Source: Siphonodentalium dalli
Taxonomy: Eukaryota > Mollusca > Scaphopoda > Gadilida > Siphonodentaliidae
Assembly (NCBI GenBank): GCA_032622095.1
Contig: CP136069.1
Span: forward strand, 126,933,450 to 126,997,449
Length of the DNA stretch: 64,000 nt
Direction: 5' to 3'
The translations under genes were made by a program, and so were the position numbers. Position 1 is the stretch's first letter. Every line of letters starts with the position of its first letter. The notes beneath the pieces were generated by a model, which saw nothing but the letters and a program-made list of their open reading frames with translations, made no database searches and was not told where the DNA came from. This document shows positions 1-64,000 of this stretch, one piece after another.

Positions 1-769
1 TATACACAAACACACACAGCTACGAGTGTTCATAATCAAAATATGTCGTGGACTATATATATATATGTCTTCCGTGAGAACAAGAACACATTCAGTAAAC
101 TAACCCGAAACAGGAAAATTGCTGTTTCAAGGGTGTTCACACGCTGGAGATACGTGAACTCGATCTATACGGTTACGCGAACTAAGTACCACGGTCATTT
201 TATTTTATTTTCACGTCGAAGCTACTACACAAAATCGGTGAGTATTAAACAAAACAATGATATTATCCATATCAGATTAATTTTAAAAGGTGTGAGAATG
301 AACCATCTATTGGAAGAAGTAATCCATTGCCGAAACAATGTCTTAATGGTGTCACAAAAGATATTTATATACCTTATTTCTTGAATAATTTCCATGTTTA
401 CTATTTCAATCGTTAGGTGAGACCCTGCCGGCTGTTCTCTGAATGTATGTTATTTGTCTCCAAATAGGCTAGCATCTCAGCATACTTATATGTTGAACCC
501 AGATGTTATAACAAGATGAAAAACATGTATACGGTATGCATTTTCAAATCCAGTATTATTTCTGCAAGAACTCGTACAACGGTTTCGAACACCACGCACT
601 TAGGTTGAGCAAACATGTTTAATAACACGCACACCGGTTTTCAATATTAGAAAAAAATTATTAAAGTTCCATAAAATGGTTGACATAGAGTATATACCTA
701 ATGTTGCGCGATGCCCAGAAATGCACAAATGTATGTGACGAGATCAAGACTCCCATATAAAAGAGCACA
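1..769. other. Unassigned AT-rich sequence
   Basis: No recognisable gene or repeat. An open frame runs from 43 to 237 on the plus strand and ends at a good donor (TCG/GTGAGT at 237/238), but the translation matches nothing I know and the frame is not long for this base composition. Confidence 0.4.
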
Positions 770-1430
770 ATTGTAATACCATGTTACTACAATGGTACTA
801 CCGTGGTACTACCATGGTAGTGTCGTACTAACATGGTACGATAAGTGATATTTACCATGGTGCTACCATGATGCATTGGAAGTCTACTAGGGTAGGGGCC
901 TACTTTACCGTGATACTACAATGGCAGTTTGGTACTACCATGTCAATATAGTACTACCAAGGTATACTACCATGGTACAACCACGTTAAATTGATATATA
1001 CCATGTACCATACCATGGCACTGTACTAAAGTACTCTACCATGCTTTTGGTTAGTTTAGTTTAAACATATTTTATTGTATCATTAATGTACAATTGGGAT
1101 TGGGGCACAAGTTAAACAACTTAGTTAGCCCCTCTCCCCATACAATTACACACGTTATTATAACAACAAGATGGTATATATGTTTTAAATAGTTTTTTGT
1201 GTTACCAGATCCAGGTTCGATGTGGGAGTTCATTTGGTTTGATTACTGATTATTGACATAGGAAAGATGTGTTAGTTAGTTTAGTAGTAACTTTGGGGTA
1301 ATAAAATGCTTTTGGTTACAGTTGGTACTACCATGCATTGTAGTATGGTATACTACTCCGCATGGTATTACCACGGTAAAGTGATAACTACCATTGTACT
1401 ACCATATTACCATGGACAGTACGTACTAGG
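770..1430. repeat. Degenerate ACCATGGTAC simple repeat
   Basis: About 660 bases dense in variants of TACCATGGTACTACCATG, itself palindromic. The array is interrupted at 1054-1305 by a retroposon. No coding potential. Confidence 0.8.
1054..1305 (-). mobile_element. 5'-truncated retroposon with 13-bp target duplication
   Basis: A 252-bp insertion in the satellite is flanked by the same 13 bases (ATGCTTTTGGTTA) at 1041-1053 and 1306-1318, the mark of target-primed retrotransposition. Its 3' end on the minus strand reads AATAAAATATGTTTAAAC. A shorter copy of the same family, also on the minus strand and with its own imperfect duplication, lies at 52885-52970. Probably a LINE 3' end or a SINE; no coding part remains. 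Confidence 0.75.
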
Positions 1431-2639
1431 GTAAATGTTACAGTTGATGTTACAGTTGATGCCGTTGTAAAGTTTCTTTTGTCGTATTAGACTAGATTAT
1501 TCTATAATATAATTAGACCAAGTATTCTCGGCCCATAACTGCTCGGGATATTGACTCTACAGTCTACACACAAGGTTACATCTTTTGATGAGTCCATTTT
1601 GAAGAAGCGAATGACATGGGTTTCATTCTACACATGTTTATGCTAAAGGAAGGATGCAGAATACTGCTTCAAAATATCACAAGTTGTGTTTGGTTGTTCA
1701 TTTGGGGAAATAAAGCTATATGTGCTATATAACAACGATAGTCGGTTGATGGCGTACTACTATAATGCATACAATATGTTATTGATGGGGTTTCAACTAA
1801 CATGGACCATTTAGCCATCAAATTTCGTCAGCAGGATTTACTTTGCAGAACTTTCCATTGGAAGCTTAACCTATGCGCGTGGTATCGAAAACCGTTGTGC
1901 GTGGTTTAAACCATTTTTTAGTAACCGTTGTATGAGTTCATTCCGAGCTTCAACCCTCGAGTTGATTATGTCGGGTTTTCGTCGGTGACCCACTTTCACG
2001 CGTAACGATGGGCATTGTGAATATCGAGGAGGATATTTTTGCTGTACAATATGGGTGGAAGTTTTTATCCGGGTCAACAGGCGACGGTGTAGAGTTCCAT
2101 TGAACAGGAAAATATGCTCGAGTCGGAGGAATATTTTTCATTTATCAGCCCATATATAGAAACAAATTTGATTAAACACTGGAGTTTTGACGATCATGCT
2201 ATAGAACCATTATATACACACACAATGAACTCGGAAATATTTGAATTATGGCACATTGCATGGGTATAATATATCATAAAAATTACACTTTCCGTCCGTC
2301 AATGTTAACCGTTGTTCGAGTTCTCAACCATTGTTGGAGTTCACGGATCTCCAGTGTGGCTCATCATGCACTGTGAATATCGCAGCACCCTTCAAGTGGA
2401 ATAATTTCACGGATATTCAGGACAATAACAAGTAACTAACATACAAATTAATCGATATCGGAAGGCATTTAGCAGTACATATATGATATATATTGGGAAA
2501 TATCATGCTGCCACATAACGCGGCCGGAATCCAAAGCAATTCGTTACCCGTATATACAATTGATAGAATCATGGGAATCTGTTTGTTCTCATAATGTATG
2601 CCTGTGCTGCATTAAATATTCGTTTGTTTTCGCGAAGGC
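1431..2639. other. No recognisable feature
   Basis: Unique-looking AT-rich sequence. Short open frames on the minus strand near 1871-2141 show no motif, splice context or similarity to other parts of the window. Confidence 0.4.
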
Positions 2640-3165
2640 TAAGCTCTCTTGGTGACCCTTGGTCCCCGCAATAAGAGTATTCTCAGATAGGGCAACATCG
2701 GGTTGGGAGTCATATAGTTCTCTTCTGGGTTCTTGATAAAATGTACATTCAAAGAGATAGTGGTAAGTTGTCTCAAGTTCCCCACAGATAGAAGGGGGAT
2801 TTTATCTGTGAGGTGACTCAGGTCACAATCCAGGTGGCCGCTGCAGTTCAATCTAAACCGGGTGTGAAGGATATGGATGAGATTTACGGCATTTACTATG
2901 ATAACAATAGGCAGGTGGACGTATATTGTCACTGTTGAGTTCCTTTTTGAAGTCTTCAATTGTAGTGCTGCCCTTTGTAGTTTCTGGCAGTTTGTTCCAC
3001 TCGGTAATTGCAGCTGGTAAGAAAAGAATCCATATAATAGTCATAGTTAATATTCGAGGGTTGTCTTATATGTTCAAATCTGACGTTATAATCTCGAATT
3101 GTTTGGATGGATTTGTCGTACATAATTTCTTTAAATTTATGGAGCAGTTCCACGCATTTTTCTCC
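2640..3165 (-). mobile_element. Decayed LINE, C-terminal end of the RT polyprotein
   Basis: Minus-strand frames give the signature of the region after the reverse transcriptase in CR1/Jockey-type LINEs: a stretch ending AITEWNKLPETTK, then TIEDFKKEL, then a cysteine-bearing tail starting RFRLNCSGHLD. Usual family members read the same string in one frame; here at least two frame changes are needed, so it is dead. The 5' side stops near 3165 against an unrelated repeat, a typical 5' truncation. Confidence 0.75.
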
Positions 3166-3560
3166 CAGATCCCTAGACCGATCTCAACCAAATTGGTGTG
3201 GTAACTCGGGGGAAACCTGGCGGAGGTTATAACGACGTTAGTTTTTCAAAATTTTGATTTAAAAAAAAAAAAAAACACACAAATTAAAATATGTTCACTA
3301 TGGAGCCTATTTCAGAATCAAATAAATGTGAATATTTAGTTTCAATATGGACCTATTTGCAGACCAGGTGTAAATACGCTCTTTATATGTGTTTTCCCTG
3401 TGGCCCGTGCTAGATCCAACAGAATAACGGATATAAGTCCACTATGGGCTTGTCTTATTCCAGAATCAAATAAGTCGAATATGAACCTATATGTGAATAT
3501 TTATGTTCAAATGTGCGTGAATCGCACGCATGTGCCACAGCTAGGGAGCCTGTTTCAGCT
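3166..3560 (-). repeat. Interspersed repeat with RTE/SINE-like tail
   Basis: Inverted copy of the sequence at 45146-45565: both share TTCATATTGGACTTATTTGA-like blocks, a GTGTTTTCCCTGTGGCC-like block, CCTCCGCCAGG and ACCACACCAAATTTG. The outer boundary GCTAGCTGAAACAGGCTCCC (rc at 3541-3565) recurs at 43690. The downstream end of the 45-kb copy (ACAGATCCTACT then ATATATAGAT) looks like an RTE-type LINE or SINE tail. Confidence 0.6.
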
Positions 3561-4500
3561 AGCGGATAAATAATACCGCATGAATAGTTGGCAGTACACG
3601 TTTTTCTCTACTTACCGAAGTTTTTGTTCGTGAGACATAAATTTGAGAATCACCCAAACAAATTACAGCTATTTGTTTGTGACAATGGCATACAATTACG
3701 TGGTCTTATTGTGTTTCCCATTCAAACGCATATTTGTTTGCAGTACTTATATAGCTGCATATAAATTACAAACAGAAAGGAAAATTTCCTTTATATATTG
3801 TTGCGTCATGTATACCCAAATAAGGAAGACAAAATAAGTGTTTCCATAGACTCCATTGTTTGCATGCATTGTTTGTTCTTGTACTATAGTCTATAGTATA
3901 GAGAGGGATCTTTATCCCGTCGTTTAATTTGCGGTTGGTGTGGTATACTTTAACGTTAATCACAAGTAGACAGCACACGGAAGTATAGTGGCAGCTGCAT
4001 GCATGGGGCAAACAATTACGATTGTTTCTATTGGTTCCCTACTTCCCATCCATTTATCAATATGCTACTCTATATATATTTCCGAGCTCATTTCCCCCAG
4101 TATATCGTTGCCGTTGCAGGTGAAGAGTGCAATGTAAAAATCCATGTTCGGTAATAATTTCAGATTCTGACATAAGGTGAGGACCATATAAGCTATACTA
4201 TACACTGGGTTGCATATCTTCTCCGAAACTATTCATGACTCAAATTAAACCTATAGTATTTACATGCTGCAGTCGCGTTCATATATGAATGGGTATATAT
4301 GTGATCCAAAATATTGATTACGCATACATAGTCATATACACAAATTTCATTATGCTGTGCAAAAGACTTCACAATCTGATAGAATTCGTCGCCACAAAAA
4401 AGAAAAAAACGGCCCTTTCCACAGCACGTAACGATAAGGATGATAAATGATAAAGAGCGTTAAACTTAAAAAAAATATTGTGTGAGCAACTAATTATGTG
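3561..4500. other. No recognisable feature
   Basis: AT-rich sequence without coding, repeat or hairpin signal that I can support. Confidence 0.4.
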
Positions 4501-5245
4501 TTCCGTGTTCCAAATTTTAAGCTATGAAAAGAAACGTAACAAGTTCTAATTTAATATCTTTATTGGCTTTGTCCCAGTGAAAATAACAAGATATCCCACA
4601 CAAACTAGACTTTTAGATACCCCATGCAAAAAAACTAAAACAAATTGTTAATGAAAAATTTATGTGAAAATTATTGCTGTGCCCCTTATAAAACTATATT
4701 TCGATTGATAGAAATTCCATACAAATTAGGATAGTGTCTTTCAGTTTGCATTTTAAGTCGGATTGGATCCAAGTTAGAACTTGATTTGCACTTTCTCATA
4801 TGAAGGCCATATAAACATAACAAGTTTCATCACTGTGTGACAAATACTTTTCAAGTTGACATCCGGACAACAACATAATCGGAAAAGTAAAAAAAGGTGC
4901 ATAACTCCGTCAGAAATGGTCAGACCAAATTCGAACTTGACCAGACTTGACCTGTAGTTTCATGTGATTAATCAACATACTAAATGTGAAAGCTATCGAA
5001 TAATCACAACTGAAGTTATCATCCTGACAACAAAAATAATCAGAAAATTCTAAGTCGGAAAGAGGCGTAACCAGAAATGGTCGAGCCAGATCCAAATTCA
5101 AACTTGATTGAGACACAGACCAAGTTTCATCAATTTATGTCAAATACTCTTGAATATCCCGACAACAAATGTTTCGGACAGACGGACACATGGGCGGCCA
5201 GAACACCCCCCCCCCCATTTGGAGGGACAAAAAGTAAAACAGGTC
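4500..5245 (+). repeat. Degenerate ~160-bp tandem array, BIV160-like
   Basis: Repeating blocks of the type (CCAAATTC)GAACTTGACC...ACATACTAAATG...CCGGACAACAAAATAATC...AAATTCTAAGTC...CATAACTCC. The same wording recurs at 38860-39360 and in part at 17960. It ends at GGACAGACGGACACATGGGC followed by a C-run. This resembles mollusc 160-bp satellite units found inside nonautonomous transposons. Confidence 0.6.
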
Positions 5246-6178
5246 CCATACAATTTGGCCCGAAACCACGAGTTCATCTTTAATACATTACTATCAATTT
5301 ATTTAGTCTGTTCAGAGTATGCATGCTTGAAGCATCTAGCAGCAGCAACACACAAAAACAATCTGGACTAAAATTTAATCTCAATATGGCCCTTTCACTT
5401 AAAGATATCCCACCCAATTTAACACCGATCCAATACAAGCATATTTCCAAATTAATTTTCAGCTTACCTAGGAAATAAAATATGAAATTAATTCCATTTT
5501 TATACAAACAAATGTCATAATTGCTAAAGTTATCCAAGTGCAAGGTGAATGATTCCAACACATGTATATCCATGCGGACTCATGCATTCTCTTTTGATCT
5601 GTGACATTTTTGGGACCTAATACTTCAAGACCCTGTGTATCCAGAATAAGCATGTATAGATGCTTTGTTCTCTAACCAACATAGCAATGCATGTATACAA
5701 AAAATTCAAATTCAGCGACAGTTACCATTAATACAAATAACAGTTTACTTTTGAGTGTTTAATAGTCATACATGCACCTTTATTTGTTTTCCGATGCAAT
5801 ACGTAGCTGTAAAATCTTTATTTGGCCCTGTACGTTTATTAATTTCGCCATGGCCAATATGTGAACCTGCCCAATTCTTTGATTATTCAATTTTCAATAT
5901 GAACTGCTCAAAAATAGAAGTATATACTGCAGTTAATGGGCACATATTTATCTTTATATTCACCAGTGTCTATCTCTAACATTTACAATAAACTATGTAC
6001 CAGAACCAGTAAAGTGGATAATTGGTGCTTCTATATGGATGTATCGGTGCACCCTCTTCTATTATTCGGACCTGTACTGTTATTAAAATTTTGGAGATTT
6101 TCCACCCTGTACTATTATTATTCAGAACTGAACTACTATTAGGCACTTGAGAGCATATTAAATATATCAATATTTCAG
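5246..6178. other. No recognisable feature
   Basis: AT-rich; several short open frames on both strands (for example near 5755-5979) lack motifs and splice context. It would be an intron of the plus-strand gene if 6179-6307 is a real exon. Confidence 0.35.
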
Positions 6179-6307
6179 GTTTTCACACAGAAAGAATCAA
6201 AACGAATCAGCTAGGTAGAAGGTTATCTTGTGATGTTCTCTTTAGAGTGCCAAACAGAATACAATCGCCACAGATTCATCAATTACTCAGTGATTGGAGA
6301 AATGAAG
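6179..6307 (+). CDS. Candidate internal exon of the plus-strand gene
   Basis: Bounded by an acceptor (ATATTTCAG, ending 6178) and a strong donor (GTAAGC from 6308). Only one frame is open; it gives 42 complete codons, beginning FHTERIKTNQLGRRLSCD and ending LLSDWRNE, with start phase 2 and end phase 1. The sequence is not obviously repetitive. Its end phase does not join directly to the exon at 11792 (which needs phase 0), so at least one more exon is required between them, or this is a different gene. Product not recognised. Confidence 0.4.
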
Positions 6308-6717
6308 GTAAGCAAAGCTGTTACCTAACTTGCATTTAAAGTGGCACTTAATGTTTAAACCTTGTATATATAGGGTTTGCGCTGCCACTTGCCAAATTTG
6401 GCAATGACAAAAAATATTTAAATTTGGCAAAATAAAAACACTCATTTGGGAATTTTTTTGGCGCCGACATGAATACAATGCAAAGGGATACACAATCAAC
6501 ACATATATCAACATAGCGGTTGAAAGTGATACATGTATGTAATCTTCTTTATTTTTCACAAGTAATACCTTCTTTCTGTCTATATCAAACAGTTAATCAA
6601 TCGTGGTTAAAATATGAGTCAGAATTTGTTTGTTATAGGGTCTCAATGTAGATTATGTCACTTTGCACGAAACAGCAATGGGTAATTACTAAATTGTTTT
6701 TAACGTTAAAGGTACTC

Positions 6718-7120
6718 AATTCGATCAGACGGTCCCCATATCATCAAGTTCCAACAACAACAACATTTAAAAATATGCTTTAGTTATCAGAACCGATTAA
6801 TTAAAACAAAATAATGCTAACCACTCAACTATGGTATAAAATTTTCCAAAGCGTGTTATTTATCAAATATCTGACACACAAAGCCATTGATTTTAGAGTT
6901 ATCCATCTTCATTCGCAATTTGGTCCGAGACTGTTGGTTTGACGAATATTTGCCAGGCGGTAAAAAGTACATATCTTGGTAAACAACAGATTTCAAAAAT
7001 CGATATCTTATCACTCTGACCTTTGATGAGTGGATTCCGGAACTCGATTAAAACTAGTTTTTTTTCCCAAAGCATAAGAAATAGTAATTTAGGGGTGTTT
7101 AATCGGATAATGCATCTTTA
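6718..7120 (-). repeat. ~430-bp interspersed repeat, copy 1
   Basis: Reverse-complement match, about 75-80 % by eye, to 11322-11762. Shared landmarks are CTAAATTACTA, ATATCGATTTTTGAAAT, TCTCGGACCAAATTGCG, GATAAATAACACG and TGTTGTTGTTGGAA. A third copy lies at 17528-17710 and a fragment at 10320-10390. Confidence 0.8.
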
Positions 7121-7401
7121 ATCACCTTTGTATGCATATTACTGGAGACATCGTATTTATGATATCCATGTTTTATGACCAGCGAATATAGCCAATAAGT
7201 TAATCAGTCCAATGTGAATGGCGAGCAACGGATTAATTGGTGGCTCGGCTTTTTTGACAACTAAGATACATGACGAAATAACATGTATGCTTTAATGACA
7301 GACAAGTGTAGTTTAATAACTGTCTAGCAATATTAAATGTTGGTGTCGCTTAGATATTTATTCCTACTCTGATATATATTAATACCAGTTTGCTTTACTA
7401 G

Positions 7402-7580
7402 CAAGCCTTGAAATAGGGTGTCTGTCATTTGCAGAATGAGGTCCCCCAGAGGGGTAAATTTAGTGATGCTACCCAGATGGTGATTTTGGTGATGCTAGCC
7501 CGCTATGCGGGGTAGCATCACTAAATTCACCCTCTGGGGACCTCATTCTGCAAATGACAGACACCCTATTTCAAGGCTTG
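7402..7580. mobile_element. hAT hairpin MITE (GCAGAATGAGG family), copy 1
   Basis: A near-perfect 179-bp foldback with ends CAAGCCTTGAAATAGGGTGT and its reverse complement, flanked by an exact 8-bp duplication TTTACTAG (7394-7401, 7581-7588). The core GCAGAATGAGGTCCCC...GATGCTA...TAGCATC is the family hairpin seen also at 9969, 12969, 28757, 37310 and 46690. Nonautonomous; presumably moved by a hAT transposase encoded elsewhere. Confidence 0.9.
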
Positions 7581-7850
7581 TTTACTAGCTCATTTCACCT
7601 GAGTATGTGGTTAGTTTTTACATTATATTACAAAGATAAAAAAAAAAGAATTCCTTAAATTTCCATAATTATATACCCTCAATAAAATTTGGCAAATCAT
7701 TTTGAAATTTGTGGAAAAAAAAATTTCATTTGGCCTGATTTGGCAGGAGAAAATTTGGGTCCAGTACCAACCCTGTGTATATATACATGATCTATTTTGG
7801 GTATAAGAACAGGTCGATGAATGCGTAGAACTTATGTACAGAAGTTTTAA

Positions 7851-8104
7851 CCCTTTCTTTACTAAATGGATACTTCCACACAGTTATAAAAGTATATATT
7901 GGACTGGTCCATAATTCATCTAGAGGAGAGTCCAAGATATATGTGCAGACGACAGACATACGAAAAGATAAAACAAGTGCAGAAGGATTACTATTAATTG
8001 ATGGGAAATGTTCAGGTAATAAGTAGGGTCATTTGTTGAACTTATTAGCTGAACATATCATAAGCTTTCTACTCGTCAATGAGTATTTAGTATTGAAGGA
8101 CTCA
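7851..8104. mobile_element. TTAA-flanked MITE, CCCTTTC-TACTAAAT family, simple copy
   Basis: Starts CCCTTTCTTTACTAAATGG after TTAA (7847-7850) and ends with the inverted ATTTAGTATTGAAGG before TTAA (8105-8108). TTAA target duplication and CCCTTT ends are typical of piggyBac-like elements. The same family occurs with insertions at 12797-13823 and in pieces at 9783-10300, 10803-11070, 17762-17885, 20225-20361 and 32318-32352. Confidence 0.75.
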
Positions 8105-8322
8105 TTAAAATAACTGAAACTTATTGTTATCAACCATCTGCATAAATGCCCTTTGTTTATACCGGAAAACATGAAAAAAAGGAAAAAGCCAACTGAATCC
8201 CTGCAAACCCTTGCTATTTTTTCAAATAATGATCAATGATAAGTGGTCGTATTATGATTGAAGCTTATTTTCACTCTTGACAATGTCAATATAAATCTCC
8301 CAAACATTACCGATGACCTTAA

Positions 8323-8591
8323 CCCTTCCGTGATTGGAGCTTCCTGAATTTTTGCGAAAACCATGTGCCAATGCACTCTCTTATATATGCGAGTCTCCCA
8401 TAGGGAGCCTCACATATATAAGAGAATGCATTGGCCTTACAATATTTATCTTGACCTTGTAAGCCAGTACATTCTCTCATACATGCGAAGCTCCCTATGG
8501 GAGACTCGTATTGGGAGACTCGCATATATAAGAGAATGCACTGGCACATGATATTTAATGCTGCACCAGCACATCTCCTGCCATGAAAGCG
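8323..8591. mobile_element. TTAA MITE carrying the CCAATGCATTCTC hairpins, copy 1
   Basis: Flanked by TTAA at 8319-8322 and 8592-8595, with ends CCCTTCCGTGATTGGAGC and (rc) CGCTTTCATGGCAGGAG. Inside are two hairpins in tandem (8361-8435 and 8461-8547) built on CCAATGCACTCTCTTATATA, separated by a short spacer with inverted CTTACAATATT/CTTGTAAG-type ends. Confidence 0.85.
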
Positions 8592-8598
8592 TTAAGGG

Positions 8599-9041
8599 GC
8601 CCCAAGGCATTCACATTGGGCACACATCATGTAAAAATATATGTAGAGACGGGCATCAACTTAAGATACCCGCTGGCTGTAGAATAAAATTTATAAATTC
8701 CTGGGATAAGTATGCATATATAATGTAATATTTTATTTGATACATTTGGCGGAAAATTGTACGAGAATATGCTGAAAGTTCTATTCATTGCCTTCCAGTT
8801 TTGCTGCTGTCCATAAAATATTTTTATTCCTGTTGATTCGTACTCCGATCTTTCTCAGTACAGTTAAAAGTTGTCAGAATTTGGTTGACTAACATGTTTT
8901 ATTCCAGAGCGATGTCCATTTTGATTGGCTCTCACACTTGGCATATTGGAAATGTTCTTGTTATTACTTCAGGCTAAACAAATCCCTCAACTACACAAAA
9001 TTTGAGAACAGTCATGAACGTCTGTAAAACAAATATCATCA
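8599..9041. other. No supported feature; weak exon candidate
   Basis: Mostly featureless. After an acceptor-like TTTTATTCCAG (ending near 8908) one frame is open for 39 codons (SDVHFDWLSHLAYWKCSCYY at its start), but no clear donor or similarity supports an exon. Confidence 0.3.
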
Positions 9042-9199
9042 AGTACATGTAAAAATAGATAGTTGTCCAATAACAAAATTTCACAAATCTAAACCGTTAT
9101 TACTGTTATAGCTACATTTACTGATCAAACTAAAATACCAATACAATACCAAAGTTCAATCAAAATGTAAAAGTAAACATTGGAAAAAGTCGCTGTAAA

Positions 9200-9778
9200 A
9201 TTTTGTGAAAACCATGTGCCAATGCATTCTCTTATATATATGCGAGTCTCCCATAGGGAGAATTCATTGGCCTAACAATATTTATCTTGACTTTGTCAGC
9301 CAATGCATTATCTAATATATGCGAGACTCCCTATGGAAGACTCACATATATACAGGGGCGCCGGAAGAGGGGGCAGCTGACCCCCCTGCCCTTGACCAAG
9401 CGCAGGACTTGCCCTTTTTCTGGAGACAGAAAATGCTTTTTTTTTGTGTTTAATCTCGTGTTTTTATAGCAAAATGTTACTTTTTTGGTCCAAATACCAC
9501 CAATTTCACAAGGAATATTAATTTTTTGTCAATTTTATCACAAAACGGCCATAAAAACCGACAAATACCATTAAAATAGGGATTTTTGCCACAATGAATT
9601 TATGGTTATTTTCCCGAGTTTGCGGAGAAAATGCCCTTTTTTGCGGAAAAGTGACCTTTTTGTAGGCTCTGCCCCCCCTGCCCTTGGATGCTTCCGGTGC
9701 CCCTGCATATATAAGAGAATGCAATGGCACAGGATCTTTTAATAATGCTGCACAAGCGCAGCTCCCGTCATGAAAGGG
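9200..9778. mobile_element. TTAA MITE with CCAATGCATTCTC hairpins, copy 2, interrupted
   Basis: Right end TCATGAAAGGG followed by TTAA at 9779-9782. The left end present in unit 2 (CCCTTTCATATCTTGAGCTT) is deleted here, so the family's inner part starts abruptly at about 9200. The right hairpin arm is split by the 352-bp hAT insertion at 9354-9705. Confidence 0.75.
9354..9705. mobile_element. hAT MITE with CAGGGGC ends
   Basis: Ends CAGGGGCGCCGGAAG and CTTCCGGTGCCCCTG, with an exact 8-bp duplication CATATATA at 9346-9353 and 9706-9713. CAGGGGCG is a widespread hAT terminus. The empty site survives in the sister unit near 10730-10745, where CATATATA occurs once. Confidence 0.92.
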
Positions 9779-9968
9779 TTAAGTAACTATTTAACTCTGA
9801 TCAACTGAATAAATTCTCCCATCCATTACTAAAAGTATACACTGGAATGGTCCATTTTAGGGATTTTCAAACTGCAAATACTATACACAGATGACAGGCA
9901 GAGATGCAGTCTGAGGAAGGAATACATGAAGGAATATTTAGTTAATATGTTCAACCAACAGCCTAAGG

Positions 9969-10222
9969 CAAGCCTTGAAATAGCGTGTCTGTCATTTGCA
10001 GAATGAGGTCCCCAGAGGGTGAATTTAGTGATGCTACCCCGCATAGCGGGCTAGCATCACCAAATTCACCCTCTGGGGACCTCATTCTGCTTACACCTCA
10101 GCAGAATGAGGTTCCCAGAGGGTGAATTTGGTGATGCTAGCCCGCTATGCGGGGTAGCATCACTAAATTCACCCTCTGGGGACCTCATTCTGCAAATGAC
10201 AGACACTCTATTTCAAGGCTTG
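9969..10222. mobile_element. hAT hairpin MITE (GCAGAATGAGG family), copy 2
   Basis: Starts CAAGCCTTGAAATAGCGTGT, ends with its complement, and has the exact 8-bp duplication GCCTAAGG at 9961-9968 and 10223-10230. It carries two consecutive hairpins separated by a short TTACACCTCA spacer. The empty site is preserved in unit 2 at about 10988-10995. Confidence 0.93.
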
Positions 10223-10548
10223 GCCTAAGGTTGTTTAACTTATTACTAAGTTATTAGTTGAACATTCCAACCAATGGATCAATGTGAATAAAGTAAAGAT
10301 ATACTATGTTGAACGTAAACTGCCAATTAATCGATTCTGATAACTGAAGCGGCATTTCAAAAAATGTTGTTGTTGGAATCTGATGATATGAGAACATAAA
10401 AATTGTTAGTTGTCCAATAACAAGATTTCACAAATCCAAACCGTTATTACAGTTACATTTACTGATCAAACTAAAATACCAATACAATACCAAAGTTCAA
10501 TAAAAATGTAAAGGTAAACATTGGAAAAGTCGCTGTAACATTGTTGAT

Positions 10549-10801
10549 CCCTTTCATATCTTGAGCTTCCTGAAATTTTGTGAAAACCATGTGCCAATGC
10601 ATTCTCTTATATATATGCGAGTCTCCTTATCGAGTCTCCAATAGGGAGAATACATTGGCCTAACACTATTTGCCTTGACCTTGTCAGCCAGTGCATAATC
10701 TAATATATGCGAGACTCCCTATGGAAGACTCACATATATAAGAGAATGCACTGGCACAGGATCTTTAATGCTGCACAAGTGCAGCTCCCGCCATGAAAGG
10801 G
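10549..10801. mobile_element. TTAA MITE with CCAATGCATTCTC hairpins, copy 3
   Basis: Left end CCCTTTCATATCTTGAGC, right end GCCATGAAAGGG followed by TTAA at 10802-10805. The left TTAA has decayed to TGAT. It contains two hairpin units around CCTAACACTATTTGCCTTGA. Confidence 0.85.
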
Positions 10802-11204
10802 TTAAGTAACTATTTAACTCTCTGATTAACTGAATAAATTCTCCGATCCATTACTAAAATTATACACTGGAATGGTCCATTTTAGAGATTTTCCAACTGC
10901 AAATACTATACAGATGACAGGCAGAGATACAGTATGAGGTTCGAAGGAATATCTGAAGGAATATTTAGTTAATATGTTCAACCAGCAGCCTAAGGTTGTT
11001 TAACTTATTACTAAGTTATTAGTTGAACATTCCAACCAATGGATCAATGTGAATAAAGTAAAGATATACTATGTTGAACGTAAATTGCCATTTATACTCG
11101 AGAAAGACCCCAAGAAGGATCGTAACTTGAAAAATAAAATAATCAATAATTAAGGCCATAAAGGGGTTACCACTCTCATTTGGGCCACGATAGAAATGTA
11201 CTGT

Positions 11205-11283
11205 TTCCCCTGACCCTCCCTATTCCCCTGACCCTCCCATTCCCCTGACCCTCCCTATTCCCCTGACCCTCCCTATTCCACTC
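11205..11283 (+). repeat. C-rich short tandem repeat
   Basis: Four copies of a roughly 20-base unit, CCCCTGACCCTCCCTATT, with small deletions. The strand asymmetry (C runs) could form i-motif or, on the minus strand, G-rich structure. Confidence 0.85.
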
Positions 11284-11321
11284 TGAACACCTCAGGAGTG
11301 TGTTTCACAGCACTTTAAAGA

Positions 11322-11762
11322 TGCATAGTCCGAAATAACGCTCCTAAATTACTACATCTTTGGCTTCGGGGAGTAAAAAATATTTGATTTGAGTCAAGCA
11401 ACCCACCCATCAAAGCTCAAGAGTGATCAGTTATCGATTTTTGAAATTTGTTATTTCCTGAGATATGTAATTTTTGGCGGCCTGGCAGATATCGTCAAGC
11501 TGACGGTCTCGGACCAAATTGCGGATGAAGATGGATATCTCTAATACAAGTGGCTTTGGGCGTTAGATATTTGACAATCCAGCCAAATCTCTTTGAACAA
11601 AATGTTGATAAATAACACGTTTTGGGCAATTTTATACTATAGTTGACTGGTTAACATTATTTTTGGCCAATTAATCGATTCTGATAACTGAAGCGGCATT
11701 TCAAAAAATGTTGTTGTTGGAATCTGATGATATGAGGACCATCGAATCAAACGTAGTATCTT
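11322..11762 (+). repeat. ~430-bp interspersed repeat, copy 2, abutting a splice acceptor
   Basis: Same family as 6718-7120 (inverted there) and 17528-17710. Homology ends at GTATCTTTAA, about 30 bases before the acceptor AG at 11790-11791; the pyrimidine tract of the acceptor lies just outside the shared part. Confidence 0.85.
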
Positions 11763-11791
11763 TAATAGCTGCATTTTTTTTCTCTTTGCAG

Positions 11792-12763
11792 AAAAATTTG
11801 CTGCCAGTATTTCTAGCATCGGAAAGTCCAATAGATGACACAGGGAACTCAAGTTCAAATAACATTCACAACATGTATACATCATTCAGCGGAAATATAA
11901 ATAAACGGGCATCAAATGTAAAACAGAGAAATATGCTCATCGAAACTCACATGGAGGCATCTTTCGTGAACATAGATGTGAAATACAAACACCGGACACC
12001 CATGGTACGATTCATGAGTACACCGTTAGATGTCTCACCACCATGGAATGTGGGAAACAGAAATGGAATTGACGAAGATTTATCTGAAGTTCGAGTTCAT
12101 CGAAAGAAAATGGGAACACCTCGTGCGGGTATAAAATCAGTTTTGAAATACATGAACAAGGCTGAGGCACATAGTAGAAATGAGCATCAAATACATGGAT
12201 TTTTTGATGAAATTCTAATAGGAAGTTTCCATAGGAGTGATATATGTGCACGTGAAATAAGTATTCAAAAGCTTAATGAGACTGAAATTCCAGCCAACAG
12301 AAAGAATAATGGGTTCAACAACTCAGTATCTGATTGTGATGACACTTCATCTGATAGTTTGGAAGAAAGTGAAGCTGACAATGTGAGCTCATTGAAATGG
12401 ATTGGATACGACAGTTCAATTAGCGCAGACAGTGATAACAGCAGTCTGTCGCCCAAATCGACTAGAGTTGTGAAAGCAAGAATAAATGCGTTAACATTAG
12501 ATTCTGTTGTACTTGGTGACACACCTTATGATGACAGTTTAAATGACTCAAAAGATTCTGAAACTGATGAAGGAAAGAGAGACATGTGCACACAGACTGA
12601 TGAAGAAAGTGACTGGCTAATAACTGAAGTTGTGTCTCGATATGCACAGATGAAGAGCACTATTCTTGAGTATAGACTAGCTAGGATCGCCCTCAGATTA
12701 TACCGGCCAATACACAGGTGTGGTGTGAAGGTTTATCTGGTTTCAAGAAACTTATCAAAATGA
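11792..12763 (+). CDS. Terminal coding exon of an unrecognised Ser/Asp/Glu-rich protein
   Basis: A strong acceptor (TTTTTTTTCTCTTTGCAG, ending 11791) is followed by 323 open codons and a TGA at 12761-12763, the longest single host-like exon here. The frame needs phase 0 at 11792; the open frame extends 84 bases upstream only because the intron happens to be open. The N-terminal third is basic and polar (PMVRFMSTPLDVSPPWN, KMGTPRAGIKSVLKYMN); the middle is acidic and serine-rich (SDCDDTSSDSLEESEADN, SADSDNSSLSPKS), likely disordered and phosphorylatable; the C-terminus looks helical (EVVSRYAQMKSTILEYRLAR). I do not recognise a family. It is convergent with SPOUT1, whose stop is 3.4 kb downstream. 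A TTAA element begins 33 bases after the stop, in the presumed 3' UTR. Confidence 0.7.
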   Translation, partial: KNLLPVFLASESPIDDTGNSSSNNIHNMYTSFSGNINKRASNVKQRNMLIETHMEASFVNIDVKYKHRTPMVRFMSTPLDVSPPWNVGNRNGIDEDLSEVRVHRKKMGTPRAGIKSVLKYMNKAEAHSRNEHQIHGFFDEILIGSFHRSDICAREISIQKLNETEIPANRKNNGFNNSVSDCDDTSSDSLEESEADNVSSLKWIGYDSSISADSDNSSLSPKSTRVVKARINALTLDSVVLGDTPYDDSLNDSKDSETDEGKRDMCTQTDEESDWLITEVVSRYAQMKSTILEYRLARIALRLYRPIHRCGVKVYLVSRNLSK

Positions 12764-12968
12764 AGACATAATCACTGAACTGTGACCAATATTTAACCCT
12801 TTCTATACTAAATACTCATTGACGAGTAGTTATCCCTCAGGAAATGTTCAGATATTAGTTCAACTAATGACCATAGTACTAGCATGTCGTTTGCTGAACT
12901 AATTATCTCAACATTTCCCGCCAATGAATATGAATAATTCTGCTCTTAGATTATCTGTCTGTCAGGCC

Positions 12969-13425
12969 AAAGCCTAAATTAAGTGTGCCTGTCATTTGCA
13001 GAATGAGGTCACCACAGGGTGAATTTAGTGTTGCATTCCCGCAGTGGGCTAGCATCACCAAATTCACCCTCTGGGGACCTCATTCTGCATGGCCTTATCT
13101 GCTACGGAAGACAGACTCAGATTTGAAGTTCCCAAATGGTGAATATTGTGATGTACACCCATTGGGAACCTCGATTAGGCTATGTGTCGTCTTCCAATTT
13201 GGGGATATAGAGATACTAAACTAATAAAGAAATAGAATCTATGTGAAGAAGTTTCTATAGAAATTTGATGATAAAGAAACTTTCCAGAGAAGATGAGGCC
13301 TAAGCAGAATGAGGTCCCCAGAGAGTGAATTTAGTGATGCTAGCCCACTATGCGGGATAGCAACACTAAATTCAGCCTCTGGCGAGCTCATTCTGCAAAT
13401 GACAGACACACTGAACTCAGGTTTG
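12969..13425. mobile_element. hAT hairpin MITE (GCAGAATGAGG family), long form, copy 3
   Basis: The outer ends AAGCCTAAATTAAGTGTGCC and GACACACTGAACTCAGGTTT are flanked by GTCAGGCC at 12961-12968 and 13426-13433. Layout is hairpin, ~230-bp centre, hairpin. The centre (CATGGCCTTATCTG...AAGATGAGGCCTAAG) is shared with 37310-38198 and 46690-47108, so this is the fuller family member. Confidence 0.85.
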
Positions 13426-13447
13426 GTCAGGCCACAACAATAAAATA

Positions 13448-13705
13448 GCCTGGTTTACGAACATTTGGGTTGAAGAAAAGTAGATGCAGGATGGGAAAAA
13501 GTAAAAATAAAATTATGCTTCACCACCACAATTGAAAATAGTCTATAAATTTCTCAAGATTATTGAATACGATTAAGTTATACCCAAATTATAAAAATAA
13601 CATGAGGTATTTTAATCACTGTAAACATAAACCAATCAGATAAAAAGTCTTTTCTTTTTTTACAATATTGAGGAAAAAGTTGTGGGAGGGGTTCGTAAAC
13701 CAGGC
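13448..13705. mobile_element. TA-flanked MITE, GCCTGGTTTACGAAC ends
   Basis: Inverted ends GCCTGGTTTACGAAC / GTTCGTAAACCAGGC with TA on both sides (13446-13447, 13706-13707), as in Tc1/mariner-type insertions. 258 bp, no coding. Confidence 0.8.
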
Positions 13706-13827
13706 TATTAAATTTCTGTTGCTTCAGCTGCTTTTATTTCATCGTCACACCTCCAAATGAATAATAGACAGTTCCAATGTACTTTTAAAACTCAATGGGA
13801 GAATCTATTTAGTAATGAAAGGGTTAA

Positions 13828-14478
13828 AGCCAGATGTAGCATTCAGCTTCTTAGTTAAATGATTTCAAATCACCAGATCACATTATATACAACATATTCC
13901 ATATTATATACATGTTTTTGTCGAGGTACCAAGGTGTGTTCTGTGCTTAATTTTTATTCCGGACTGTACTGTAAAGTCTATTATTCTCAATGGAAGGGGA
14001 ATAACTCTATTCTATGTTTGAATTCTGCTGCATTCTGGGTTGAAAACAAAGGCAGTCTTGGAATGAGTATTAGAATCTCTATCACTTGGTGGACACTCCT
14101 AGGCCACACCTGTTCTGCATTCTGGTGGAATATGTATAATATTTTTGGTTCCTCTTCCAAATGGTATATAATATGGAATATGTTGTGTATAATGTTATCT
14201 GGGTATTCAAAAATTAAGTAGGCCTTTAAATGCTTGTATTATATAGCTCTGTCAATGTCAAATGGTAAAAAATAAAATGACGAAAAGTTATGTTTTAGTG
14301 TCAAAACATTCAAGTTTGTTCCGATACTTCTATACTGAGTGTGTCTGTACAAATGGAGCTTTCCACACATATGCGTTAGTGGGAGGAGCTTTTACAGTTT
14401 CTAGCAGATAAGGAGTCTGCCAAAATAATTTAATTAGTTTAACAAAGCTTGCCTTCATGCTGGAGTACGTACATTCTT
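13828..14478. other. No recognisable feature
   Basis: Includes a 120-codon plus-strand open frame (13859-14221) rich in Cys, Trp and Tyr with no motif or splice signal; I do not regard it as a gene. It lies between the ends of two convergent genes. Confidence 0.4.
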
Positions 14479-14482
14479 TTAA

Positions 14483-14561
14483 CCTTTGACATGTTCACTG
14501 CCGATGCCCATTCAATTACATGCAAAATGTACGAGATAACTTGTAGTCGGCAGTGAACGTG
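14483..14561. mobile_element. 79-bp TTAA micro-MITE
   Basis: TTAA at 14479-14482 and 14562-14565 enclose inverted ends sharing GTTCACTGCCGA. It is much shorter than other TTAA elements here and distinct in end sequence. Confidence 0.7.
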
Positions 14562-14721
14562 TTAATTGTGCAACTTAGGACAAGTGTCACACAAAATGAA
14601 AAACAGTGTTATAATCATGAATGAACAACATCATGGTGCAAATATAAATTTCAGAACATTATGATTTGACAACAAAAAGGTTGTTTGAAAATAGGCAATT
14701 TAACACTTAAAAAGTATTGGC

Positions 14722-14812
14722 GGTTCCCTATGGGAGACTCAAATTTATAAGAGAATGCATTGGCACATGGTCTTCACAAAATTTCAGTAAGCTCCAGTCA
14801 TGGAAGGGCTAA
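14722..14812. mobile_element. Right half of a CCAATGCATTCTC TTAA MITE
   Basis: Only the 3' hairpin arm (TCCCTATGGGAGACTC...GAGAATGCATTGGCACATGG) and the right terminus (CTCCAGTCATGGAAGGG) remain; the terminal TTAA reads CTAA. Confidence 0.65.
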
Positions 14813-14921
14813 TATAATACATTTACAGTGGATCATCAGTCGAGTGCTAATGATATATAGTCAGCTGATGGAGCATTCATCAATGAAAAAGAACATCCAT
14901 GACATGATGTTGTAAATTTAA

Positions 14922-15343
14922 CCCTTTACCCAACAGAAGGGCCCTGTGCCAATGCATTCTCTTATATATGCGAGTCGACCATAGGTCGCCCCGCATATAT
15001 AAGAGAATGCATTGGCTTAACACATATATAAGAGAATGCATTGGCTTAACACATTAAAAATTATAAAATTGTTAAAGAATGTAAGAAAAAATGGTAAAAA
15101 GTGTTAAAAAAAGGATTTTTTTTAGGCCAATGCATTCTCTTATATATGCGAGGCGACCTATGGTCGACTCGCATATATAAGAGAATGCATTGGCACAGAG
15201 CATAACTGTAACTATCACAATGTGGTCAAGGAGCCGGTTCCAATGATATCCATATTTGTATGGTTCTATTGAGACAGTCCGAAGATATTTTAGGCTGTTG
15301 AAGCTTTATTTGGCCGGTTTTGGCCGGTTTGTTGGGTAAAGGG
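14922..15343. mobile_element. TTAA MITE with CCCTTTACCCAAC ends and shared hairpins
   Basis: TTAA (14918-14921 and 15344-15347) and perfect 13-bp inverted ends CCCTTTACCCAAC. Two CCAATGCATTCTC hairpins at about 14945-15025 and 15125-15199 flank an AT-rich spacer. The hairpin loops carry GTCGACC-type sequence. The outer ends differ from those of the other hairpin carriers. Confidence 0.9.
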
Positions 15344-15440
15344 TTAATATATACATGCACAGACTAAAGGACATCAGTTATTTGACAAGGCCACATCATA
15401 TGATTTGTAGAAAACTGTATGTGATATATCAAGTTCTAAA

Positions 15441-15750
15441 TTTCTGATATAATATTTCTGATGAGGAGAATTCTGTGTGTTTTTATTAGAGTTTAAAATA
15501 AATATGTTACCAGAATCTGATTCTATTCTACCTTAATTAACCCTTGGACTTTCGGATTTAAAATAGCTTTGTCTGTTTTAAAGTTCCTTTGGGGCTTTCT
15601 GATATAATATTTCTGATGAGGAGAATTCTGTGTGTTTTTATTAGAGTTTAAAATAAATATGTTACCAGAATCTGATTCTATTCTACCTTAATTAACCCTT
15701 GGACTTTCAGATTTAAAATAGCTTTGTCTGTTTTAAAGTTCCTTTGGGGC
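15441..15750 (+). repeat. 155-bp tandem duplication
   Basis: 15441-15595 and 15596-15750 differ at about one position (TTCGGATTT against TTCAGATTT), so the duplication is recent. Confidence 0.95.
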
Positions 15751-16109
15751 TATATAACATAAGTCAGGACAAATATACCATGGGCAACAGCTTAAATAGG
15801 TGTACACATTGCCACAGTAGTACTGTAATTTTCTGTGGTAGCACAATCTGTTATGAGTAAAATGCATATTTTTAACTGTGGAATTCATAATGGCGCTTTA
15901 ATTGAGCTAAATGTTCTTTATGTGTCACCATATAAGGTGATAGTACTATAGTGACATGAAATGTTCTTAGACATGGGGCATTTTAAATGGAGTGATTATT
16001 TTAGTGCATTCAATTTTCCTTGAAATTTAGTCAAATTAGTTGTTATTACACACCCAAAAGCATTACTGTAAATAGAGATTGGAACAAAATGTGAATATGA
16101 TAAAAATAA

Positions 16110-16115
16110 TTTATT
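16110..16115 (-). terminator. SPOUT1 polyadenylation signal
   Basis: AATAAA on the minus strand, 11 bases past the SPOUT1 stop codon (GTGCAATAAATTATT). Cleavage would fall around 16085-16100. The very short 3' UTR is an inference from this single signal. Confidence 0.55.
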
Positions 16116-16125
16116 GCACATGAGG

Positions 16126-16206
16126 TCAAGTAATGTTGGTTTTTGTATTTGTCGTTGCATCGTTGATCTTTGGTCGAAGAGCTGCCATTGTTATCAGAAT
16201 AGCTTC
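16126..16206 (-). CDS. SPOUT1: SPOUT1 exon 11 (terminal)
   Basis: Acceptor CTTTTTCAG (16207-16215), then residues 357-382 starting EAILITMAALRPKIND and a TGA at 16126-16128. It continues RTIRTE of exon 10 exactly as in human (RTIRTEEAILISL). The last dozen residues are Thr/Asn-rich and lineage-specific. Confidence 0.93.
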   Translation of the reverse strand, partial: EAILITMAALRPKINDATTNTKTNIT

Positions 16207-19200
16207 CTGAAAAAGTGAAGAAAAAAAAGTCAAAGAATATATGCATGGAAAAAATAACTCTACTGTTAAAGATGTATAATCCAAATTCTAATGCACTTAA
16301 CCCTTCGAGTGCCAGGGGCCGATATCATCGGCCCTAAACCTACAAAATAAGTCTGTTAAAGAATATAAGAATAAATTATTAAAATTGTAAAAAATTGTAA
16401 AAAATAAAATAAAAAAATAAAAATGTTAGGCCAATGCATTCTCTTATATATGCGAGGCGACCTATGGTCGACTCGCATATATAAGAGAATGCATTGGCAC
16501 AGGGTATATGAGTTGATACAAAAATCGGACCTGGCACTCAAAGCGTTAAGCCAATATACCCCCGGAAACATCACATATTTGCAGGGGGATATTCACCTGT
16601 CGCAATGTATAGTCCGGTTCGCCGCTTCAATGTTAGATATTCCTATGCGCCAATATTGCCGTCAGCTGACTTCCTTATCTCGTCCATGCCTAATTCAGCT
16701 CCGCTCACTCTTCCGTGTCTCTCCATGACGTCACCCTTACACAGTACATGCCGGCGACATGACGGAGTAGATGCATAGACTTGGTGCCCTGTCTACTGAC
16801 TTCTGTTACTAGCTTGTTGCTATATAAACAAACCAGCGGCGTCGCTTTTGTGGAAATTTGACAGTCAGTACAATCGTCATGTATACATGTACTTTCATAA
16901 AACACAAAACACCACATCGTTATATCCCATCAATAGCATTGTCTCGATATCATTTGACCAAATTTCTTGACATGAAACCGCGACAGACACAGCGTGAAAT
17001 ACATCTCATTCAGTAAACAATTTTCCATTGTTTCATAACATAACTTTCAATTCCACTTCCAGTTCACTGTAAAATCAAAACCGCAATTTGTAAGTGGTAA
17101 ACATCTGAAAAAGACATCAGGTACATGCAGAAACTAATTGTTGTGCATATTTATTTTTATTTGAGGTGGCAATTTTTCATCTTTATCAGCATGTTTAACG
17201 ACAAGAGCGATGCTAATTGAGGGACTATATTTTATCCAGCGCATTAAAATTAAAACAAAAAGTCGTGAATTGGCTGAGTGTTTTCTTTGTCTGCACATTT
17301 CATCGATAATTACAAGGCATGTGTGTGTCGAAATAACGTTTTAAGTTCGAAGAGAATTAGAATGGGATAACAGTGTGGTGTTTTGTGATTTCGGAAAGGT
17401 ACAGGGCGAATATACTGTGGCAAATACCCGTTAATGGGCTCCGGCTCTGCCGTCGTCCATTAACTAAATTTGCCACAGTATATGCGCCCTGTACCTTTCC
17501 GAAATCACAAAACACCACACCGTTATCCCCTAATTAACGCTCCCAAATTACTATTTCTTTGGCTTCGGGGGTAAAACATATTTGATTCGAGTTGAGGAAT
17601 CCATCCATCAAAGCTCAGTGATCAGATATCGATTTTTGAAATCTATTATTTTTCACCGCCGATACATTTGGCGGCCTGGCAAAAAGTCGACGAGAAGTAT
17701 CATTCGATTATAGCCCCTATCCAAGTGAGCCTCAGTGTCATTGACACTTTCATTTTACCTAGTTCTTAACCATTTCTATACTGCATGGATTCTCCCACCC
17801 AGAACAGTGTATATTAGAATGGTCTATCATTAAGTTGGAGGGGTGTTCAGGATATTTAATCAGATGACAGACAGAACAAGAGCATCGTTAGGGTGTGCCA
17901 AAATAAGCATGTGGTAATTGAGTGCAAATTCAAACAAAAATGGCAATAACTTTGGTGAAAATTGGTGGCGGAACCCAAATTCTAACTTGACCTGTATCTA
18001 GTGCTATTAAACAAAATTAAAGTTAAAGTCGCCATCGCAATAATTCTCAATACATGCTCGTTTATTCAAAATCCTATTTAGTTATGCACACTTATTTCAG
18101 AAAACAATCCCCCATTGTCTTAAAAATAGGAGTGTTTACATTTGAGGGTAACAAGGAATGCCTCTCTTCATCAGCGGTTTGACAGATCCAATGATTTGTG
18201 AGAAAGCGTGTGACGTCACACCGTACCTTTGGAATTCCAACAGTAATTTCTCTATGGCAGAGAACAAAATCTTGCCGGTTTCTGAGTCTGACAGTGACAA
18301 TTCATCCATGTCTGATTCAACTTCAGAAGTTATTTTAGTTTCAACAGTGCGTACATGTGTGAGTCGGTATTACAATGAAATCAGTATGGTGTGAGGACAC
18401 CAAATGAACCAATGACGAAGAGATGAACCAATGACGAAGAGATAAACATCGCCAGCTGATTGCCTCTGAGAATGCCATGGTGAGTGAGATTCCTACTCCC
18501 TCCAAACTGTCATGAAGTGTGAAAACATGTGAACAGTCAAACATAAAATTGAAACAAATACTAGCGAGAACCCCCATTATACGAGCAGCCATGTATAATA
18601 ATCATATATTAGTAATGCATACTCAATACAGAAAAATATGAACTCTAATTCCAGGAAAATGTGAGTGTCAACCGATGTGTCAGTCCACAAATAATGTAAA
18701 TTTTATCAAGTATTCAAAGTCTTGACATGCTCATGCAGTCATGGATTAACATTGTATTCAGTTATCAGTATGCACTGGCTAAAAAAAATTATTATTTGCC
18801 AAAAATGAGCTAATTTTCAATGTGATTTTGAATTTTTTTTATCCAAATGACAACATTAAAATTACGCTAGGTAAACGAGATTTTACGATGGCTGATTGCG
18901 ACATTGTCAATACATTTGTCCAAACTCCATTTTTGATTGCGTAAGGAAGTATGACTGGTGCGCTCTGGTAATAATTGCTCGGATTCTACATACAATGAAG
19001 ATGATATGTGAAATTCAAGATGTTTTGCCAGATAGACCCAGAGACATTCTTTGTAGAAAATTTCTTGCCAATTTTGGCTGGAATTATGCAAAACATGTGT
19101 CTCCCCCTTAATGCAGCCAATATCGGATTGAGAGTAGTAATGATGATTCATTTTAGGGTTTTAGGCATCTGATCATTTTATATCATGGTTCAAAATTTCT

Positions 19201-22200
19201 AGCTTTTGGGAAGAATCTGCCCCCAATTTAAATGGTGTTTTTCGTGGTGGGGGGGGGGGGGGGTGGGGGGGGGGGGTTGGGTAAATGAGTGCAGATGGTC
19301 AGCGGTCTGTATCTTTCAGAGAAGTCAACTATGGCTTGTGAAATCCAACAGGCAGCTATTAATATACAATCTTTGGGGGGGGTTGGGTAAATGAGTGCAG
19401 ATGGTCAGCGATCTGTATCTTTCAGAGAAGTCAACTATGGCTTGTGAAATCCAACAGGCAGCTATTAATATACAATCTTTGCAATTATATTCAGTTTTTC
19501 ATTTATTTCTCCATTTGTTCCCCTGTGTATGCCCATTTTTGACAAGTGGTGTCAAATATTTCAGTATAAGTTTAATCTTAGGATGGAGAAAAACGCAATT
19601 CCACCCATCCCATGTCCATCGTGTTATGATTTTTGCATAAGGTCGACATTGAAGCATTTTCCGAAATATGTTTCTCAGAAATGAAAGCTTAACATTGTTC
19701 AAAGTATTTTAAACATTCTTAGACCAATTCTAACCAATGGAACCAAATAGAATCATCACATTTATATCTTAAATTGTCCAAATTATATGGAATTTCTTTA
19801 CAAGTTGTTAAAAACAAAAAATCCATAAACTGCACACCTTCGTACCATGGCGAATTAATTTGCAATTTCCAACCAAAACAAAATTAAACAAGTCAGTCAA
19901 ACCAATTTCGACAACGAGCAATGTCAACAGACTCTGACTGCAAAGGGATGGTGTGACGTCAAAAATAAAATGCATCTGATTCGATGATTTCAACACAGTG
20001 CAGCTCCACCACTGCGGGGGTTTCCTGGAATGTTATCGATATCGGAGAATCTTTGGGCGATTCGTTCTGGGCTAAGAACCACTCTGTGGATCTAATAAGT
20101 GGGAAAATGAGTAAAATATGAATTTTGTGACTTCGACTTTAAGACCATCTAAAGTTATCATACGGAACTAAAAGCAAATGGACGGATGGATGCCCCGATA
20201 GATGGACAGACGGATCCACCATCCATTGGTGGGAAATGTTCAGATAATATGTTCAACAAATGACCAATGTAAATGTCCAGATAATAATATGTTCATTTGT
20301 TGAACTTACTATCTGAGCATTTCCTAAAGAATACTAATCAATGAGTATTTAGTTCAGAAATAAACTTACTTCCGTTCTAATTGTCCTGCTTCCTTGGTTC
20401 GGACATGTGTTGACATAATGTTGGAACAAGTCCCGAGGATCGTCAACAGGCAAGGCCTCATCGGTTTCCAGACTAGCTTCCAAACCATCCAGGCCTCCAA
20501 ACACTACCAACATATGACTGAAACACAAGGCATAAGAAAACTAAATATGTGTGAAGATGGTACATTAGTGGTGAATTTGGCTACCAAACATATTTGTTAT
20601 CAATTTGGGGAGAAAGCAGCAATATTTGATATGCCTGATAAAAATGGGGATTGTCCCAATCCATGGGTTGTTTCTGCAGTTATAGACTATAGTTGATACC
20701 AGGGATAGTTACTTGATTAATCTACATGTGTTGAACTGTCTTGCAAACACATGGATATGTCCATGGATAAGTTCCATTCTTAGTTATTACTTGCCATAAT
20801 TGTACAAATCACCAAACAAAAAAGGAAACATGCAGAAGCATGATATAGAAAAGTATGTGTGTAGTGAAAATTGCCATTTCAATGTCTTCGCTAACAACTT
20901 TGTATTAAGTTATCCCATAAAATACGTATTTCAAACTAAATTTTATTTACAAATTGCAATAAATTTGGCACCATGATGTGACTTTTGACCCCTTCTCAGC
21001 AAAATTTTTAATGATTTTTGTATGCATAAAAAGTGGAAAACAGTGTGACACTTTGCAAATAAACGAAAAAAAAATAATGTGTTTTTATGAGAAAATGGTT
21101 TGGTGCATGCATATGTTATGCAAATATCCGAATTATGCATTTAAACAATATGCACTTAACTGAAATTTACTGTATAATCTGATTAAAAAGTTGAGTTGTC
21201 TTCCGCCATCATTTTTCAGGGCAACTGAGATTTCTCTTCTGTTAGTGGCGAGCTTGGAAATAAGCGACTGGTCATCGCCAATGACCATCAAAGAGCCCAA
21301 ACGACCAGTGCATGTTTGCTTGACAATGATTGAACCTGTCATTATGACCAGTGCATGTTTGCTTGACAATGATTGTACCTGTCATTATGACCAGTGCATG
21401 TTTGCTTAACAATGATTGTACCTGTCATTATGACCAGTGCATGTTTGCTTGACAATGATTGTACCTGTCATTATGACCAGTGCATGTTTGCTTGACAATG
21501 ATTGTACCTGTCATTAATATGACCAGTGCATGTTTGCTTGACAATGATTGTACCTGTCATTATGACCAGTGCTCATTTATGTATAGGTATAATGCCCTCA
21601 TAAAAATGCTGCTATTTATTGTTAATTCAATCTGCGTAAGATAATATATTTGTTACTTATAATTTGTAATTGCATGTTTTTAAAACTACTTATTCTCAAT
21701 ATATAATTTTTAGAATTATAATTAATTTTTCCTTAAAGGAAGCCCTCACTGAACTATATGGATTATATCTCAGGCCTTGTGTCATCAGGAGGGTTAAAAT
21801 TTATTGTCCGTCTATTGCCTACTACCGGTGGTCAATCAGCGCTCGGATTAGCCACACATGAATGCGTCCCGTGTAACTCCCGCGTTCTAACAATGCAATC
21901 TGGTCAGTTTTATTTTCCAACTCAATCATAAGATTTACGAGTCGCGGGGTTGGGAAGGGCACCACCATGGGAGGGATCTTTGATAGTTCAGTTCGGGCTT
22001 CCCTTAAAGGGGTACTGTACCCAAGATGTTGTTGTTGGTTTCTATAATCCCCGAGTCGGAGAATAAGGTAACAACTTTTCCATTTTTTGAAAGTCTGTTG
22101 AGTACGAAGTATTGTTACGGATGGCAAATTTACCGGAATGCAAAAATACAAATTGTCGTTGTCGAGTAATTTTTGTACAGTTTTCAACCAAATGAATCAA

Positions 22201-25200
22201 ATAAACATTATATTATATGCTTAGTAGTCCCATATACTCATTTAAGTTAGTGTATGGTCACTAGTCAATGAGTGGCTTGGGTTTTCTCCCCGTATAAGCA
22301 TAATGTTTCAAACGATCGTGTGTGCAATTGTTTTATTAATCCAGTATCCCTCAATTATAATTTGATTACGTTTTGTACACGGAAATTCCAATTTTAAGAG
22401 ACGCCATTTTATGGCTGGAGCCATAAAATCAATTTATATTAAATTATTAACTTTTAAATTATTAAATTTTAAGATAGCCTATTAACCTGAGCGTTTACAG
22501 AATACATCTTCGACTCAAATTACTTATATTTCTATATAGTATCGATAATAGATCGTTGTTATCACCGGGAATTTATTGAAAATGGCGTACAGTACCCCTT
22601 TAACCCTTTGGCGAGTAGAACGACATATATGTCGTCTATCGGTTGAGGAAGTGTTATTTTATGTAGACATAACTTCAATAAATTATCTGATTTATAAATG
22701 ATTTGTATATGAGTTATTTTAATTAATATAATGTCCCACATGTATAAGTGCAATCGATTATGATAACACACGTTAACAAAAAATGCACATAAATTAAAAC
22801 GAATTATTGGACCCTTTTGACCCGAACTTGTTAATAATTATTTCTATGACGTTGACGTTAAATTTACTCATGACGTCATGTATATGACGTTATAGATACT
22901 CTCCAAAGGGTTAAGGAAAAATTTATAATAATTCTAAAAATTATATTTTTCCGCCAAGGAAAGCCCTCACTGAACTATTTGGATTAGAATGCAAGCCCAG
23001 GAGGAGGCACGAGCAATAAATTTAATATCCAAATTTGATGGAAATGTACTCTTCCAAACCGATTTCAAGCAAATGGGATTTATTCATGAATCGGCTATAA
23101 TGTGTTATGTGAAAGAGCTCATATGTTTAAGATTCCGGCATTGCTCAAACTTGTACCTCCCCCCTTTGTTTTTTGGAAGAAACATCCCAGGTAGTGCCAT
23201 ACCAGTCGTGCCAGATAGAAACCGAGCAAGTAGAGACATCTTATTCTTTCTTCTCGTCATCCTTTTCTCGTTGTCATGTGATGAGATTGATGGCTGTATA
23301 TATACCTTTCAAAATTGTTAGCAAAATGACGGTACGCGGCAGCAAGTCTTACCCATCCAGAACAGCCTCCAAAGGCACTGATGCTGTGGCTTTCGCCCTT
23401 GAAGATTGGTTTCCTGAATCAGTGATGTAAGCATCCTACCTGCCACTGGTCCTGACTGCTGTAGCAGGACCATGGGGCCAGAACCGAGCATGACCGAGGT
23501 AAAGACTGGCATGGTTGGTGTTAATTTGTGGTAATTCAATTTAAACAAGATTTGACCTGTATCCTGTGATGCAGGTTGTACAAGAAATCACCTCGGTCTA
23601 TTTCATTCATAAAAGAGCGGTCCCAAGATTCTAGCTCATTGTTGACAAATCCATTAGACGCATAGAAGGTATGTCAGTCCTCCTCCCCTCCTTAGTCAAG
23701 AGACTAACCACAGGTAAGATACAGTCTTTTCTCGTGTATTGAGGACCATGAGTTTCAATTTCGCATGTGCAAGAACATAGCGGTGTCCTGGCTTACAGTG
23801 TGGAGAATGTTTTATACACTTTCGGAAAGTCCGCCGATGGTGGAGCAGGCCTGGACATATCCCAGGGGGACAAGACCCACTCTCGTAATGGAGTGGGCCA
23901 CGGATGGTGGGGAAGAGTCAGAAGTCTCAGTCCTTCCCAGGAGATGAAAGCAATTGCTCTCGCACCTGTGTGCACTTGCAATTTTTTAATTCATGGGTGC
24001 TAAACTTGCACAAGTTGGTCCCTCATGTCAAAATGTTCATGGTCACTGAAATCGTTGATTCCATATTTGAATGTATAGTGAAAACCGTTCCCATCTCAGT
24101 TAAATAATGGGAATGTGAAAGTGCAACTGAAAATATCTAGGTCTATCCCACAATGATATTGTATTTGAGAAAAACCCAACGATTATATTACGGGCGCAAT
24201 TACATTCATCTTCTGAATTGCGAGAACAAATAAGTGCTCTTGCTGTGTTTCCTCGTGGGAAGGACTGAAGTCTGGTCGGCTGGAGCGCTGTTGGCAGCAC
24301 ACGACAAGTCTTCCCCACCCAAATGCTCAGGTGCTGGGGCGTTCGCCCTGGAAGATTGGTTTTCCGAATCGATGATGGCAGCACCCTGTCAGTCACTGCT
24401 ACTGGGCAGTGGTCGTGCACAATATAAAGGCTTCTTGCAGAACGGCGCTTTATGTTTGTGATGATACAAATACTTTCATTTGTGGTATTCTGTTAGGTAT
24501 TCTATTTGCCAGATAATCATTGGATATGTAGCAATAGAAGGAGAAGAGCCATGTTTCGGACTCTTTGGAAATTGGCAGTGGTCGTACACAATATAAAGGC
24601 TTTTGATGTAACTGCGCTTTATACGCGGGACAATACAAATGCTGTCCTGTCTGTTATTCGCCAGATAATCAATTGGATATGCGGCAATAGAAGGAAAAGA
24701 GACATATTTTGGACTCTGTTGGAAATTACATTGGCAGAGGCCAATATAAATGTATGTCCTGTAACCATGCTTTATGTGAGTGAAGTCTATTTGTCATATG
24801 ATTGGTTCAATATATGTAAATAGAAGGCAAAGAGCCAAGTGATGGACTCTGTTGGAAAGGCTATTGGAAGTGCATCTGGGGCATGTGACAATATATATGC
24901 GTACTAGTTCGCCTTTACTATTCACGGTTTAAAAGCGTGGAAGTATGGAAGTATCGGTGAAACTTGTCGCCATATTGATGCATATTCAGTTCTTACGCCA
25001 TTGTTTTGATCATATGGTATTGTGGCGATGAGGCACTGATACCGTAATATTTCCTTATTATTGGACGCAATTAATTTGAGTATATCGATAAACACTAATG
25101 TCTGAGGATAAGATGTCAGATGTTGTCTATTTGGTTACGTTGATCACATGCAGTACCGCACAAATATAGACAATTTTAATTGAGAACCTGTGGCTATGTG

Positions 25201-28200
25201 AAATCATCTGCCGGATGAGAATATGTAAAAAACATTGATGTACTTGAAATTTGTCATCACACTGGCTAGCCAATGAATCATTTCAATACTTCGACCATGT
25301 CCTGCTAGAACAAGGCGCTCGGCAGGGGAGACACAGTATGCTTTTTGGTACCAAGTTCACATTGGATATGATGACTTGGCACCAGTTGCCAGAGGGCTTA
25401 CATCAAGGCCCTCATCCCAGATGTCTCCAAAGATTTCTTACCACGTACAGAATTATCATTGGATAGTTAAGCAAACTGTAGCAGAACGGTCAGGTTAATA
25501 TGCTGACATATCTTTGCAGACTGGGATCAGGGAATTCCATGCAGCCAAGCTGAATGGAGTGATTGCAAAGAAACAGACACTAGTGTCACCGGAAAATGAC
25601 AGATTATGATTGATGGAGATTTCCTTTCGATAATTGAAATGAAATTCCTTTGTCGCCCAATCTTGTGTATCATATTATCCAAGGCCCGGATCAAACCAGT
25701 CACCCGATGAGTAATAACCTGACTCTGTCAGTCATACTTTACATGCATGTAAAGAATGAGACACTATTTATTATAGCGACACAGCATTATTTGAACAGAG
25801 GTCATATAATACTCTTACATATTATAATGAACATAATCGCCTTGTTACTAACAATTGTTCCGATACAATGAGTTATAGAATATGGAATCGCAAGAAAAGA
25901 GTCATGATGTTCCAATAAATACCTTGCAGTCGCAGGAACATTCGCGATAATGTTGCAAGTATCCAAATACAAACAACAAATACAAGCCCGCATGGTCATA
26001 CATTCTGGCTAGCTTATATTTGTAGGTATTAATCGTGAAAACACAATTAAAGATAACGACCTGTTTGATATCTATAATGATGTCCTTAAGGTCTATGATA
26101 ATCATGTCCCAAATGTCAGTTGAGTTCCGGTTGCTAAACGGCAACATTACAGTTTGTTCAAGCAAAAGAAATGTCATTGGACTATCTTTTTTATTCAGTC
26201 ATGTATATTATTGCCAAAGGAGACATTTCTGTCCTGGGCAACTTACTGTGAACTAACAGAGCTGTGACATGTATGCTTTAGCTAGTGATGAGCCGATTGT
26301 CAAATAGAGCCGTGCGCCGATTGCCGATTATTTGAGATCACAATCGGCCGATTCAGGTACCGATTCCGATTATTTCAATAATGTATAGCAGAATATGTTA
26401 TATGTGTTATATAATACTTAGAATTAGAAGCTATCAACAAACGTAGTAATATGCCAGTACACTGTATACATAAGTATATGTTTGGGTAAGTAGATAGGTG
26501 GGTATGGGCAGACTAGTGATCGAATACAGGCAACATACCCATGTATTCTAGGCTATTCCACAACAATTTTTTTGAAAGTTTGATGTAGCCACGTGCATGA
26601 CGACATGTCCATGGTCCGTTTTTGATAACAATTCATCAAACGGCATTTTTCTTTGATCCCAATTCAAAGACATCACGTCAAAGGAAATGAGCCGACTGAA
26701 CTAGTTGCAAGTTACACCATGTTCATGTCAATTTCACAGACACGATTCGATTTCGGCGTGGTCATCATAATAATCATTTGTGGTGACATATACGTGACGT
26801 CACACGAGGCTGACTGGATGGGTAGAGGATAGCTGCTATCCGTGATTAGGTGTTGTCTTCAACTATTTAAAGTCACGTGACATGCACTTTCGGTTTCTAT
26901 AGTAGTGTTTATACCTGTTACGCTGTATGTACTATATAGATAGCTTTGTTGTACTGCGTATGCATACATTTTGATTTTTGATAGTTTGACATACATAAAT
27001 CAAAATGTCTACATGTTGACGAACAATAAAGTTACCTATGGGCGTACATGAGTCCCATGACATGTACGTTGTGTACATCACAATGCTAAAGAAATCAATC
27101 GAATTATTATGCGCAATCACGGCGTCATGCTCGCTGCCTCACTCTAACTCAAAGTGTCACGTGCTTCCCGGCGACCCCCACTAATATATTGTTCACACAT
27201 GGACCCAGGTACGGCCGGGGTATTGCAGAGGGCATGTATGTATATCAAGTTTGTGTTTGGTATCACTTTCCCCATGTTTACTGGTCATTTATTCAACAAA
27301 ACATCGTCATATTTAAAACAGTTTATTAAAGAAAAACAAGCACTCATTTATTATTTAGACAATCGGAAATCCCGATGTTCAAACCCGAGTACCGATTGTC
27401 ATCCGATGGGCCACAATCGGCCGATTCCGATTGTCGTTCCCGATTATCGGCTCATCACTAGCTTTAGCAGTATACACGATATGAACTTAGCGATGAGTCG
27501 ACTTCGTGAAAATTGAAACAGAACATGTGTAGCACGAAATTAGGAGACTTCACATACCATTCCAAATCGGACGAGTTATTCCAGCGTATATGTTGCACAA
27601 TAATGCAATATATGTGTTCCACAAGTAAATTATGTGAGGCTGTAGTCATTGCCAAAATGGCTAGCTATGTCCAATTTTGTAAGGCGAATCCAATCACTGA
27701 ATTTAGAAGTCGACATTGAGTTGATAAAAAACACGTATTTTTTAACAAATGACGTAACGCATAATATGAAACAAAAAGTTTCTGTGCGTTAATTAACGAC
27801 CCGTAGGCGACGGATAAATTGCAAATTTGTTATTAACAATGAATATTGAGTTGATAAACTCGCAAGTTAGAAAAATACTCCCTTAAGTAAACACGTCTGA
27901 TCGCCACAGGAGGGAAATAAAACTGACTAGATTTCATTGTTAGAACGCGGGAGTTACACGGGACGCATTCATGCGTGGCTAATCCGAGCGCTGATCGACC
28001 CCGGTAGTAGACAATAGACGGACAATAAATTTTAACCCTCCTGATGACACAAGGCCGGAGATATAATCCATATAGTTCAGTGAGGGCTTTCCTTGGCGGA
28101 AAAATGACTTGATAACACTTGTATTTACTTGTGTTTTCAAAAATGACATCGCATCGACACTTTCAACAAAACACCCAATGAACATAACAGATAGCATAAA

Positions 28201-31200
28201 TGTACTTGATTTTTATGACTGGAAGAAATTATTAATGACAGGCAAAAACCTATTGCTGCCTCTCTTTTTGACAGGTACAAAAATTTTAGTTATTTCCAGA
28301 TTTGGCCAGTGGACTCATGTACTTTTTGTAAAGTAGTATTCACAGAAGATGAAGTCCAACCTGATGTACACATGCCATTAAGTAAAGTTATTTTTCCTAG
28401 ATATGAAACTGAGTGAAAACTATTTTTGAAATGATAGCAAAGGCTTTACCTGAAATCGTGTAGTGTCAATTCATCGACATGTGTGCCCTTGTCAGATGTA
28501 CCAATTGTCAGATCATACCCGTCTGTGTACGGTGACTCCGTGAAAATAGTACTGAGCCTACTTGCCATCCTGACACTATAGCCCCAGTATAACCCTGCGT
28601 CCGTCCTGGGAGCAGCAGGGGACACAACTGTCCCTTTTGTTTTCTTATCTGGCAGGATAGAATTATATAAAAGTCATTGTCAATTAACAGCACATCATTT
28701 AATGTTTTAGCTATCAGTACCAATCCCCTAAACAATTTTCCAGAGGTATCCAAGCCTGTGTTTAGTGTGCCTGTCATTTGCAGAATGAGGTCCCCAGAGG
28801 GTGAATTTAGTGACGCTATCCCACATAGCTGGCTAGCATCACTAAATTCACCCTCTGTGTACATAATTTTGTAGAGGTATCCCAAGTCTGAGTTTAGTGT
28901 GCCTGTCATTTGCAGAATGAGGTCTCCAGAGGATGAATTTAGCAGGCTAGCATCACTAAATTCTCCCTCTGGGTACCTCATTCTGCTTAGGCCTTGTCTT
29001 AGAAACTTCTTCATATAATAGAATCTATTTAATTTTTAGTTTAGATTCTCAATATCCCCAAATGCACAAGTTGACCACAGCATTTTCTTCTTCCCAATCA
29101 GATTATTATAACTCAGTGCTAACATCGTCCATGAGTGGAGCCCGTTCATTCTTGCCCGACTGAATAAACAAAATTATCCTTTTTTCCAGTTAGCCAAAGA
29201 CGATGTTCATAGTCCAGTTGACCCTTGGAATTGCTCCAACTAATATTCAGATGTCCAGCAAATGATTTCACAATAACATGTGATAGTTTTCCATCTGTAT
29301 TGGGTGACATTTGATTGATATTTAGATGAAAGAACAAATACATGCCTAGTTTGTACATTTGAGATATTCAATTTTAAACCAAAATGTTCTAACCAAATCC
29401 GAATAGATTATTGGAACTGAATCAAATAATGTATCAAATATCAATAACCATTCCATGCCTGGAGCTTCTGCAATTTTGCAAGAACCCTGTGCCAATGCAT
29501 TCTCTTATATATATGAGTCTCCAATAGGGAGCCTTGCATATATAAGAGAATACATTGGCCTAACAATATTTACCTTGACTTCTTAAGTCAGTGCAGGGAT
29601 TCTCTTATATAAGCTCCCTATGGGTGATTCACATATATATGAGAATGCACTGGCACAGGATCTCTAATGCTGCACCATTGCAGCTCCCACCATGAAAGGG
29701 TTAATGAAACATTGCTGTTTTTAACTACCTACAGTAATGCACTAAGTAATCGACTCCTTAAACGCAGCAGAATTATGGGTAACTTTTCAGGATTTAGTCG
29801 GAAATATGGCTTGTTGCCATTCATCGGAAAGCTATACGGCATTACTGTAATTAACTAACCTTCATAATTATCTATTTTGAGGGTGACTCTTACACCTTCC
29901 TTTAATTTTCTGTCTATTTGAACATCGGCCTGTAATTAGAGATGCATGCAGCATAATTATATACATTAAACAGACATGGCTCATTCAAATCCCAAAATTA
30001 GGCCAAAAAAAAAAAAGGTTTTGGTTCTCAGGCCCCGCCGCATTGAATAAAAAGGGCCGCATTTTTTTTTTATCACCATGTTCATAGCAGATATGTGTTG
30101 AATATTAGTGTGCATTGAGCTCTAACATGTAATGTGTTAAAAAGTGACTTGCAGGCTTACAACATGAAGTAGATGACTACAATTAAAATGAAAGTGTCAA
30201 TGACACTGTAGCTCAACTTGGAAAGGGAGTCAATGGAGCGATTAGGAATGTGGAAAGTTGAATGTCTAATACTAGTTTATAGACATGAAGAGAAAAGTAA
30301 AATCCAAGATGGCTGCTGGCGGCCATGTTTTCGGCCGAATGACCCCAAAATGAGTCGTTCCCATCTACATGTCATCGTTAACATCCATGACAAATTTTAT
30401 GATGATCAGACTAAAGGTACGACATGTAGCCCGTGCTAAAGGATTTAGTCATACAAAGAGTAAAATCCAAGATGGCTGCTGGCGGCCATGTTTTTTGGCC
30501 GAATGATCCCAAAATGACTCGTCCCCATCTACATGTCATTATTAACATTCATGACAAATTTTATGATGATCAGACTAAAGGTACGACATGTAGCCCGTGC
30601 TAAAGGATTTAGTCATACAAAGAGTAAAATCCAAGATGGCTGCTGGCGGCCATGTTTTCGGCCGAATGACCCCAAAATGAGTTGTTCCCATCTACATGTC
30701 ATCATCGTTAACATCCATCACAAATTTTAAGACGATCAGACTAAAGGTACGACCTGTAGCCCATGCTAAAGAATTTAGTCATACAAAGAGTAAAATCCAA
30801 GATGGCTGCTGGCGGCCATGTTTTTTGGCCGAATGACCCCAAAATGACTCGTTCCCATCTACATGTCATTATTAACATTCATGACAAATTTTATGATGAT
30901 CAGACTAAAGGTACGACATGTAGCCCGTGCTAAAGAATTTAGTCATACAAAGAGTAAAATCCAAGATGGCTGCTGGCGGCCATGTTTTCGGCCTAATGAC
31001 CCCAAAATGACTCGTTCCCATCTACATTCCAATTTCAACAGCCATGACAAATTTTATGATGATCAGACTAAAAGTACGACCTGTAGCCCGTGCTAAAGAA
31101 TTTAGTCATACAAAGAGTAAAATCCAAGATGGCTGCTGGCGGCCATGTTTTTGGGCCGAATGACCCCAAAATTACTCGTTCCCATCTACATGTCAATATT

Positions 31201-34200
31201 AACATCCATGATGATTAGACAAACAGTACGGCCTGTAGCCCGTGCTAATGGATTGAATTTTGAAATCCAAGATGGCCACTGGCGGCCATGTTTTTTTACC
31301 GAATGACCCCAAAATTAATCATTCTGGTTTAAATGTTGATGTCAACAGCTATGACAAATTTCATAATGATCCGACCAAAGGTACGACCTGTAGCCTGCAT
31401 TGTTGACGCCTTACGTACACACGTACACACGCACACACGGACGACAAAGCCATGGCAATAGCTCAAACTTTACAAAGTAAAGTTGAGCTAAAAATGATTA
31501 GCTGATCCTCATGCTCTTCTTACAATTAGTCATTGTGAACAACTTACACTAATTGTAACTTTATACAATTGAAAGGCACCGGACTGAATTCAGGATCACA
31601 TATTAGAATGGGGAGGTATCAGTTTTTAGACAACAATAACAGTAGTTAATGTCAGGGGCATTATTTATGGTTAGGTAATCCCAGTCATACACTGGTAGTA
31701 CAATGTCATTTTGATATAAGACTAAATGAGTTTATATGCATAACAGTTCCCTCTACCTTTCTGGTTATTACTATAGACAGAGGAAGGTAACTTTGTCCAT
31801 GCTCACTATGCGCAGAAAAAAATAAAAAATAAAAATAAAACCCTCCCTACCTCATTGATTTGAAAAAGAAATTGCCCCGAGAACCAAAACACTTTTTTTT
31901 TTGGCCTTATGTATACAACTTACATCATTTGATAAAGAGGTATCACAAAAGAAACATATCATGGAAGATTTCCAAACAAACTCATCGATATACTGCAGAC
32001 CTTTTTCCCCAGGAAGGGGGATAGAGCCCGAAGCCGCCATCGCACGCCGCCGCCACCAGCCATATTGGCCACAAGCCGGCGCCAGCCATATTATCTCTAA
32101 CGCCAGCCGCATGAAAAAATCTCCGCCGCCAGAATTGTAAAATGGCTGAGCCGTGTGCATGGACTTATATGTTAAGGACAACTGTACTGCGAATCGCAAA
32201 TAACTAAACCGCATTGCCTAATATTGGCATACTCGTATGGACACGGTATGGTTGTTACACTATTAGAACACCCGGGGCCTCTCATTGTGGAATAGACTAT
32301 TCCAATGCATGCTTTCATATAACGGAGTGGGAGCATCCATTCAGTATTGAAAGGGTTTAAATTATAAATTGTTTATTTCGACACGACTCAGTCTCAGACA
32401 TCGCTGACATTTGTCAATATATGCACATAACCTGTAGAAGAGAATAGAAAATAGTTTGAAATATTATATATCAATACTATCGGATTCAGCATTCAATGAT
32501 GCATGCATATATCGCAAGATACCAGTGATGATAGCCGTCTGAAGTCGACAGAAGTCCCAATGTAACTTATACCAATTATATAGATGGGAAACTACATAGT
32601 ACATCCCTGCCAGTCCTCTACTGAGTCCTTCGTGTATTTCGCCATAATGGAAAAGCCCAACACCAAAATAATACGCGTGGTCTGGAATTCTACGGGTTCA
32701 CAACAAAAGCCAAAACAATAGGGTGTCTATAACCGCGAATTAGGAAAATTTCGGAGACGAAATACGCTGAATGATAACGTCTCAGCCAGCTGAGCCGCCA
32801 TATTTCGTCAGCCACGAACGTCGCGACTGAGCCGGCTTAACTAGAAAATTGGTTGAGCCAGCCGTGAAAACTAGTTGTCGTGGCTCTGGGGTCTAAAGGA
32901 GGACCACCAACACTGACGATTAGTAGGTCAAGAAATCATGCACTTGATAGCTGAATAAGACATGATCAGTAGCACATGCCATATGGATAGTTGTCTACAG
33001 TCATGGGTAACTCTTTGTCAGTGAAAGTCAAACTAATCATCACATCAAAGAGACCAGTGACATCAAAGAAATTTGTCCATGCACTCGTTTTCTGTAACAT
33101 CATCACTCTTGAAATGTTGTTCAAAGTGCCAGTTGAAAAAATTCTAATCAATATGAGTCACAAAGAAGGTTTTTATAAAAATAAAACTATGCCCTAACAA
33201 TGCCCGGAGATCAGCAAAAATTATTCTGTTTTATTCCACTGAGAGACCAGAAAACTTATTGCCATCAACAATAGAAAAATGCTCCGGTACAAGACGATAT
33301 AATATGGAATATTCTGGTAATAAAAGCAGACAACAAATAGATGAATAAATAGATAATGACTTTCAATGGTTAGATATATAATCCCACGATTATCCCGGCA
33401 AGTATAGCTTTAGGCAACTTCAAATAGATCGGGCCGGGATTGAATGTGAACAACTTCTTTGATCAGAAAGGGATATTTTAGGGAAATGTTTAGCCCAATG
33501 GTTCAGAGAGATAGGGAAACAACATTATCACAGATATATTTTAATAATTTTTTTGGCAAAACAGATCAAATGTCCACAGTTAGTTCAAATTTGGAAGGCG
33601 ACTTCGTTTTCGCCTCGCAGACATCTGAGGGTGAAGTCGTCATCTCGAAGGCGAGAACTTCGCTCCAGTCACCTCCTAGCTTTGGGCCTGAAGGGAACTA
33701 CTCGTTAATGCGTATTCAGTATAGAGAGGGCTAAACAGGGCTTCAACTTAAAACAGTACTATATCAACCAATATATAACGATTTGTTTTAAGTCAAAGGA
33801 GACTTGTACATGTACTGCCACTACACTCTGCCTATAGATACAGAGGACAAATCTAATAAAGCTTATTAAAATCTTGGTTACGAACCCTGTGAAGTCCAGC
33901 ATCGACAAATGATCCTTTACCCGGCTTGGAGTTTTTATTTAATACAACACCTTCTCTATATGGGCATCGATCTTCTGATCTCATGTGATGCGGACAATCT
34001 AATGGATTCAGCAGACCTGCAAAATTAAACCATTCTAAGTATAAAATTTATAAAACTGCAAAAATTGTATTTAATATTCGTCCAGTGATCCAACCAAAAG
34101 TTTTTGTGCTTGGTCACACACACATCACACATAACCTTTTATATTTGTACGATATTTCGACCGAAAGCAGCAAGTTTTCCTCTTCGATATGAAAACTTCG

Positions 34201-37200
34201 GTGTTGGGTTGTTCCGATATTGCAAAATTGGAACCAGGTAAAATGGAACAATTTGAAGTAATAACATAAGTAAATGAAGTTAAACTTCCCTCAGTAACTT
34301 TCTCTTGCATAAATAAAGGAAAATTGTTTCTTTTTCAGAAATTGTATTAGTTTCCACCTTCAGAAGGACAGATGTAAAATCTTTATATAAAACAACTTTT
34401 CCGGCACATTTCGTTCTTTTTAGCCATCTGAACATGGTGCAATTAGAAAGTAAAACTACTCGGGAATTTCCCACTGATGACCATGACATTTATTATTTAA
34501 ATGATAGATCTAATTTTTATTTCGTTCAGGATTTTGGCAGGGTATCACATCTGTGTGGGCCTATCAACCTTAGTTATTCGCAAGTTATTAAATTGCACAT
34601 TTTTTATTGAACAATCAACTTTATAGAAGTCCACAATGTAATTTTTGCATCCGCGATACAAATGATCAACAAGGGCCAAAAATATCAATGTGGTGGTGCC
34701 TGAGATACAAATATTTAATTTTGGATGGCCTAAATTTACTTATTTTGATCGTAATTCGCAGTAAATCTCTTATCGGATCAGCAATTTGCCATGATTGAGA
34801 CTGCTAACAATATAGAGTTCTCCTTCCTGGTATGCTCCAAATGTTTTCTGTTTTCGCGTAGATTTCAGTACTAACAAGGGTTGCGCATCAAAGATGGCTT
34901 GGTCGAGTTTTTTTTTGCCCATGAGTGCATCTGTCTGACCGAGAATCATTAAAATTGGATGACTAAAGAACCATAACTCGGAACCAAGAGCGTTCAAATT
35001 TGATAGCTCCCATCTAGAGCTGATCCTAAACAAGCATGTAAAGATTGTAAACAATTCTCCAATAAATGTGGGTTGCAGGATGTGCTGATGGATTCACATT
35101 TCGAACTCGTTGGAGATATTGTTGCAACAGACCCATATCCCAAATATCGGTCGACGTTTGTTTGAGTTATCGTGCTAATGGCCTTGCACCCAACTGGACG
35201 CCCACCCGTCGGTTGCCCGGACGCCCACCCACCTATGACCTCGCCATAGCAGAAGTCAAGTTTTTGATAAAACTCGACTTAAAATAGCCCCTAAAACTGT
35301 CTGATGAATGTCATAAGAAATTCTAAATAAAATTTATATTAATTGACAGAAGCTTTTCCAGACAGGTGTCCTTGATTCATATTTATTATTTGATACCCTG
35401 AAAACTATATAACACTCGTGAGGAAGAGATAGACCATATTTAAACATATTTATCTGCATAAATATACAATAGTTTACAATAATTAGGGAATGGGATTGGT
35501 GGAAAAGTGCATATGTCACTTGATGATACCCCCCCCCCCCCATCATTTTTCATAATCTCTGCACATAAATACCATAATTATACCTGCATACTGTAGGTCT
35601 TTGTGCATCGGGAAGAAGCTCTTCCGTAAATACTGCGGACATTCCAGATACTGTAATATTCTAGCCATCTGAACATTGGCTCGGCCTTTCTTCCCAATAC
35701 CATCATAGAACCCCTCTGTAGTCCTGTAATTAATTGCCAGTAGAATACTTAAAATCTATGAAGTATGAATGGTTTGTTTAGAATACAAATTCAACTGGAA
35801 TTTTCCTTTTTGAAATAAACATTTGGATGAGTTGGCACCAACAATGCACATCGGTGGTGATCAAATTTAAATGAAGCATCCTACAATACCAACACATAGG
35901 CGCCCTCGGTAATGCTTTACTACATCACAGCCTCAAGCACATCCATATTTTTCACAAGTGCTTGCCATTAATTGATATTCATGCAATGACAAATGCAAAT
36001 TCATGTTGATTGTACTCTTATCTTTTTCTGGAATTGTGATGTGAAAGCTGATATATTGTATTATTCTCGTTAATTTGTTATCTAGATCCTTGCCAAAACA
36101 TTATTGTCTTTCATAATTTTCTGTGGTGTATACAGTTAAACTTCGTTAAGTCGAACGTCGGTAACTCGAATACCCCACTTAAGTCGACGCCATCGCCTGG
36201 TCCCGGCTGAGCTTGTGAGCAAAGCCATTAGAATAATTACGGTTAAGTCGAAGGTGGATAAGTCGAAATTCCGCTTAAGTCGAAACGAAATTTAGTCCCA
36301 CCAGCCAGATTATAACACTAATTACTATGGTTAAGTCGAAGCGCCGTCTGCGACGCATCGCCATGTGATTATAACTCAGTGTGCTTCTATTCATTACCCT
36401 AAAAAGCTGTGAAGTTTCCTGGAGTCTTTATTTATCCTAATGCATTGTTTATTTAACATATTAACGAGGTGTGGGGGTCAATTTCCCCTGTGAGGATTAG
36501 TAGTGTTGACAGGCGAAATGAAAATCATATTTAAACGACCTGATACAGAGAATAATTTCATTCAGTCATGTCTTCCCAAAACGAAAACAATGTTCCAAAC
36601 GAAGAAATGCTATTGACAAGAAGGCTGAACTCAATCTGAATGTTCTCGATGCCATGACACTGATGCAGCAATCGTGGGCCATATCGGATCGATATGAATT
36701 CAACTGGTTGGAATTTGTGGTCACCAAATGGTCAAAACAGTTAAGTCGAACACTCGGATAACTCGAAGTAATCCAACGGTCCCTTGGGATTCGACTTAAC
36801 GAAGTTTAACTGTATATATATACCAAGATAAATGCCCCCTACTTGAAAAATATTATCAGCCTCAAACAGATAATATACTAATATATTATTTTTCAGGCAA
36901 AGAAAAGGAACTCTCTTTTTAAAAAGTGGCCCTTTTCTGAGAAGTTGAATAATTACTACATATATATATATAATAAAGCTGACACATTCAACTGATATCA
37001 TGGGTTTTCACAATTGGGTATTGAAAAAGAAAATTCCTCTGAAATCAGCTGAAACAATAAAGTTAAAATATTTTAAACTACACACTAAAATTTGAAGCAT
37101 CAGGTAGGAAATTATAAGCAAACAAATATTTTACTAATGTTGGCCACATTTAGAAAAATAATTTACCTCTCGGTGGAACCGCTTTCATCAAATATCACAA

Positions 37201-40200
37201 TTTCATCTATATTAAACACAACTGCTGAACGAGCAATCTGAAAGTAATAGCATAACACACAATAAGGGGGTGATGGTGGTGTGCTTCATGATTTTCAGTG
37301 GTAGCTAGGCAGGCATCAAAATATGGTGCCAGACATTTGCAGAATGAGGTCCCTAAAGAGTGAATTTAGTGATGCTACCCTGCACAGTGGGCTCGCATCA
37401 CTAAATTCACCCTCTGGGGACCTCATCCTGCTCAGGCCTTATCTTCTCTCGAAAGTATCTTTAAAACCAAATTAGCAAGTGTTATAGTTTCTTTAGAAGT
37501 TTAGAAAGTTTCTTTTTCTTTTTTAATTTAGTTTCTCTATATGTGACCCGCCATATCAAATCCGGTCATAAGTCGGGATTTTTTTTACCCTGTGCCAATG
37601 CATTCTCTTATATATGCGAGTCGACCTATATAAGAGAATGCATTGGCCTAACAATTTTTTACAATTTTAATAATTTGTTCTTGTATTCTTTAACAATTTT
37701 ATAATTTCACCCATACAGAGCCCCAGACAAACATGAGCAGACGACACTCTTCTATATGCTTCTATATATGTGTGGGGCTCCCTGCAGGGTAATGGATGTT
37801 TTTTATTTTATGTCCTAAAAATTGTAAGAAACATTTATTTAAAAAACTGTTAGGCCAATGCATTCTCTTATATATGCGAGGCGACCTATGGTCGACTCGC
37901 ATATATAAGAGAATGCATTGGCACAGGGTAAAACAATCCCGACTTACGACTGGATTTGATATGGCGGGTCACATATCCCCAAAATGGCAGATGATATAAC
38001 GCACCATCGAGATTCCCAATGGGTGCACATCACCATCTTAAATCTGTGTCTATGTCTCCCATAGCAGATGGGGCCATGCAGAATGAGGTTCCGAGAAGAT
38101 GAATTTGGTGATGCTAGCCTGCTGTGCGGTGTAGTGTCACAAATTCATCCTTTGGGAACCTCATTCTGCAAATGTCCAGCACCCTATTTTGAGGCCTGTA
38201 GCTAGACCACTATAGGCTTCAGTGGAAGTCATGATGTGCTTTTAGTGATGACGTCACCTGTCCGTTTCATTTCAAATTGATCTTAAGCAACATCTGCTCA
38301 CCCATAAAAGCCACCTTGTAGTGTATGGTACACTTTTTCATTATATCTGTTGCTCAATTGCAATAAGGTTTTGGCCTTTGATTGCCAGTAGAATACTTAA
38401 AACCTATGAAGTATGAATGGCTTGTTTAGAATACAAATTCAACATGCAATCAAGATGAGTATTTTCAATTTACTGACATGTTGGCAATAAGCAGTTCTGT
38501 GTAAGAGATCAAACAAAATTTGACAAGATGATCAGACACACTATTTGCAAGCTTGAAGAGATAATGGAACAAAAGGCTAACTGGCATGTTAAGCAGATTC
38601 CAATCCAAAATATTTTATTTGCAAAAACTTTACCTGGATATAAACCACATGAGCTCACATAAAATGGTTTAACAGAATAAAAGGCTGCTCGGCTAGTTTC
38701 ATCCCAAATGGTGGCTTCATTTGGAGTGGGTGCTTTGTAGAAATGTATTATATACTGGTAGATAATATACTTATAAGTTATGTTAATTATAAGTTGAAAA
38801 TTATTAGTAAATGATATTAACTTGGGGGTACGGAATATAAATTGGAACTTGATCTGTATTATCATATGAGTAATCCATATACCAAATTTGAAAAAGAACA
38901 GATCACTATAACTAAAGCTATCACCCGGAAATAATTGTCAAATTATAAGTCAACTATGACAATAATGCCTGTAAATATAAGAATACGGGACCCAAATTCG
39001 GACTAGACCTGTATTTTCATATGAGTAATCCATATGCCAATTTTGAAAACAAACAGATAACAATTACTAAAGCTATTACTGAAAACCAAAATATTCGTCA
39101 AATTATAAGTCAACAAGGACCATAACACCAGTAAAAATAACACCGAATCCAAATTCGAACTTGACCTGTATTTTCTTTCATGCGAGTAATCCATATACCA
39201 AATTTGAAAACAATTAGATAACTAAAACTAAAGTTATCACCTGGAAAACAATATAATCAGCAAATTCTAAGTCGACAAGGACCATAACTCCAGCAAAAAT
39301 GGGCGGACACAACCCAATTTCGAACTTGATAACTAAAACTAAAGTTATCATCCGGAAACCATCTGTGATGGACACACGGCTCAACACCTGAGGCAGTACT
39401 TGTGTGAACACTTACTTGTGAGCTGCAGACAACAGGTCGATTTTTGTATCAACCCATATACCCTGTGCCAATGCATTCTCTTATATATGCGAGTCGACCA
39501 TAGGTTTTTTTTTTTTACAATTTTAATAATTTATTCTTATATTCTTTAACAGACTTATTTTGTAGGTTTAGGGCCGATGAGATCGGCCCCTGGCACTCAA
39601 AGGGTTAAACAACATTTCAAAGTGATCATTTGTGAGCTGCAACTCACAAGTGCAATATCACCTCACAAATCCATTGTGTATGCCTGATTTCCAAAATATT
39701 TAACTCACAAGTGCACTCTAATATGAGTGGACGTATGAAAGGACGGATGCAGGGATGGACAGATACCACTGATTGCTATAGTCCCCCGAATTTTTTTTTC
39801 ATGGGGACAATTAAATCATTGTTAGGAGAGCATGACTGTACATGACATTGTTGACATAATGTTAATCAGTTGACTTTAATCATTGTGGTAACAAAATGGA
39901 TGGAATAATTTGTATCTCGTTATAAAAGTGACATCACTTTTATTTGTGGCGGGGAATATATATACCTGGCCAGCGAGATATGTCCTGAGTTCCATTGACT
40001 GTGCATTGTCCAGTATTGATCCGGGTAGTGCAATCGATACTGTATATTTTCTGCCTGAAAATAAAAACATGCATGTCCCAGTCTAAGTTAACTTCAAACC
40101 CACAGATTACTTTGTCAGTCTGACTAATTAAATTAAAGCACAGGGTAGTCTCCAGCAAATCAAGATTATGTCTCAACATCGAATCACTCCTCCGATCTCA

Positions 40201-43200
40201 ACATTGTTTTAAATCTGGAATTGAATTGGTTGGTGTTCATTAATTTAATTTAACTCTACCTTCCCTTTTGTTTGAAATTATAAACAAGGGTTGCGCATCA
40301 AAGATGGCTCGGCAAGTTTTTTTGCCCATAACAGTGAATCTGTTCGACCGAGAATCACTAAAAATGAACAAACTAAAGAGCCATCACACAGAACTAAAGA
40401 CCATAACTCAGGTAAATAAAAATCGGACAAGCTTGGTTTTTGAACTCAATCAAGTTATTGTTGTGAAACATCCATATAACAAATATGAATGAAATTGGTG
40501 GACTTTTGTTGAATTTATCATGCTAACAGGCCTAAAATTTAAAATAAAAGTGTCAATGACACTGTAGCTCAACCTGGAAAAGGGAATATTTTCATGTGTT
40601 ACAGTCTATAGAGAGATTAGGAATGCGGAAAGTTGAAACCAGATTATCAACATGAAGAGATATAAATAAAGTAAAATCCAAGATGGTCACTGGCAGCTAT
40701 GTTTTCCAATGAAGTTCAAAAACATTTGATAGCTCCCATCTAGTAGATCAATATCAAGATCAATATGAAGTTTGGTGATGATCGGATGAAGGAAGTGGAC
40801 TCTTTTGTGCCAAAGGATTAAGTCATGCAAAGAGTAAAATCCGAGATGGCTTATGTTTTATGGCCAAATGACTACAAAATGACGTTCCCATCTACATGTT
40901 AATATTAACATCCATTATAAATTTCATGATGATCAGATGAACAGTTCGGCCTGTAGCCAGTGCTAATGGATTGAATTTTGAAATTCAAGATGGCTGCTGG
41001 TGGCCATATTTTTTTGCCGAATGAATAAATTTCATAATGATCCAACCAAAGGTATGACTTGAAGCCCGTGCCAAAGGATTTAGTCATGCAGAGTAAAATC
41101 CAAGATTGCTGCCTGCGGACATGTTTTATGGCCGATTGACCCCTAAATGACTCGTTCCCATCTACATGTCAATGTTAACATCCATGACAAATTTCATGAT
41201 GACCCAACCAAAGGTACGACCTGTAGCCAGTACCAAAGAATATAGTCATGCAAAGAGTAAAATCCAAGATGTCTGCCAGCAGCCATGTTTTATGGCCGAA
41301 TGACCCCAAAATGACTTGTTCATATCTATGATGATTGCTCATCAATGAGTACTCAGGCATTATCAAATCTGGAAGAATGTGACAATCATCAACTCTTGCC
41401 GAGAGCTCCATGCACGTCGATTATACAATTTAAAAAAATAATAATGCCTGACGTACTCGCAGTTGTAAATAAATACTTCTTTACTCGCGGGAATTAATCG
41501 CGATAAACAAACGGTAATCATTCCAACATGGTGAGTCATTGCTTATAATCCATGTATGGGAATGACATTTTGTTATGCACATTTGGGTATAAATGGAGGC
41601 CACTGGAGAGTTACACATCACTTTAACCTGGGCAAGCCAGCAAGTCACCCTGCTAGTATATATATATTTAATTAAAGACACAGCGAAAACTGTGTCATTC
41701 AAGAATTTCCTGTGTAAGATCATTGAATAACCCAAATGATTCCACAGCATAAATTTAAAACTCAAGGCTATAATTACGGAGCAGTATACGGAGCCACGCC
41801 AAACACGAAACAGAATGCCAGAGACTGGCTTTGAAATTGAGTCAAAGTGTAGACATAATATGATGTTGAATGAATGCACCAATGCATGGTTTTAAATTCT
41901 ACTCTTCAGTAATCAGCTGACTGCACACTCAGACAACTGACAAGCAGTCAGTGAAGCTTTTTTCGAATCACCTCACTAGCACCTAATACACATACGATTA
42001 GATTAGATAGTGAAAGATACTTAATCAGGGTTCACAATTAGATAACAATTGATATTCAAACGCAGTAACAGGATTAAATTTCGAAATAAGTATCCTGAGT
42101 TAATCGGAAGGGTGATAACTCTATATAGAATGTACTTTGATGACATAACGGAGACTTGTATGAAATAATTTACAACACTACAATTGATCAACTTTGGTAA
42201 AATATAAATCAAATTCTCCTATTGGGTGGGTGGGTTTGCATGGACGAAGTTAGGGGAACGCTCTTTTAATGCACTTCTTCAAACATATATGTTATTTCGT
42301 CAATCCTCGCCTCAATCCTAACCTCGCATGACACATGTTATTGTAATTTAATAACAATCGTCATCAAATCGTGAACCCCGATTAAGTATCTTTCGCTATC
42401 TATAGCATGCGTATTGGCTGTCTCTAGTAACATGTTGTCAGATGTTCTTCCGATGGAATATCAGAGATGTGGGTTGTTACTAACCGCTGTCTTTCTTTGG
42501 ATCTAAAAGAGTATCTTCCTCTTGTATTAGTTTCTTTTTTCGATCTTCTTCTTGTGAAAGTTTCTTTAGCCTTTTTTCTGCCTTCCACAATTTTACTTGC
42601 TTCTTTTCTGCAATTATTGACAGTATCATAGAACATTTACTTTGATATAAGTTCATTAATAAGATATTCTATTACAGATGGTCTCTCTTCCTAACAAGTT
42701 TTATAAAGTTTCCTGGGTTTAAAATTAGGGCTGCCACGATTAATCGGAAAATCGATTAACTGTTGATAAGTGGATAATCGATTACCATTTTGGTAATCGA
42801 CTAATCGGCATTATTGTATAACAGTATATTGTGCTTTTCGGCATGATTTTATTACTGGTTGCCCTGTCGAAGATTAACATGCATTAGTCCTTGCTTGGCA
42901 TAAATAATCAGTATTTCCATTATTTTAATAAAACGGACATTTCCCCACCTGGATAATTTCCTACTGGACATTTCCCCATCTTCCATTTGTTGGTCAACAT
43001 GTTGGTCACCTCGGAAGCCAATTATTATGACATCTAATTTGTCCTGGTGTGCTCGATTTAGCTCAGGCCTTAAAATCCATCCATTTTTTAAAAGAATCAA
43101 AGCCGATTCACAAGTTTGAGGATACGAGAATCAAAATAAAATCCTGATTATGCCACAAGTTGGTTGGGAGGGGGGATGCAGAATTGCAATATTTATTGTA

Positions 43201-46200
43201 CATGTACATGTATAGCTGTCAATTTTGAAAGATTTACTGTTGGCCAATGATGTCTTTAAATAACAAAGCAGAGATACATGTACCGGTATGTATGCAAGAA
43301 TCAAACTTGATTCTCATGTTTCACTTTGAAAGAATCATTTGCGAGAATCTATTCTGATTCTCATACAAATTTTAAGCCCTTTAGGAGGCGGTGTAATCTC
43401 TTATCACACACTGTTGGCAGCCCTATTTAAAATAATAAATATGATTCGAAGACACCTCTCTGAAAATGCTTCTATCAATTAATTTAATTTAAGATTTTGT
43501 TTCTGGTAAAATACATACAACCTTTCTGGACAGTTTTATGTGCTATTTTTAGAACAAACTCCAGGCACATTTGGCACGTAGCAAAAGGGAGATTTCTATC
43601 TCATTAGCATTCTCCATCAAGGCAAAATGCCATTTCAATTCTGATATTTTGCAGGAATAAACCACTTTATTATGCTATTACAGACAGCTAGCTGAAACAG
43701 ACTCCCTTCGGGATCACTTCGGGCGCCTTTACTCAGCGTGTGGCCCCTGCACAAAGGGGCCTGCTTGCGCACAGCCCATATGTGCGCTTCGCACACAAGA
43801 CAGACAGATCCTACTCTTTTATATATACATGTATAGATATTTATTATGCTACTTCAATATATCCTTGTGTTAGGGACCTGAGAATATTCGAGATTCGATT
43901 CGATGTCGATATCGGGAACCCTATTCGAGATAGACACCGAATCAGTCCGCTGATTCGGATATTTTCAAATCGGTGTTACTTTGGTGTAGTCTCGTTTTTT
44001 GCGTCAAAATAAACCATATCAAATGACATGACCTCACAAAAGTTGAAGTACAAGGTTGCCAAGTTAGCCAACGTAAGTAATTTGGAATGTATGCCGTTCA
44101 GAATAGACGTGCATTATGCAAATTAGGCCTATGTGCTTCAATCGTAACCCGTGACGGTGATCAATCGCCGCATATATTTGTAATTTTGTATCGACACTAT
44201 GAAAATGTTTCTATACAGTGCGTGATCGCTAGATGTGGAACTCAATTGATTACCTTATGTTTAGAACTTCAGATATCCAATTCAGATTATATGAATAAAA
44301 TTCAATGTCGGCCGCGGTTATGAGCAACAAAACATAGATTGGAATGAACAGAACGGTGAGAAACCTAAGAACAATCGGTCTATTACGTTCTTAAATGGAC
44401 GCCGTCATATGCGAACAGTTATCTGCGACATTGCTGGCAAAATTCCTATAAATTTCCTACTTTCAATTTCTTTTTCCCCGGGAAATCGAGCGCGTTGCAA
44501 CAAGTTTCGATCCATTAAATCTTGTTGATAACATTGAACACTTACAATTTGTGTATGTTTTCTGGAACCCCTCCGTGAAGACAACTAAGTAGTACTGTGA
44601 ATATGTGATGTAGGTGTTTGATCTATTGTGGGGTGAACTGTTTAACAGATAACTACCATTGGTATCGGCCTACAACAATTATATATAAGCTGAACGGTGT
44701 ACACATGACCGCTTGTGTCAAATCTTTATTATCTTTATTAAATATTGTAGACAAGTGACTTCCATTCCATGGGGTTTGTTATATGTTGATTGAACTGTCT
44801 TTAAGTGTCTTACTTTCACTTCTTGTGTCATGTTCGCCATGACACAGCTAGATAGAAATTCAATGCACGTATCCCAAATCCTCCATGAGACTGAGCCTAT
44901 GTCATGATTTTCCTAAAAAAAATCCCACAAGTTCCAATGGATGTTTAAGGAGATGAACATTGTTATATATTAACTAGTGAATTTTGCAGTTTTTTGTCAC
45001 GAGACACCGAAATACACACTGGTAAAGAATGTCAATCTAGCTGATTCGATTCGAGATTCGATTCGATGTCGATATCAGGAAGGAGATTCGATATCGAGAT
45101 TCGATTCGATGCAAAATCCCCGATTCGCTGATCCCTACCATGTGCAAATAGGTTCATATTGGACATACATGTATCTACTGGCATTGGTTCATATTGGAAT
45201 TATTTGATTCTGGAATAAGCCCATAGTGGACTTATACCCGTTATTCCATTGGATGGTGCAGGCCACAGAGAAAACACATATATAAAGAGCGTACATATCT
45301 GCTGCAACATATCCTCATGCAATAGGTTCATATTGGACTTATTTGATTCTGAAATAGGCCCATAATGAGCTTATTTTAAATTTGTATTTTTTTTAATTTA
45401 TTTAATTAATTTTTTTTTATTTTGAAAAACTAATGCCGTTATAACCTCCGCCAGGGTACCCCGATTCACCACACCAAATTTGATTGAAATCGAACCAGCA
45501 GACTAGGAGAAAAATGCGCAGACAGGCGAATGGACAGATCCTACTCATTTATATACATATATAGATCAAAATCCCAATCTTCAGTTTTGTCATCGTTTTA
45601 TTCACAGAAAAATCTATTTTAGTATTGAAATAGTGTTTTTATAAAAATTATGTTGTAATTGTGGCCCGGAAGAAATACACCATCTTTAAGGTAATATAAT
45701 AAGAGTAATAACTCTGCAAATAATTTATAATGTTTATCGGTCAATATTGTAGTAGAGATAAAAGTCTACATTGAGGGGGGGAACGGGGGGTCCAATCCCA
45801 GATTCCCAGGAAATAAATCAGCAAATCCCAGTTCCAAGGAAAAAAATATGCCATTTCCCAGTTCCCAGGAATTAAAAGCAAATCCCAGTTCCCAGTAAAA
45901 AAAAAAGCCAGTTCCCAGGAATTAAAATATTATATAGAGTACATATATTGTATTTTTATGCTATCTTATGATTTACTGGCTACTGTCTGGTCAATTACAT
46001 CATTTTACATGACATAAAATGCGAACCTATATGCAAATCCATTGAACAGAATCAACAGATCACTCTTTACACTGATCTACACCACCGCAAATCAGGTATT
46101 CCCTAAATGTCCAGGTGATGTATGCAAATTCATGTGGTCTCAATATATCTAAGACGGTTTGTGATTTGAGATTGTGCTCCATAACTGGAATGTTAGTATG

Positions 46201-49200
46201 AAAAACCAAGTCACAAACCAACTGAGAAATAGCAGACAACACGGATGTAGACAAGTCACCAGATACAACAGCTTAGATTGACCAAGTGGTAAAACTCGTG
46301 TAAATAAATGACTTTAAAATTTACTGGATACCAGCAGACTTTGTCGGTAGTTGTTACAGATGCACACATGAAACGGAACAAAACATGCCTGACTCATCTT
46401 TCATCGCTGGAATACCGGTCGGGTGCGTGCATTTTTGGGGAAATCAGTTCATAATTAGGTGAATAAAAATGGAAATCCCGGAAAATAATTTCAACCTTTC
46501 CCGGGTCCCGGTGGAATTCTGTTCCCGATTCCCAGAAAATTAAATCTGACGATCCCAATTCCCGAAAAATAAAAAGGGTCGATCCCGGGGTCCCGAAAAT
46601 ACCCGTTCCCCCCTCTACATTACCAGCATACTCGCACAAACTTCAGACAAAGATCCAAAAATATTCAATTTACAAACCATTCTGAAGTAAGGTGTCTGTC
46701 ATCTGCAGAATGAGGTCCCCAGAGGGTGAATATGGTGACGCTATCCTGTACAGTGGGCTAGGACCACCAAATTCACACAATGATGACTAAATTCTGCTTA
46801 GACCTCATCTTCTTGGAAGTATCTATAGTCTCAAATTAACATTGTTTTTTGTTACTTTTTCCCTTCTGTTCAGTTTCTATATCCCCCAATTTGTAGAAGA
46901 TGAAATGCATAATAAAGGTGACTAATGGGTGAACATCGCCAACCTCAACTGGGGAACTTCAATCTGATCCTACATGTAGGTCTCCCATAGCAGTTGGGGC
47001 CTCAGCAGAATGAGGTTCACAGAGGGTGAATTTGGTGATGCTAGCCTACTCTGTGGGATAGTGTCACTAAATTCACCATCTGGGGACTCATTCTGCAAAT
47101 GTCAGACAGTTTCTTTTTTATTGTCGCAGATTCTCTATTGAACGAAATTGGTGCTTCGCAGGGTTAATAACACGACCAGGCATAGCAACCTTGTTACATG
47201 GAAAGAGAATTGTCGCTGGAAGAAAATATAGATATATTTATGACGGTTCAAAAATTTATATTGTTGTCTAAACGATTCTCAAATTGAACTTTCCTCTGTA
47301 TAAATAAATAAAAATTCCTGCCTATACATGTACATGAAACAAGGTGAACATGTAAAAACACACACATCGAAGTGACCAAATATACAGTATAATTCAAAAA
47401 ACGAGAAAAATAACTCATATTTGATACTTTGGTTCTCGGGCATGAACATCTGGAGTTGCTTGTAATAAGTACAAATGTATATAAGATGCAAAACTCTTGT
47501 CGTTTTGATCTTGAAATGTTAATTTCGCTACGATTATTGGAAACTGATGGAGTGGGGTCAAGGGTCAGGTCACAAACAAACAGGTAGCAACAATTCAGTT
47601 CATCTGATGCGTGGACTGCCCAACAGTGATTCATTATTATAGGTTACTGTTTGACAGTCTATGCCCCTGATGGCTGACAATGATAATAAGATAGAAAAAT
47701 GAACATATAAACAAAATCTAACTGGGAAAAGAACATTATGAAAAAGCAATAAAGACACCACATGTGTATGCCAAAGATGGGGAAATGGCTAATATAAGCA
47801 TCATACTATCTGCCAAATCCCATTCTCTAAAATAATTGCCTTTATATATTATACAATCTTGTTAATTCATGTGCATGATTTAGAGAAATAAATATGTTTA
47901 CACCCATGTCAGACACCATATTTCCGTCCTCATAATTTTCTACGGCAATCAGCCATGCAAAAGCCATTTGCTGAAGCAAACTGGGCCATGATAAATGGAT
48001 GCCGTATTGGATTGCCGAAGCCAAACAATCTGAATTAAGAAGACTGCTATTTCCAGACATGTTTACAAATCAAAAGACAAGCATGAGTAGAGGGTCTGTC
48101 ATTCAGATGCATGTACATGTAGTACAAGGACAAGGAATATTCATGAATATCTCACCAGTCAAAATGATATATTTTTATTTTTATATCAGTGAAGCAGATG
48201 TGCAGTAGAGCTCATTGAATAACGTTGTTCTGTCAATGATTTTGAGTAAATTAGTAACTTATAATAAAGCGTAAAATATGGATTGGCCATATTAATACAC
48301 TAAACATAATGCAAAAAACATTTTGTTTCTCCAGTTTTGCTGAGGAACTGCCAGTTTTGGCATTTCTAGGAATAGTTTACTTGCCTTGCCGTACCTCGGT
48401 TTGTAAATTTCCATTCATTTTTCATTTAGATTCTAACAGATCATAGCAAATTTACACACTGGGTCAGAGGTCCAAAATTTTAAATCATACTATTCAAAGG
48501 TTACACGGTAGCAGAAACTCACTTATTTTATCTTAAGGCTAAATAAAGAAGGCAATGTATCCAATAGAAAATTCCAAATCATCATTGGTCCCCCTTTCAA
48601 AAGAAGGGCTCCTGCGATTCAAACTTGACAGATACAGGTAGAAGGTACCACTCCCACTGATATTAAGTATACATACTCATTGTCTTCTCAGCATTCCACT
48701 CTCCCTTCTGTAAAGAAAAAGTGTGATAATCAATATCCAATAATATGAGCGGAGTGTCTGTTGCCACATAATTCTTGCTATGGGAGAGCGTTTTTACATA
48801 CATGTATATTCCTTGTTTGAGCCGAAGTGCAAAACTTTTATGCCAAACTTTGCAATTTGATGGGGGATGCCCGTAAACAGCCCCATGTGTGGCATTTGCA
48901 TTGCCTTCTTTTAAGCCATGTGAAGCGTAATAGTTTCAACTAGTTTCAATGGAAACAAGAGGTTGCTGGCATACCCACACCTTGATCATGCCATGAATCT
49001 CTACCCTGTCTAACACCCTTAGAGATCATATTCCACCAGTACAAAACATGGGAACTTTTTGAAGGTTTGACAGGGAACCTTATACATTTGAAATAATAAC
49101 ACTGGGAATATTTCTTAGTTATTACCTGTTCCATAATGATGTACTTCATTTTAGGTGAAGGTCCCTCAATTTAGGTGAAGATCCCAACTCGAAATTGCAT

Positions 49201-52200
49201 GCTTTTCTGTGACATTTGTGATCCTATATCGCAATAAACATTGAATTAATTACCCAGGAGAAATTCCATAAATTGTAAGAAAAGCAAAGCAAAATCATTC
49301 ACAAAGTCACTTAAATCGTGATATTTTGAGTTGGGACCTTCACCTAGGGTGAAGTTTATTATTAACTTGAAGGAACAGATAATAACTGAGAAATATATTC
49401 CCACTGTTATCTGTTCGACTTTATCAGGGTCCCTGTCAAAACTTCAAGAAGTTCCCAAGTTTTGTACTGGTGGAATATGATCTCTCCGGGTGTGTGACAG
49501 AGTTAGAGATTCATGGCATGCTCTAACGCACACAGTGCAAATTCAAATATGGGCAAGGCCTAAAAAAAAAATACGTTTGTTTCCGCTAACCCGACCGACC
49601 CTATTTTAAACCGCCGACCCTAAACTTGTTATTGCCATTGCAAAAAAAATATTAAAAAAAATAAAACAAATAAAACAAAAAAATTTGATTTAAATTTTTT
49701 TTTTTTTTTTAATTTAGGTCCCAATTCATATCATAACAAGATGCAAAACATTTATATCTTTATAAATATTGACATAAGAAATTTAAGTTTACAAAAAGAT
49801 TTAAGTTTAACAGTTGGAATCATACTGTAAAGTATGCTTGGCTTTATCTAGCTTTCATCTGTGAAAACTTCAAATAATTTGAGTTCAGGTACGGTATGTT
49901 ATCATTCAGCGTTCAGACTTCAGTATTTCAATCTATTACAGCACAGGAACATTAACAATTTGATCAAATCAACCTGGTTATCAAGTGGGATCTCATAATA
50001 CCAAATGAAAAATTAACATAGAGATTAGTACCATATATAGCCATTACTACCTTAATACATGTACATTGTTTCTGTACTACATGTACATGTAGGATTTCTG
50101 TATTACATGTACATGTAGTATATTATGTACGGTATGTGTCTCACTTGAATTTTATAAAATAGCCTATTTATGAATTAGAGTGATGATGGCAAGTCTAATT
50201 TCAAGCAGGATAAGGCTTCCGATAAGCATAATCCATAGAACCAAAAGATATCTGAAAATAACTTATAAGCATTTCCAATCCATACATATATAAAAAGTTC
50301 CAAAGTTATGCTTGAGAAACTTGATAAAATTGACCTCTCTGTAAAATTCAAAATACTGACTCAAAGAGCCTTAGATTAGCTCTAAATGCAATGGATTTTC
50401 AAAAAATTTCCAGGGGAAGAACCCCCACCATCATCAGGGGGTCACCTTTCCCAAACATTCCTCCGATCAGGCCTTCAGGTTATGCCTTCGGCATATCATT
50501 GCCCAAAAACAGGTGTCCCCAAAAAATACCTAGATCCTTCACTGAATGCGGAGAAGGTGGTGTTGTGAAGCCATCCTTAAGAGATCGGTACAAGACGGTC
50601 ACTCCAATATGTGAACAGTGCAGTGGTGCTGGACTGACTCCAGTTGTCGCCAGACCATATAGGAAATATTAGGATTATCAAAGACTATCTTAGTATATAG
50701 ACTAGTATATATGTAAATATTAAAGCATATGTAAGATTGAATTGGAGTTTCTAGTTCCTGTCATCTGGGTTAACCTGATTGGGGCTAAGAAGTGCATAGT
50801 TTGGGTTATTGACAAGTATTATACAGTTATTTTTAAAGATACTGAAAAAAAAAAGTTAACAAAAAAATAAAAGTTAAGCCTACCTACCTACCCCAATTTT
50901 ATTTAGCTCGTTAGCGGAAACAAAGGTATTATTTTTTTAGGCCCAAGTAGGAACCCAAATACTGAAGTGACCATCCGGAAACCCCAAAATGAGCAAAATT
51001 CTATCAAGGTCAAACAAGTTGAAATCAGATGTTGTTTATGCTGTGACAAATCGAGGAAACCTATACACATGAGAAATATCCTGAACAGACAACCAGCTAC
51101 TAGTTTACCAAAGATTATTGAGTTAGCATTCTTCGATCAGTCTCAACCCTTTCAGGGAACTTTATAACATTGAACAGACAAGGCGGGGAATATATATCTT
51201 TGTTGATACTTGTTCATCAATACTCTACTTCACATTAGGGGGTGGTCCCAGCTCGAGATTGCATGCTTTTCTGTGACTTTTGTGAGCCGATATCGCAATA
51301 AACATTGGATTAATTACCCAGGAGAAATTCCATAATTGTAAGTGACACAAAGCAAAATCGCCCACAAAGTCACTTAAATCATTTCGAGTTGGAACCTTCA
51401 CATACAGTGAAGTACTATTATCAAGGAACAGGTAATACGATACGGTAGTTTGGTACATGGTGTAAAGCACGTCTGTTTTGGACCAAGTACAAAAAACTCC
51501 CAAGTGAACTGGACGCGAATCGATAGTGAACTGGACTGAAATCACAAGAGGATCTTTTATCATGGAGCAGTTCCTACCCTGTGTGTGGGTCCATTCTATG
51601 TGTAAGTGGTGTTATTTCCAACTTTGATGACTTATTTTTTGAGTTATTAGCGTTATTTGAATACAAAGCTACTAAACAACGAACACAAACGAACATAACA
51701 TTGGCTTTATAGCACTGTACAAGGTGTTAATCAAGGTGTTAATTAACTACCGCTTACTCTACGGACTACGGCTTATGCTATCTCTGAGTTGTTTTGACTT
51801 TATTTCATTCAGTATAAGACTTTGTTTAACTCCCCTCAGCCTTTATCTGGGCTTGCGACCAGCAGACTTCATCGAAGTCAGGCGGTTTAAAAAAAAAATT
51901 CAGTTCAGGTTACAATTGAATTAGCTTTAAAATTCCAATATTTTAAGGAAATCTAATGCAAATGAAGTGTCTATTCTGCATGCTTGGACCTCTTTATCTG
52001 CCATGTGATCGTACAAGTTTTCAATACCACAGCAAAAATCAACAATTCAGAAATGTTGGACGAATTACAATTGAGAAATCCTTAATAAAAATAAAATATT
52101 ACAAAACAATTGGAAGGCAAAATAATTAACTCACTTGACAGACATAAGTACCAACTTTCCTACATATATTCTAAGCTGATAAGAAACGCTCTTTATTACT

Positions 52201-55200
52201 GAACCCCTTAAAAAACAAATGTTGTGTACAATATGTGACCAACGAATGGCCAACCATCTCTCATGCAGATATTCGATTTGATGATGATTTTTTTGTGTTG
52301 CAAAGTATTTCATTTTACCTGACCATGATGTAAGATTCCATTTCAGCTTTCAGCCAATCTAACAAACACATGGTAACTCTTACCGAGGAGGATGAAACTA
52401 AATCAAAACGCTTTGAAAGCGAAAATCAATTGTTCAATCGCAGAAATGTTGAAATCACAAGCATTTTCAAACGCAATTGCACAGAATTAAACTCTCAATT
52501 GCATAATCTCATTAGCGAATTCCAAAGATACTGTTACGTAATAATAAATCGCGCCAGCGACCTGAGCCCACGCCTACTTCATTAAACAAAATATATAACT
52601 TTAAATCCGCCTGACTTCGACGAAGTCTTCTGGTCCCAAACCAGATAAATACTGAATTCCAAGCTTCAATTGATTGACAATTAGCAAGCTCTACTGAAAG
52701 AGCAGTGTGATATATAATTATATATCTGATCCAACTACCAATTTTCCTACATATCTGACTTCTAAGCTGATAATAAACGCTCTTTATTACTGAACCCCTT
52801 CAAAAAATGCTGTGTGCAATATGGTGACCAACCAATGACCAACCATATCTCAAATATTCGATTAGATAATGATTTTTTGGGTTCTTTAAACATATTTTAT
52901 TTGTATATCGAATAATACAAAAGGGATTGGGGACAAGTTACAAAACTTACTTTGCCCCTCTCCCTGTATATTTTTTGTGTTTCAAAGTATTTCATTTTAC
53001 AAACGTAATTGCACAGAATTAAACTCTCAATTGCATAATCTCATTATCAAATTCCAAAGATACCTTTACGTAATAAATCGCATCAGCGACTTGAGCCTGT
53101 GCCTACTTTTTTTTTCTTTTCAAAACAATATAACTTTAAATCCGCCTGACTTCCACGAAGTCATCTGGTGTCAAGCCCAGATCAAGACTGAGGGAGTTAA
53201 ACAAAGTCAAAACAACTCAGTAACATTTGTGTAATTAACAAAGAGACAGAGTATAAGCCGTAGAGTAATTGGTAGTTAATTAACACCTCCCTTACCCAAC
53301 AGGAAGACTTATTTAGTCTTCCACTAATCTTCCCTAAGTCTTCATGTATACTGAATAGTCTTCAAATGGACAATGAAGACTAAATTGTCTTCCTGATTTG
53401 CAATTGAAGATTAATTTTAGAAGACATAATGAGAAGAAGATTAATTTTGAAAGACTAAGTGCAAATGGCAGATTAAGTTTGGAAGACTAATTGAGTCGAA
53501 GCTTAATTCTGGAAGACTAGGTGAGATGAAGACTAATTTTTGGAAGACCTAATTGAGTCGAAGCTTAATTTTTTAAGACTAGGTGAGAAGAAGATTAATT
53601 TTGGAAGACTATTAGCTTAGTCTTCCAAGATTAATTTTGGAAGACTAAATAGAGTTTGAAGCTTAGTGAAGAAGACTTGTTTCTATGGCATATATGATGT
53701 CATTTGTGATGTCATTTGAAACTAACACTCTGGCAGCAATTGGAGCGAACAAGTCAAATTTTATTTGGCTCCATTAGTTCCTTGTTGACAGAGCATCTAC
53801 ACGAGTGAGTTGTGCGGTCGCGACCCCGGTTGTAACTGCCCTCGTGGAGACGCCAGACTGAGATGGTTTTGGATTAGGCTCAGGACGGATTATGGAGCTA
53901 ATCCCTGAAGCCGCGTTGGCCGCTATACAGAGAAGCCGGTTAGTGGACGCTGTTAGTTGGTCTCTCCAAGCTAACAGGGGCTCTCTGGTTCTCTGTGTAG
54001 AATTCCGGACAGAAGATGCTGGCACCCAGAAATCTTCTGCTGCGAATAGAAACGCCAAGACCCGCTGTACAATGAAGAAGGGGCCTCCCAAGAGAAAGAC
54101 ACCCTCACAGAAAAGAAGGGACGCTGCCAGACGGGCTAAATGGAAGAAGCAGAAGGGGGTGACTGTAGATCGGCCAGTCGCCCCTCCCCGTGTGGTTCAG
54201 CCTTCCGGTGCCACTGCCGGCAGGCCGGAGTTGTCTGAGAGACGCCCAGACGACCCGGCCTGCATGGAGACAGGTGACATCAGACCAGCTAGCAGGGACT
54301 CTGTAGATCGGCCGGAGGTCCCTGCTGTCGGCACAGAGACGAGCGGAAACAGGGATACCACCCCCGATGTTCCTGCCGCCAGTTTCGACGTGGAGATGGA
54401 AACACCACCAAGCCATTCTCCACAAGGGGCGGAATCCACCTTCACCGCCCCTCCGACGCCGAGGTATGAAGAGAGGCCGGCGTCGTCCATCACCAAAGAA
54501 CAGATGGAAAAAGAAAGAGAAAAAATCAAGACAGCGATTGTTACACACCACGCAGCAGGAACAACTTACCATCTCACCAAATACGAATTCTTCCTGCTGC
54601 GAGATCGCCAGCTCTACTTACATCGAGACAAAAATGAAAGAACAACTGGAACAGTAACCGCAAATCCAACACAGACATATGGCAAATTCACACTGGCCTA
54701 TTCGAAACATCCACGACCACCAGAAAAAAGAAAATGAACATAAAGAATCTCCAAATTGCTATCTTTTTTTCATTTTTTTTCTTATTATTTCTCTAATAAA
54801 ATCAAAATCATGAGGGATTAAGGAAAGGGCCCTTCGGCCCTTTCGACAATCCCGGGGCTAGCTACCCCAAACAACCCAATTAAAAAAAAAAAACTAACAG
54901 TTATTGACAGACTTCACTGCAAAAGGTGTTAACATACTCTGCTCTCATAAAAATTCATACTGGAATGGTTCAAAGAAGTAATTTTTACTATTGACTGTCC
55001 TGTTTATTGTAGAAATTATTGGAGGTAAGTGCATGCATATGTAAAATGATGAAATTTAACAGTAAGTCTGCTTGAGAGATAGACAAATTTGGAACATATA
55101 GACAAGATGGTCAATAGACTCAAATTCATTGTATATGATTATACAAAACCATTGTTCAAGAATCTTTAAAAAGGCTGGGACACTGCATGACACTGAATAT

Positions 55201-58200
55201 TTTTCAAATTTTAATTATATTATATTAAATTATTACACATTGGCCTATAACTATATATTTATAGTCCAATTTTAATAATTTACAGTCCTTACATGTACCT
55301 CGATCTTATTATGATATATTGAATTTATGAATATTGTTTCAGAAATGTTGCAATACTAGATGACCATGCATCTATACAATCTATGTAATGTAACAGCTAG
55401 GTTTGAATGTTTTCTCCACTAATATGAGGCCCGTTTTATACGCGCCAAACACGGGTCGCGCTATCTTCCCCTGGCTCGACATTGGCGTGTCTCTGGATCG
55501 TGTTACGTTTGTTTGATTTATACGTCGAGTCAGTCAGCACTTGCTGTAATCGTATATTTCGAACAATTTTAGCATTTCTGATACAAAATGCCTTCGGCTA
55601 TAATCATTTCCGCTATAGGGTCCTCTGATAATGCACTATAAACTGGCCCTCTATATACAGTGCATGAATCTCATAATTTACGCTTTCGTTGATTTCCAAA
55701 TCGGGATCTTGTCATTCATTTCCTTTGAACCTTCGAATATATATCTCTGCAATATATATTTATTCCCAACTTTCGCGAAACGTCGTTTGTCAGTCGATAT
55801 ATGCATGTCCCCGTAGTACCATACAATTGCCTTCAATGTATATTTTACAACGGCCAAGAGTTAGCACGTCTGTGGCCCGACGCTGTTTTATACGACGTGC
55901 CAGACACGGGTCGCGCTAGGATGACTCAAGAGATAATGTAATGACGCCAAAAACTTCAAATTGTGCATGCTCTCTGCCAAAGGGGTCCCAAATGGAGAAT
56001 GGTTTTCCCTGAATCATCTTAGCGCGACCCGTGTTTAGCACGTCGTATAAAACAGCATCGAGCCCCAGACGTGTAGCAAGTTGGTACCAGACGTGTAGCA
56101 CGTCGGGTCGTGCCAGAGAAATTCTGACGCGCCAGTTGGTTTTATACGTCGTGCTCCAATCGCGCTATCTTGGACTTTGTCATTTCCACACTATAATTAG
56201 CCTGGTGCGACCCGTGTCTGGCTCGACATATAAAATGGGCCTCAAAGATTCAGGGTTTGTGCAGGGGAGGGGGCAGAGAGTAACTGTGTTTCTTAAATGT
56301 AAACAATTAAATTACACCAATTTCTGCTGGTATATCATTTTAGACAGCTATCTTTTCCTGCATTTACTGAAAATTACCAGATCCTAACTTTGAGTTTCAG
56401 CATTCAACTTTACCATCTGGCAAGGTTCAGACTAATTTCTAGCTGAGATTTCTTATTATACTGAAGCAGAACCGGGCAGAAACAAATAAGATATAAATAT
56501 GGAAGAATAGATATGTCATATGGTCTTGAATAAACATTCGTTCCAGTATTGTTATTAGTATTGTGTAGTGGTTTGGGCTATTTAGACACTATATAAGTTG
56601 AAACTAAGTAACTTAAAGGGATACTGTACACAGGGATAGACAATTGTTTTATTTACGCCCATTGAAATAACTTTCAAGTTAGATTGTGTTCGTGTTAAAT
56701 GAGTTTCGTATAAACCCAATTTAGCGAAGAAAATATTGATCTTGGAAACAAAAATATTACGATTTCAAACTACGCGCCATGTTTTTGACCTTCACCGGAG
56801 AAGAATCGGGTCGCAGGAAGAAGCGGAAGTTCATTGTTCACGGCTACACTTGACGCCTTCAATCTCTTCCATCGAACAATCTCACTCCCTATACGACACT
56901 TGACGCTTTATGACTCTTGTTTCTTTCTCCTTTTCCGAATCGGTTATAACGGGCCTTTCTTTTGCAGGTAACATGTTTTGTTTGCAACTCAATAATGTTC
57001 GCGAACGGCCGTCAGTAAAAGACACGCAACAGATACGATTTCAAGAACGGTAACTCGTACTTGCATAATTCTCCATTTTATGACTCCAGCCATAAATGAT
57101 TTTATATTAAATAATTCAATTTAACTTTTGTGGTAGCCTGTTAATCGGAACGTTTTCAGGAGACATCATCGACTCAAATTAGTTATTTTAAAATATAATA
57201 TTGATATTAGATCGCTACTGTCACCGGGAATTTATTGAAATTGGGGTACAGTACCTCTTTAATCATCGATAATTTAAGCACAATGTTTTCAGTTTGTGGC
57301 TTTATTTCTCTGTTGATGGCTAATTAACAAACTGAGAAACCAGGGATTAATCTGCATTGTGCTAGAGGTAATTGGCGGCTGAGTAAGCCATACATGTCTC
57401 TATATGAATACATATAAAAGCATGTTGCCAACTAAGGAATTGAATTGAAAATAAGTCTTCAAAACAAGTCTTCGAAGTCGAAGACTAAACCAAGTCTTCA
57501 AAATAAGTCTTCGAAGACTAAAATAAGTCTTCAAAGACTTAGCTCATTTAAATATTTCGCTCCATTCGAAGACTAAGCGAAGACTAAGTAGTCTTTGAAG
57601 ACTTAAAATAGAGCTTCGAAGCTTAATTTTCTCTATTAGGTTCCATGTGAAGACTGTTTTAGTCTTCGGAGTTGAAGACTACATGATCTTCATATTTGAA
57701 GACTTACTGAAGACTAGGGGAAGACTAGTGGAAGACTAATATTTTGGTAAGGGCTTGATTAATGCCTTGTAGTGCCATACGGCCAATGTTATGTTCGTTT
57801 GTGTTCATTGTTTTATATTCAAATAATGCTAATAACTAAAAAAAATAAGACATCAAAGTTGGAAATAACACCACATACACATAGAATGGACCCACACACG
57901 GGGTAGGAACTTCTCCATGAGAAAAGATCCTCTTGTGATTTTCGGTCCAGTTCACTATCGATCCGCGTCCAGTTCACTTGCGAGTTTTTTGTACTTGGTC
58001 GAAAACAGACGTGCTTTACACCATGTACCAAACTACTGTATCGCAATAACCATTTAATAGCGATTAAATTCAAACAAAAGTTAGTCTAGAAGAAGTTTTA
58101 GTTCAAACATATGTGCAAACTTATTTCACCAAAAATCTGTTGCATAGATGTTCGGGTAGTGATCGGATCTTATCAATGGTGAACTGGGACCCATCACTAG

Positions 58201-61200
58201 TGAACTGGAATATTTCTTAAAATGGATAAATTCTACTATTCCACATTTACTTAACAATTTCCAACTAGTATATATTGATAGTTGAGGTAGCTGGCAAGGT
58301 ACATGTATATACAACAAATGAACTGCATACATGTATATATCTCTGTTGCATAAAACTTGCGTTATTTACCATGGGAAATTCCCCAGTGACCTTGACCAGA
58401 TCGGATAAGAACTGGACTGAAGATCTGAAGAATTATCAGCCTCGCGGAGCAGTTCCTACCCCGTGCCACACGCACCCACAAACCAAATTTCACCCTCAGC
58501 TCTATTCCGCGTTTTAGACCTGTGTTCGTTTATGTTCGTTGTTTAGTAGGACCCAGTACGTTTAGGATAATGTGAGACGAGGGTATTACTATTAAATATC
58601 ATCAGGAACAGTAGGTGTACCGCAGAAGACTGAAGCAATTCGCGATCCAACACTGTTTTCATCGTATTGGCATCGTATCAGCAGACCATTAACAAAGACC
58701 ATAACTTGAAGTTTGCTGGGTAGACATTCTACTGCCTAAATGTAAACCTATTTTGGTTGGAGTGGGCTATCGCCCTCCTGATTTTCATAAATTCTTCCCC
58801 AAATTTGAAGAATATATTAATGAAAAGAAATTTATCAGAGATGAAACAATAATTCTTGGTGACTTTAATGTTGATGTATCCGCCAAGAGATTGAACACAC
58901 TTAAGCGGGGTCTTAATTCATTCAAATTAATTTCGGGTTTGACTCAGCTCATCAAATTCCCTATGAGAGTAACAAGTAATTCTTCTACTATAATTGACCT
59001 TATTCTAACCACAGATCAAGGTAAATATGCTCATTCAGGAGTTCTTGACATAGGAATTAGCAACCATAAAGTAATATATGCTGTTCGTAAAAAGTTAAAA
59101 CAGCAAGTTGGCAAACATAATGAAATGAGATTTAGATCTATGAAGAATTATTCCTTCGAAACTTTTCATGAAACCTTAAATAAGTTGGACTGGACTAAAG
59201 TAATTTGCTGTGACGATGTGGAGAAGGCATGGATGTTGTTCAAATGTTTGTTTATTTCTGCTATCGATATTGTAGCTCCCTATGCTGAGGTAAGAGCTAA
59301 GGCCCGAACTGAGCCATGGATGGATGGAGATATTTTGCAGAATATTCGAGATAGGGATAAAGCTCTTCAAAATTTCCGTCGGACTCAAAATGGTATATTC
59401 TATGAAACTTTAATATAAATTTTTGAGAAATAAGATTCAGTACCAAATAAGGAAAGTTAAAGCCACTTATTTTACTAATAAATTAAAGATGAACAAAAAT
59501 AATTCTAAAGCTCTATGGAAGTCTCTTAAAGACCTTCGTGCCCCATCAAAGAAGGGGCGTGGTAGTTCAGGGAATGTTTCACTTAAAATTGGGGATGATA
59601 TTATTTCAGATAAGAAATTGGTCGGTAACGAATTTAATAATTTTTTTACTAATGTGGCTGCTGAACTTGTTGACAAATTACCTGCAGCCAAAGGGAAATA
59701 TGGTAGTGCGTTTATTCACAAATATTATTCTGACAAAGGTGTAAAGCCTAATTCATTTAAACTTAGAGTAGTAGAGGAACAAGAAATTCTGGATATTCTG
59801 CTAAATATGGATCCATCCAAGGCTACAGGGTTGGATCTGATACCAGCAAGGTTTCTTCGAGATGGCGCTTCAGTGATTTCTTCCCCCTTGACACACATTA
59901 TAAATCTGACAATACACTACGGGATCATTCCAAACGATTTGAAAGTTGCAAGAGTGGTTCCCATTTATAAGAAAAATGAAAAAACTTCACCCGGTAATTA
60001 TAGACCGGTCTCCATCCTAAATCTGGCTTCCAAAATCCTGGAGAAAATTGTTTATAAACAAATGGAAGAATACCTAACACAGAATAATTTATTATATGAG
60101 CATCAATCGGGGTTTAGAGCTGGCTTCTCAACCGAATCTACCCTTATTTCTCTCACCGACTCTATTAGAAGGAACATGGATAAAGGATCGCTTACTGGAA
60201 TGGTCTTTATTGACCTCCACTGGCAAAAAGCATTTGACACTGTGAACCATACTATCCTTTTGGACAAATTACGTGCTCTAGGCAGTGATAATAACACCGT
60301 AACATGGTTCTCATCATATCTGTCAGACAGGACCCAAATTACTGACATATGAATATCACGTGTGGTGTCCCTCAAGGGTCAATATTGGGACCTCTTCTGT
60401 TTTTATTATACGTGAACGATGCCGTTGCAGCCGTAAATTGCAAGTTACTACTGTATGCAGATGACTCAGCTTTGATAGTCTCGGGAAATGATTCAAAAGT
60501 GATAGCAGATCAGCTGAGTACTGAATTAACATCACTAAGCCACTGGCTAGTCGACAACAAATTGTCACTTCATTTAGGCAAAACGGAATCCATCTTATTT
60601 GGCTCCAAACGCAAAATTAATAAATGTCCCGAACTTGCAATCTGCTGCAATGGTATCAATATTCAGTCCGTCAAGGAGGTGAAATATCTGGGTGCCTGTC
60701 TCGATGAAAGTCTCACTGGGGAACAAATGGCCAAACAGGTACTAAATAAAGTAACTGCTCGTCTCAAATTTTTATATAGAAAGGCTGACTTTCTAACCCC
60801 TTTCACAAAGAAACTACTTGCTAACTCATTAATTCAATGCCACCTCGATTATGCATCCTCTATTTGGTATAGCTCTTTGAGTAAAACTACCAAAAATAAA
60901 CTACAAATATTTCAAAACAAATTAATCCGGTTTGTTCTGAGCTTGGATAGATTTTCACATATAGGTTATGAAGAGTTTAAAACCATTAAATGGCTTCCGG
61001 TTGAATCCAGAGTTTCCCAAAGAAAGCTGACTATCATGAAAAATATTACAGATGGGAAAGCTCCTACATACCTAAGAGATGGATTCCAATTTTCGAACAC
61101 TCATTGTAAATATAATCTCCGGTCTGGAATCTTTAGATTATCTGTGCCCCATGTTAGGGTATTTGGTTACAATAGCTTTTTCTACACAGGAATCACATTG

Positions 61201-62330
61201 TGGAATAATTATGTAAAATATATTGAACCTAACTGCAACTTGGCTACATGGAATCACCTAATAAAACAGGAATTATTCGATAAAATTTTAGGTACTGAGG
61301 AATCTGACTTTGTATATTATTAATGGTGTGAATCATGCTATTAATAGGCCTAATACCGTACGACCTTATGAGAACTTGTGCTGTGGCCTGGTCAATCATG
61401 TGGTTGGTTACCATTAAGGACCACAGTTGAAATAAGCAAGCTTTGGCTTGCTTTCCTGTGCGCTCCTTGATGGCAATCGATGGCATGACTTGTCAGACGA
61501 GCGTATTCATATGTATATTTCTCTTCTACTACTCTATTTTCCCCTCTATCTTTCTATGTACGATGACAGTACTTGGCCAGCTGCATATATTGTCACTGCT
61601 GTCTGTATTTAGGGATTCCATCTTTCGGTCATGGACATGCCAGTCTAAAGCCGGCCATACATGGCAGCAGTGTGTATATGCAGGTGGCGAAGAGCTGTTG
61701 GTTCTATTACTAGTATCTCTTAAGCAACATGACAGTCCTGTTGAGGGAGGAGGGTGGGATAGCACGGGTTGATTTTTCATGTTGTATATATATATATACA
61801 GGTACGAGTATCTATTTAGTAGTCATTACTAAGCTAGGTTTATACACTATCATCTTGTCCCTCTACAGAACTGTCAAGCTGCATTCTTGTTATATTTATA
61901 TATCTATACTTTTTATATTTATATTATATAAATGTCACACTCTGTGTTTACACTTTTGTATATATCATATGCTTATAAGTTATGGCTATGCTCATGTCTG
62001 CAAATTTTGCATCTTTTAGCCATTAAAAAATTATCTATCTATCTATAGCCACGCAGACGGTGATAGTAGGCCTACTACTAGTACTAGTTAGTAGTTAGTA
62101 CTACTACAAGAACTTGAAGAAGTAGGTATATCACTGTATGAGTGTATCTATCACTGTATCAGTATTGTCAGTATCACGAAAATAGAAGACAAAGAAATTT
62201 CATAGGCAAAAAAAACCTCAAGAATTTAGGCGGGTTTTAATATTCGTATAACAATTAGGCCTACATTATTTTGTATATCTTCTTCTTTGTTGCGCTTTCG
62301 CTTTACGTGGTTATCGTGCTTATCGGTCAT
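16126..62330 (-). CDS. SPOUT1: SPOUT1 (C9orf114/CENP-32) orthologue, 11-exon gene model
   Basis: SPOUT-fold RNA methyltransferase of the C9orf114 family, which in human also associates with kinetochores and the spindle. Exons (minus strand): 62265-62330, 48677-48707, 42485-42607, 39966-40054, 37167-37237, 35584-35723, 33886-34016, 29860-29929, 28450-28648, 20370-20517, 16126-16206. They sum to 1149 bases, 382 residues plus stop; human has 376. Residues 1-73 are a Lys/Glu-rich basic coil. The catalytic domain begins at about 75 with YTVSIALPGSILDNAQ. Residues ~130-235 match the inserted RNA-binding lobe. The C-terminal knot region holds GYDLTIGTS (284-292), LVVFGG (310-315) and NTCPNQGSRTIRTE (343-356). 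All ten introns are GT/AG and phases agree at every junction. Introns make up 97.5 % of the span and are almost entirely transposons. Confidence is very high from exon 3 on and moderate for exons 1 and 2. Confidence 0.9.
16301..16545. mobile_element. TTAA MITE with CCCTTCGAGTGCCAGG ends and shared hairpin
   Basis: TTAA at 16297-16300 and 16546-16549; ends CCCTTCGAGTGCCAGG and CCTGGCACTCAAAGCG. It holds one CCAATGCATTCTC hairpin (16433-16500) after an AT-rich spacer; the left hairpin is absent. It lies 95 bases upstream of the SPOUT1 exon 11 acceptor. A truncated copy of the same outer family is at 39436-39603. Confidence 0.88.
16550..17362. other. SPOUT1 intron 10, no recognised element
   Basis: Slightly more GC-rich around 16610-16760 (short frame on each strand) but no motif or repeat that I can name. 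Confidence 0.4.
17363..17527. mobile_element. Near-perfect palindrome, foldback MITE
   Basis: Arms of about 68 bases (GGGATAACAGTGTGGTGTTT and complement; TTTCGGAAAGGTACAGGGCG in both) surround a short GC-rich loop (GGCTCCGGCTCTGCCG). No other copy in this window. Confidence 0.85.
17528..17710 (+). repeat. ~430-bp interspersed repeat, copy 3 (partial)
   Basis: Matches the first half of 11322-11762: AACGCTCCCAAATTACTA, TTTGGCTTCGGGG, ATATCGATTTTTGAAAT, GGCGGCCTGGCA. It stops after the GGCCTGGCA block. Confidence 0.8.
17719..17757 (-). mobile_element. Terminal fragment of a pearl-like element
   Basis: The reverse complement begins AAATGAAAGTGTCAATGACA and continues to CTGAGGCTCACTTGG, matching the 5' ends at 30190 and 40535. 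Confidence 0.6.
17762..17885. mobile_element. Fragment of the CCCTTTC-TACTAAAT TTAA family
   Basis: CTTAACCATTTCTATACTGC is followed by GGATTCTCCCACCC, GTATATTAGAATGGTC and CAGATGACAGACAGA, in the family order seen at 7851 and 9783. Confidence 0.6.
17886..19240. other. SPOUT1 intron 10, mostly unassigned
   Basis: Includes a short BIV160-like piece at 17940-18060 and a perfect 19-base duplication (GATGAACCAATGACGAAGA-like) at 18404-18442. A 78-codon plus-strand frame (18158-18394) with an acidic SESDSDNSSMSDSTSE stretch has no splice support. Confidence 0.4.
19249..19481 (+). repeat. Poly-G tract and ~106-bp tandem duplication
   Basis: Two G-runs (19249-19276, broken by single T) precede a unit starting GTTGGGTAAATGAGTGCAGA that is repeated at 19382 with one visible difference. 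The G-runs are strong quadruplex candidates and probably seeded the duplication. Confidence 0.9.
19482..20224. other. SPOUT1 intron 10, no recognised element
   Basis: AT-rich, with no convincing frame, hairpin or repeat beyond a GGACGGATGGATG-type microsatellite near 20175. Confidence 0.4.
20225..20361. mobile_element. TTAA-family MITE fragment abutting a splice donor
   Basis: Contains GGGAAATGTTCAGATAATAT, ATTTGTTGAACTTA and the end block CAATGAGTATTTAGTTCAGAAA, the family order of 7851-8104 and 12797. It reaches to within 10 bases of the SPOUT1 exon 10 donor (GTAAGT, 20369 to 20364). Confidence 0.65.
20370..20517 (-). CDS. SPOUT1: SPOUT1 exon 10
   Basis: Acceptor TTGTGTTTCAG, donor GTAAGT. 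It encodes residues 307 (split Ser) to 356: HMLVVFGGLDGLEASLETDE, then DDPRDLFQHYVNTCPNQGS and RTIRTE. This is the SAM-binding knot segment, nearly identical to human in its last 15 residues. Confidence 0.97.
20518..21302. other. SPOUT1 intron 9, no recognised element
   Basis: A plus-strand open frame from 20394 to 20696 overlaps exon 10 on the wrong strand and continues here without support. Confidence 0.4.
21303..21573 (+). repeat. 43-bp minisatellite, about six copies
   Basis: Units start at 21303, 21346, 21389, 21432, 21475 and 21521 (the fifth is three bases longer) and read GACCAGTGCATGTTTGCTTG and on to TTGTACCTGTCATTAT. Copies are nearly identical. There are no spacers, so this is not a CRISPR array. 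Confidence 0.95.
22008..22599. mobile_element. TTAA element, AGGGGTACTGTAC ends, copy 1
   Basis: TTAA at 22004-22007 and 22600-22603, with inverted ends AGGGGTACTGTACCC and GGCGTACAGTACCCCT. Interior landmarks (CATTTTATGGCTGGAGCCAT, ATCACCGGGAATTTATTGAA) are shared with the copy at 56617-57258. No coding. Confidence 0.9.
22604..22910. mobile_element. TTAA element, CCCTTTGGCGAGTAG ends
   Basis: It uses the same TTAA (22600-22603) as its left neighbour and ends CTCTCCAAAGGG before TTAA 22911-22914. CCCTTTG ends with TTAA are characteristic of piggyBac-like elements. Confidence 0.85.
22911..24404. other. SPOUT1 intron 9, unassigned with a diverged duplication
   Basis: 23337-23430 and 24303-24385 resemble each other (AAGTCTTACCCATCCAGAAC / AAGTCTTCCCCACCCAAATG, then TTCGCCCTNGAAGATTGGTTT). 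A 110-codon plus-strand frame starts at 22989 without recognisable content. Confidence 0.45.
24405..24900 (+). repeat. Degenerate tandem array, ~130-170-bp units
   Basis: Units begin near 24405, 24574, 24733 and 24866 with GGCAGTGGTCGTRCACAATA and contain CCAGATAATCA, GGCAATAGAAGGA and GGACTCTNTTGGAAAT. Confidence 0.75.
24901..26282. other. SPOUT1 intron 9, no recognised element
   Basis: AT-rich sequence without a supported gene or repeat. Confidence 0.4.
26283..27460. mobile_element. hAT element, TAGTGATGAGCCGAT ends
   Basis: Ends TAGTGATGAGCCGATTGTC and ATTATCGGCTCATCACTA, with the exact 8-bp duplication GCTTTAGC at 26275-26282 and 27461-27468. Subterminal CAATCGGCCGATTC motifs repeat at both ends, as expected of transposase-binding sites. 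1178 bp; no transposase frame. Confidence 0.93.
28450..28648 (-). CDS. SPOUT1: SPOUT1 exon 9
   Basis: Acceptor TATCCTGCCAG, donor GTAAAG. Residues 241 (split Asp) to 307 (split Ser) include PRTDAGLYWGYSVRMASRLS and SPYTDGYDLTIGTSDKG, aligning without gaps to the human segment. A 168-codon frame on the same strand here (28508-29014) is a different frame and a shadow. Confidence 0.97.
28757..28995. mobile_element. hAT hairpin MITE (GCAGAATGAGG family), copies in tandem
   Basis: Two successive half elements, each starting GTGTGCCTGTCATTTGCAGA (28767 and 28899), with their hairpins GTGAATTTAGTGACGCTA / TAGCATCACTAAATTCACC. The outer ends are eroded. It lies about 110 bases upstream of the exon 9 acceptor. 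Confidence 0.75.
29448..29700. mobile_element. TTAA MITE with CCAATGCATTCTC hairpins, copy 4
   Basis: Left end decayed to ATAA then CCATTCCATGCCTGGAGC; right end ACCATGAAAGGG and TTAA 29701-29704. Two hairpin units surround TAACAATATTTACCTTGAC. It ends 160 bases before SPOUT1 exon 8. Confidence 0.85.
29860..29929 (-). CDS. SPOUT1: SPOUT1 exon 8
   Basis: Acceptor CTCTAATTACAG, donor GTTAGT. It encodes residues 218-240, ADVQIDRKLKEGVRVTLKID then NYE, plus the first base of Asp 241; the human counterpart is EVKIDKNLEPGLRVTVRLN. Confidence 0.93.
30185..31492 (+). mobile_element. Pearl-like nonautonomous element with seven ~164-bp core repeats
   Basis: Starts AAATGAAAGTGTCAATGACA followed by CTGTAGCTCAACTT. 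It ends with a hairpin, TAGCTCAAACTTTAC / GTAAAGTTGAGCTA, then CTAA, so the 5' TAGCTCAACTT is inverted at the 3' end. Core units begin TAAAATCCAAGATGGCTGCT at 30298, 30461, 30625, 30791, 30955, 31118 and 31260, giving spacings of 163, 164, 166, 164, 163 and 142. Subterminal inverted repeats, a minisatellite core and a 3' hairpin match bivalve pearl elements and Helentron-type nonautonomous elements. Short frames within are translations of the repeat. Confidence 0.8.
31493..33885. other. SPOUT1 intron 7, mostly unassigned
   Basis: Two GC-richer patches (32010-32110 and 32780-32880) share CAGCCATATT and GCCGCCATATT wording on CAGCC-type repeats. The right end of a CCCTTTC-TACTAAAT TTAA element (GGGAGCATCCATTCAGTATTG then AAAGGG) lies at 32318-32352. 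A 91-codon plus-strand frame at 33459 has no support. Confidence 0.45.
33886..34016 (-). CDS. SPOUT1: SPOUT1 exon 7
   Basis: Acceptor TTAATTTTGCAG. The donor GTTCGT is weaker than the others. It encodes residues 174 (split Gly) to 217: LLNPLDCPHHMRSEDRCPYR, then EGVVLNKNSKPGKGSFVDAG and LHR. Human reads GLLNPLDSPHHMRQ then FREGIVVDR and GHGSFVNCG. Confidence 0.97.
34017..34873. other. SPOUT1 intron 6, unassigned part
   Basis: AT-rich, no recognisable element. Confidence 0.4.
34874..35286 (+). repeat. CAAGGGTTGCGCATC repeat, copy 1
   Basis: Starts CAAGGGTTGCGCATCAAAGA and shares TCTGACCGAGAATCA, CATAACTC and ATCGTGCTAATGGCC-like blocks with 40286-40530. It ends in GACGCCCACCC duplications and AAACTCGACTTAAAATAG, with the 5' GGTCGAGTTTTT inverted there. 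Confidence 0.7.
35584..35723 (-). CDS. SPOUT1: SPOUT1 exon 6
   Basis: Acceptor TTAATTACAG, donor GTATAA. Residues 127 (split Arg) to 174: TTEGFYDGIGKKGRANVQMA, then RILQYLECPQYLRKSFFPMH and KDLQYA, almost the human text (LARILQYLECPQYLRKAFFP). Confidence 0.97.
35724..36130. other. SPOUT1 intron 5, proximal part
   Basis: No element identified. The sequence GCCAGTAGAATACTTAAAAT...CAAATTCAAC at 35739 recurs at 38380-38440, so a small interspersed repeat lies here. Confidence 0.5.
36133..36812 (+). mobile_element. pogo/Tigger-like nonautonomous element
   Basis: Perfect inverted ends CAGTTAAACTTCGTTAAGTC with TA duplications (36131-36132, 36813-36814). GTTAAGTCGAA motifs recur inside. A relict reading frame begins ATGTCTTCCCAAAACG at 36568 and, after a frame change, reads LNVLDAMTLMQQSW, which resembles the C-terminal end of Tigger transposases. 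The DDE domain is missing, so this is an internally deleted derivative. Confidence 0.85.
37167..37237 (-). CDS. SPOUT1: SPOUT1 exon 5
   Basis: Acceptor ATTACTTTCAG, donor GTAAAT. It encodes residues 104-126 (IARSAVVFNIDEIVIFDESG, STE) plus two bases of Arg 127; human IARACAIFCVDEIVVFDEEG. Confidence 0.96.
37310..38198. mobile_element. hAT hairpin MITE (GCAGAATGAGG family), long form with insertion
   Basis: Ends CAGGCATCAAAATATGGTGC and GCACCCTATTTTGAGGCCTG, flanked by TAGCTAGG / TAGCTAGA (37302-37309, 38199-38206). Hairpins lie at each end, with a centre shared with 12969 and 46690. It is split by a 432-bp element at 37542-37973. Confidence 0.88.
37542..37973. mobile_element. TA-flanked foldback with TGTGACCCGCC ends and shared hairpins
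   Basis: Ends TGTGACCCGCCATATCAAAT and complement; TA at 37540-37541 and 37974-37975. It carries two CCAATGCATTCTC hairpins (37594-37648, partly deleted, and 37855-37925) around an AT-rich spacer. It interrupts the hAT hairpin element at a point where the related element at 46690 reads straight through (CTATATCCCC). Confidence 0.92.
38860..39360 (+). repeat. ~160-bp tandem array, BIV160-like, second locus
   Basis: Three or more units of the type TAATCCATATACCAAATTTG, AACTAAAGCTATCA, TTATAAGTCAAC, CCAAATTCGAACTTGACC, CTGTATTTTCATATGAG. Same family as 4500-5245. Confidence 0.8.
39436..39603. mobile_element. Truncated TTAA MITE, CCCTTTGAGTGCCAGG family
   Basis: The right end CCTGGCACTCAAAGGG precedes TTAA 39604-39607. 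The left arm stops in AGGTCGATTTTTGTATCAAC, and half of the CCAATGCATTCTC hairpin is lost after GTCGACCATAGG. Confidence 0.8.
39966..40054 (-). CDS. SPOUT1: SPOUT1 exon 4
   Basis: Acceptor TTTTATTTTCAG, donor GTATAT. Residues 74 (split Gly) to 103: RKYTVSIALPGSILDNAQSM, ELRTYLAGQ. This is the start of the SPOUT domain and nearly identical to human (YTLSVALPGSILDNAQSPEL). Confidence 0.98.
40286..40530 (+). repeat. CAAGGGTTGCGCATC repeat, copy 2
   Basis: Opens with CAAGGGTTGCGCATCAAAGA as at 34874, then TTCGACCGAGAATCAC and TATCATGCTAACAGGCC. It is followed directly by a pearl-like 5' end. Confidence 0.7.
40535..41330 (+). mobile_element. Second pearl-like element, degenerate
   Basis: Starts AAATAAAAGTGTCAATGACA and CTGTAGCTCAACCT. 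Core units TAAAATCCAAGATGG-like begin at about 40671, 40835, 40979, 41095 and 41259, more diverged than at 30185. No clear 3' hairpin; it fades near 41330. Confidence 0.7.
41331..42484. other. SPOUT1 intron 3, no recognised element
   Basis: A 133-codon minus-strand frame (41481-41882) lacks any motif or similarity. GATTAAGTATCTTTCGCTAT near 42380 and AGTGAAAGATACTTAATCAG near 42010 are inverted copies, suggesting a small inverted-repeat element at about 42000-42405. Confidence 0.45.
42485..42607 (-). CDS. SPOUT1: SPOUT1 exon 3
   Basis: Acceptor CAATAATTGCAG, donor GTTAGT. Residues 33 (split) to 74 (split): KKQVKLWKAEKRLKKLSQEE, DRKKKLIQEEDTLLDPKKDS. A highly charged coil matching the human KKKWKDLKLMKKLERQRAQEE region. 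The longer open frame on this strand (42424-42636) is a shifted frame. Confidence 0.92.
42726..43425. mobile_element. hAT element, TAGGGCTGCCA ends
   Basis: Ends TAGGGCTGCCACGATTAATC and TGTTGGCAGCCCTA, with the exact 8-bp duplication TTTAAAAT at 42718-42725 and 43426-43433. The subterminal AATCGATTA / TAATCGACTAATCGG repeats are typical. Exactly 700 bp, nonautonomous. Confidence 0.95.
43690..43860 (+). repeat. Interspersed repeat, short copy
   Basis: From AGCTAGCTGAAACAGACTCC to GACAGATCCTACTCTTTTAT, sharing both ends with the family at 3166-3560 (rc) and 45146-45565 but lacking the middle. Confidence 0.6.
43871..45137. mobile_element. hAT element, TAGGGACC/ATCCCTA ends
   Basis: Begins TAGGGACCTGAGAATATTCG and ends GATTCGCTGATCCCTA. 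The flanks CCTTGTGT / CCATGTGC match at six of eight bases. Subterminal arrays of GAGATTCGATTCGATGTCGA occur at both ends. 1267 bp; the 78-codon frame inside is not a recognisable transposase. Confidence 0.8.
45146..45565 (+). repeat. Interspersed repeat with RTE/SINE-like tail, long copy
   Basis: Inverted copy of 3166-3560: GGTTCATATTGGACTTATTT, ACAGAGAAAACACATATA, CCTCCGCCAGGGTACC, CACACCAAATTTGATTGAAA; it ends GACAGATCCTACTCATTTAT and ATATATAGAT. Confidence 0.65.
45773..46613. mobile_element. hAT-like element with CCCAG-rich ends
   Basis: The exact 8-bp duplication TCTACATT (45765-45772, 46614-46621) encloses ends GAGGGGGGGAACGGG and CCCGTTCCCCC. Both subterminal regions are degenerate arrays of TTCCCAGGAATTAAAA / ATTCCCGAAAAATAAAAA in inverted orientation. 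No coding. Confidence 0.85.
46690..47108. mobile_element. hAT hairpin MITE (GCAGAATGAGG family), long form, uninterrupted
   Basis: GGTGTCTGTCATCTGCAGAA, hairpin, ~230-bp centre with TTTCTATATCCCCCAATTTG, hairpin, CTGCAAATGTCAGAC. The terminal few bases are eroded and no duplication is visible. It serves as the empty-site reference for the insertion at 37542. Confidence 0.8.
47109..48676. other. SPOUT1 intron 2, no recognised element
   Basis: A 128-codon minus-strand frame at 47248-47634 has no motif. No repeats shared with the rest of the window. Confidence 0.4.
48677..48707 (-). CDS. SPOUT1: SPOUT1 exon 2 (31-bp microexon)
   Basis: Acceptor CTTTACAG, donor GTATGTATAC. Ten codons, KGEWNAEKTM, plus one base completing Lys 33 with exon 3. 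The joined text GEWNAEKTMKKKQVKLW aligns with human IEWRKWKQQKKEEKKKW. The model rests on phase, splice signals and this alignment. Confidence 0.65.
48952..49548. mobile_element. Foldback element with ~190-bp arms
   Basis: The arms (48952-49140 and 49365-49548) are inverted copies: CATGCCATGAATCTCTA, ATCATATTCCACCAGTACAA, TAGTTATTACCTGTTCC. The centre is the MITE at 49142-49358. Confidence 0.85.
49142..49358. mobile_element. TACTTCA-ended MITE, copy 1
   Basis: Ends TACTTCATTTTAGGTGAAGG and CCTTCACCTAGGGTGAAGTT. Interior GCATGCTTTTCTGTGAC, ATCGCAATAAACATTG and ACCCAGGAGAAATTCCATAA are shared with 51226-51414. Confidence 0.85.
49556..50943. mobile_element. DNA transposon, TIR GCCTAAAAAAA..TTTCCGCTAAC
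   Basis: Inverted ends of about 35 bases (TTTGTTTCCGCTAAC at 49576 and GTTAGCGGAAACAAA at 50910), possibly with CAAG flanks. 1.39 kb. The region 50391-50672 is GC-richer and open on the plus strand (GRTPTIIRGSPFPNIPPIRP), but two overlapping frames are open and none resembles a transposase. Superfamily undetermined. Confidence 0.7.
51226..51414. mobile_element. TACTTCA-ended MITE, copy 2
   Basis: Ends TACTTCACATTAGGGGGTGG and CATACAGTGAAGTA, with the same interior as 49142-49358. The flanking AAGGAACAGGTAAT also resembles the flank of copy 1. Confidence 0.85.
51733..53288. mobile_element. Inverted-repeat element, AGGTGTTAATTAACTACC ends
   Basis: The ends AGGTGTTAATTAACTACC (51733-51750) and complement (53271-53288) extend into ~200-bp arms (GAGTTGTTTTGACTTT, GACTTCATCGAAGTCAGGCG and complements). 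The centre is an internal direct duplication: 52150-52640 and 52720-53190 share CTAAGCTGATAA, GCTCTTTATTACTGAACCCC, GCACAGAATTAAACTCTCAA and AATCCGCCTGACTTC. Confidence 0.8.
52885..52970 (-). mobile_element. Short retroposon fragment in one duplicate
   Basis: TTTAAACATATTTTATTTGT ... TTTGCCCCTCTCCCTGTATA, same family as 1054-1305. Flanked by TTTTTTGGGTTC / TTTTTTGTGTTTC; the sister duplicate at about 52290 has the uninterrupted site. Confidence 0.8.
53728..54891 (+). mobile_element. Polyadenylated retroposon carrying one long ORF
   Basis: Flanked by AAACTAACA at 53719-53727 and, after a terminal A-tract, at 54891-54899: a target duplication and poly(A) typical of LINE-mediated insertion. The body is GC-rich (about 55-60 %) in a 35 % GC setting. 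Just before the tail is a hairpin, AAAGGGCCCTTCGGCCCTTT (54825-54844). It encodes a 281-codon protein and nothing resembling a reverse transcriptase, so it must borrow machinery, like HAL1-type elements that keep only ORF1. Confidence 0.75.
53892..54737 (+). CDS. ORF1-like protein of a nonautonomous retroposon
   Basis: 281 codons, uninterrupted, ATG to TGA. An internal Met at 54072 (MKKGPPKRKTPSQKRRDAAR) starts a strongly basic stretch at residues ~60-85. Residues 90-200 are Pro/Ser/Thr/Glu-rich and likely disordered. Residues ~200-281 are more ordered, with a helix (SSITKEQMEKEREKIKTAIV) then HLTKYEFFLLRDRQLYLHRD. A basic KxPSQKRRDxxR motif before a disordered region occurs in ORF1-like proteins of invertebrate retroelements, which is why I call it ORF1-like; no zinc knuckle or RRM is visible. 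The intact frame implies a young insertion. Overlapping frames on both strands are shadows caused by high GC. Confidence 0.65.
   Translation: MELIPEAALAAIQRSRLVDAVSWSLQANRGSLVLCVEFRTEDAGTQKSSAANRNAKTRCTMKKGPPKRKTPSQKRRDAARRAKWKKQKGVTVDRPVAPPRVVQPSGATAGRPELSERRPDDPACMETGDIRPASRDSVDRPEVPAVGTETSGNRDTTPDVPAASFDVEMETPPSHSPQGAESTFTAPPTPRYEERPASSITKEQMEKEREKIKTAIVTHHAAGTTYHLTKYEFFLLRDRQLYLHRDKNERTTGTVTANPTQTYGKFTLAYSKHPRPPEKRK
54900..55424. other. SPOUT1 intron 1, no recognised element
   Basis: AT-rich filler inside the 4.5-kb element, between the retroposon and the CG-rich foldback. Confidence 0.4.
55425..56244. mobile_element. Foldback element with GAGGCCCGTTTTATACG ends
   Basis: The termini TGAGGCCCGTTTTATACG and ATATAAAATGGGCCTCA continue into CACGGGTCGCG blocks. 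A second inverted pair of the same words lies inside (55882-55918 and 56015-56052: TTTTATACGACGTGCCAGAC, GGGTCGCGCTA). CG-rich words (GCGCGACCCGTGT) repeat eight or so times. No coding or target duplication seen. Confidence 0.75.
56617..57258. mobile_element. TTAA element, AGGGGTACTGTAC ends, copy 2
   Basis: TTAA at 56613-56616 and 57259-57262; ends AGGGATACTGTACAC and GGGGTACAGTACCTCT. The right half closely matches 22400-22599. Confidence 0.88.
58052..58705. other. SPOUT1 intron 1, unassigned
   Basis: Contains a diverged piece of the outer inverted-repeat arm (58437-58548, GGAGCAGTTCCTACCCCGTG, TTCGTTTATGTTCGTTGTTT). The remainder is unassigned, though some of 58600-58700 may be decayed LINE 5' sequence. 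Confidence 0.45.
58753..59418 (+). pseudogene. LINE endonuclease fragment (C-terminal half)
   Basis: 221 open codons of the AP-endonuclease-like domain and linker, from VGVGYRPPDFHKFF to the frameshift. Coding similarity begins earlier, at LEVCWVDILLPKCKPILVG (from about 58706). The Asp to Asn change in the final SDH motif would by itself remove nicking activity. Confidence 0.85.
59423..60352 (+). pseudogene. LINE reverse transcriptase, N-terminal part
   Basis: 309 open codons starting RNKIQYQIRKVKATYFTNKL and ending SSYLSDRTQITDI. Contains the palm motifs up to A. The frame is closed by a stop at 60350-60352; family members continue here into the CGVPQG motif. Confidence 0.88.
60349..61323 (+). 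pseudogene. LINE reverse transcriptase, C-terminal part
   Basis: 324 open codons: CGVPQGSILGPLLF, LLLYADDSALIVSG (catalytic pair intact), KLSLHLGKTESILFGS, VKYLGACLD, then thumb and C-terminal region (KNITDGKAPTYLRDGF, NLRSGIFRLSVP, LWNNYVKYIE). Confidence 0.9.
62265..62330 (-). CDS. SPOUT1: SPOUT1 exon 1
   Basis: ATG at 62330-62328, with an in-frame TAA 9-12 bases upstream, so the start is fixed if the exon is right. 22 codons, MTDKHDNHVKRKRNKEEDIQ then NN, followed by a donor GTAGGC in phase 0 as exon 2 requires. Basic like human MAERGRKRPC. With it the total length is 382 residues against 376 in human. Confidence 0.6.
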
Positions 62331-62449
62331 TATTTTAGTTTATAAACTTTTGCGAATCAGCATGAAACTTTCTAGAGTAATCGTCCTTGATTTGCAGCTC
62401 GTAATTTTAGAGTGATGTCCCTTAGTTAGGGACACATTATAATGGGTGT
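62331..62449 (-). promoter_or_regulatory. Presumed SPOUT1 5' UTR and core promoter
   Basis: About 120 bases between the start codon and the inverted-repeat element upstream. AT-rich, with no clear TATA or initiator that I can assign; named only from position. Confidence 0.3.
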
Positions 62450-64000
62450 GTAAGCCTAAGCCGAGGCCAAGGCCGAGTCCGGCTCCAAAAAAAAAGGTGT
62501 AAGCGGGGTGTTATGTGGCGTTTTGGTCCATTGTTTCTCAATGGATATTACTTAAATTTGGTGTATATGTCCAGGCTGAGACATGGAATACACTAACGTT
62601 TGAACTGTTTTTAAATTCACAAATTTGTTTATTTTATTCAACTTTTTCGTTCTGAAACACACTATGTGCTTAGCGGTATAGGTAATCGGATTAGCTAATT
62701 GACGACTCCAGACTAATTAGTCTAGGGTGTTTTGTATCATTTGAGGTTTTTGGGGAAATAATAATTTAGAAAGTGAAATACATGATAAAATAAATTTAAT
62801 CACAATGCATAAATAATATAAAGACATTAAATTCATAGAATATAACAAATATACGGTATACAGTTTCATGTTCGGTGCTGGGTGGCACCTCTCAGAATGA
62901 AACAGCAAACCAATTCCGTTGATTGTGGCTTATTTGCAATATAGTTTTTAGTAGAATTTTGCATCACCAGTAAAATAGGGGTGGGTCATGAAATATTTTG
63001 ATCAAAAGAAACTTAGAATGTTTGGATAAAAATGATATTCATGGAGTCATTGTCACAAGGCTCCGGTCACATTCGTAGCCAGCTTTTTAAATCGATCACA
63101 AATGTAGCCAGCTTTTCTATGGCGATCACTTACACTTCCTCTTCTTTGCACTCATCACTTATGAGCAAACTCCATTCGGAGTGTAACCATCATCCCCATA
63201 ATTGTCGCGTACCGGTATGCCATATATACAGTGTCGATGTCTGAATACCAAATCTGTACAGCGACAATGACCCCATCGGTCATATTGTCGCCATTGCTTT
63301 GTCAACGTTATTGGCACGTATCTTATATACGGATAGCGATGGTGACGTGGTCGGAACTTGGGGTTTTGATACCGAGACCACTATTTTAATATTAATGTGC
63401 ACTTCATAAACTTCAATGAGTTTGATATCTTTGTCATGTATTGAGTTTGATATCTTAATTTTGTTGTTAACAGTTTATAAATCATGTTTGTATGTCTCAT
63501 GTTTGTTAATATATTTTATGTGTTTATTATATATGCATTATGATTAAATATAAAGTTATCATTTAAAAGAAATGTATATATTCACTTTCTAAATTATTAT
63601 TTCGCCAAAACCTCAAATGCCCCAAAACACAATAGTCCAGAGTCGCCAATTAGTTAATCCGATTACCTATATAGGCCTATATAACGCTAAACACATAAGC
63701 CGCTTACACCTTTTAATTAATTGGAGCCGGCCGCTTACACTTTACAGAACGAAAGAACGAAAAGTTGAATAAAATCAACAAATTTGTGAATTTAAAAACA
63801 ATTCAAACGTTAATGTATTCCATGTCATAACCCGGACATATGTACTAAATTTCAGTCATATCTATTTATAAACAAAGAAGATAATGTGACATAAATTCCG
63901 CTTACATCTTTTATTTTGGAGCCGGCCGCTTACACTTTATAGTGTGTTTCAGAACGAAAAAGTTAAATAAAATCAACAAATTTGTGAATTTAAAAATAAT
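62450..64000. mobile_element. Inverted-repeat element at the right edge
   Basis: The left arm 62451-62783 and right arm ~63560-63940 are inverted copies: CCGGCTCCAAAA, TTTTTAAATTCACAAATTTG, TTTTATTCAACTTTTTCGTTC, GGTAATCGGATTAGCTAATT, GACTCCAGACTA. The right arm has an extra ~80-bp copy of GTGTAAGCGGCCGGCTCC, and a further unit starts at 63945, so the element may run past the window. The centre (62784-63560) is unassigned and non-coding. Confidence 0.8.

What the first reader, a model, noticed from the sequence alone, without database searches (positions are those of the whole stretch)
8361..39510. One palindromic core shared by at least four unrelated transposon families
The hairpin CCAATGCATTCTC-TTATATATGCGAG-(GTCGACC or CTCCC)-CTCGCATATATAAGAGAATGCATTGG occurs at 8361, 9218, 10590, 14945, 15125, 16433, 29490, 37594, 37855 and 39467. 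Its carriers have different outer ends: CCCTTTCATGGC (TTAA), CCCTTTACCCAAC (TTAA), CCCTTTGAGTGCCAGG (TTAA) and TGTGACCCGCC (TA). In most carriers two hairpins flank a spacer, with CCCTGTG outside and TTAGG/CCTAAC inside. MITE families usually differ in their middles and share their ends; here the middle is shared and the ends differ. Either the paired-hairpin module is itself mobile, or the ends have been exchanged by recombination. A core that moves between transposon shells would be unusual.
Basis: partly seen in the sequence, partly recalled or inferred. Interest (0 to 1): 0.75.

Follow-up and report, generated by a model that had tools for sequence, protein, structure and literature searches.

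The report
Hairpin core shared among mini-transposon families
A DNA hairpin, usually paired and present at least 120,000 times in this large eukaryotic genome, sits inside several unrelated kinds of small transposon, and for one kind the genome still holds intermediates that show how the hairpin core got a new outer end.

Summary
The observation largely holds. A 67-base hairpin of fixed polarity (CACAGGG outside, CCTAAC inside) lies in four short-transposon (MITE) shells; six of the ten listed hairpins have both arms, and others were missed. Genome-wide there are 123,984 exact copies of its outer arm plus CACAGGG, so local duplication is excluded. Shells B, C and D have CCCTTT ends and TTAA sites (piggyBac type). 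Shell A has GTGACCC ends and AWWT sites, so it probably needs another transposase. The D end occurs with the core (10,963 exact) and without it (8,437). No mixed A/B/C element appeared among 68 fully assigned hairpin pairs, and no standalone core was recognised. For D, intermediates survive: a coreless MITE 'F' lies at a TTAA native to the core, F's outer end moved together with the D end, and the abundant copies lack F's inner end. The parent of that event was not found, and how A, B and C got the core is inferred only. Coral CMITEs (PMC2872659) already show conserved middles with different piggyBac-type ends, so this is a larger, better-resolved variant of a known kind.

The parts
8323..8591 (.). 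B-shell MITE (CCCTTCCGTGATTGG...CATGAAAGCG, TTAA both sides) with two hairpins (8367-8435 and about 8463-8545)
9197..9778 (.). B-shell MITE, left end lost (start approximate), right end CATGAAAGGG|TTAA; first hairpin shortened, second split by a nested element
9353..9705 (.). nested element CAGGGGCGCCGGAAG...CTTCCGGTGCCCCTG with 8-base duplication CATATATA inside the hairpin of that B copy
   Evidence: the label hAT-like is recalled, not tested
10549..10801 (.). B-shell MITE (CCCTTTCATATC...CATGAAAGGG|TTAA, left duplication decayed), first hairpin shortened
14719..14808 (+). right part of a B-shell MITE with half a hairpin (start approximate)
14922..15343 (.). C-shell MITE (CCCTTTACCCAACA ends, TTAA both sides) with two hairpins, spacer and an extra half arm at 15019-15044
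16301..16545 (+). D carrier: left end from MITE F, one hairpin, right D end; TTAA both sides
16349..16369 (+). scar junction AAGTCTG|TTAAAGAATATAAG where the inner F end (GCACTGAAAGRG) is missing
16430..16498 (+). core hairpin of the D carrier (33-base stem with one mismatch, 3-base loop); DNA fold of 16424-16504 is -38.7 kcal/mol, z -15.3
29448..29700 (.). B-shell MITE (right end CATGAAAGGG|TTAA; left duplication decayed) with two hairpins, the second degraded
37542..37973 (.). A-shell MITE (TGTGACCCGCC...GGCGGGTCACA, AWWT target) with two hairpins, the first shortened
39433..39604 (-). D carrier with truncated D end and half a hairpin; same AAGTCTG|TTAAAG scar on the minus strand

Best explanation
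The shared middle is a passive passenger: a two-hairpin core that came a few times to lie between new pairs of transposon ends, after which each new element was multiplied by the transposase that recognises those ends. For shell D the steps can be read from surviving forms. (0) A coreless MITE 'F' exists on its own. (1) F lies at a TTAA that is native to the core's spacer; I infer that the core then sat in a D-ended element. (2) F's left end and the D right end, both of the CCCTTTSAGTGCC type, moved together, so F plus half a core plus the D end reached new TTAA sites as one unit. (3) F's inner end is intact in some copies, carries GAG for GGG in others, and is gone by a 12-base deletion in the abundant ones; the order of mutation and deletion is not shown. 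(4) Further internal deletion gave the short D carriers of the window. Shown: the structures, and that the intact inner end must precede its loss. Inferred: the D-ended parent, joint use of F and D ends by one transposase, and any help the loss of the inner end gave. For A, B and C, capture by ectopic gap repair or template switching is inferred only.
For: Same end with and without the core: D end on the core 10,963 exact, D end in a coreless palindromic MITE 8,437 exact (coreless examples). Of six exact F right ends with GGGTTAA, one is a standalone F (L121) and five run on into core and D end (L119, L120, L122, L123, L124). The GAG form followed by TTAAAGAA has 279 exact copies; two were fetched (L125, L126) and both run on into hairpin and D end. 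The deletion form has 7,957. From the TTAA inward L123 matches the A-core consensus at 41 of 43 bases (counted by eye), and the TTAA context is uninterrupted in the A core and in the long-spacer B copy L090. Composites L058 and L060 have unrelated flanks beyond TTAA. Spread: 123,984 exact core ends. Two target types: A 33 of 39 matching dinucleotides against a shuffled maximum of 28; C TTAA on both sides in 19 of 21.
Against: The predicted parent, a full core between two D ends, was not seen among 72 hairpin pairs. Only one standalone F was seen, among six exact matches. Of 23 distinct D ends with enough sequence, 7 were not assigned to the series by the script: two of these (L060, L088) are composites with a changed junction, two (L030, L047) have F-like left ends with other interiors, and L038 (two) and L044 were left unexplained (for those printed). 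L123 lacks F's left end and L119 lacks the left TTAA. Exact counts favour young families, so the rise from 5 to 279 to 7,957 may reflect age. The route is shown for one shell of four, and the shared sharp outer edge at CCCTGTG in A, B and C is not explained by it.
Confidence: 0.62

Rival explanations
1. The paired-hairpin core is itself mobile and jumps between transposons with its own enzyme.
For: Constant outer edge (CCCTGTG) in four shells and very high copy number. A, D and one further flank type have TA next to CACAGGG.
Against: CACAGGGTTAA only 315 exact copies. C and B flanks of the core show no shared duplication (by eye). No empty A palindrome with up to 30 bases in its middle, apart from one deletion product. 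No standalone unit recognised among 171 distinct outward flanks, 11 of them unassigned.
Confidence: 0.1
2. Shell ends were exchanged by recombination or gene conversion between hairpins of different MITEs, the palindromes acting as breakage hot spots.
For: Near-perfect 33-base stems, over 100,000 exact core ends and several shortened hairpins in the window. Could account for the A, B and C founders.
Against: 0 mixed in 68 fully assigned hairpin pairs (39 A-A, 20 C-C, 9 B-B; 4 more have an unassigned end). A genome-wide count could not be run. CCCTGTG lies outside the hairpin yet is shared, so an exchange inside the hairpin would not carry it.
Confidence: 0.18
3. All shells are one ancestral element whose ends drifted.
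For: B, C and D all begin CCCTTT and use TTAA.
Against: D ends without the core in thousands and a standalone F. A uses another target and unrelated ends. The A (second), C and D consensus hairpins are identical while the ends are unrelated; C and D loci were partly chosen by an exact arm match.
Confidence: 0.03
4. The core is kept because it raises transposition or shields the element (cis enhancer, or hairpin RNA that affects silencing).
For: Presence in four shells and two target types. Of 17 paired stem changes (3.7 expected), 16 fall at three stem positions that distinguish B-type hairpins. Hairpins in A diverge less than the ends (1.4% against 2.9%, p 0.0003). A role of the middle was suggested for coral CMITEs (PMC2872659, Discussion read).
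Against: Within 31 A copies the hairpin diverges like the spacer (1.4% and 1.7%, p 0.43). After insertion changes are mostly one-sided (87 one-sided, 17 paired; 44 hairpins). D elements with the core outnumber coreless ones only about 2.6-fold if each coreless element carries two such ends. No Rfam match in 8001-40000.
Confidence: 0.15

Closest known systems
CMITE families of Acropora corals (PMC2872659; abstract, search passages, second part of Results and the Discussion read)
   Same: MITE families with different, mostly CCCTTT-type ends and TTAA sites but a strongly conserved shared middle; tandem arrays; a new element made by a CMITE inserting at a TTAA inside another unit.
   Different: Coral middle is 75 bases, elements about 100 bases, up to 737 estimated copies per family, all TTAA. 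Here the core is two 67-base hairpins with a spacer, over 120,000 exact ends, one shell has a non-TTAA target, and intermediates of an end change survive. No sequence comparison with the coral core was run.
AgaP2-P12MITE of Anopheles gambiae (PMC1562414; one section and passages read)
   Same: A MITE whose two ends come from two different elements; explained there by joint movement of neighbouring copies (macrotransposition) and later internal deletion.
   Different: P-element ends with 8-base duplications; no shared palindromic core; no intermediates in the passages read.
MER6 with the SINE V domain (PMC6887750; abstract and section 2.4 read)
   Same: A conserved core shared by elements of different classes, riding the burst of a DNA transposon.
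   Different: Core comes from a SINE, is not described as a hairpin in what I read, and joins one MITE family and its variant.
Xenopus MITEs with palindromic internal repeats and sea urchin TU foldback elements (recalled, not looked up)
   Same: Internal palindromes or repeats in MITE-like elements.
   Different: Not compared here.

Membership tests
MITE (non-autonomous cut-and-paste element) | short, inverted terminal repeats, target duplication, no open reading frame | tested here: met
   A 424-477 bases (42 copies), C 347-427 (22 used), D-ended 180-476; inverted ends; TTAA or AWWT; no ORF of 150 aa or more overlaps the listed window elements
piggyBac-type MITE (shells B, C, D) | TTAA duplication and CCYT ends | tested here: met
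   C 19 of 21 and D-ended 16 of 22 with TTAA on both sides, 6 of 22 D on one side; B only read by eye in the window, both sides in one copy, right side in three more; ends CCCTTT
piggyBac-type MITE (shells B, C, D) | matching autonomous element in the genome | tested here: inconclusive
   128 PF13843 matches; 16 segments beside 8 copies read: no hairpin arm within 6 mismatches, a CACGTTGAGTGCCGG end resembling D in two, but no matched pair of TTAA ends was found in any copy, so true ends may lie outside the segments
piggyBac-type MITE (shell A) | TTAA duplication | tested here: not met
   AWWT context, matching dinucleotides in 33 of 39 (2-base, or 4-base AWWT, duplication)
CMITE-like group | middle conserved between MITE families more than the ends | tested here: met
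   hairpin consensus identical in A (second hairpin), C and D; ends unrelated. Caveat: C and D loci partly chosen by an exact arm match
CMITE-like group | sequence homology to the coral CMITE middle | not tested
   the 60-base coral consensus is printed in the paper; no alignment was run
Composite MITE by nested insertion and joint end use | two ends from different elements, intact inner end in some copies, lost in others | tested here: met
   five copies with intact inner end, GAG form, 12-base deletion form; joint use of the ends by one transposase not tested
Self-mobile hairpin module | constant target duplication at module edges | tested here: not met

The most novel reading that the evidence does not exclude
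The hairpin core is a hyper-parasite of transposons: its palindromes make it prone to being copied into broken transposons of any superfamily, or make any shell that carries it more mobile, so that the same core has spread through successive transposase systems (TTAA and AWWT users) and reached over 100,000 copies without an enzyme or ends of its own.
Probability: 0.2. Interest if true: 0.8.

Novelty: new variant of a known kind. Interest (0 to 1): 0.5.

Why it matters
Where MITE middles come from, and why a middle recurs in unrelated families, is open: the coral CMITE paper calls the origin of its conserved middle a mystery. This genome gives a case with a very large copy number, a core found with two target-site types, and surviving intermediates that show one concrete way a MITE gets a new end: insertion of another MITE into the core, joint movement of the outer ends, and loss of the inner end. 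That makes the process testable by counting intermediates and by excision assays.

Tried and rejected
Core as a TTAA unit (CCCTGTG as its own end): rejected, 315 exact CACAGGGTTAA against at least 123,984 core ends. Core inserted at the TA in the centre of a palindromic A element: not supported, only one A palindrome with a short middle, a deletion product that still has CCCTGTG...CACAGGG. Hairpins specially conserved after insertion: not supported against the spacer in 31 A copies; they do diverge less than the ends, which may reflect A subfamilies. Arm-to-arm correction: 17 paired changes against 3.7 expected, but 16 lie at three positions that distinguish B-type hairpins. Known RNA: no Rfam match at gathering score in 8001-40000. 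Viral relatives: no exact hit in viral contigs for a 23-base arm pattern. The window's LINE had no match in the phage collection. The organism was not identified; one literature search for a 9-chromosome 2.2 Gb mollusc, read as a listing only, gave no clear candidate. Prior-art searches in the held papers. A genome-wide count of A/C hybrids could not be run. In the C and D samples the loci were partly chosen by an exact hairpin match, so hairpin divergence there was computed for C but not used.

Full report
What is there. The window lies in a 2.23 Gb, 9-contig genome that holds piggyBac transposases and, in the window, a LINE; the organism was not identified. The arm CTCGCATATATAAGAGAATGCATTGG has 22 matches in the window and none in 100 shuffles. 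The hairpin has a 33-base stem with one mismatch and a 3-base loop; 16424-16504 folds at -38.7 kcal/mol as DNA, z -15.3. It is polar: of 323 arm matches (up to 4 mismatches) in the first 61 sequences, 113 are followed by CACAGGG and 94 by CCTAACA. Of 133 hairpins with CACAGGG-like sequence outside, 89 have exactly the loop GCGACCTATGGTCGA, and one of the 25 loops listed is in reverse; 89 of the 133 also carry the exact 33-mer that was used to find many of them.

How much there is. The exact 33-mer (arm plus CACAGGG) occurs 61,883 + 62,101 = 123,984 times, and 0 times for the reversed control. Exact counts are lower bounds. The 40 best matches to the A copy lie on all nine contigs. Larger tandem blocks also exist: about 14.56 kb and 11.17 kb spacing near the start of C1.

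The shells. A: TGTGACCCGCCATATCAAATCC..., in an AWWT context; matching dinucleotides in 33 of 39 elements (shuffled mean 20.7, maximum 28), A at -3 in 38 and T at +3 in 37. B: CCCTTTCATGACTGGAGC... C: CCCTTTACCCAACA..., TTAA on both sides in 19 of 21. D: CCCTTTGAGTGCCAGG, among 22 D-ended elements TTAA on both sides in 16 and on one side in 6. Of 171 distinct outward flanks, 82 were A, 35 C, 27 B, 16 D and 11 unassigned. Of 72 hairpin pairs, 39 were A-A, 20 C-C, 9 B-B and 4 had an unassigned end; none was mixed. D carriers have one hairpin and are not in the pair test. The sample is 30 loci chosen by similarity to the A copy, 70 chosen around exact hairpin matches at the start of C1, 16 segments beside piggyBac genes, and the window, so proportions are not genome-wide.

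With and without the core. The D end joined to the core has 10,963 exact copies and the same end in a coreless palindromic MITE 8,437 (coreless examples L006:268-476 and L035:1976-2155, 0 arms; they carry this end on both sides). For A, 13,185 of 15,175 exact inner ends are attached to CAGGGTA, as expected if nearly all young A copies carry the core. A palindromes with a middle of up to 30 bases are absent apart from one deletion product. Sixteen segments beside eight piggyBac copies show no hairpin arm within 6 mismatches, but no matched TTAA ends were found there either, so this is weak evidence.

How D got its core. D carriers have a left end that is that of another MITE, F. L058, L060 and L088 contain a nearly whole F, then the core, then the D end, with TTAA and unrelated flanks outside. 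Six exact F right ends with GGGTTAA exist: L121 is F alone; L119, L120, L122, L123 and L124 run F right end, TTAA, core spacer, hairpin, D end (L123 lacks F's left end, L119 lacks the left TTAA and L120 has a decayed right TTAA). In the A core consensus and in the long-spacer B copy L090 the same sequence is uninterrupted (TTGTTAAAGAATACAAG and TTGTTAAAGAATGTAAG), and L123 matches the A core at 41 of 43 bases from the TTAA inward (counted by eye). So F lies at a TTAA native to the core, and F's outer end plus the D end became the new pair. The inner F end reads GAG in 279 exact copies (two fetched, both run into hairpin and D end) and is gone by a 12-base deletion (AAGTCTG|TTAAAG) in 7,957. 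The intact inner end must come first because it completes F's end; whether deletion copies came from GAG or GGG copies is not shown. Both D carriers in the window carry the scar. In a script that sorted 23 distinct D ends, 8 were deletion forms, 5 intact, 3 GAG and 7 unassigned, of which L060 and L088 are composites with a changed junction and L030 and L047 have F-like left ends. That one transposase handles F and D ends follows from their common CCCTTTSAGTGCC start and from composites at new sites; it was not tested. The expected parent, a full core between two D ends, was not seen. Exact counts also reflect age, so a causal role of losing the inner end is open.

What remains inferred. For A, B and C only the result is seen. 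Sharp edges at CCCTGTG suggest a few founder events; ectopic gap repair or template switching into a broken transposon is the mechanism I think most likely, as proposed for P-MITE middles (PMC1562414, section read). Recombination between hairpins is less likely given no mixed A/B/C pair in 68, but a rare founder event is not excluded. A self-mobile core lacks a target signature. A function for the hairpin is not excluded: it diverges like the spacer within A (1.4% and 1.7%, p 0.43) and less than the ends (2.9%, p 0.0003), and 16 of 17 paired stem changes sit at three positions that distinguish B-type hairpins.

Comparison. Coral CMITEs (PMC2872659) have different ends, mostly CCCTTT-type, a conserved middle, TTAA sites, tandem arrays, and a new element formed by insertion at a TTAA. 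AgaP2-P12MITE (PMC1562414) has ends from two subfamilies, explained by macrotransposition. MER6 (PMC6887750) carries a SINE core. So the kind is known; what I did not find in the held papers (searches, mostly read as listings) is this scale, a core found with both TTAA and non-TTAA shells, the paired hairpins, and a surviving series of intermediates.

Noticed in passing
window 9998-10193, 12998-13396, 28780-28986, 37339-37431, 38078-38114, 46705-47041, 7515-7551: A second hairpin family (GCAGAATGAGGTCCCCAGAGGGTGAATTTAGTGATGC...), often as two hairpins around a spacer; a 27-base part of it was found in 20 of 126 fetched loci. It may be a second shared core.
   Followed up: partly
window 9353-9705: 353-base element with CAGGGGC ends and an 8-base duplication CATATATA inserted inside a core hairpin.
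   Followed up: partly
L038, L039 (C1 about 540-545 kb): Tandem array of B-type hairpin units with about 97-base period.
   Followed up: no
L017: A-type cores repeated at about 460-base spacing with a linker in place of the A ends.
   Followed up: no
G000 C1 735,735-779,435 and 820,017-920,855: Core copies spaced about 14.56 kb and about 11.17 kb, suggesting large tandem segmental repeats near the contig start.
   Followed up: no
window 58753-61323: Interrupted LINE: reverse-transcriptase pieces in two ORFs and a weak endonuclease match in a third.
   Followed up: no
window 17391-17500: Inverted repeat around GTACAGGGCGAATATACTGTGGCAAAT...GCCACAGTATATGCGCCCTGTAC, seen by eye, not examined.
   Followed up: no
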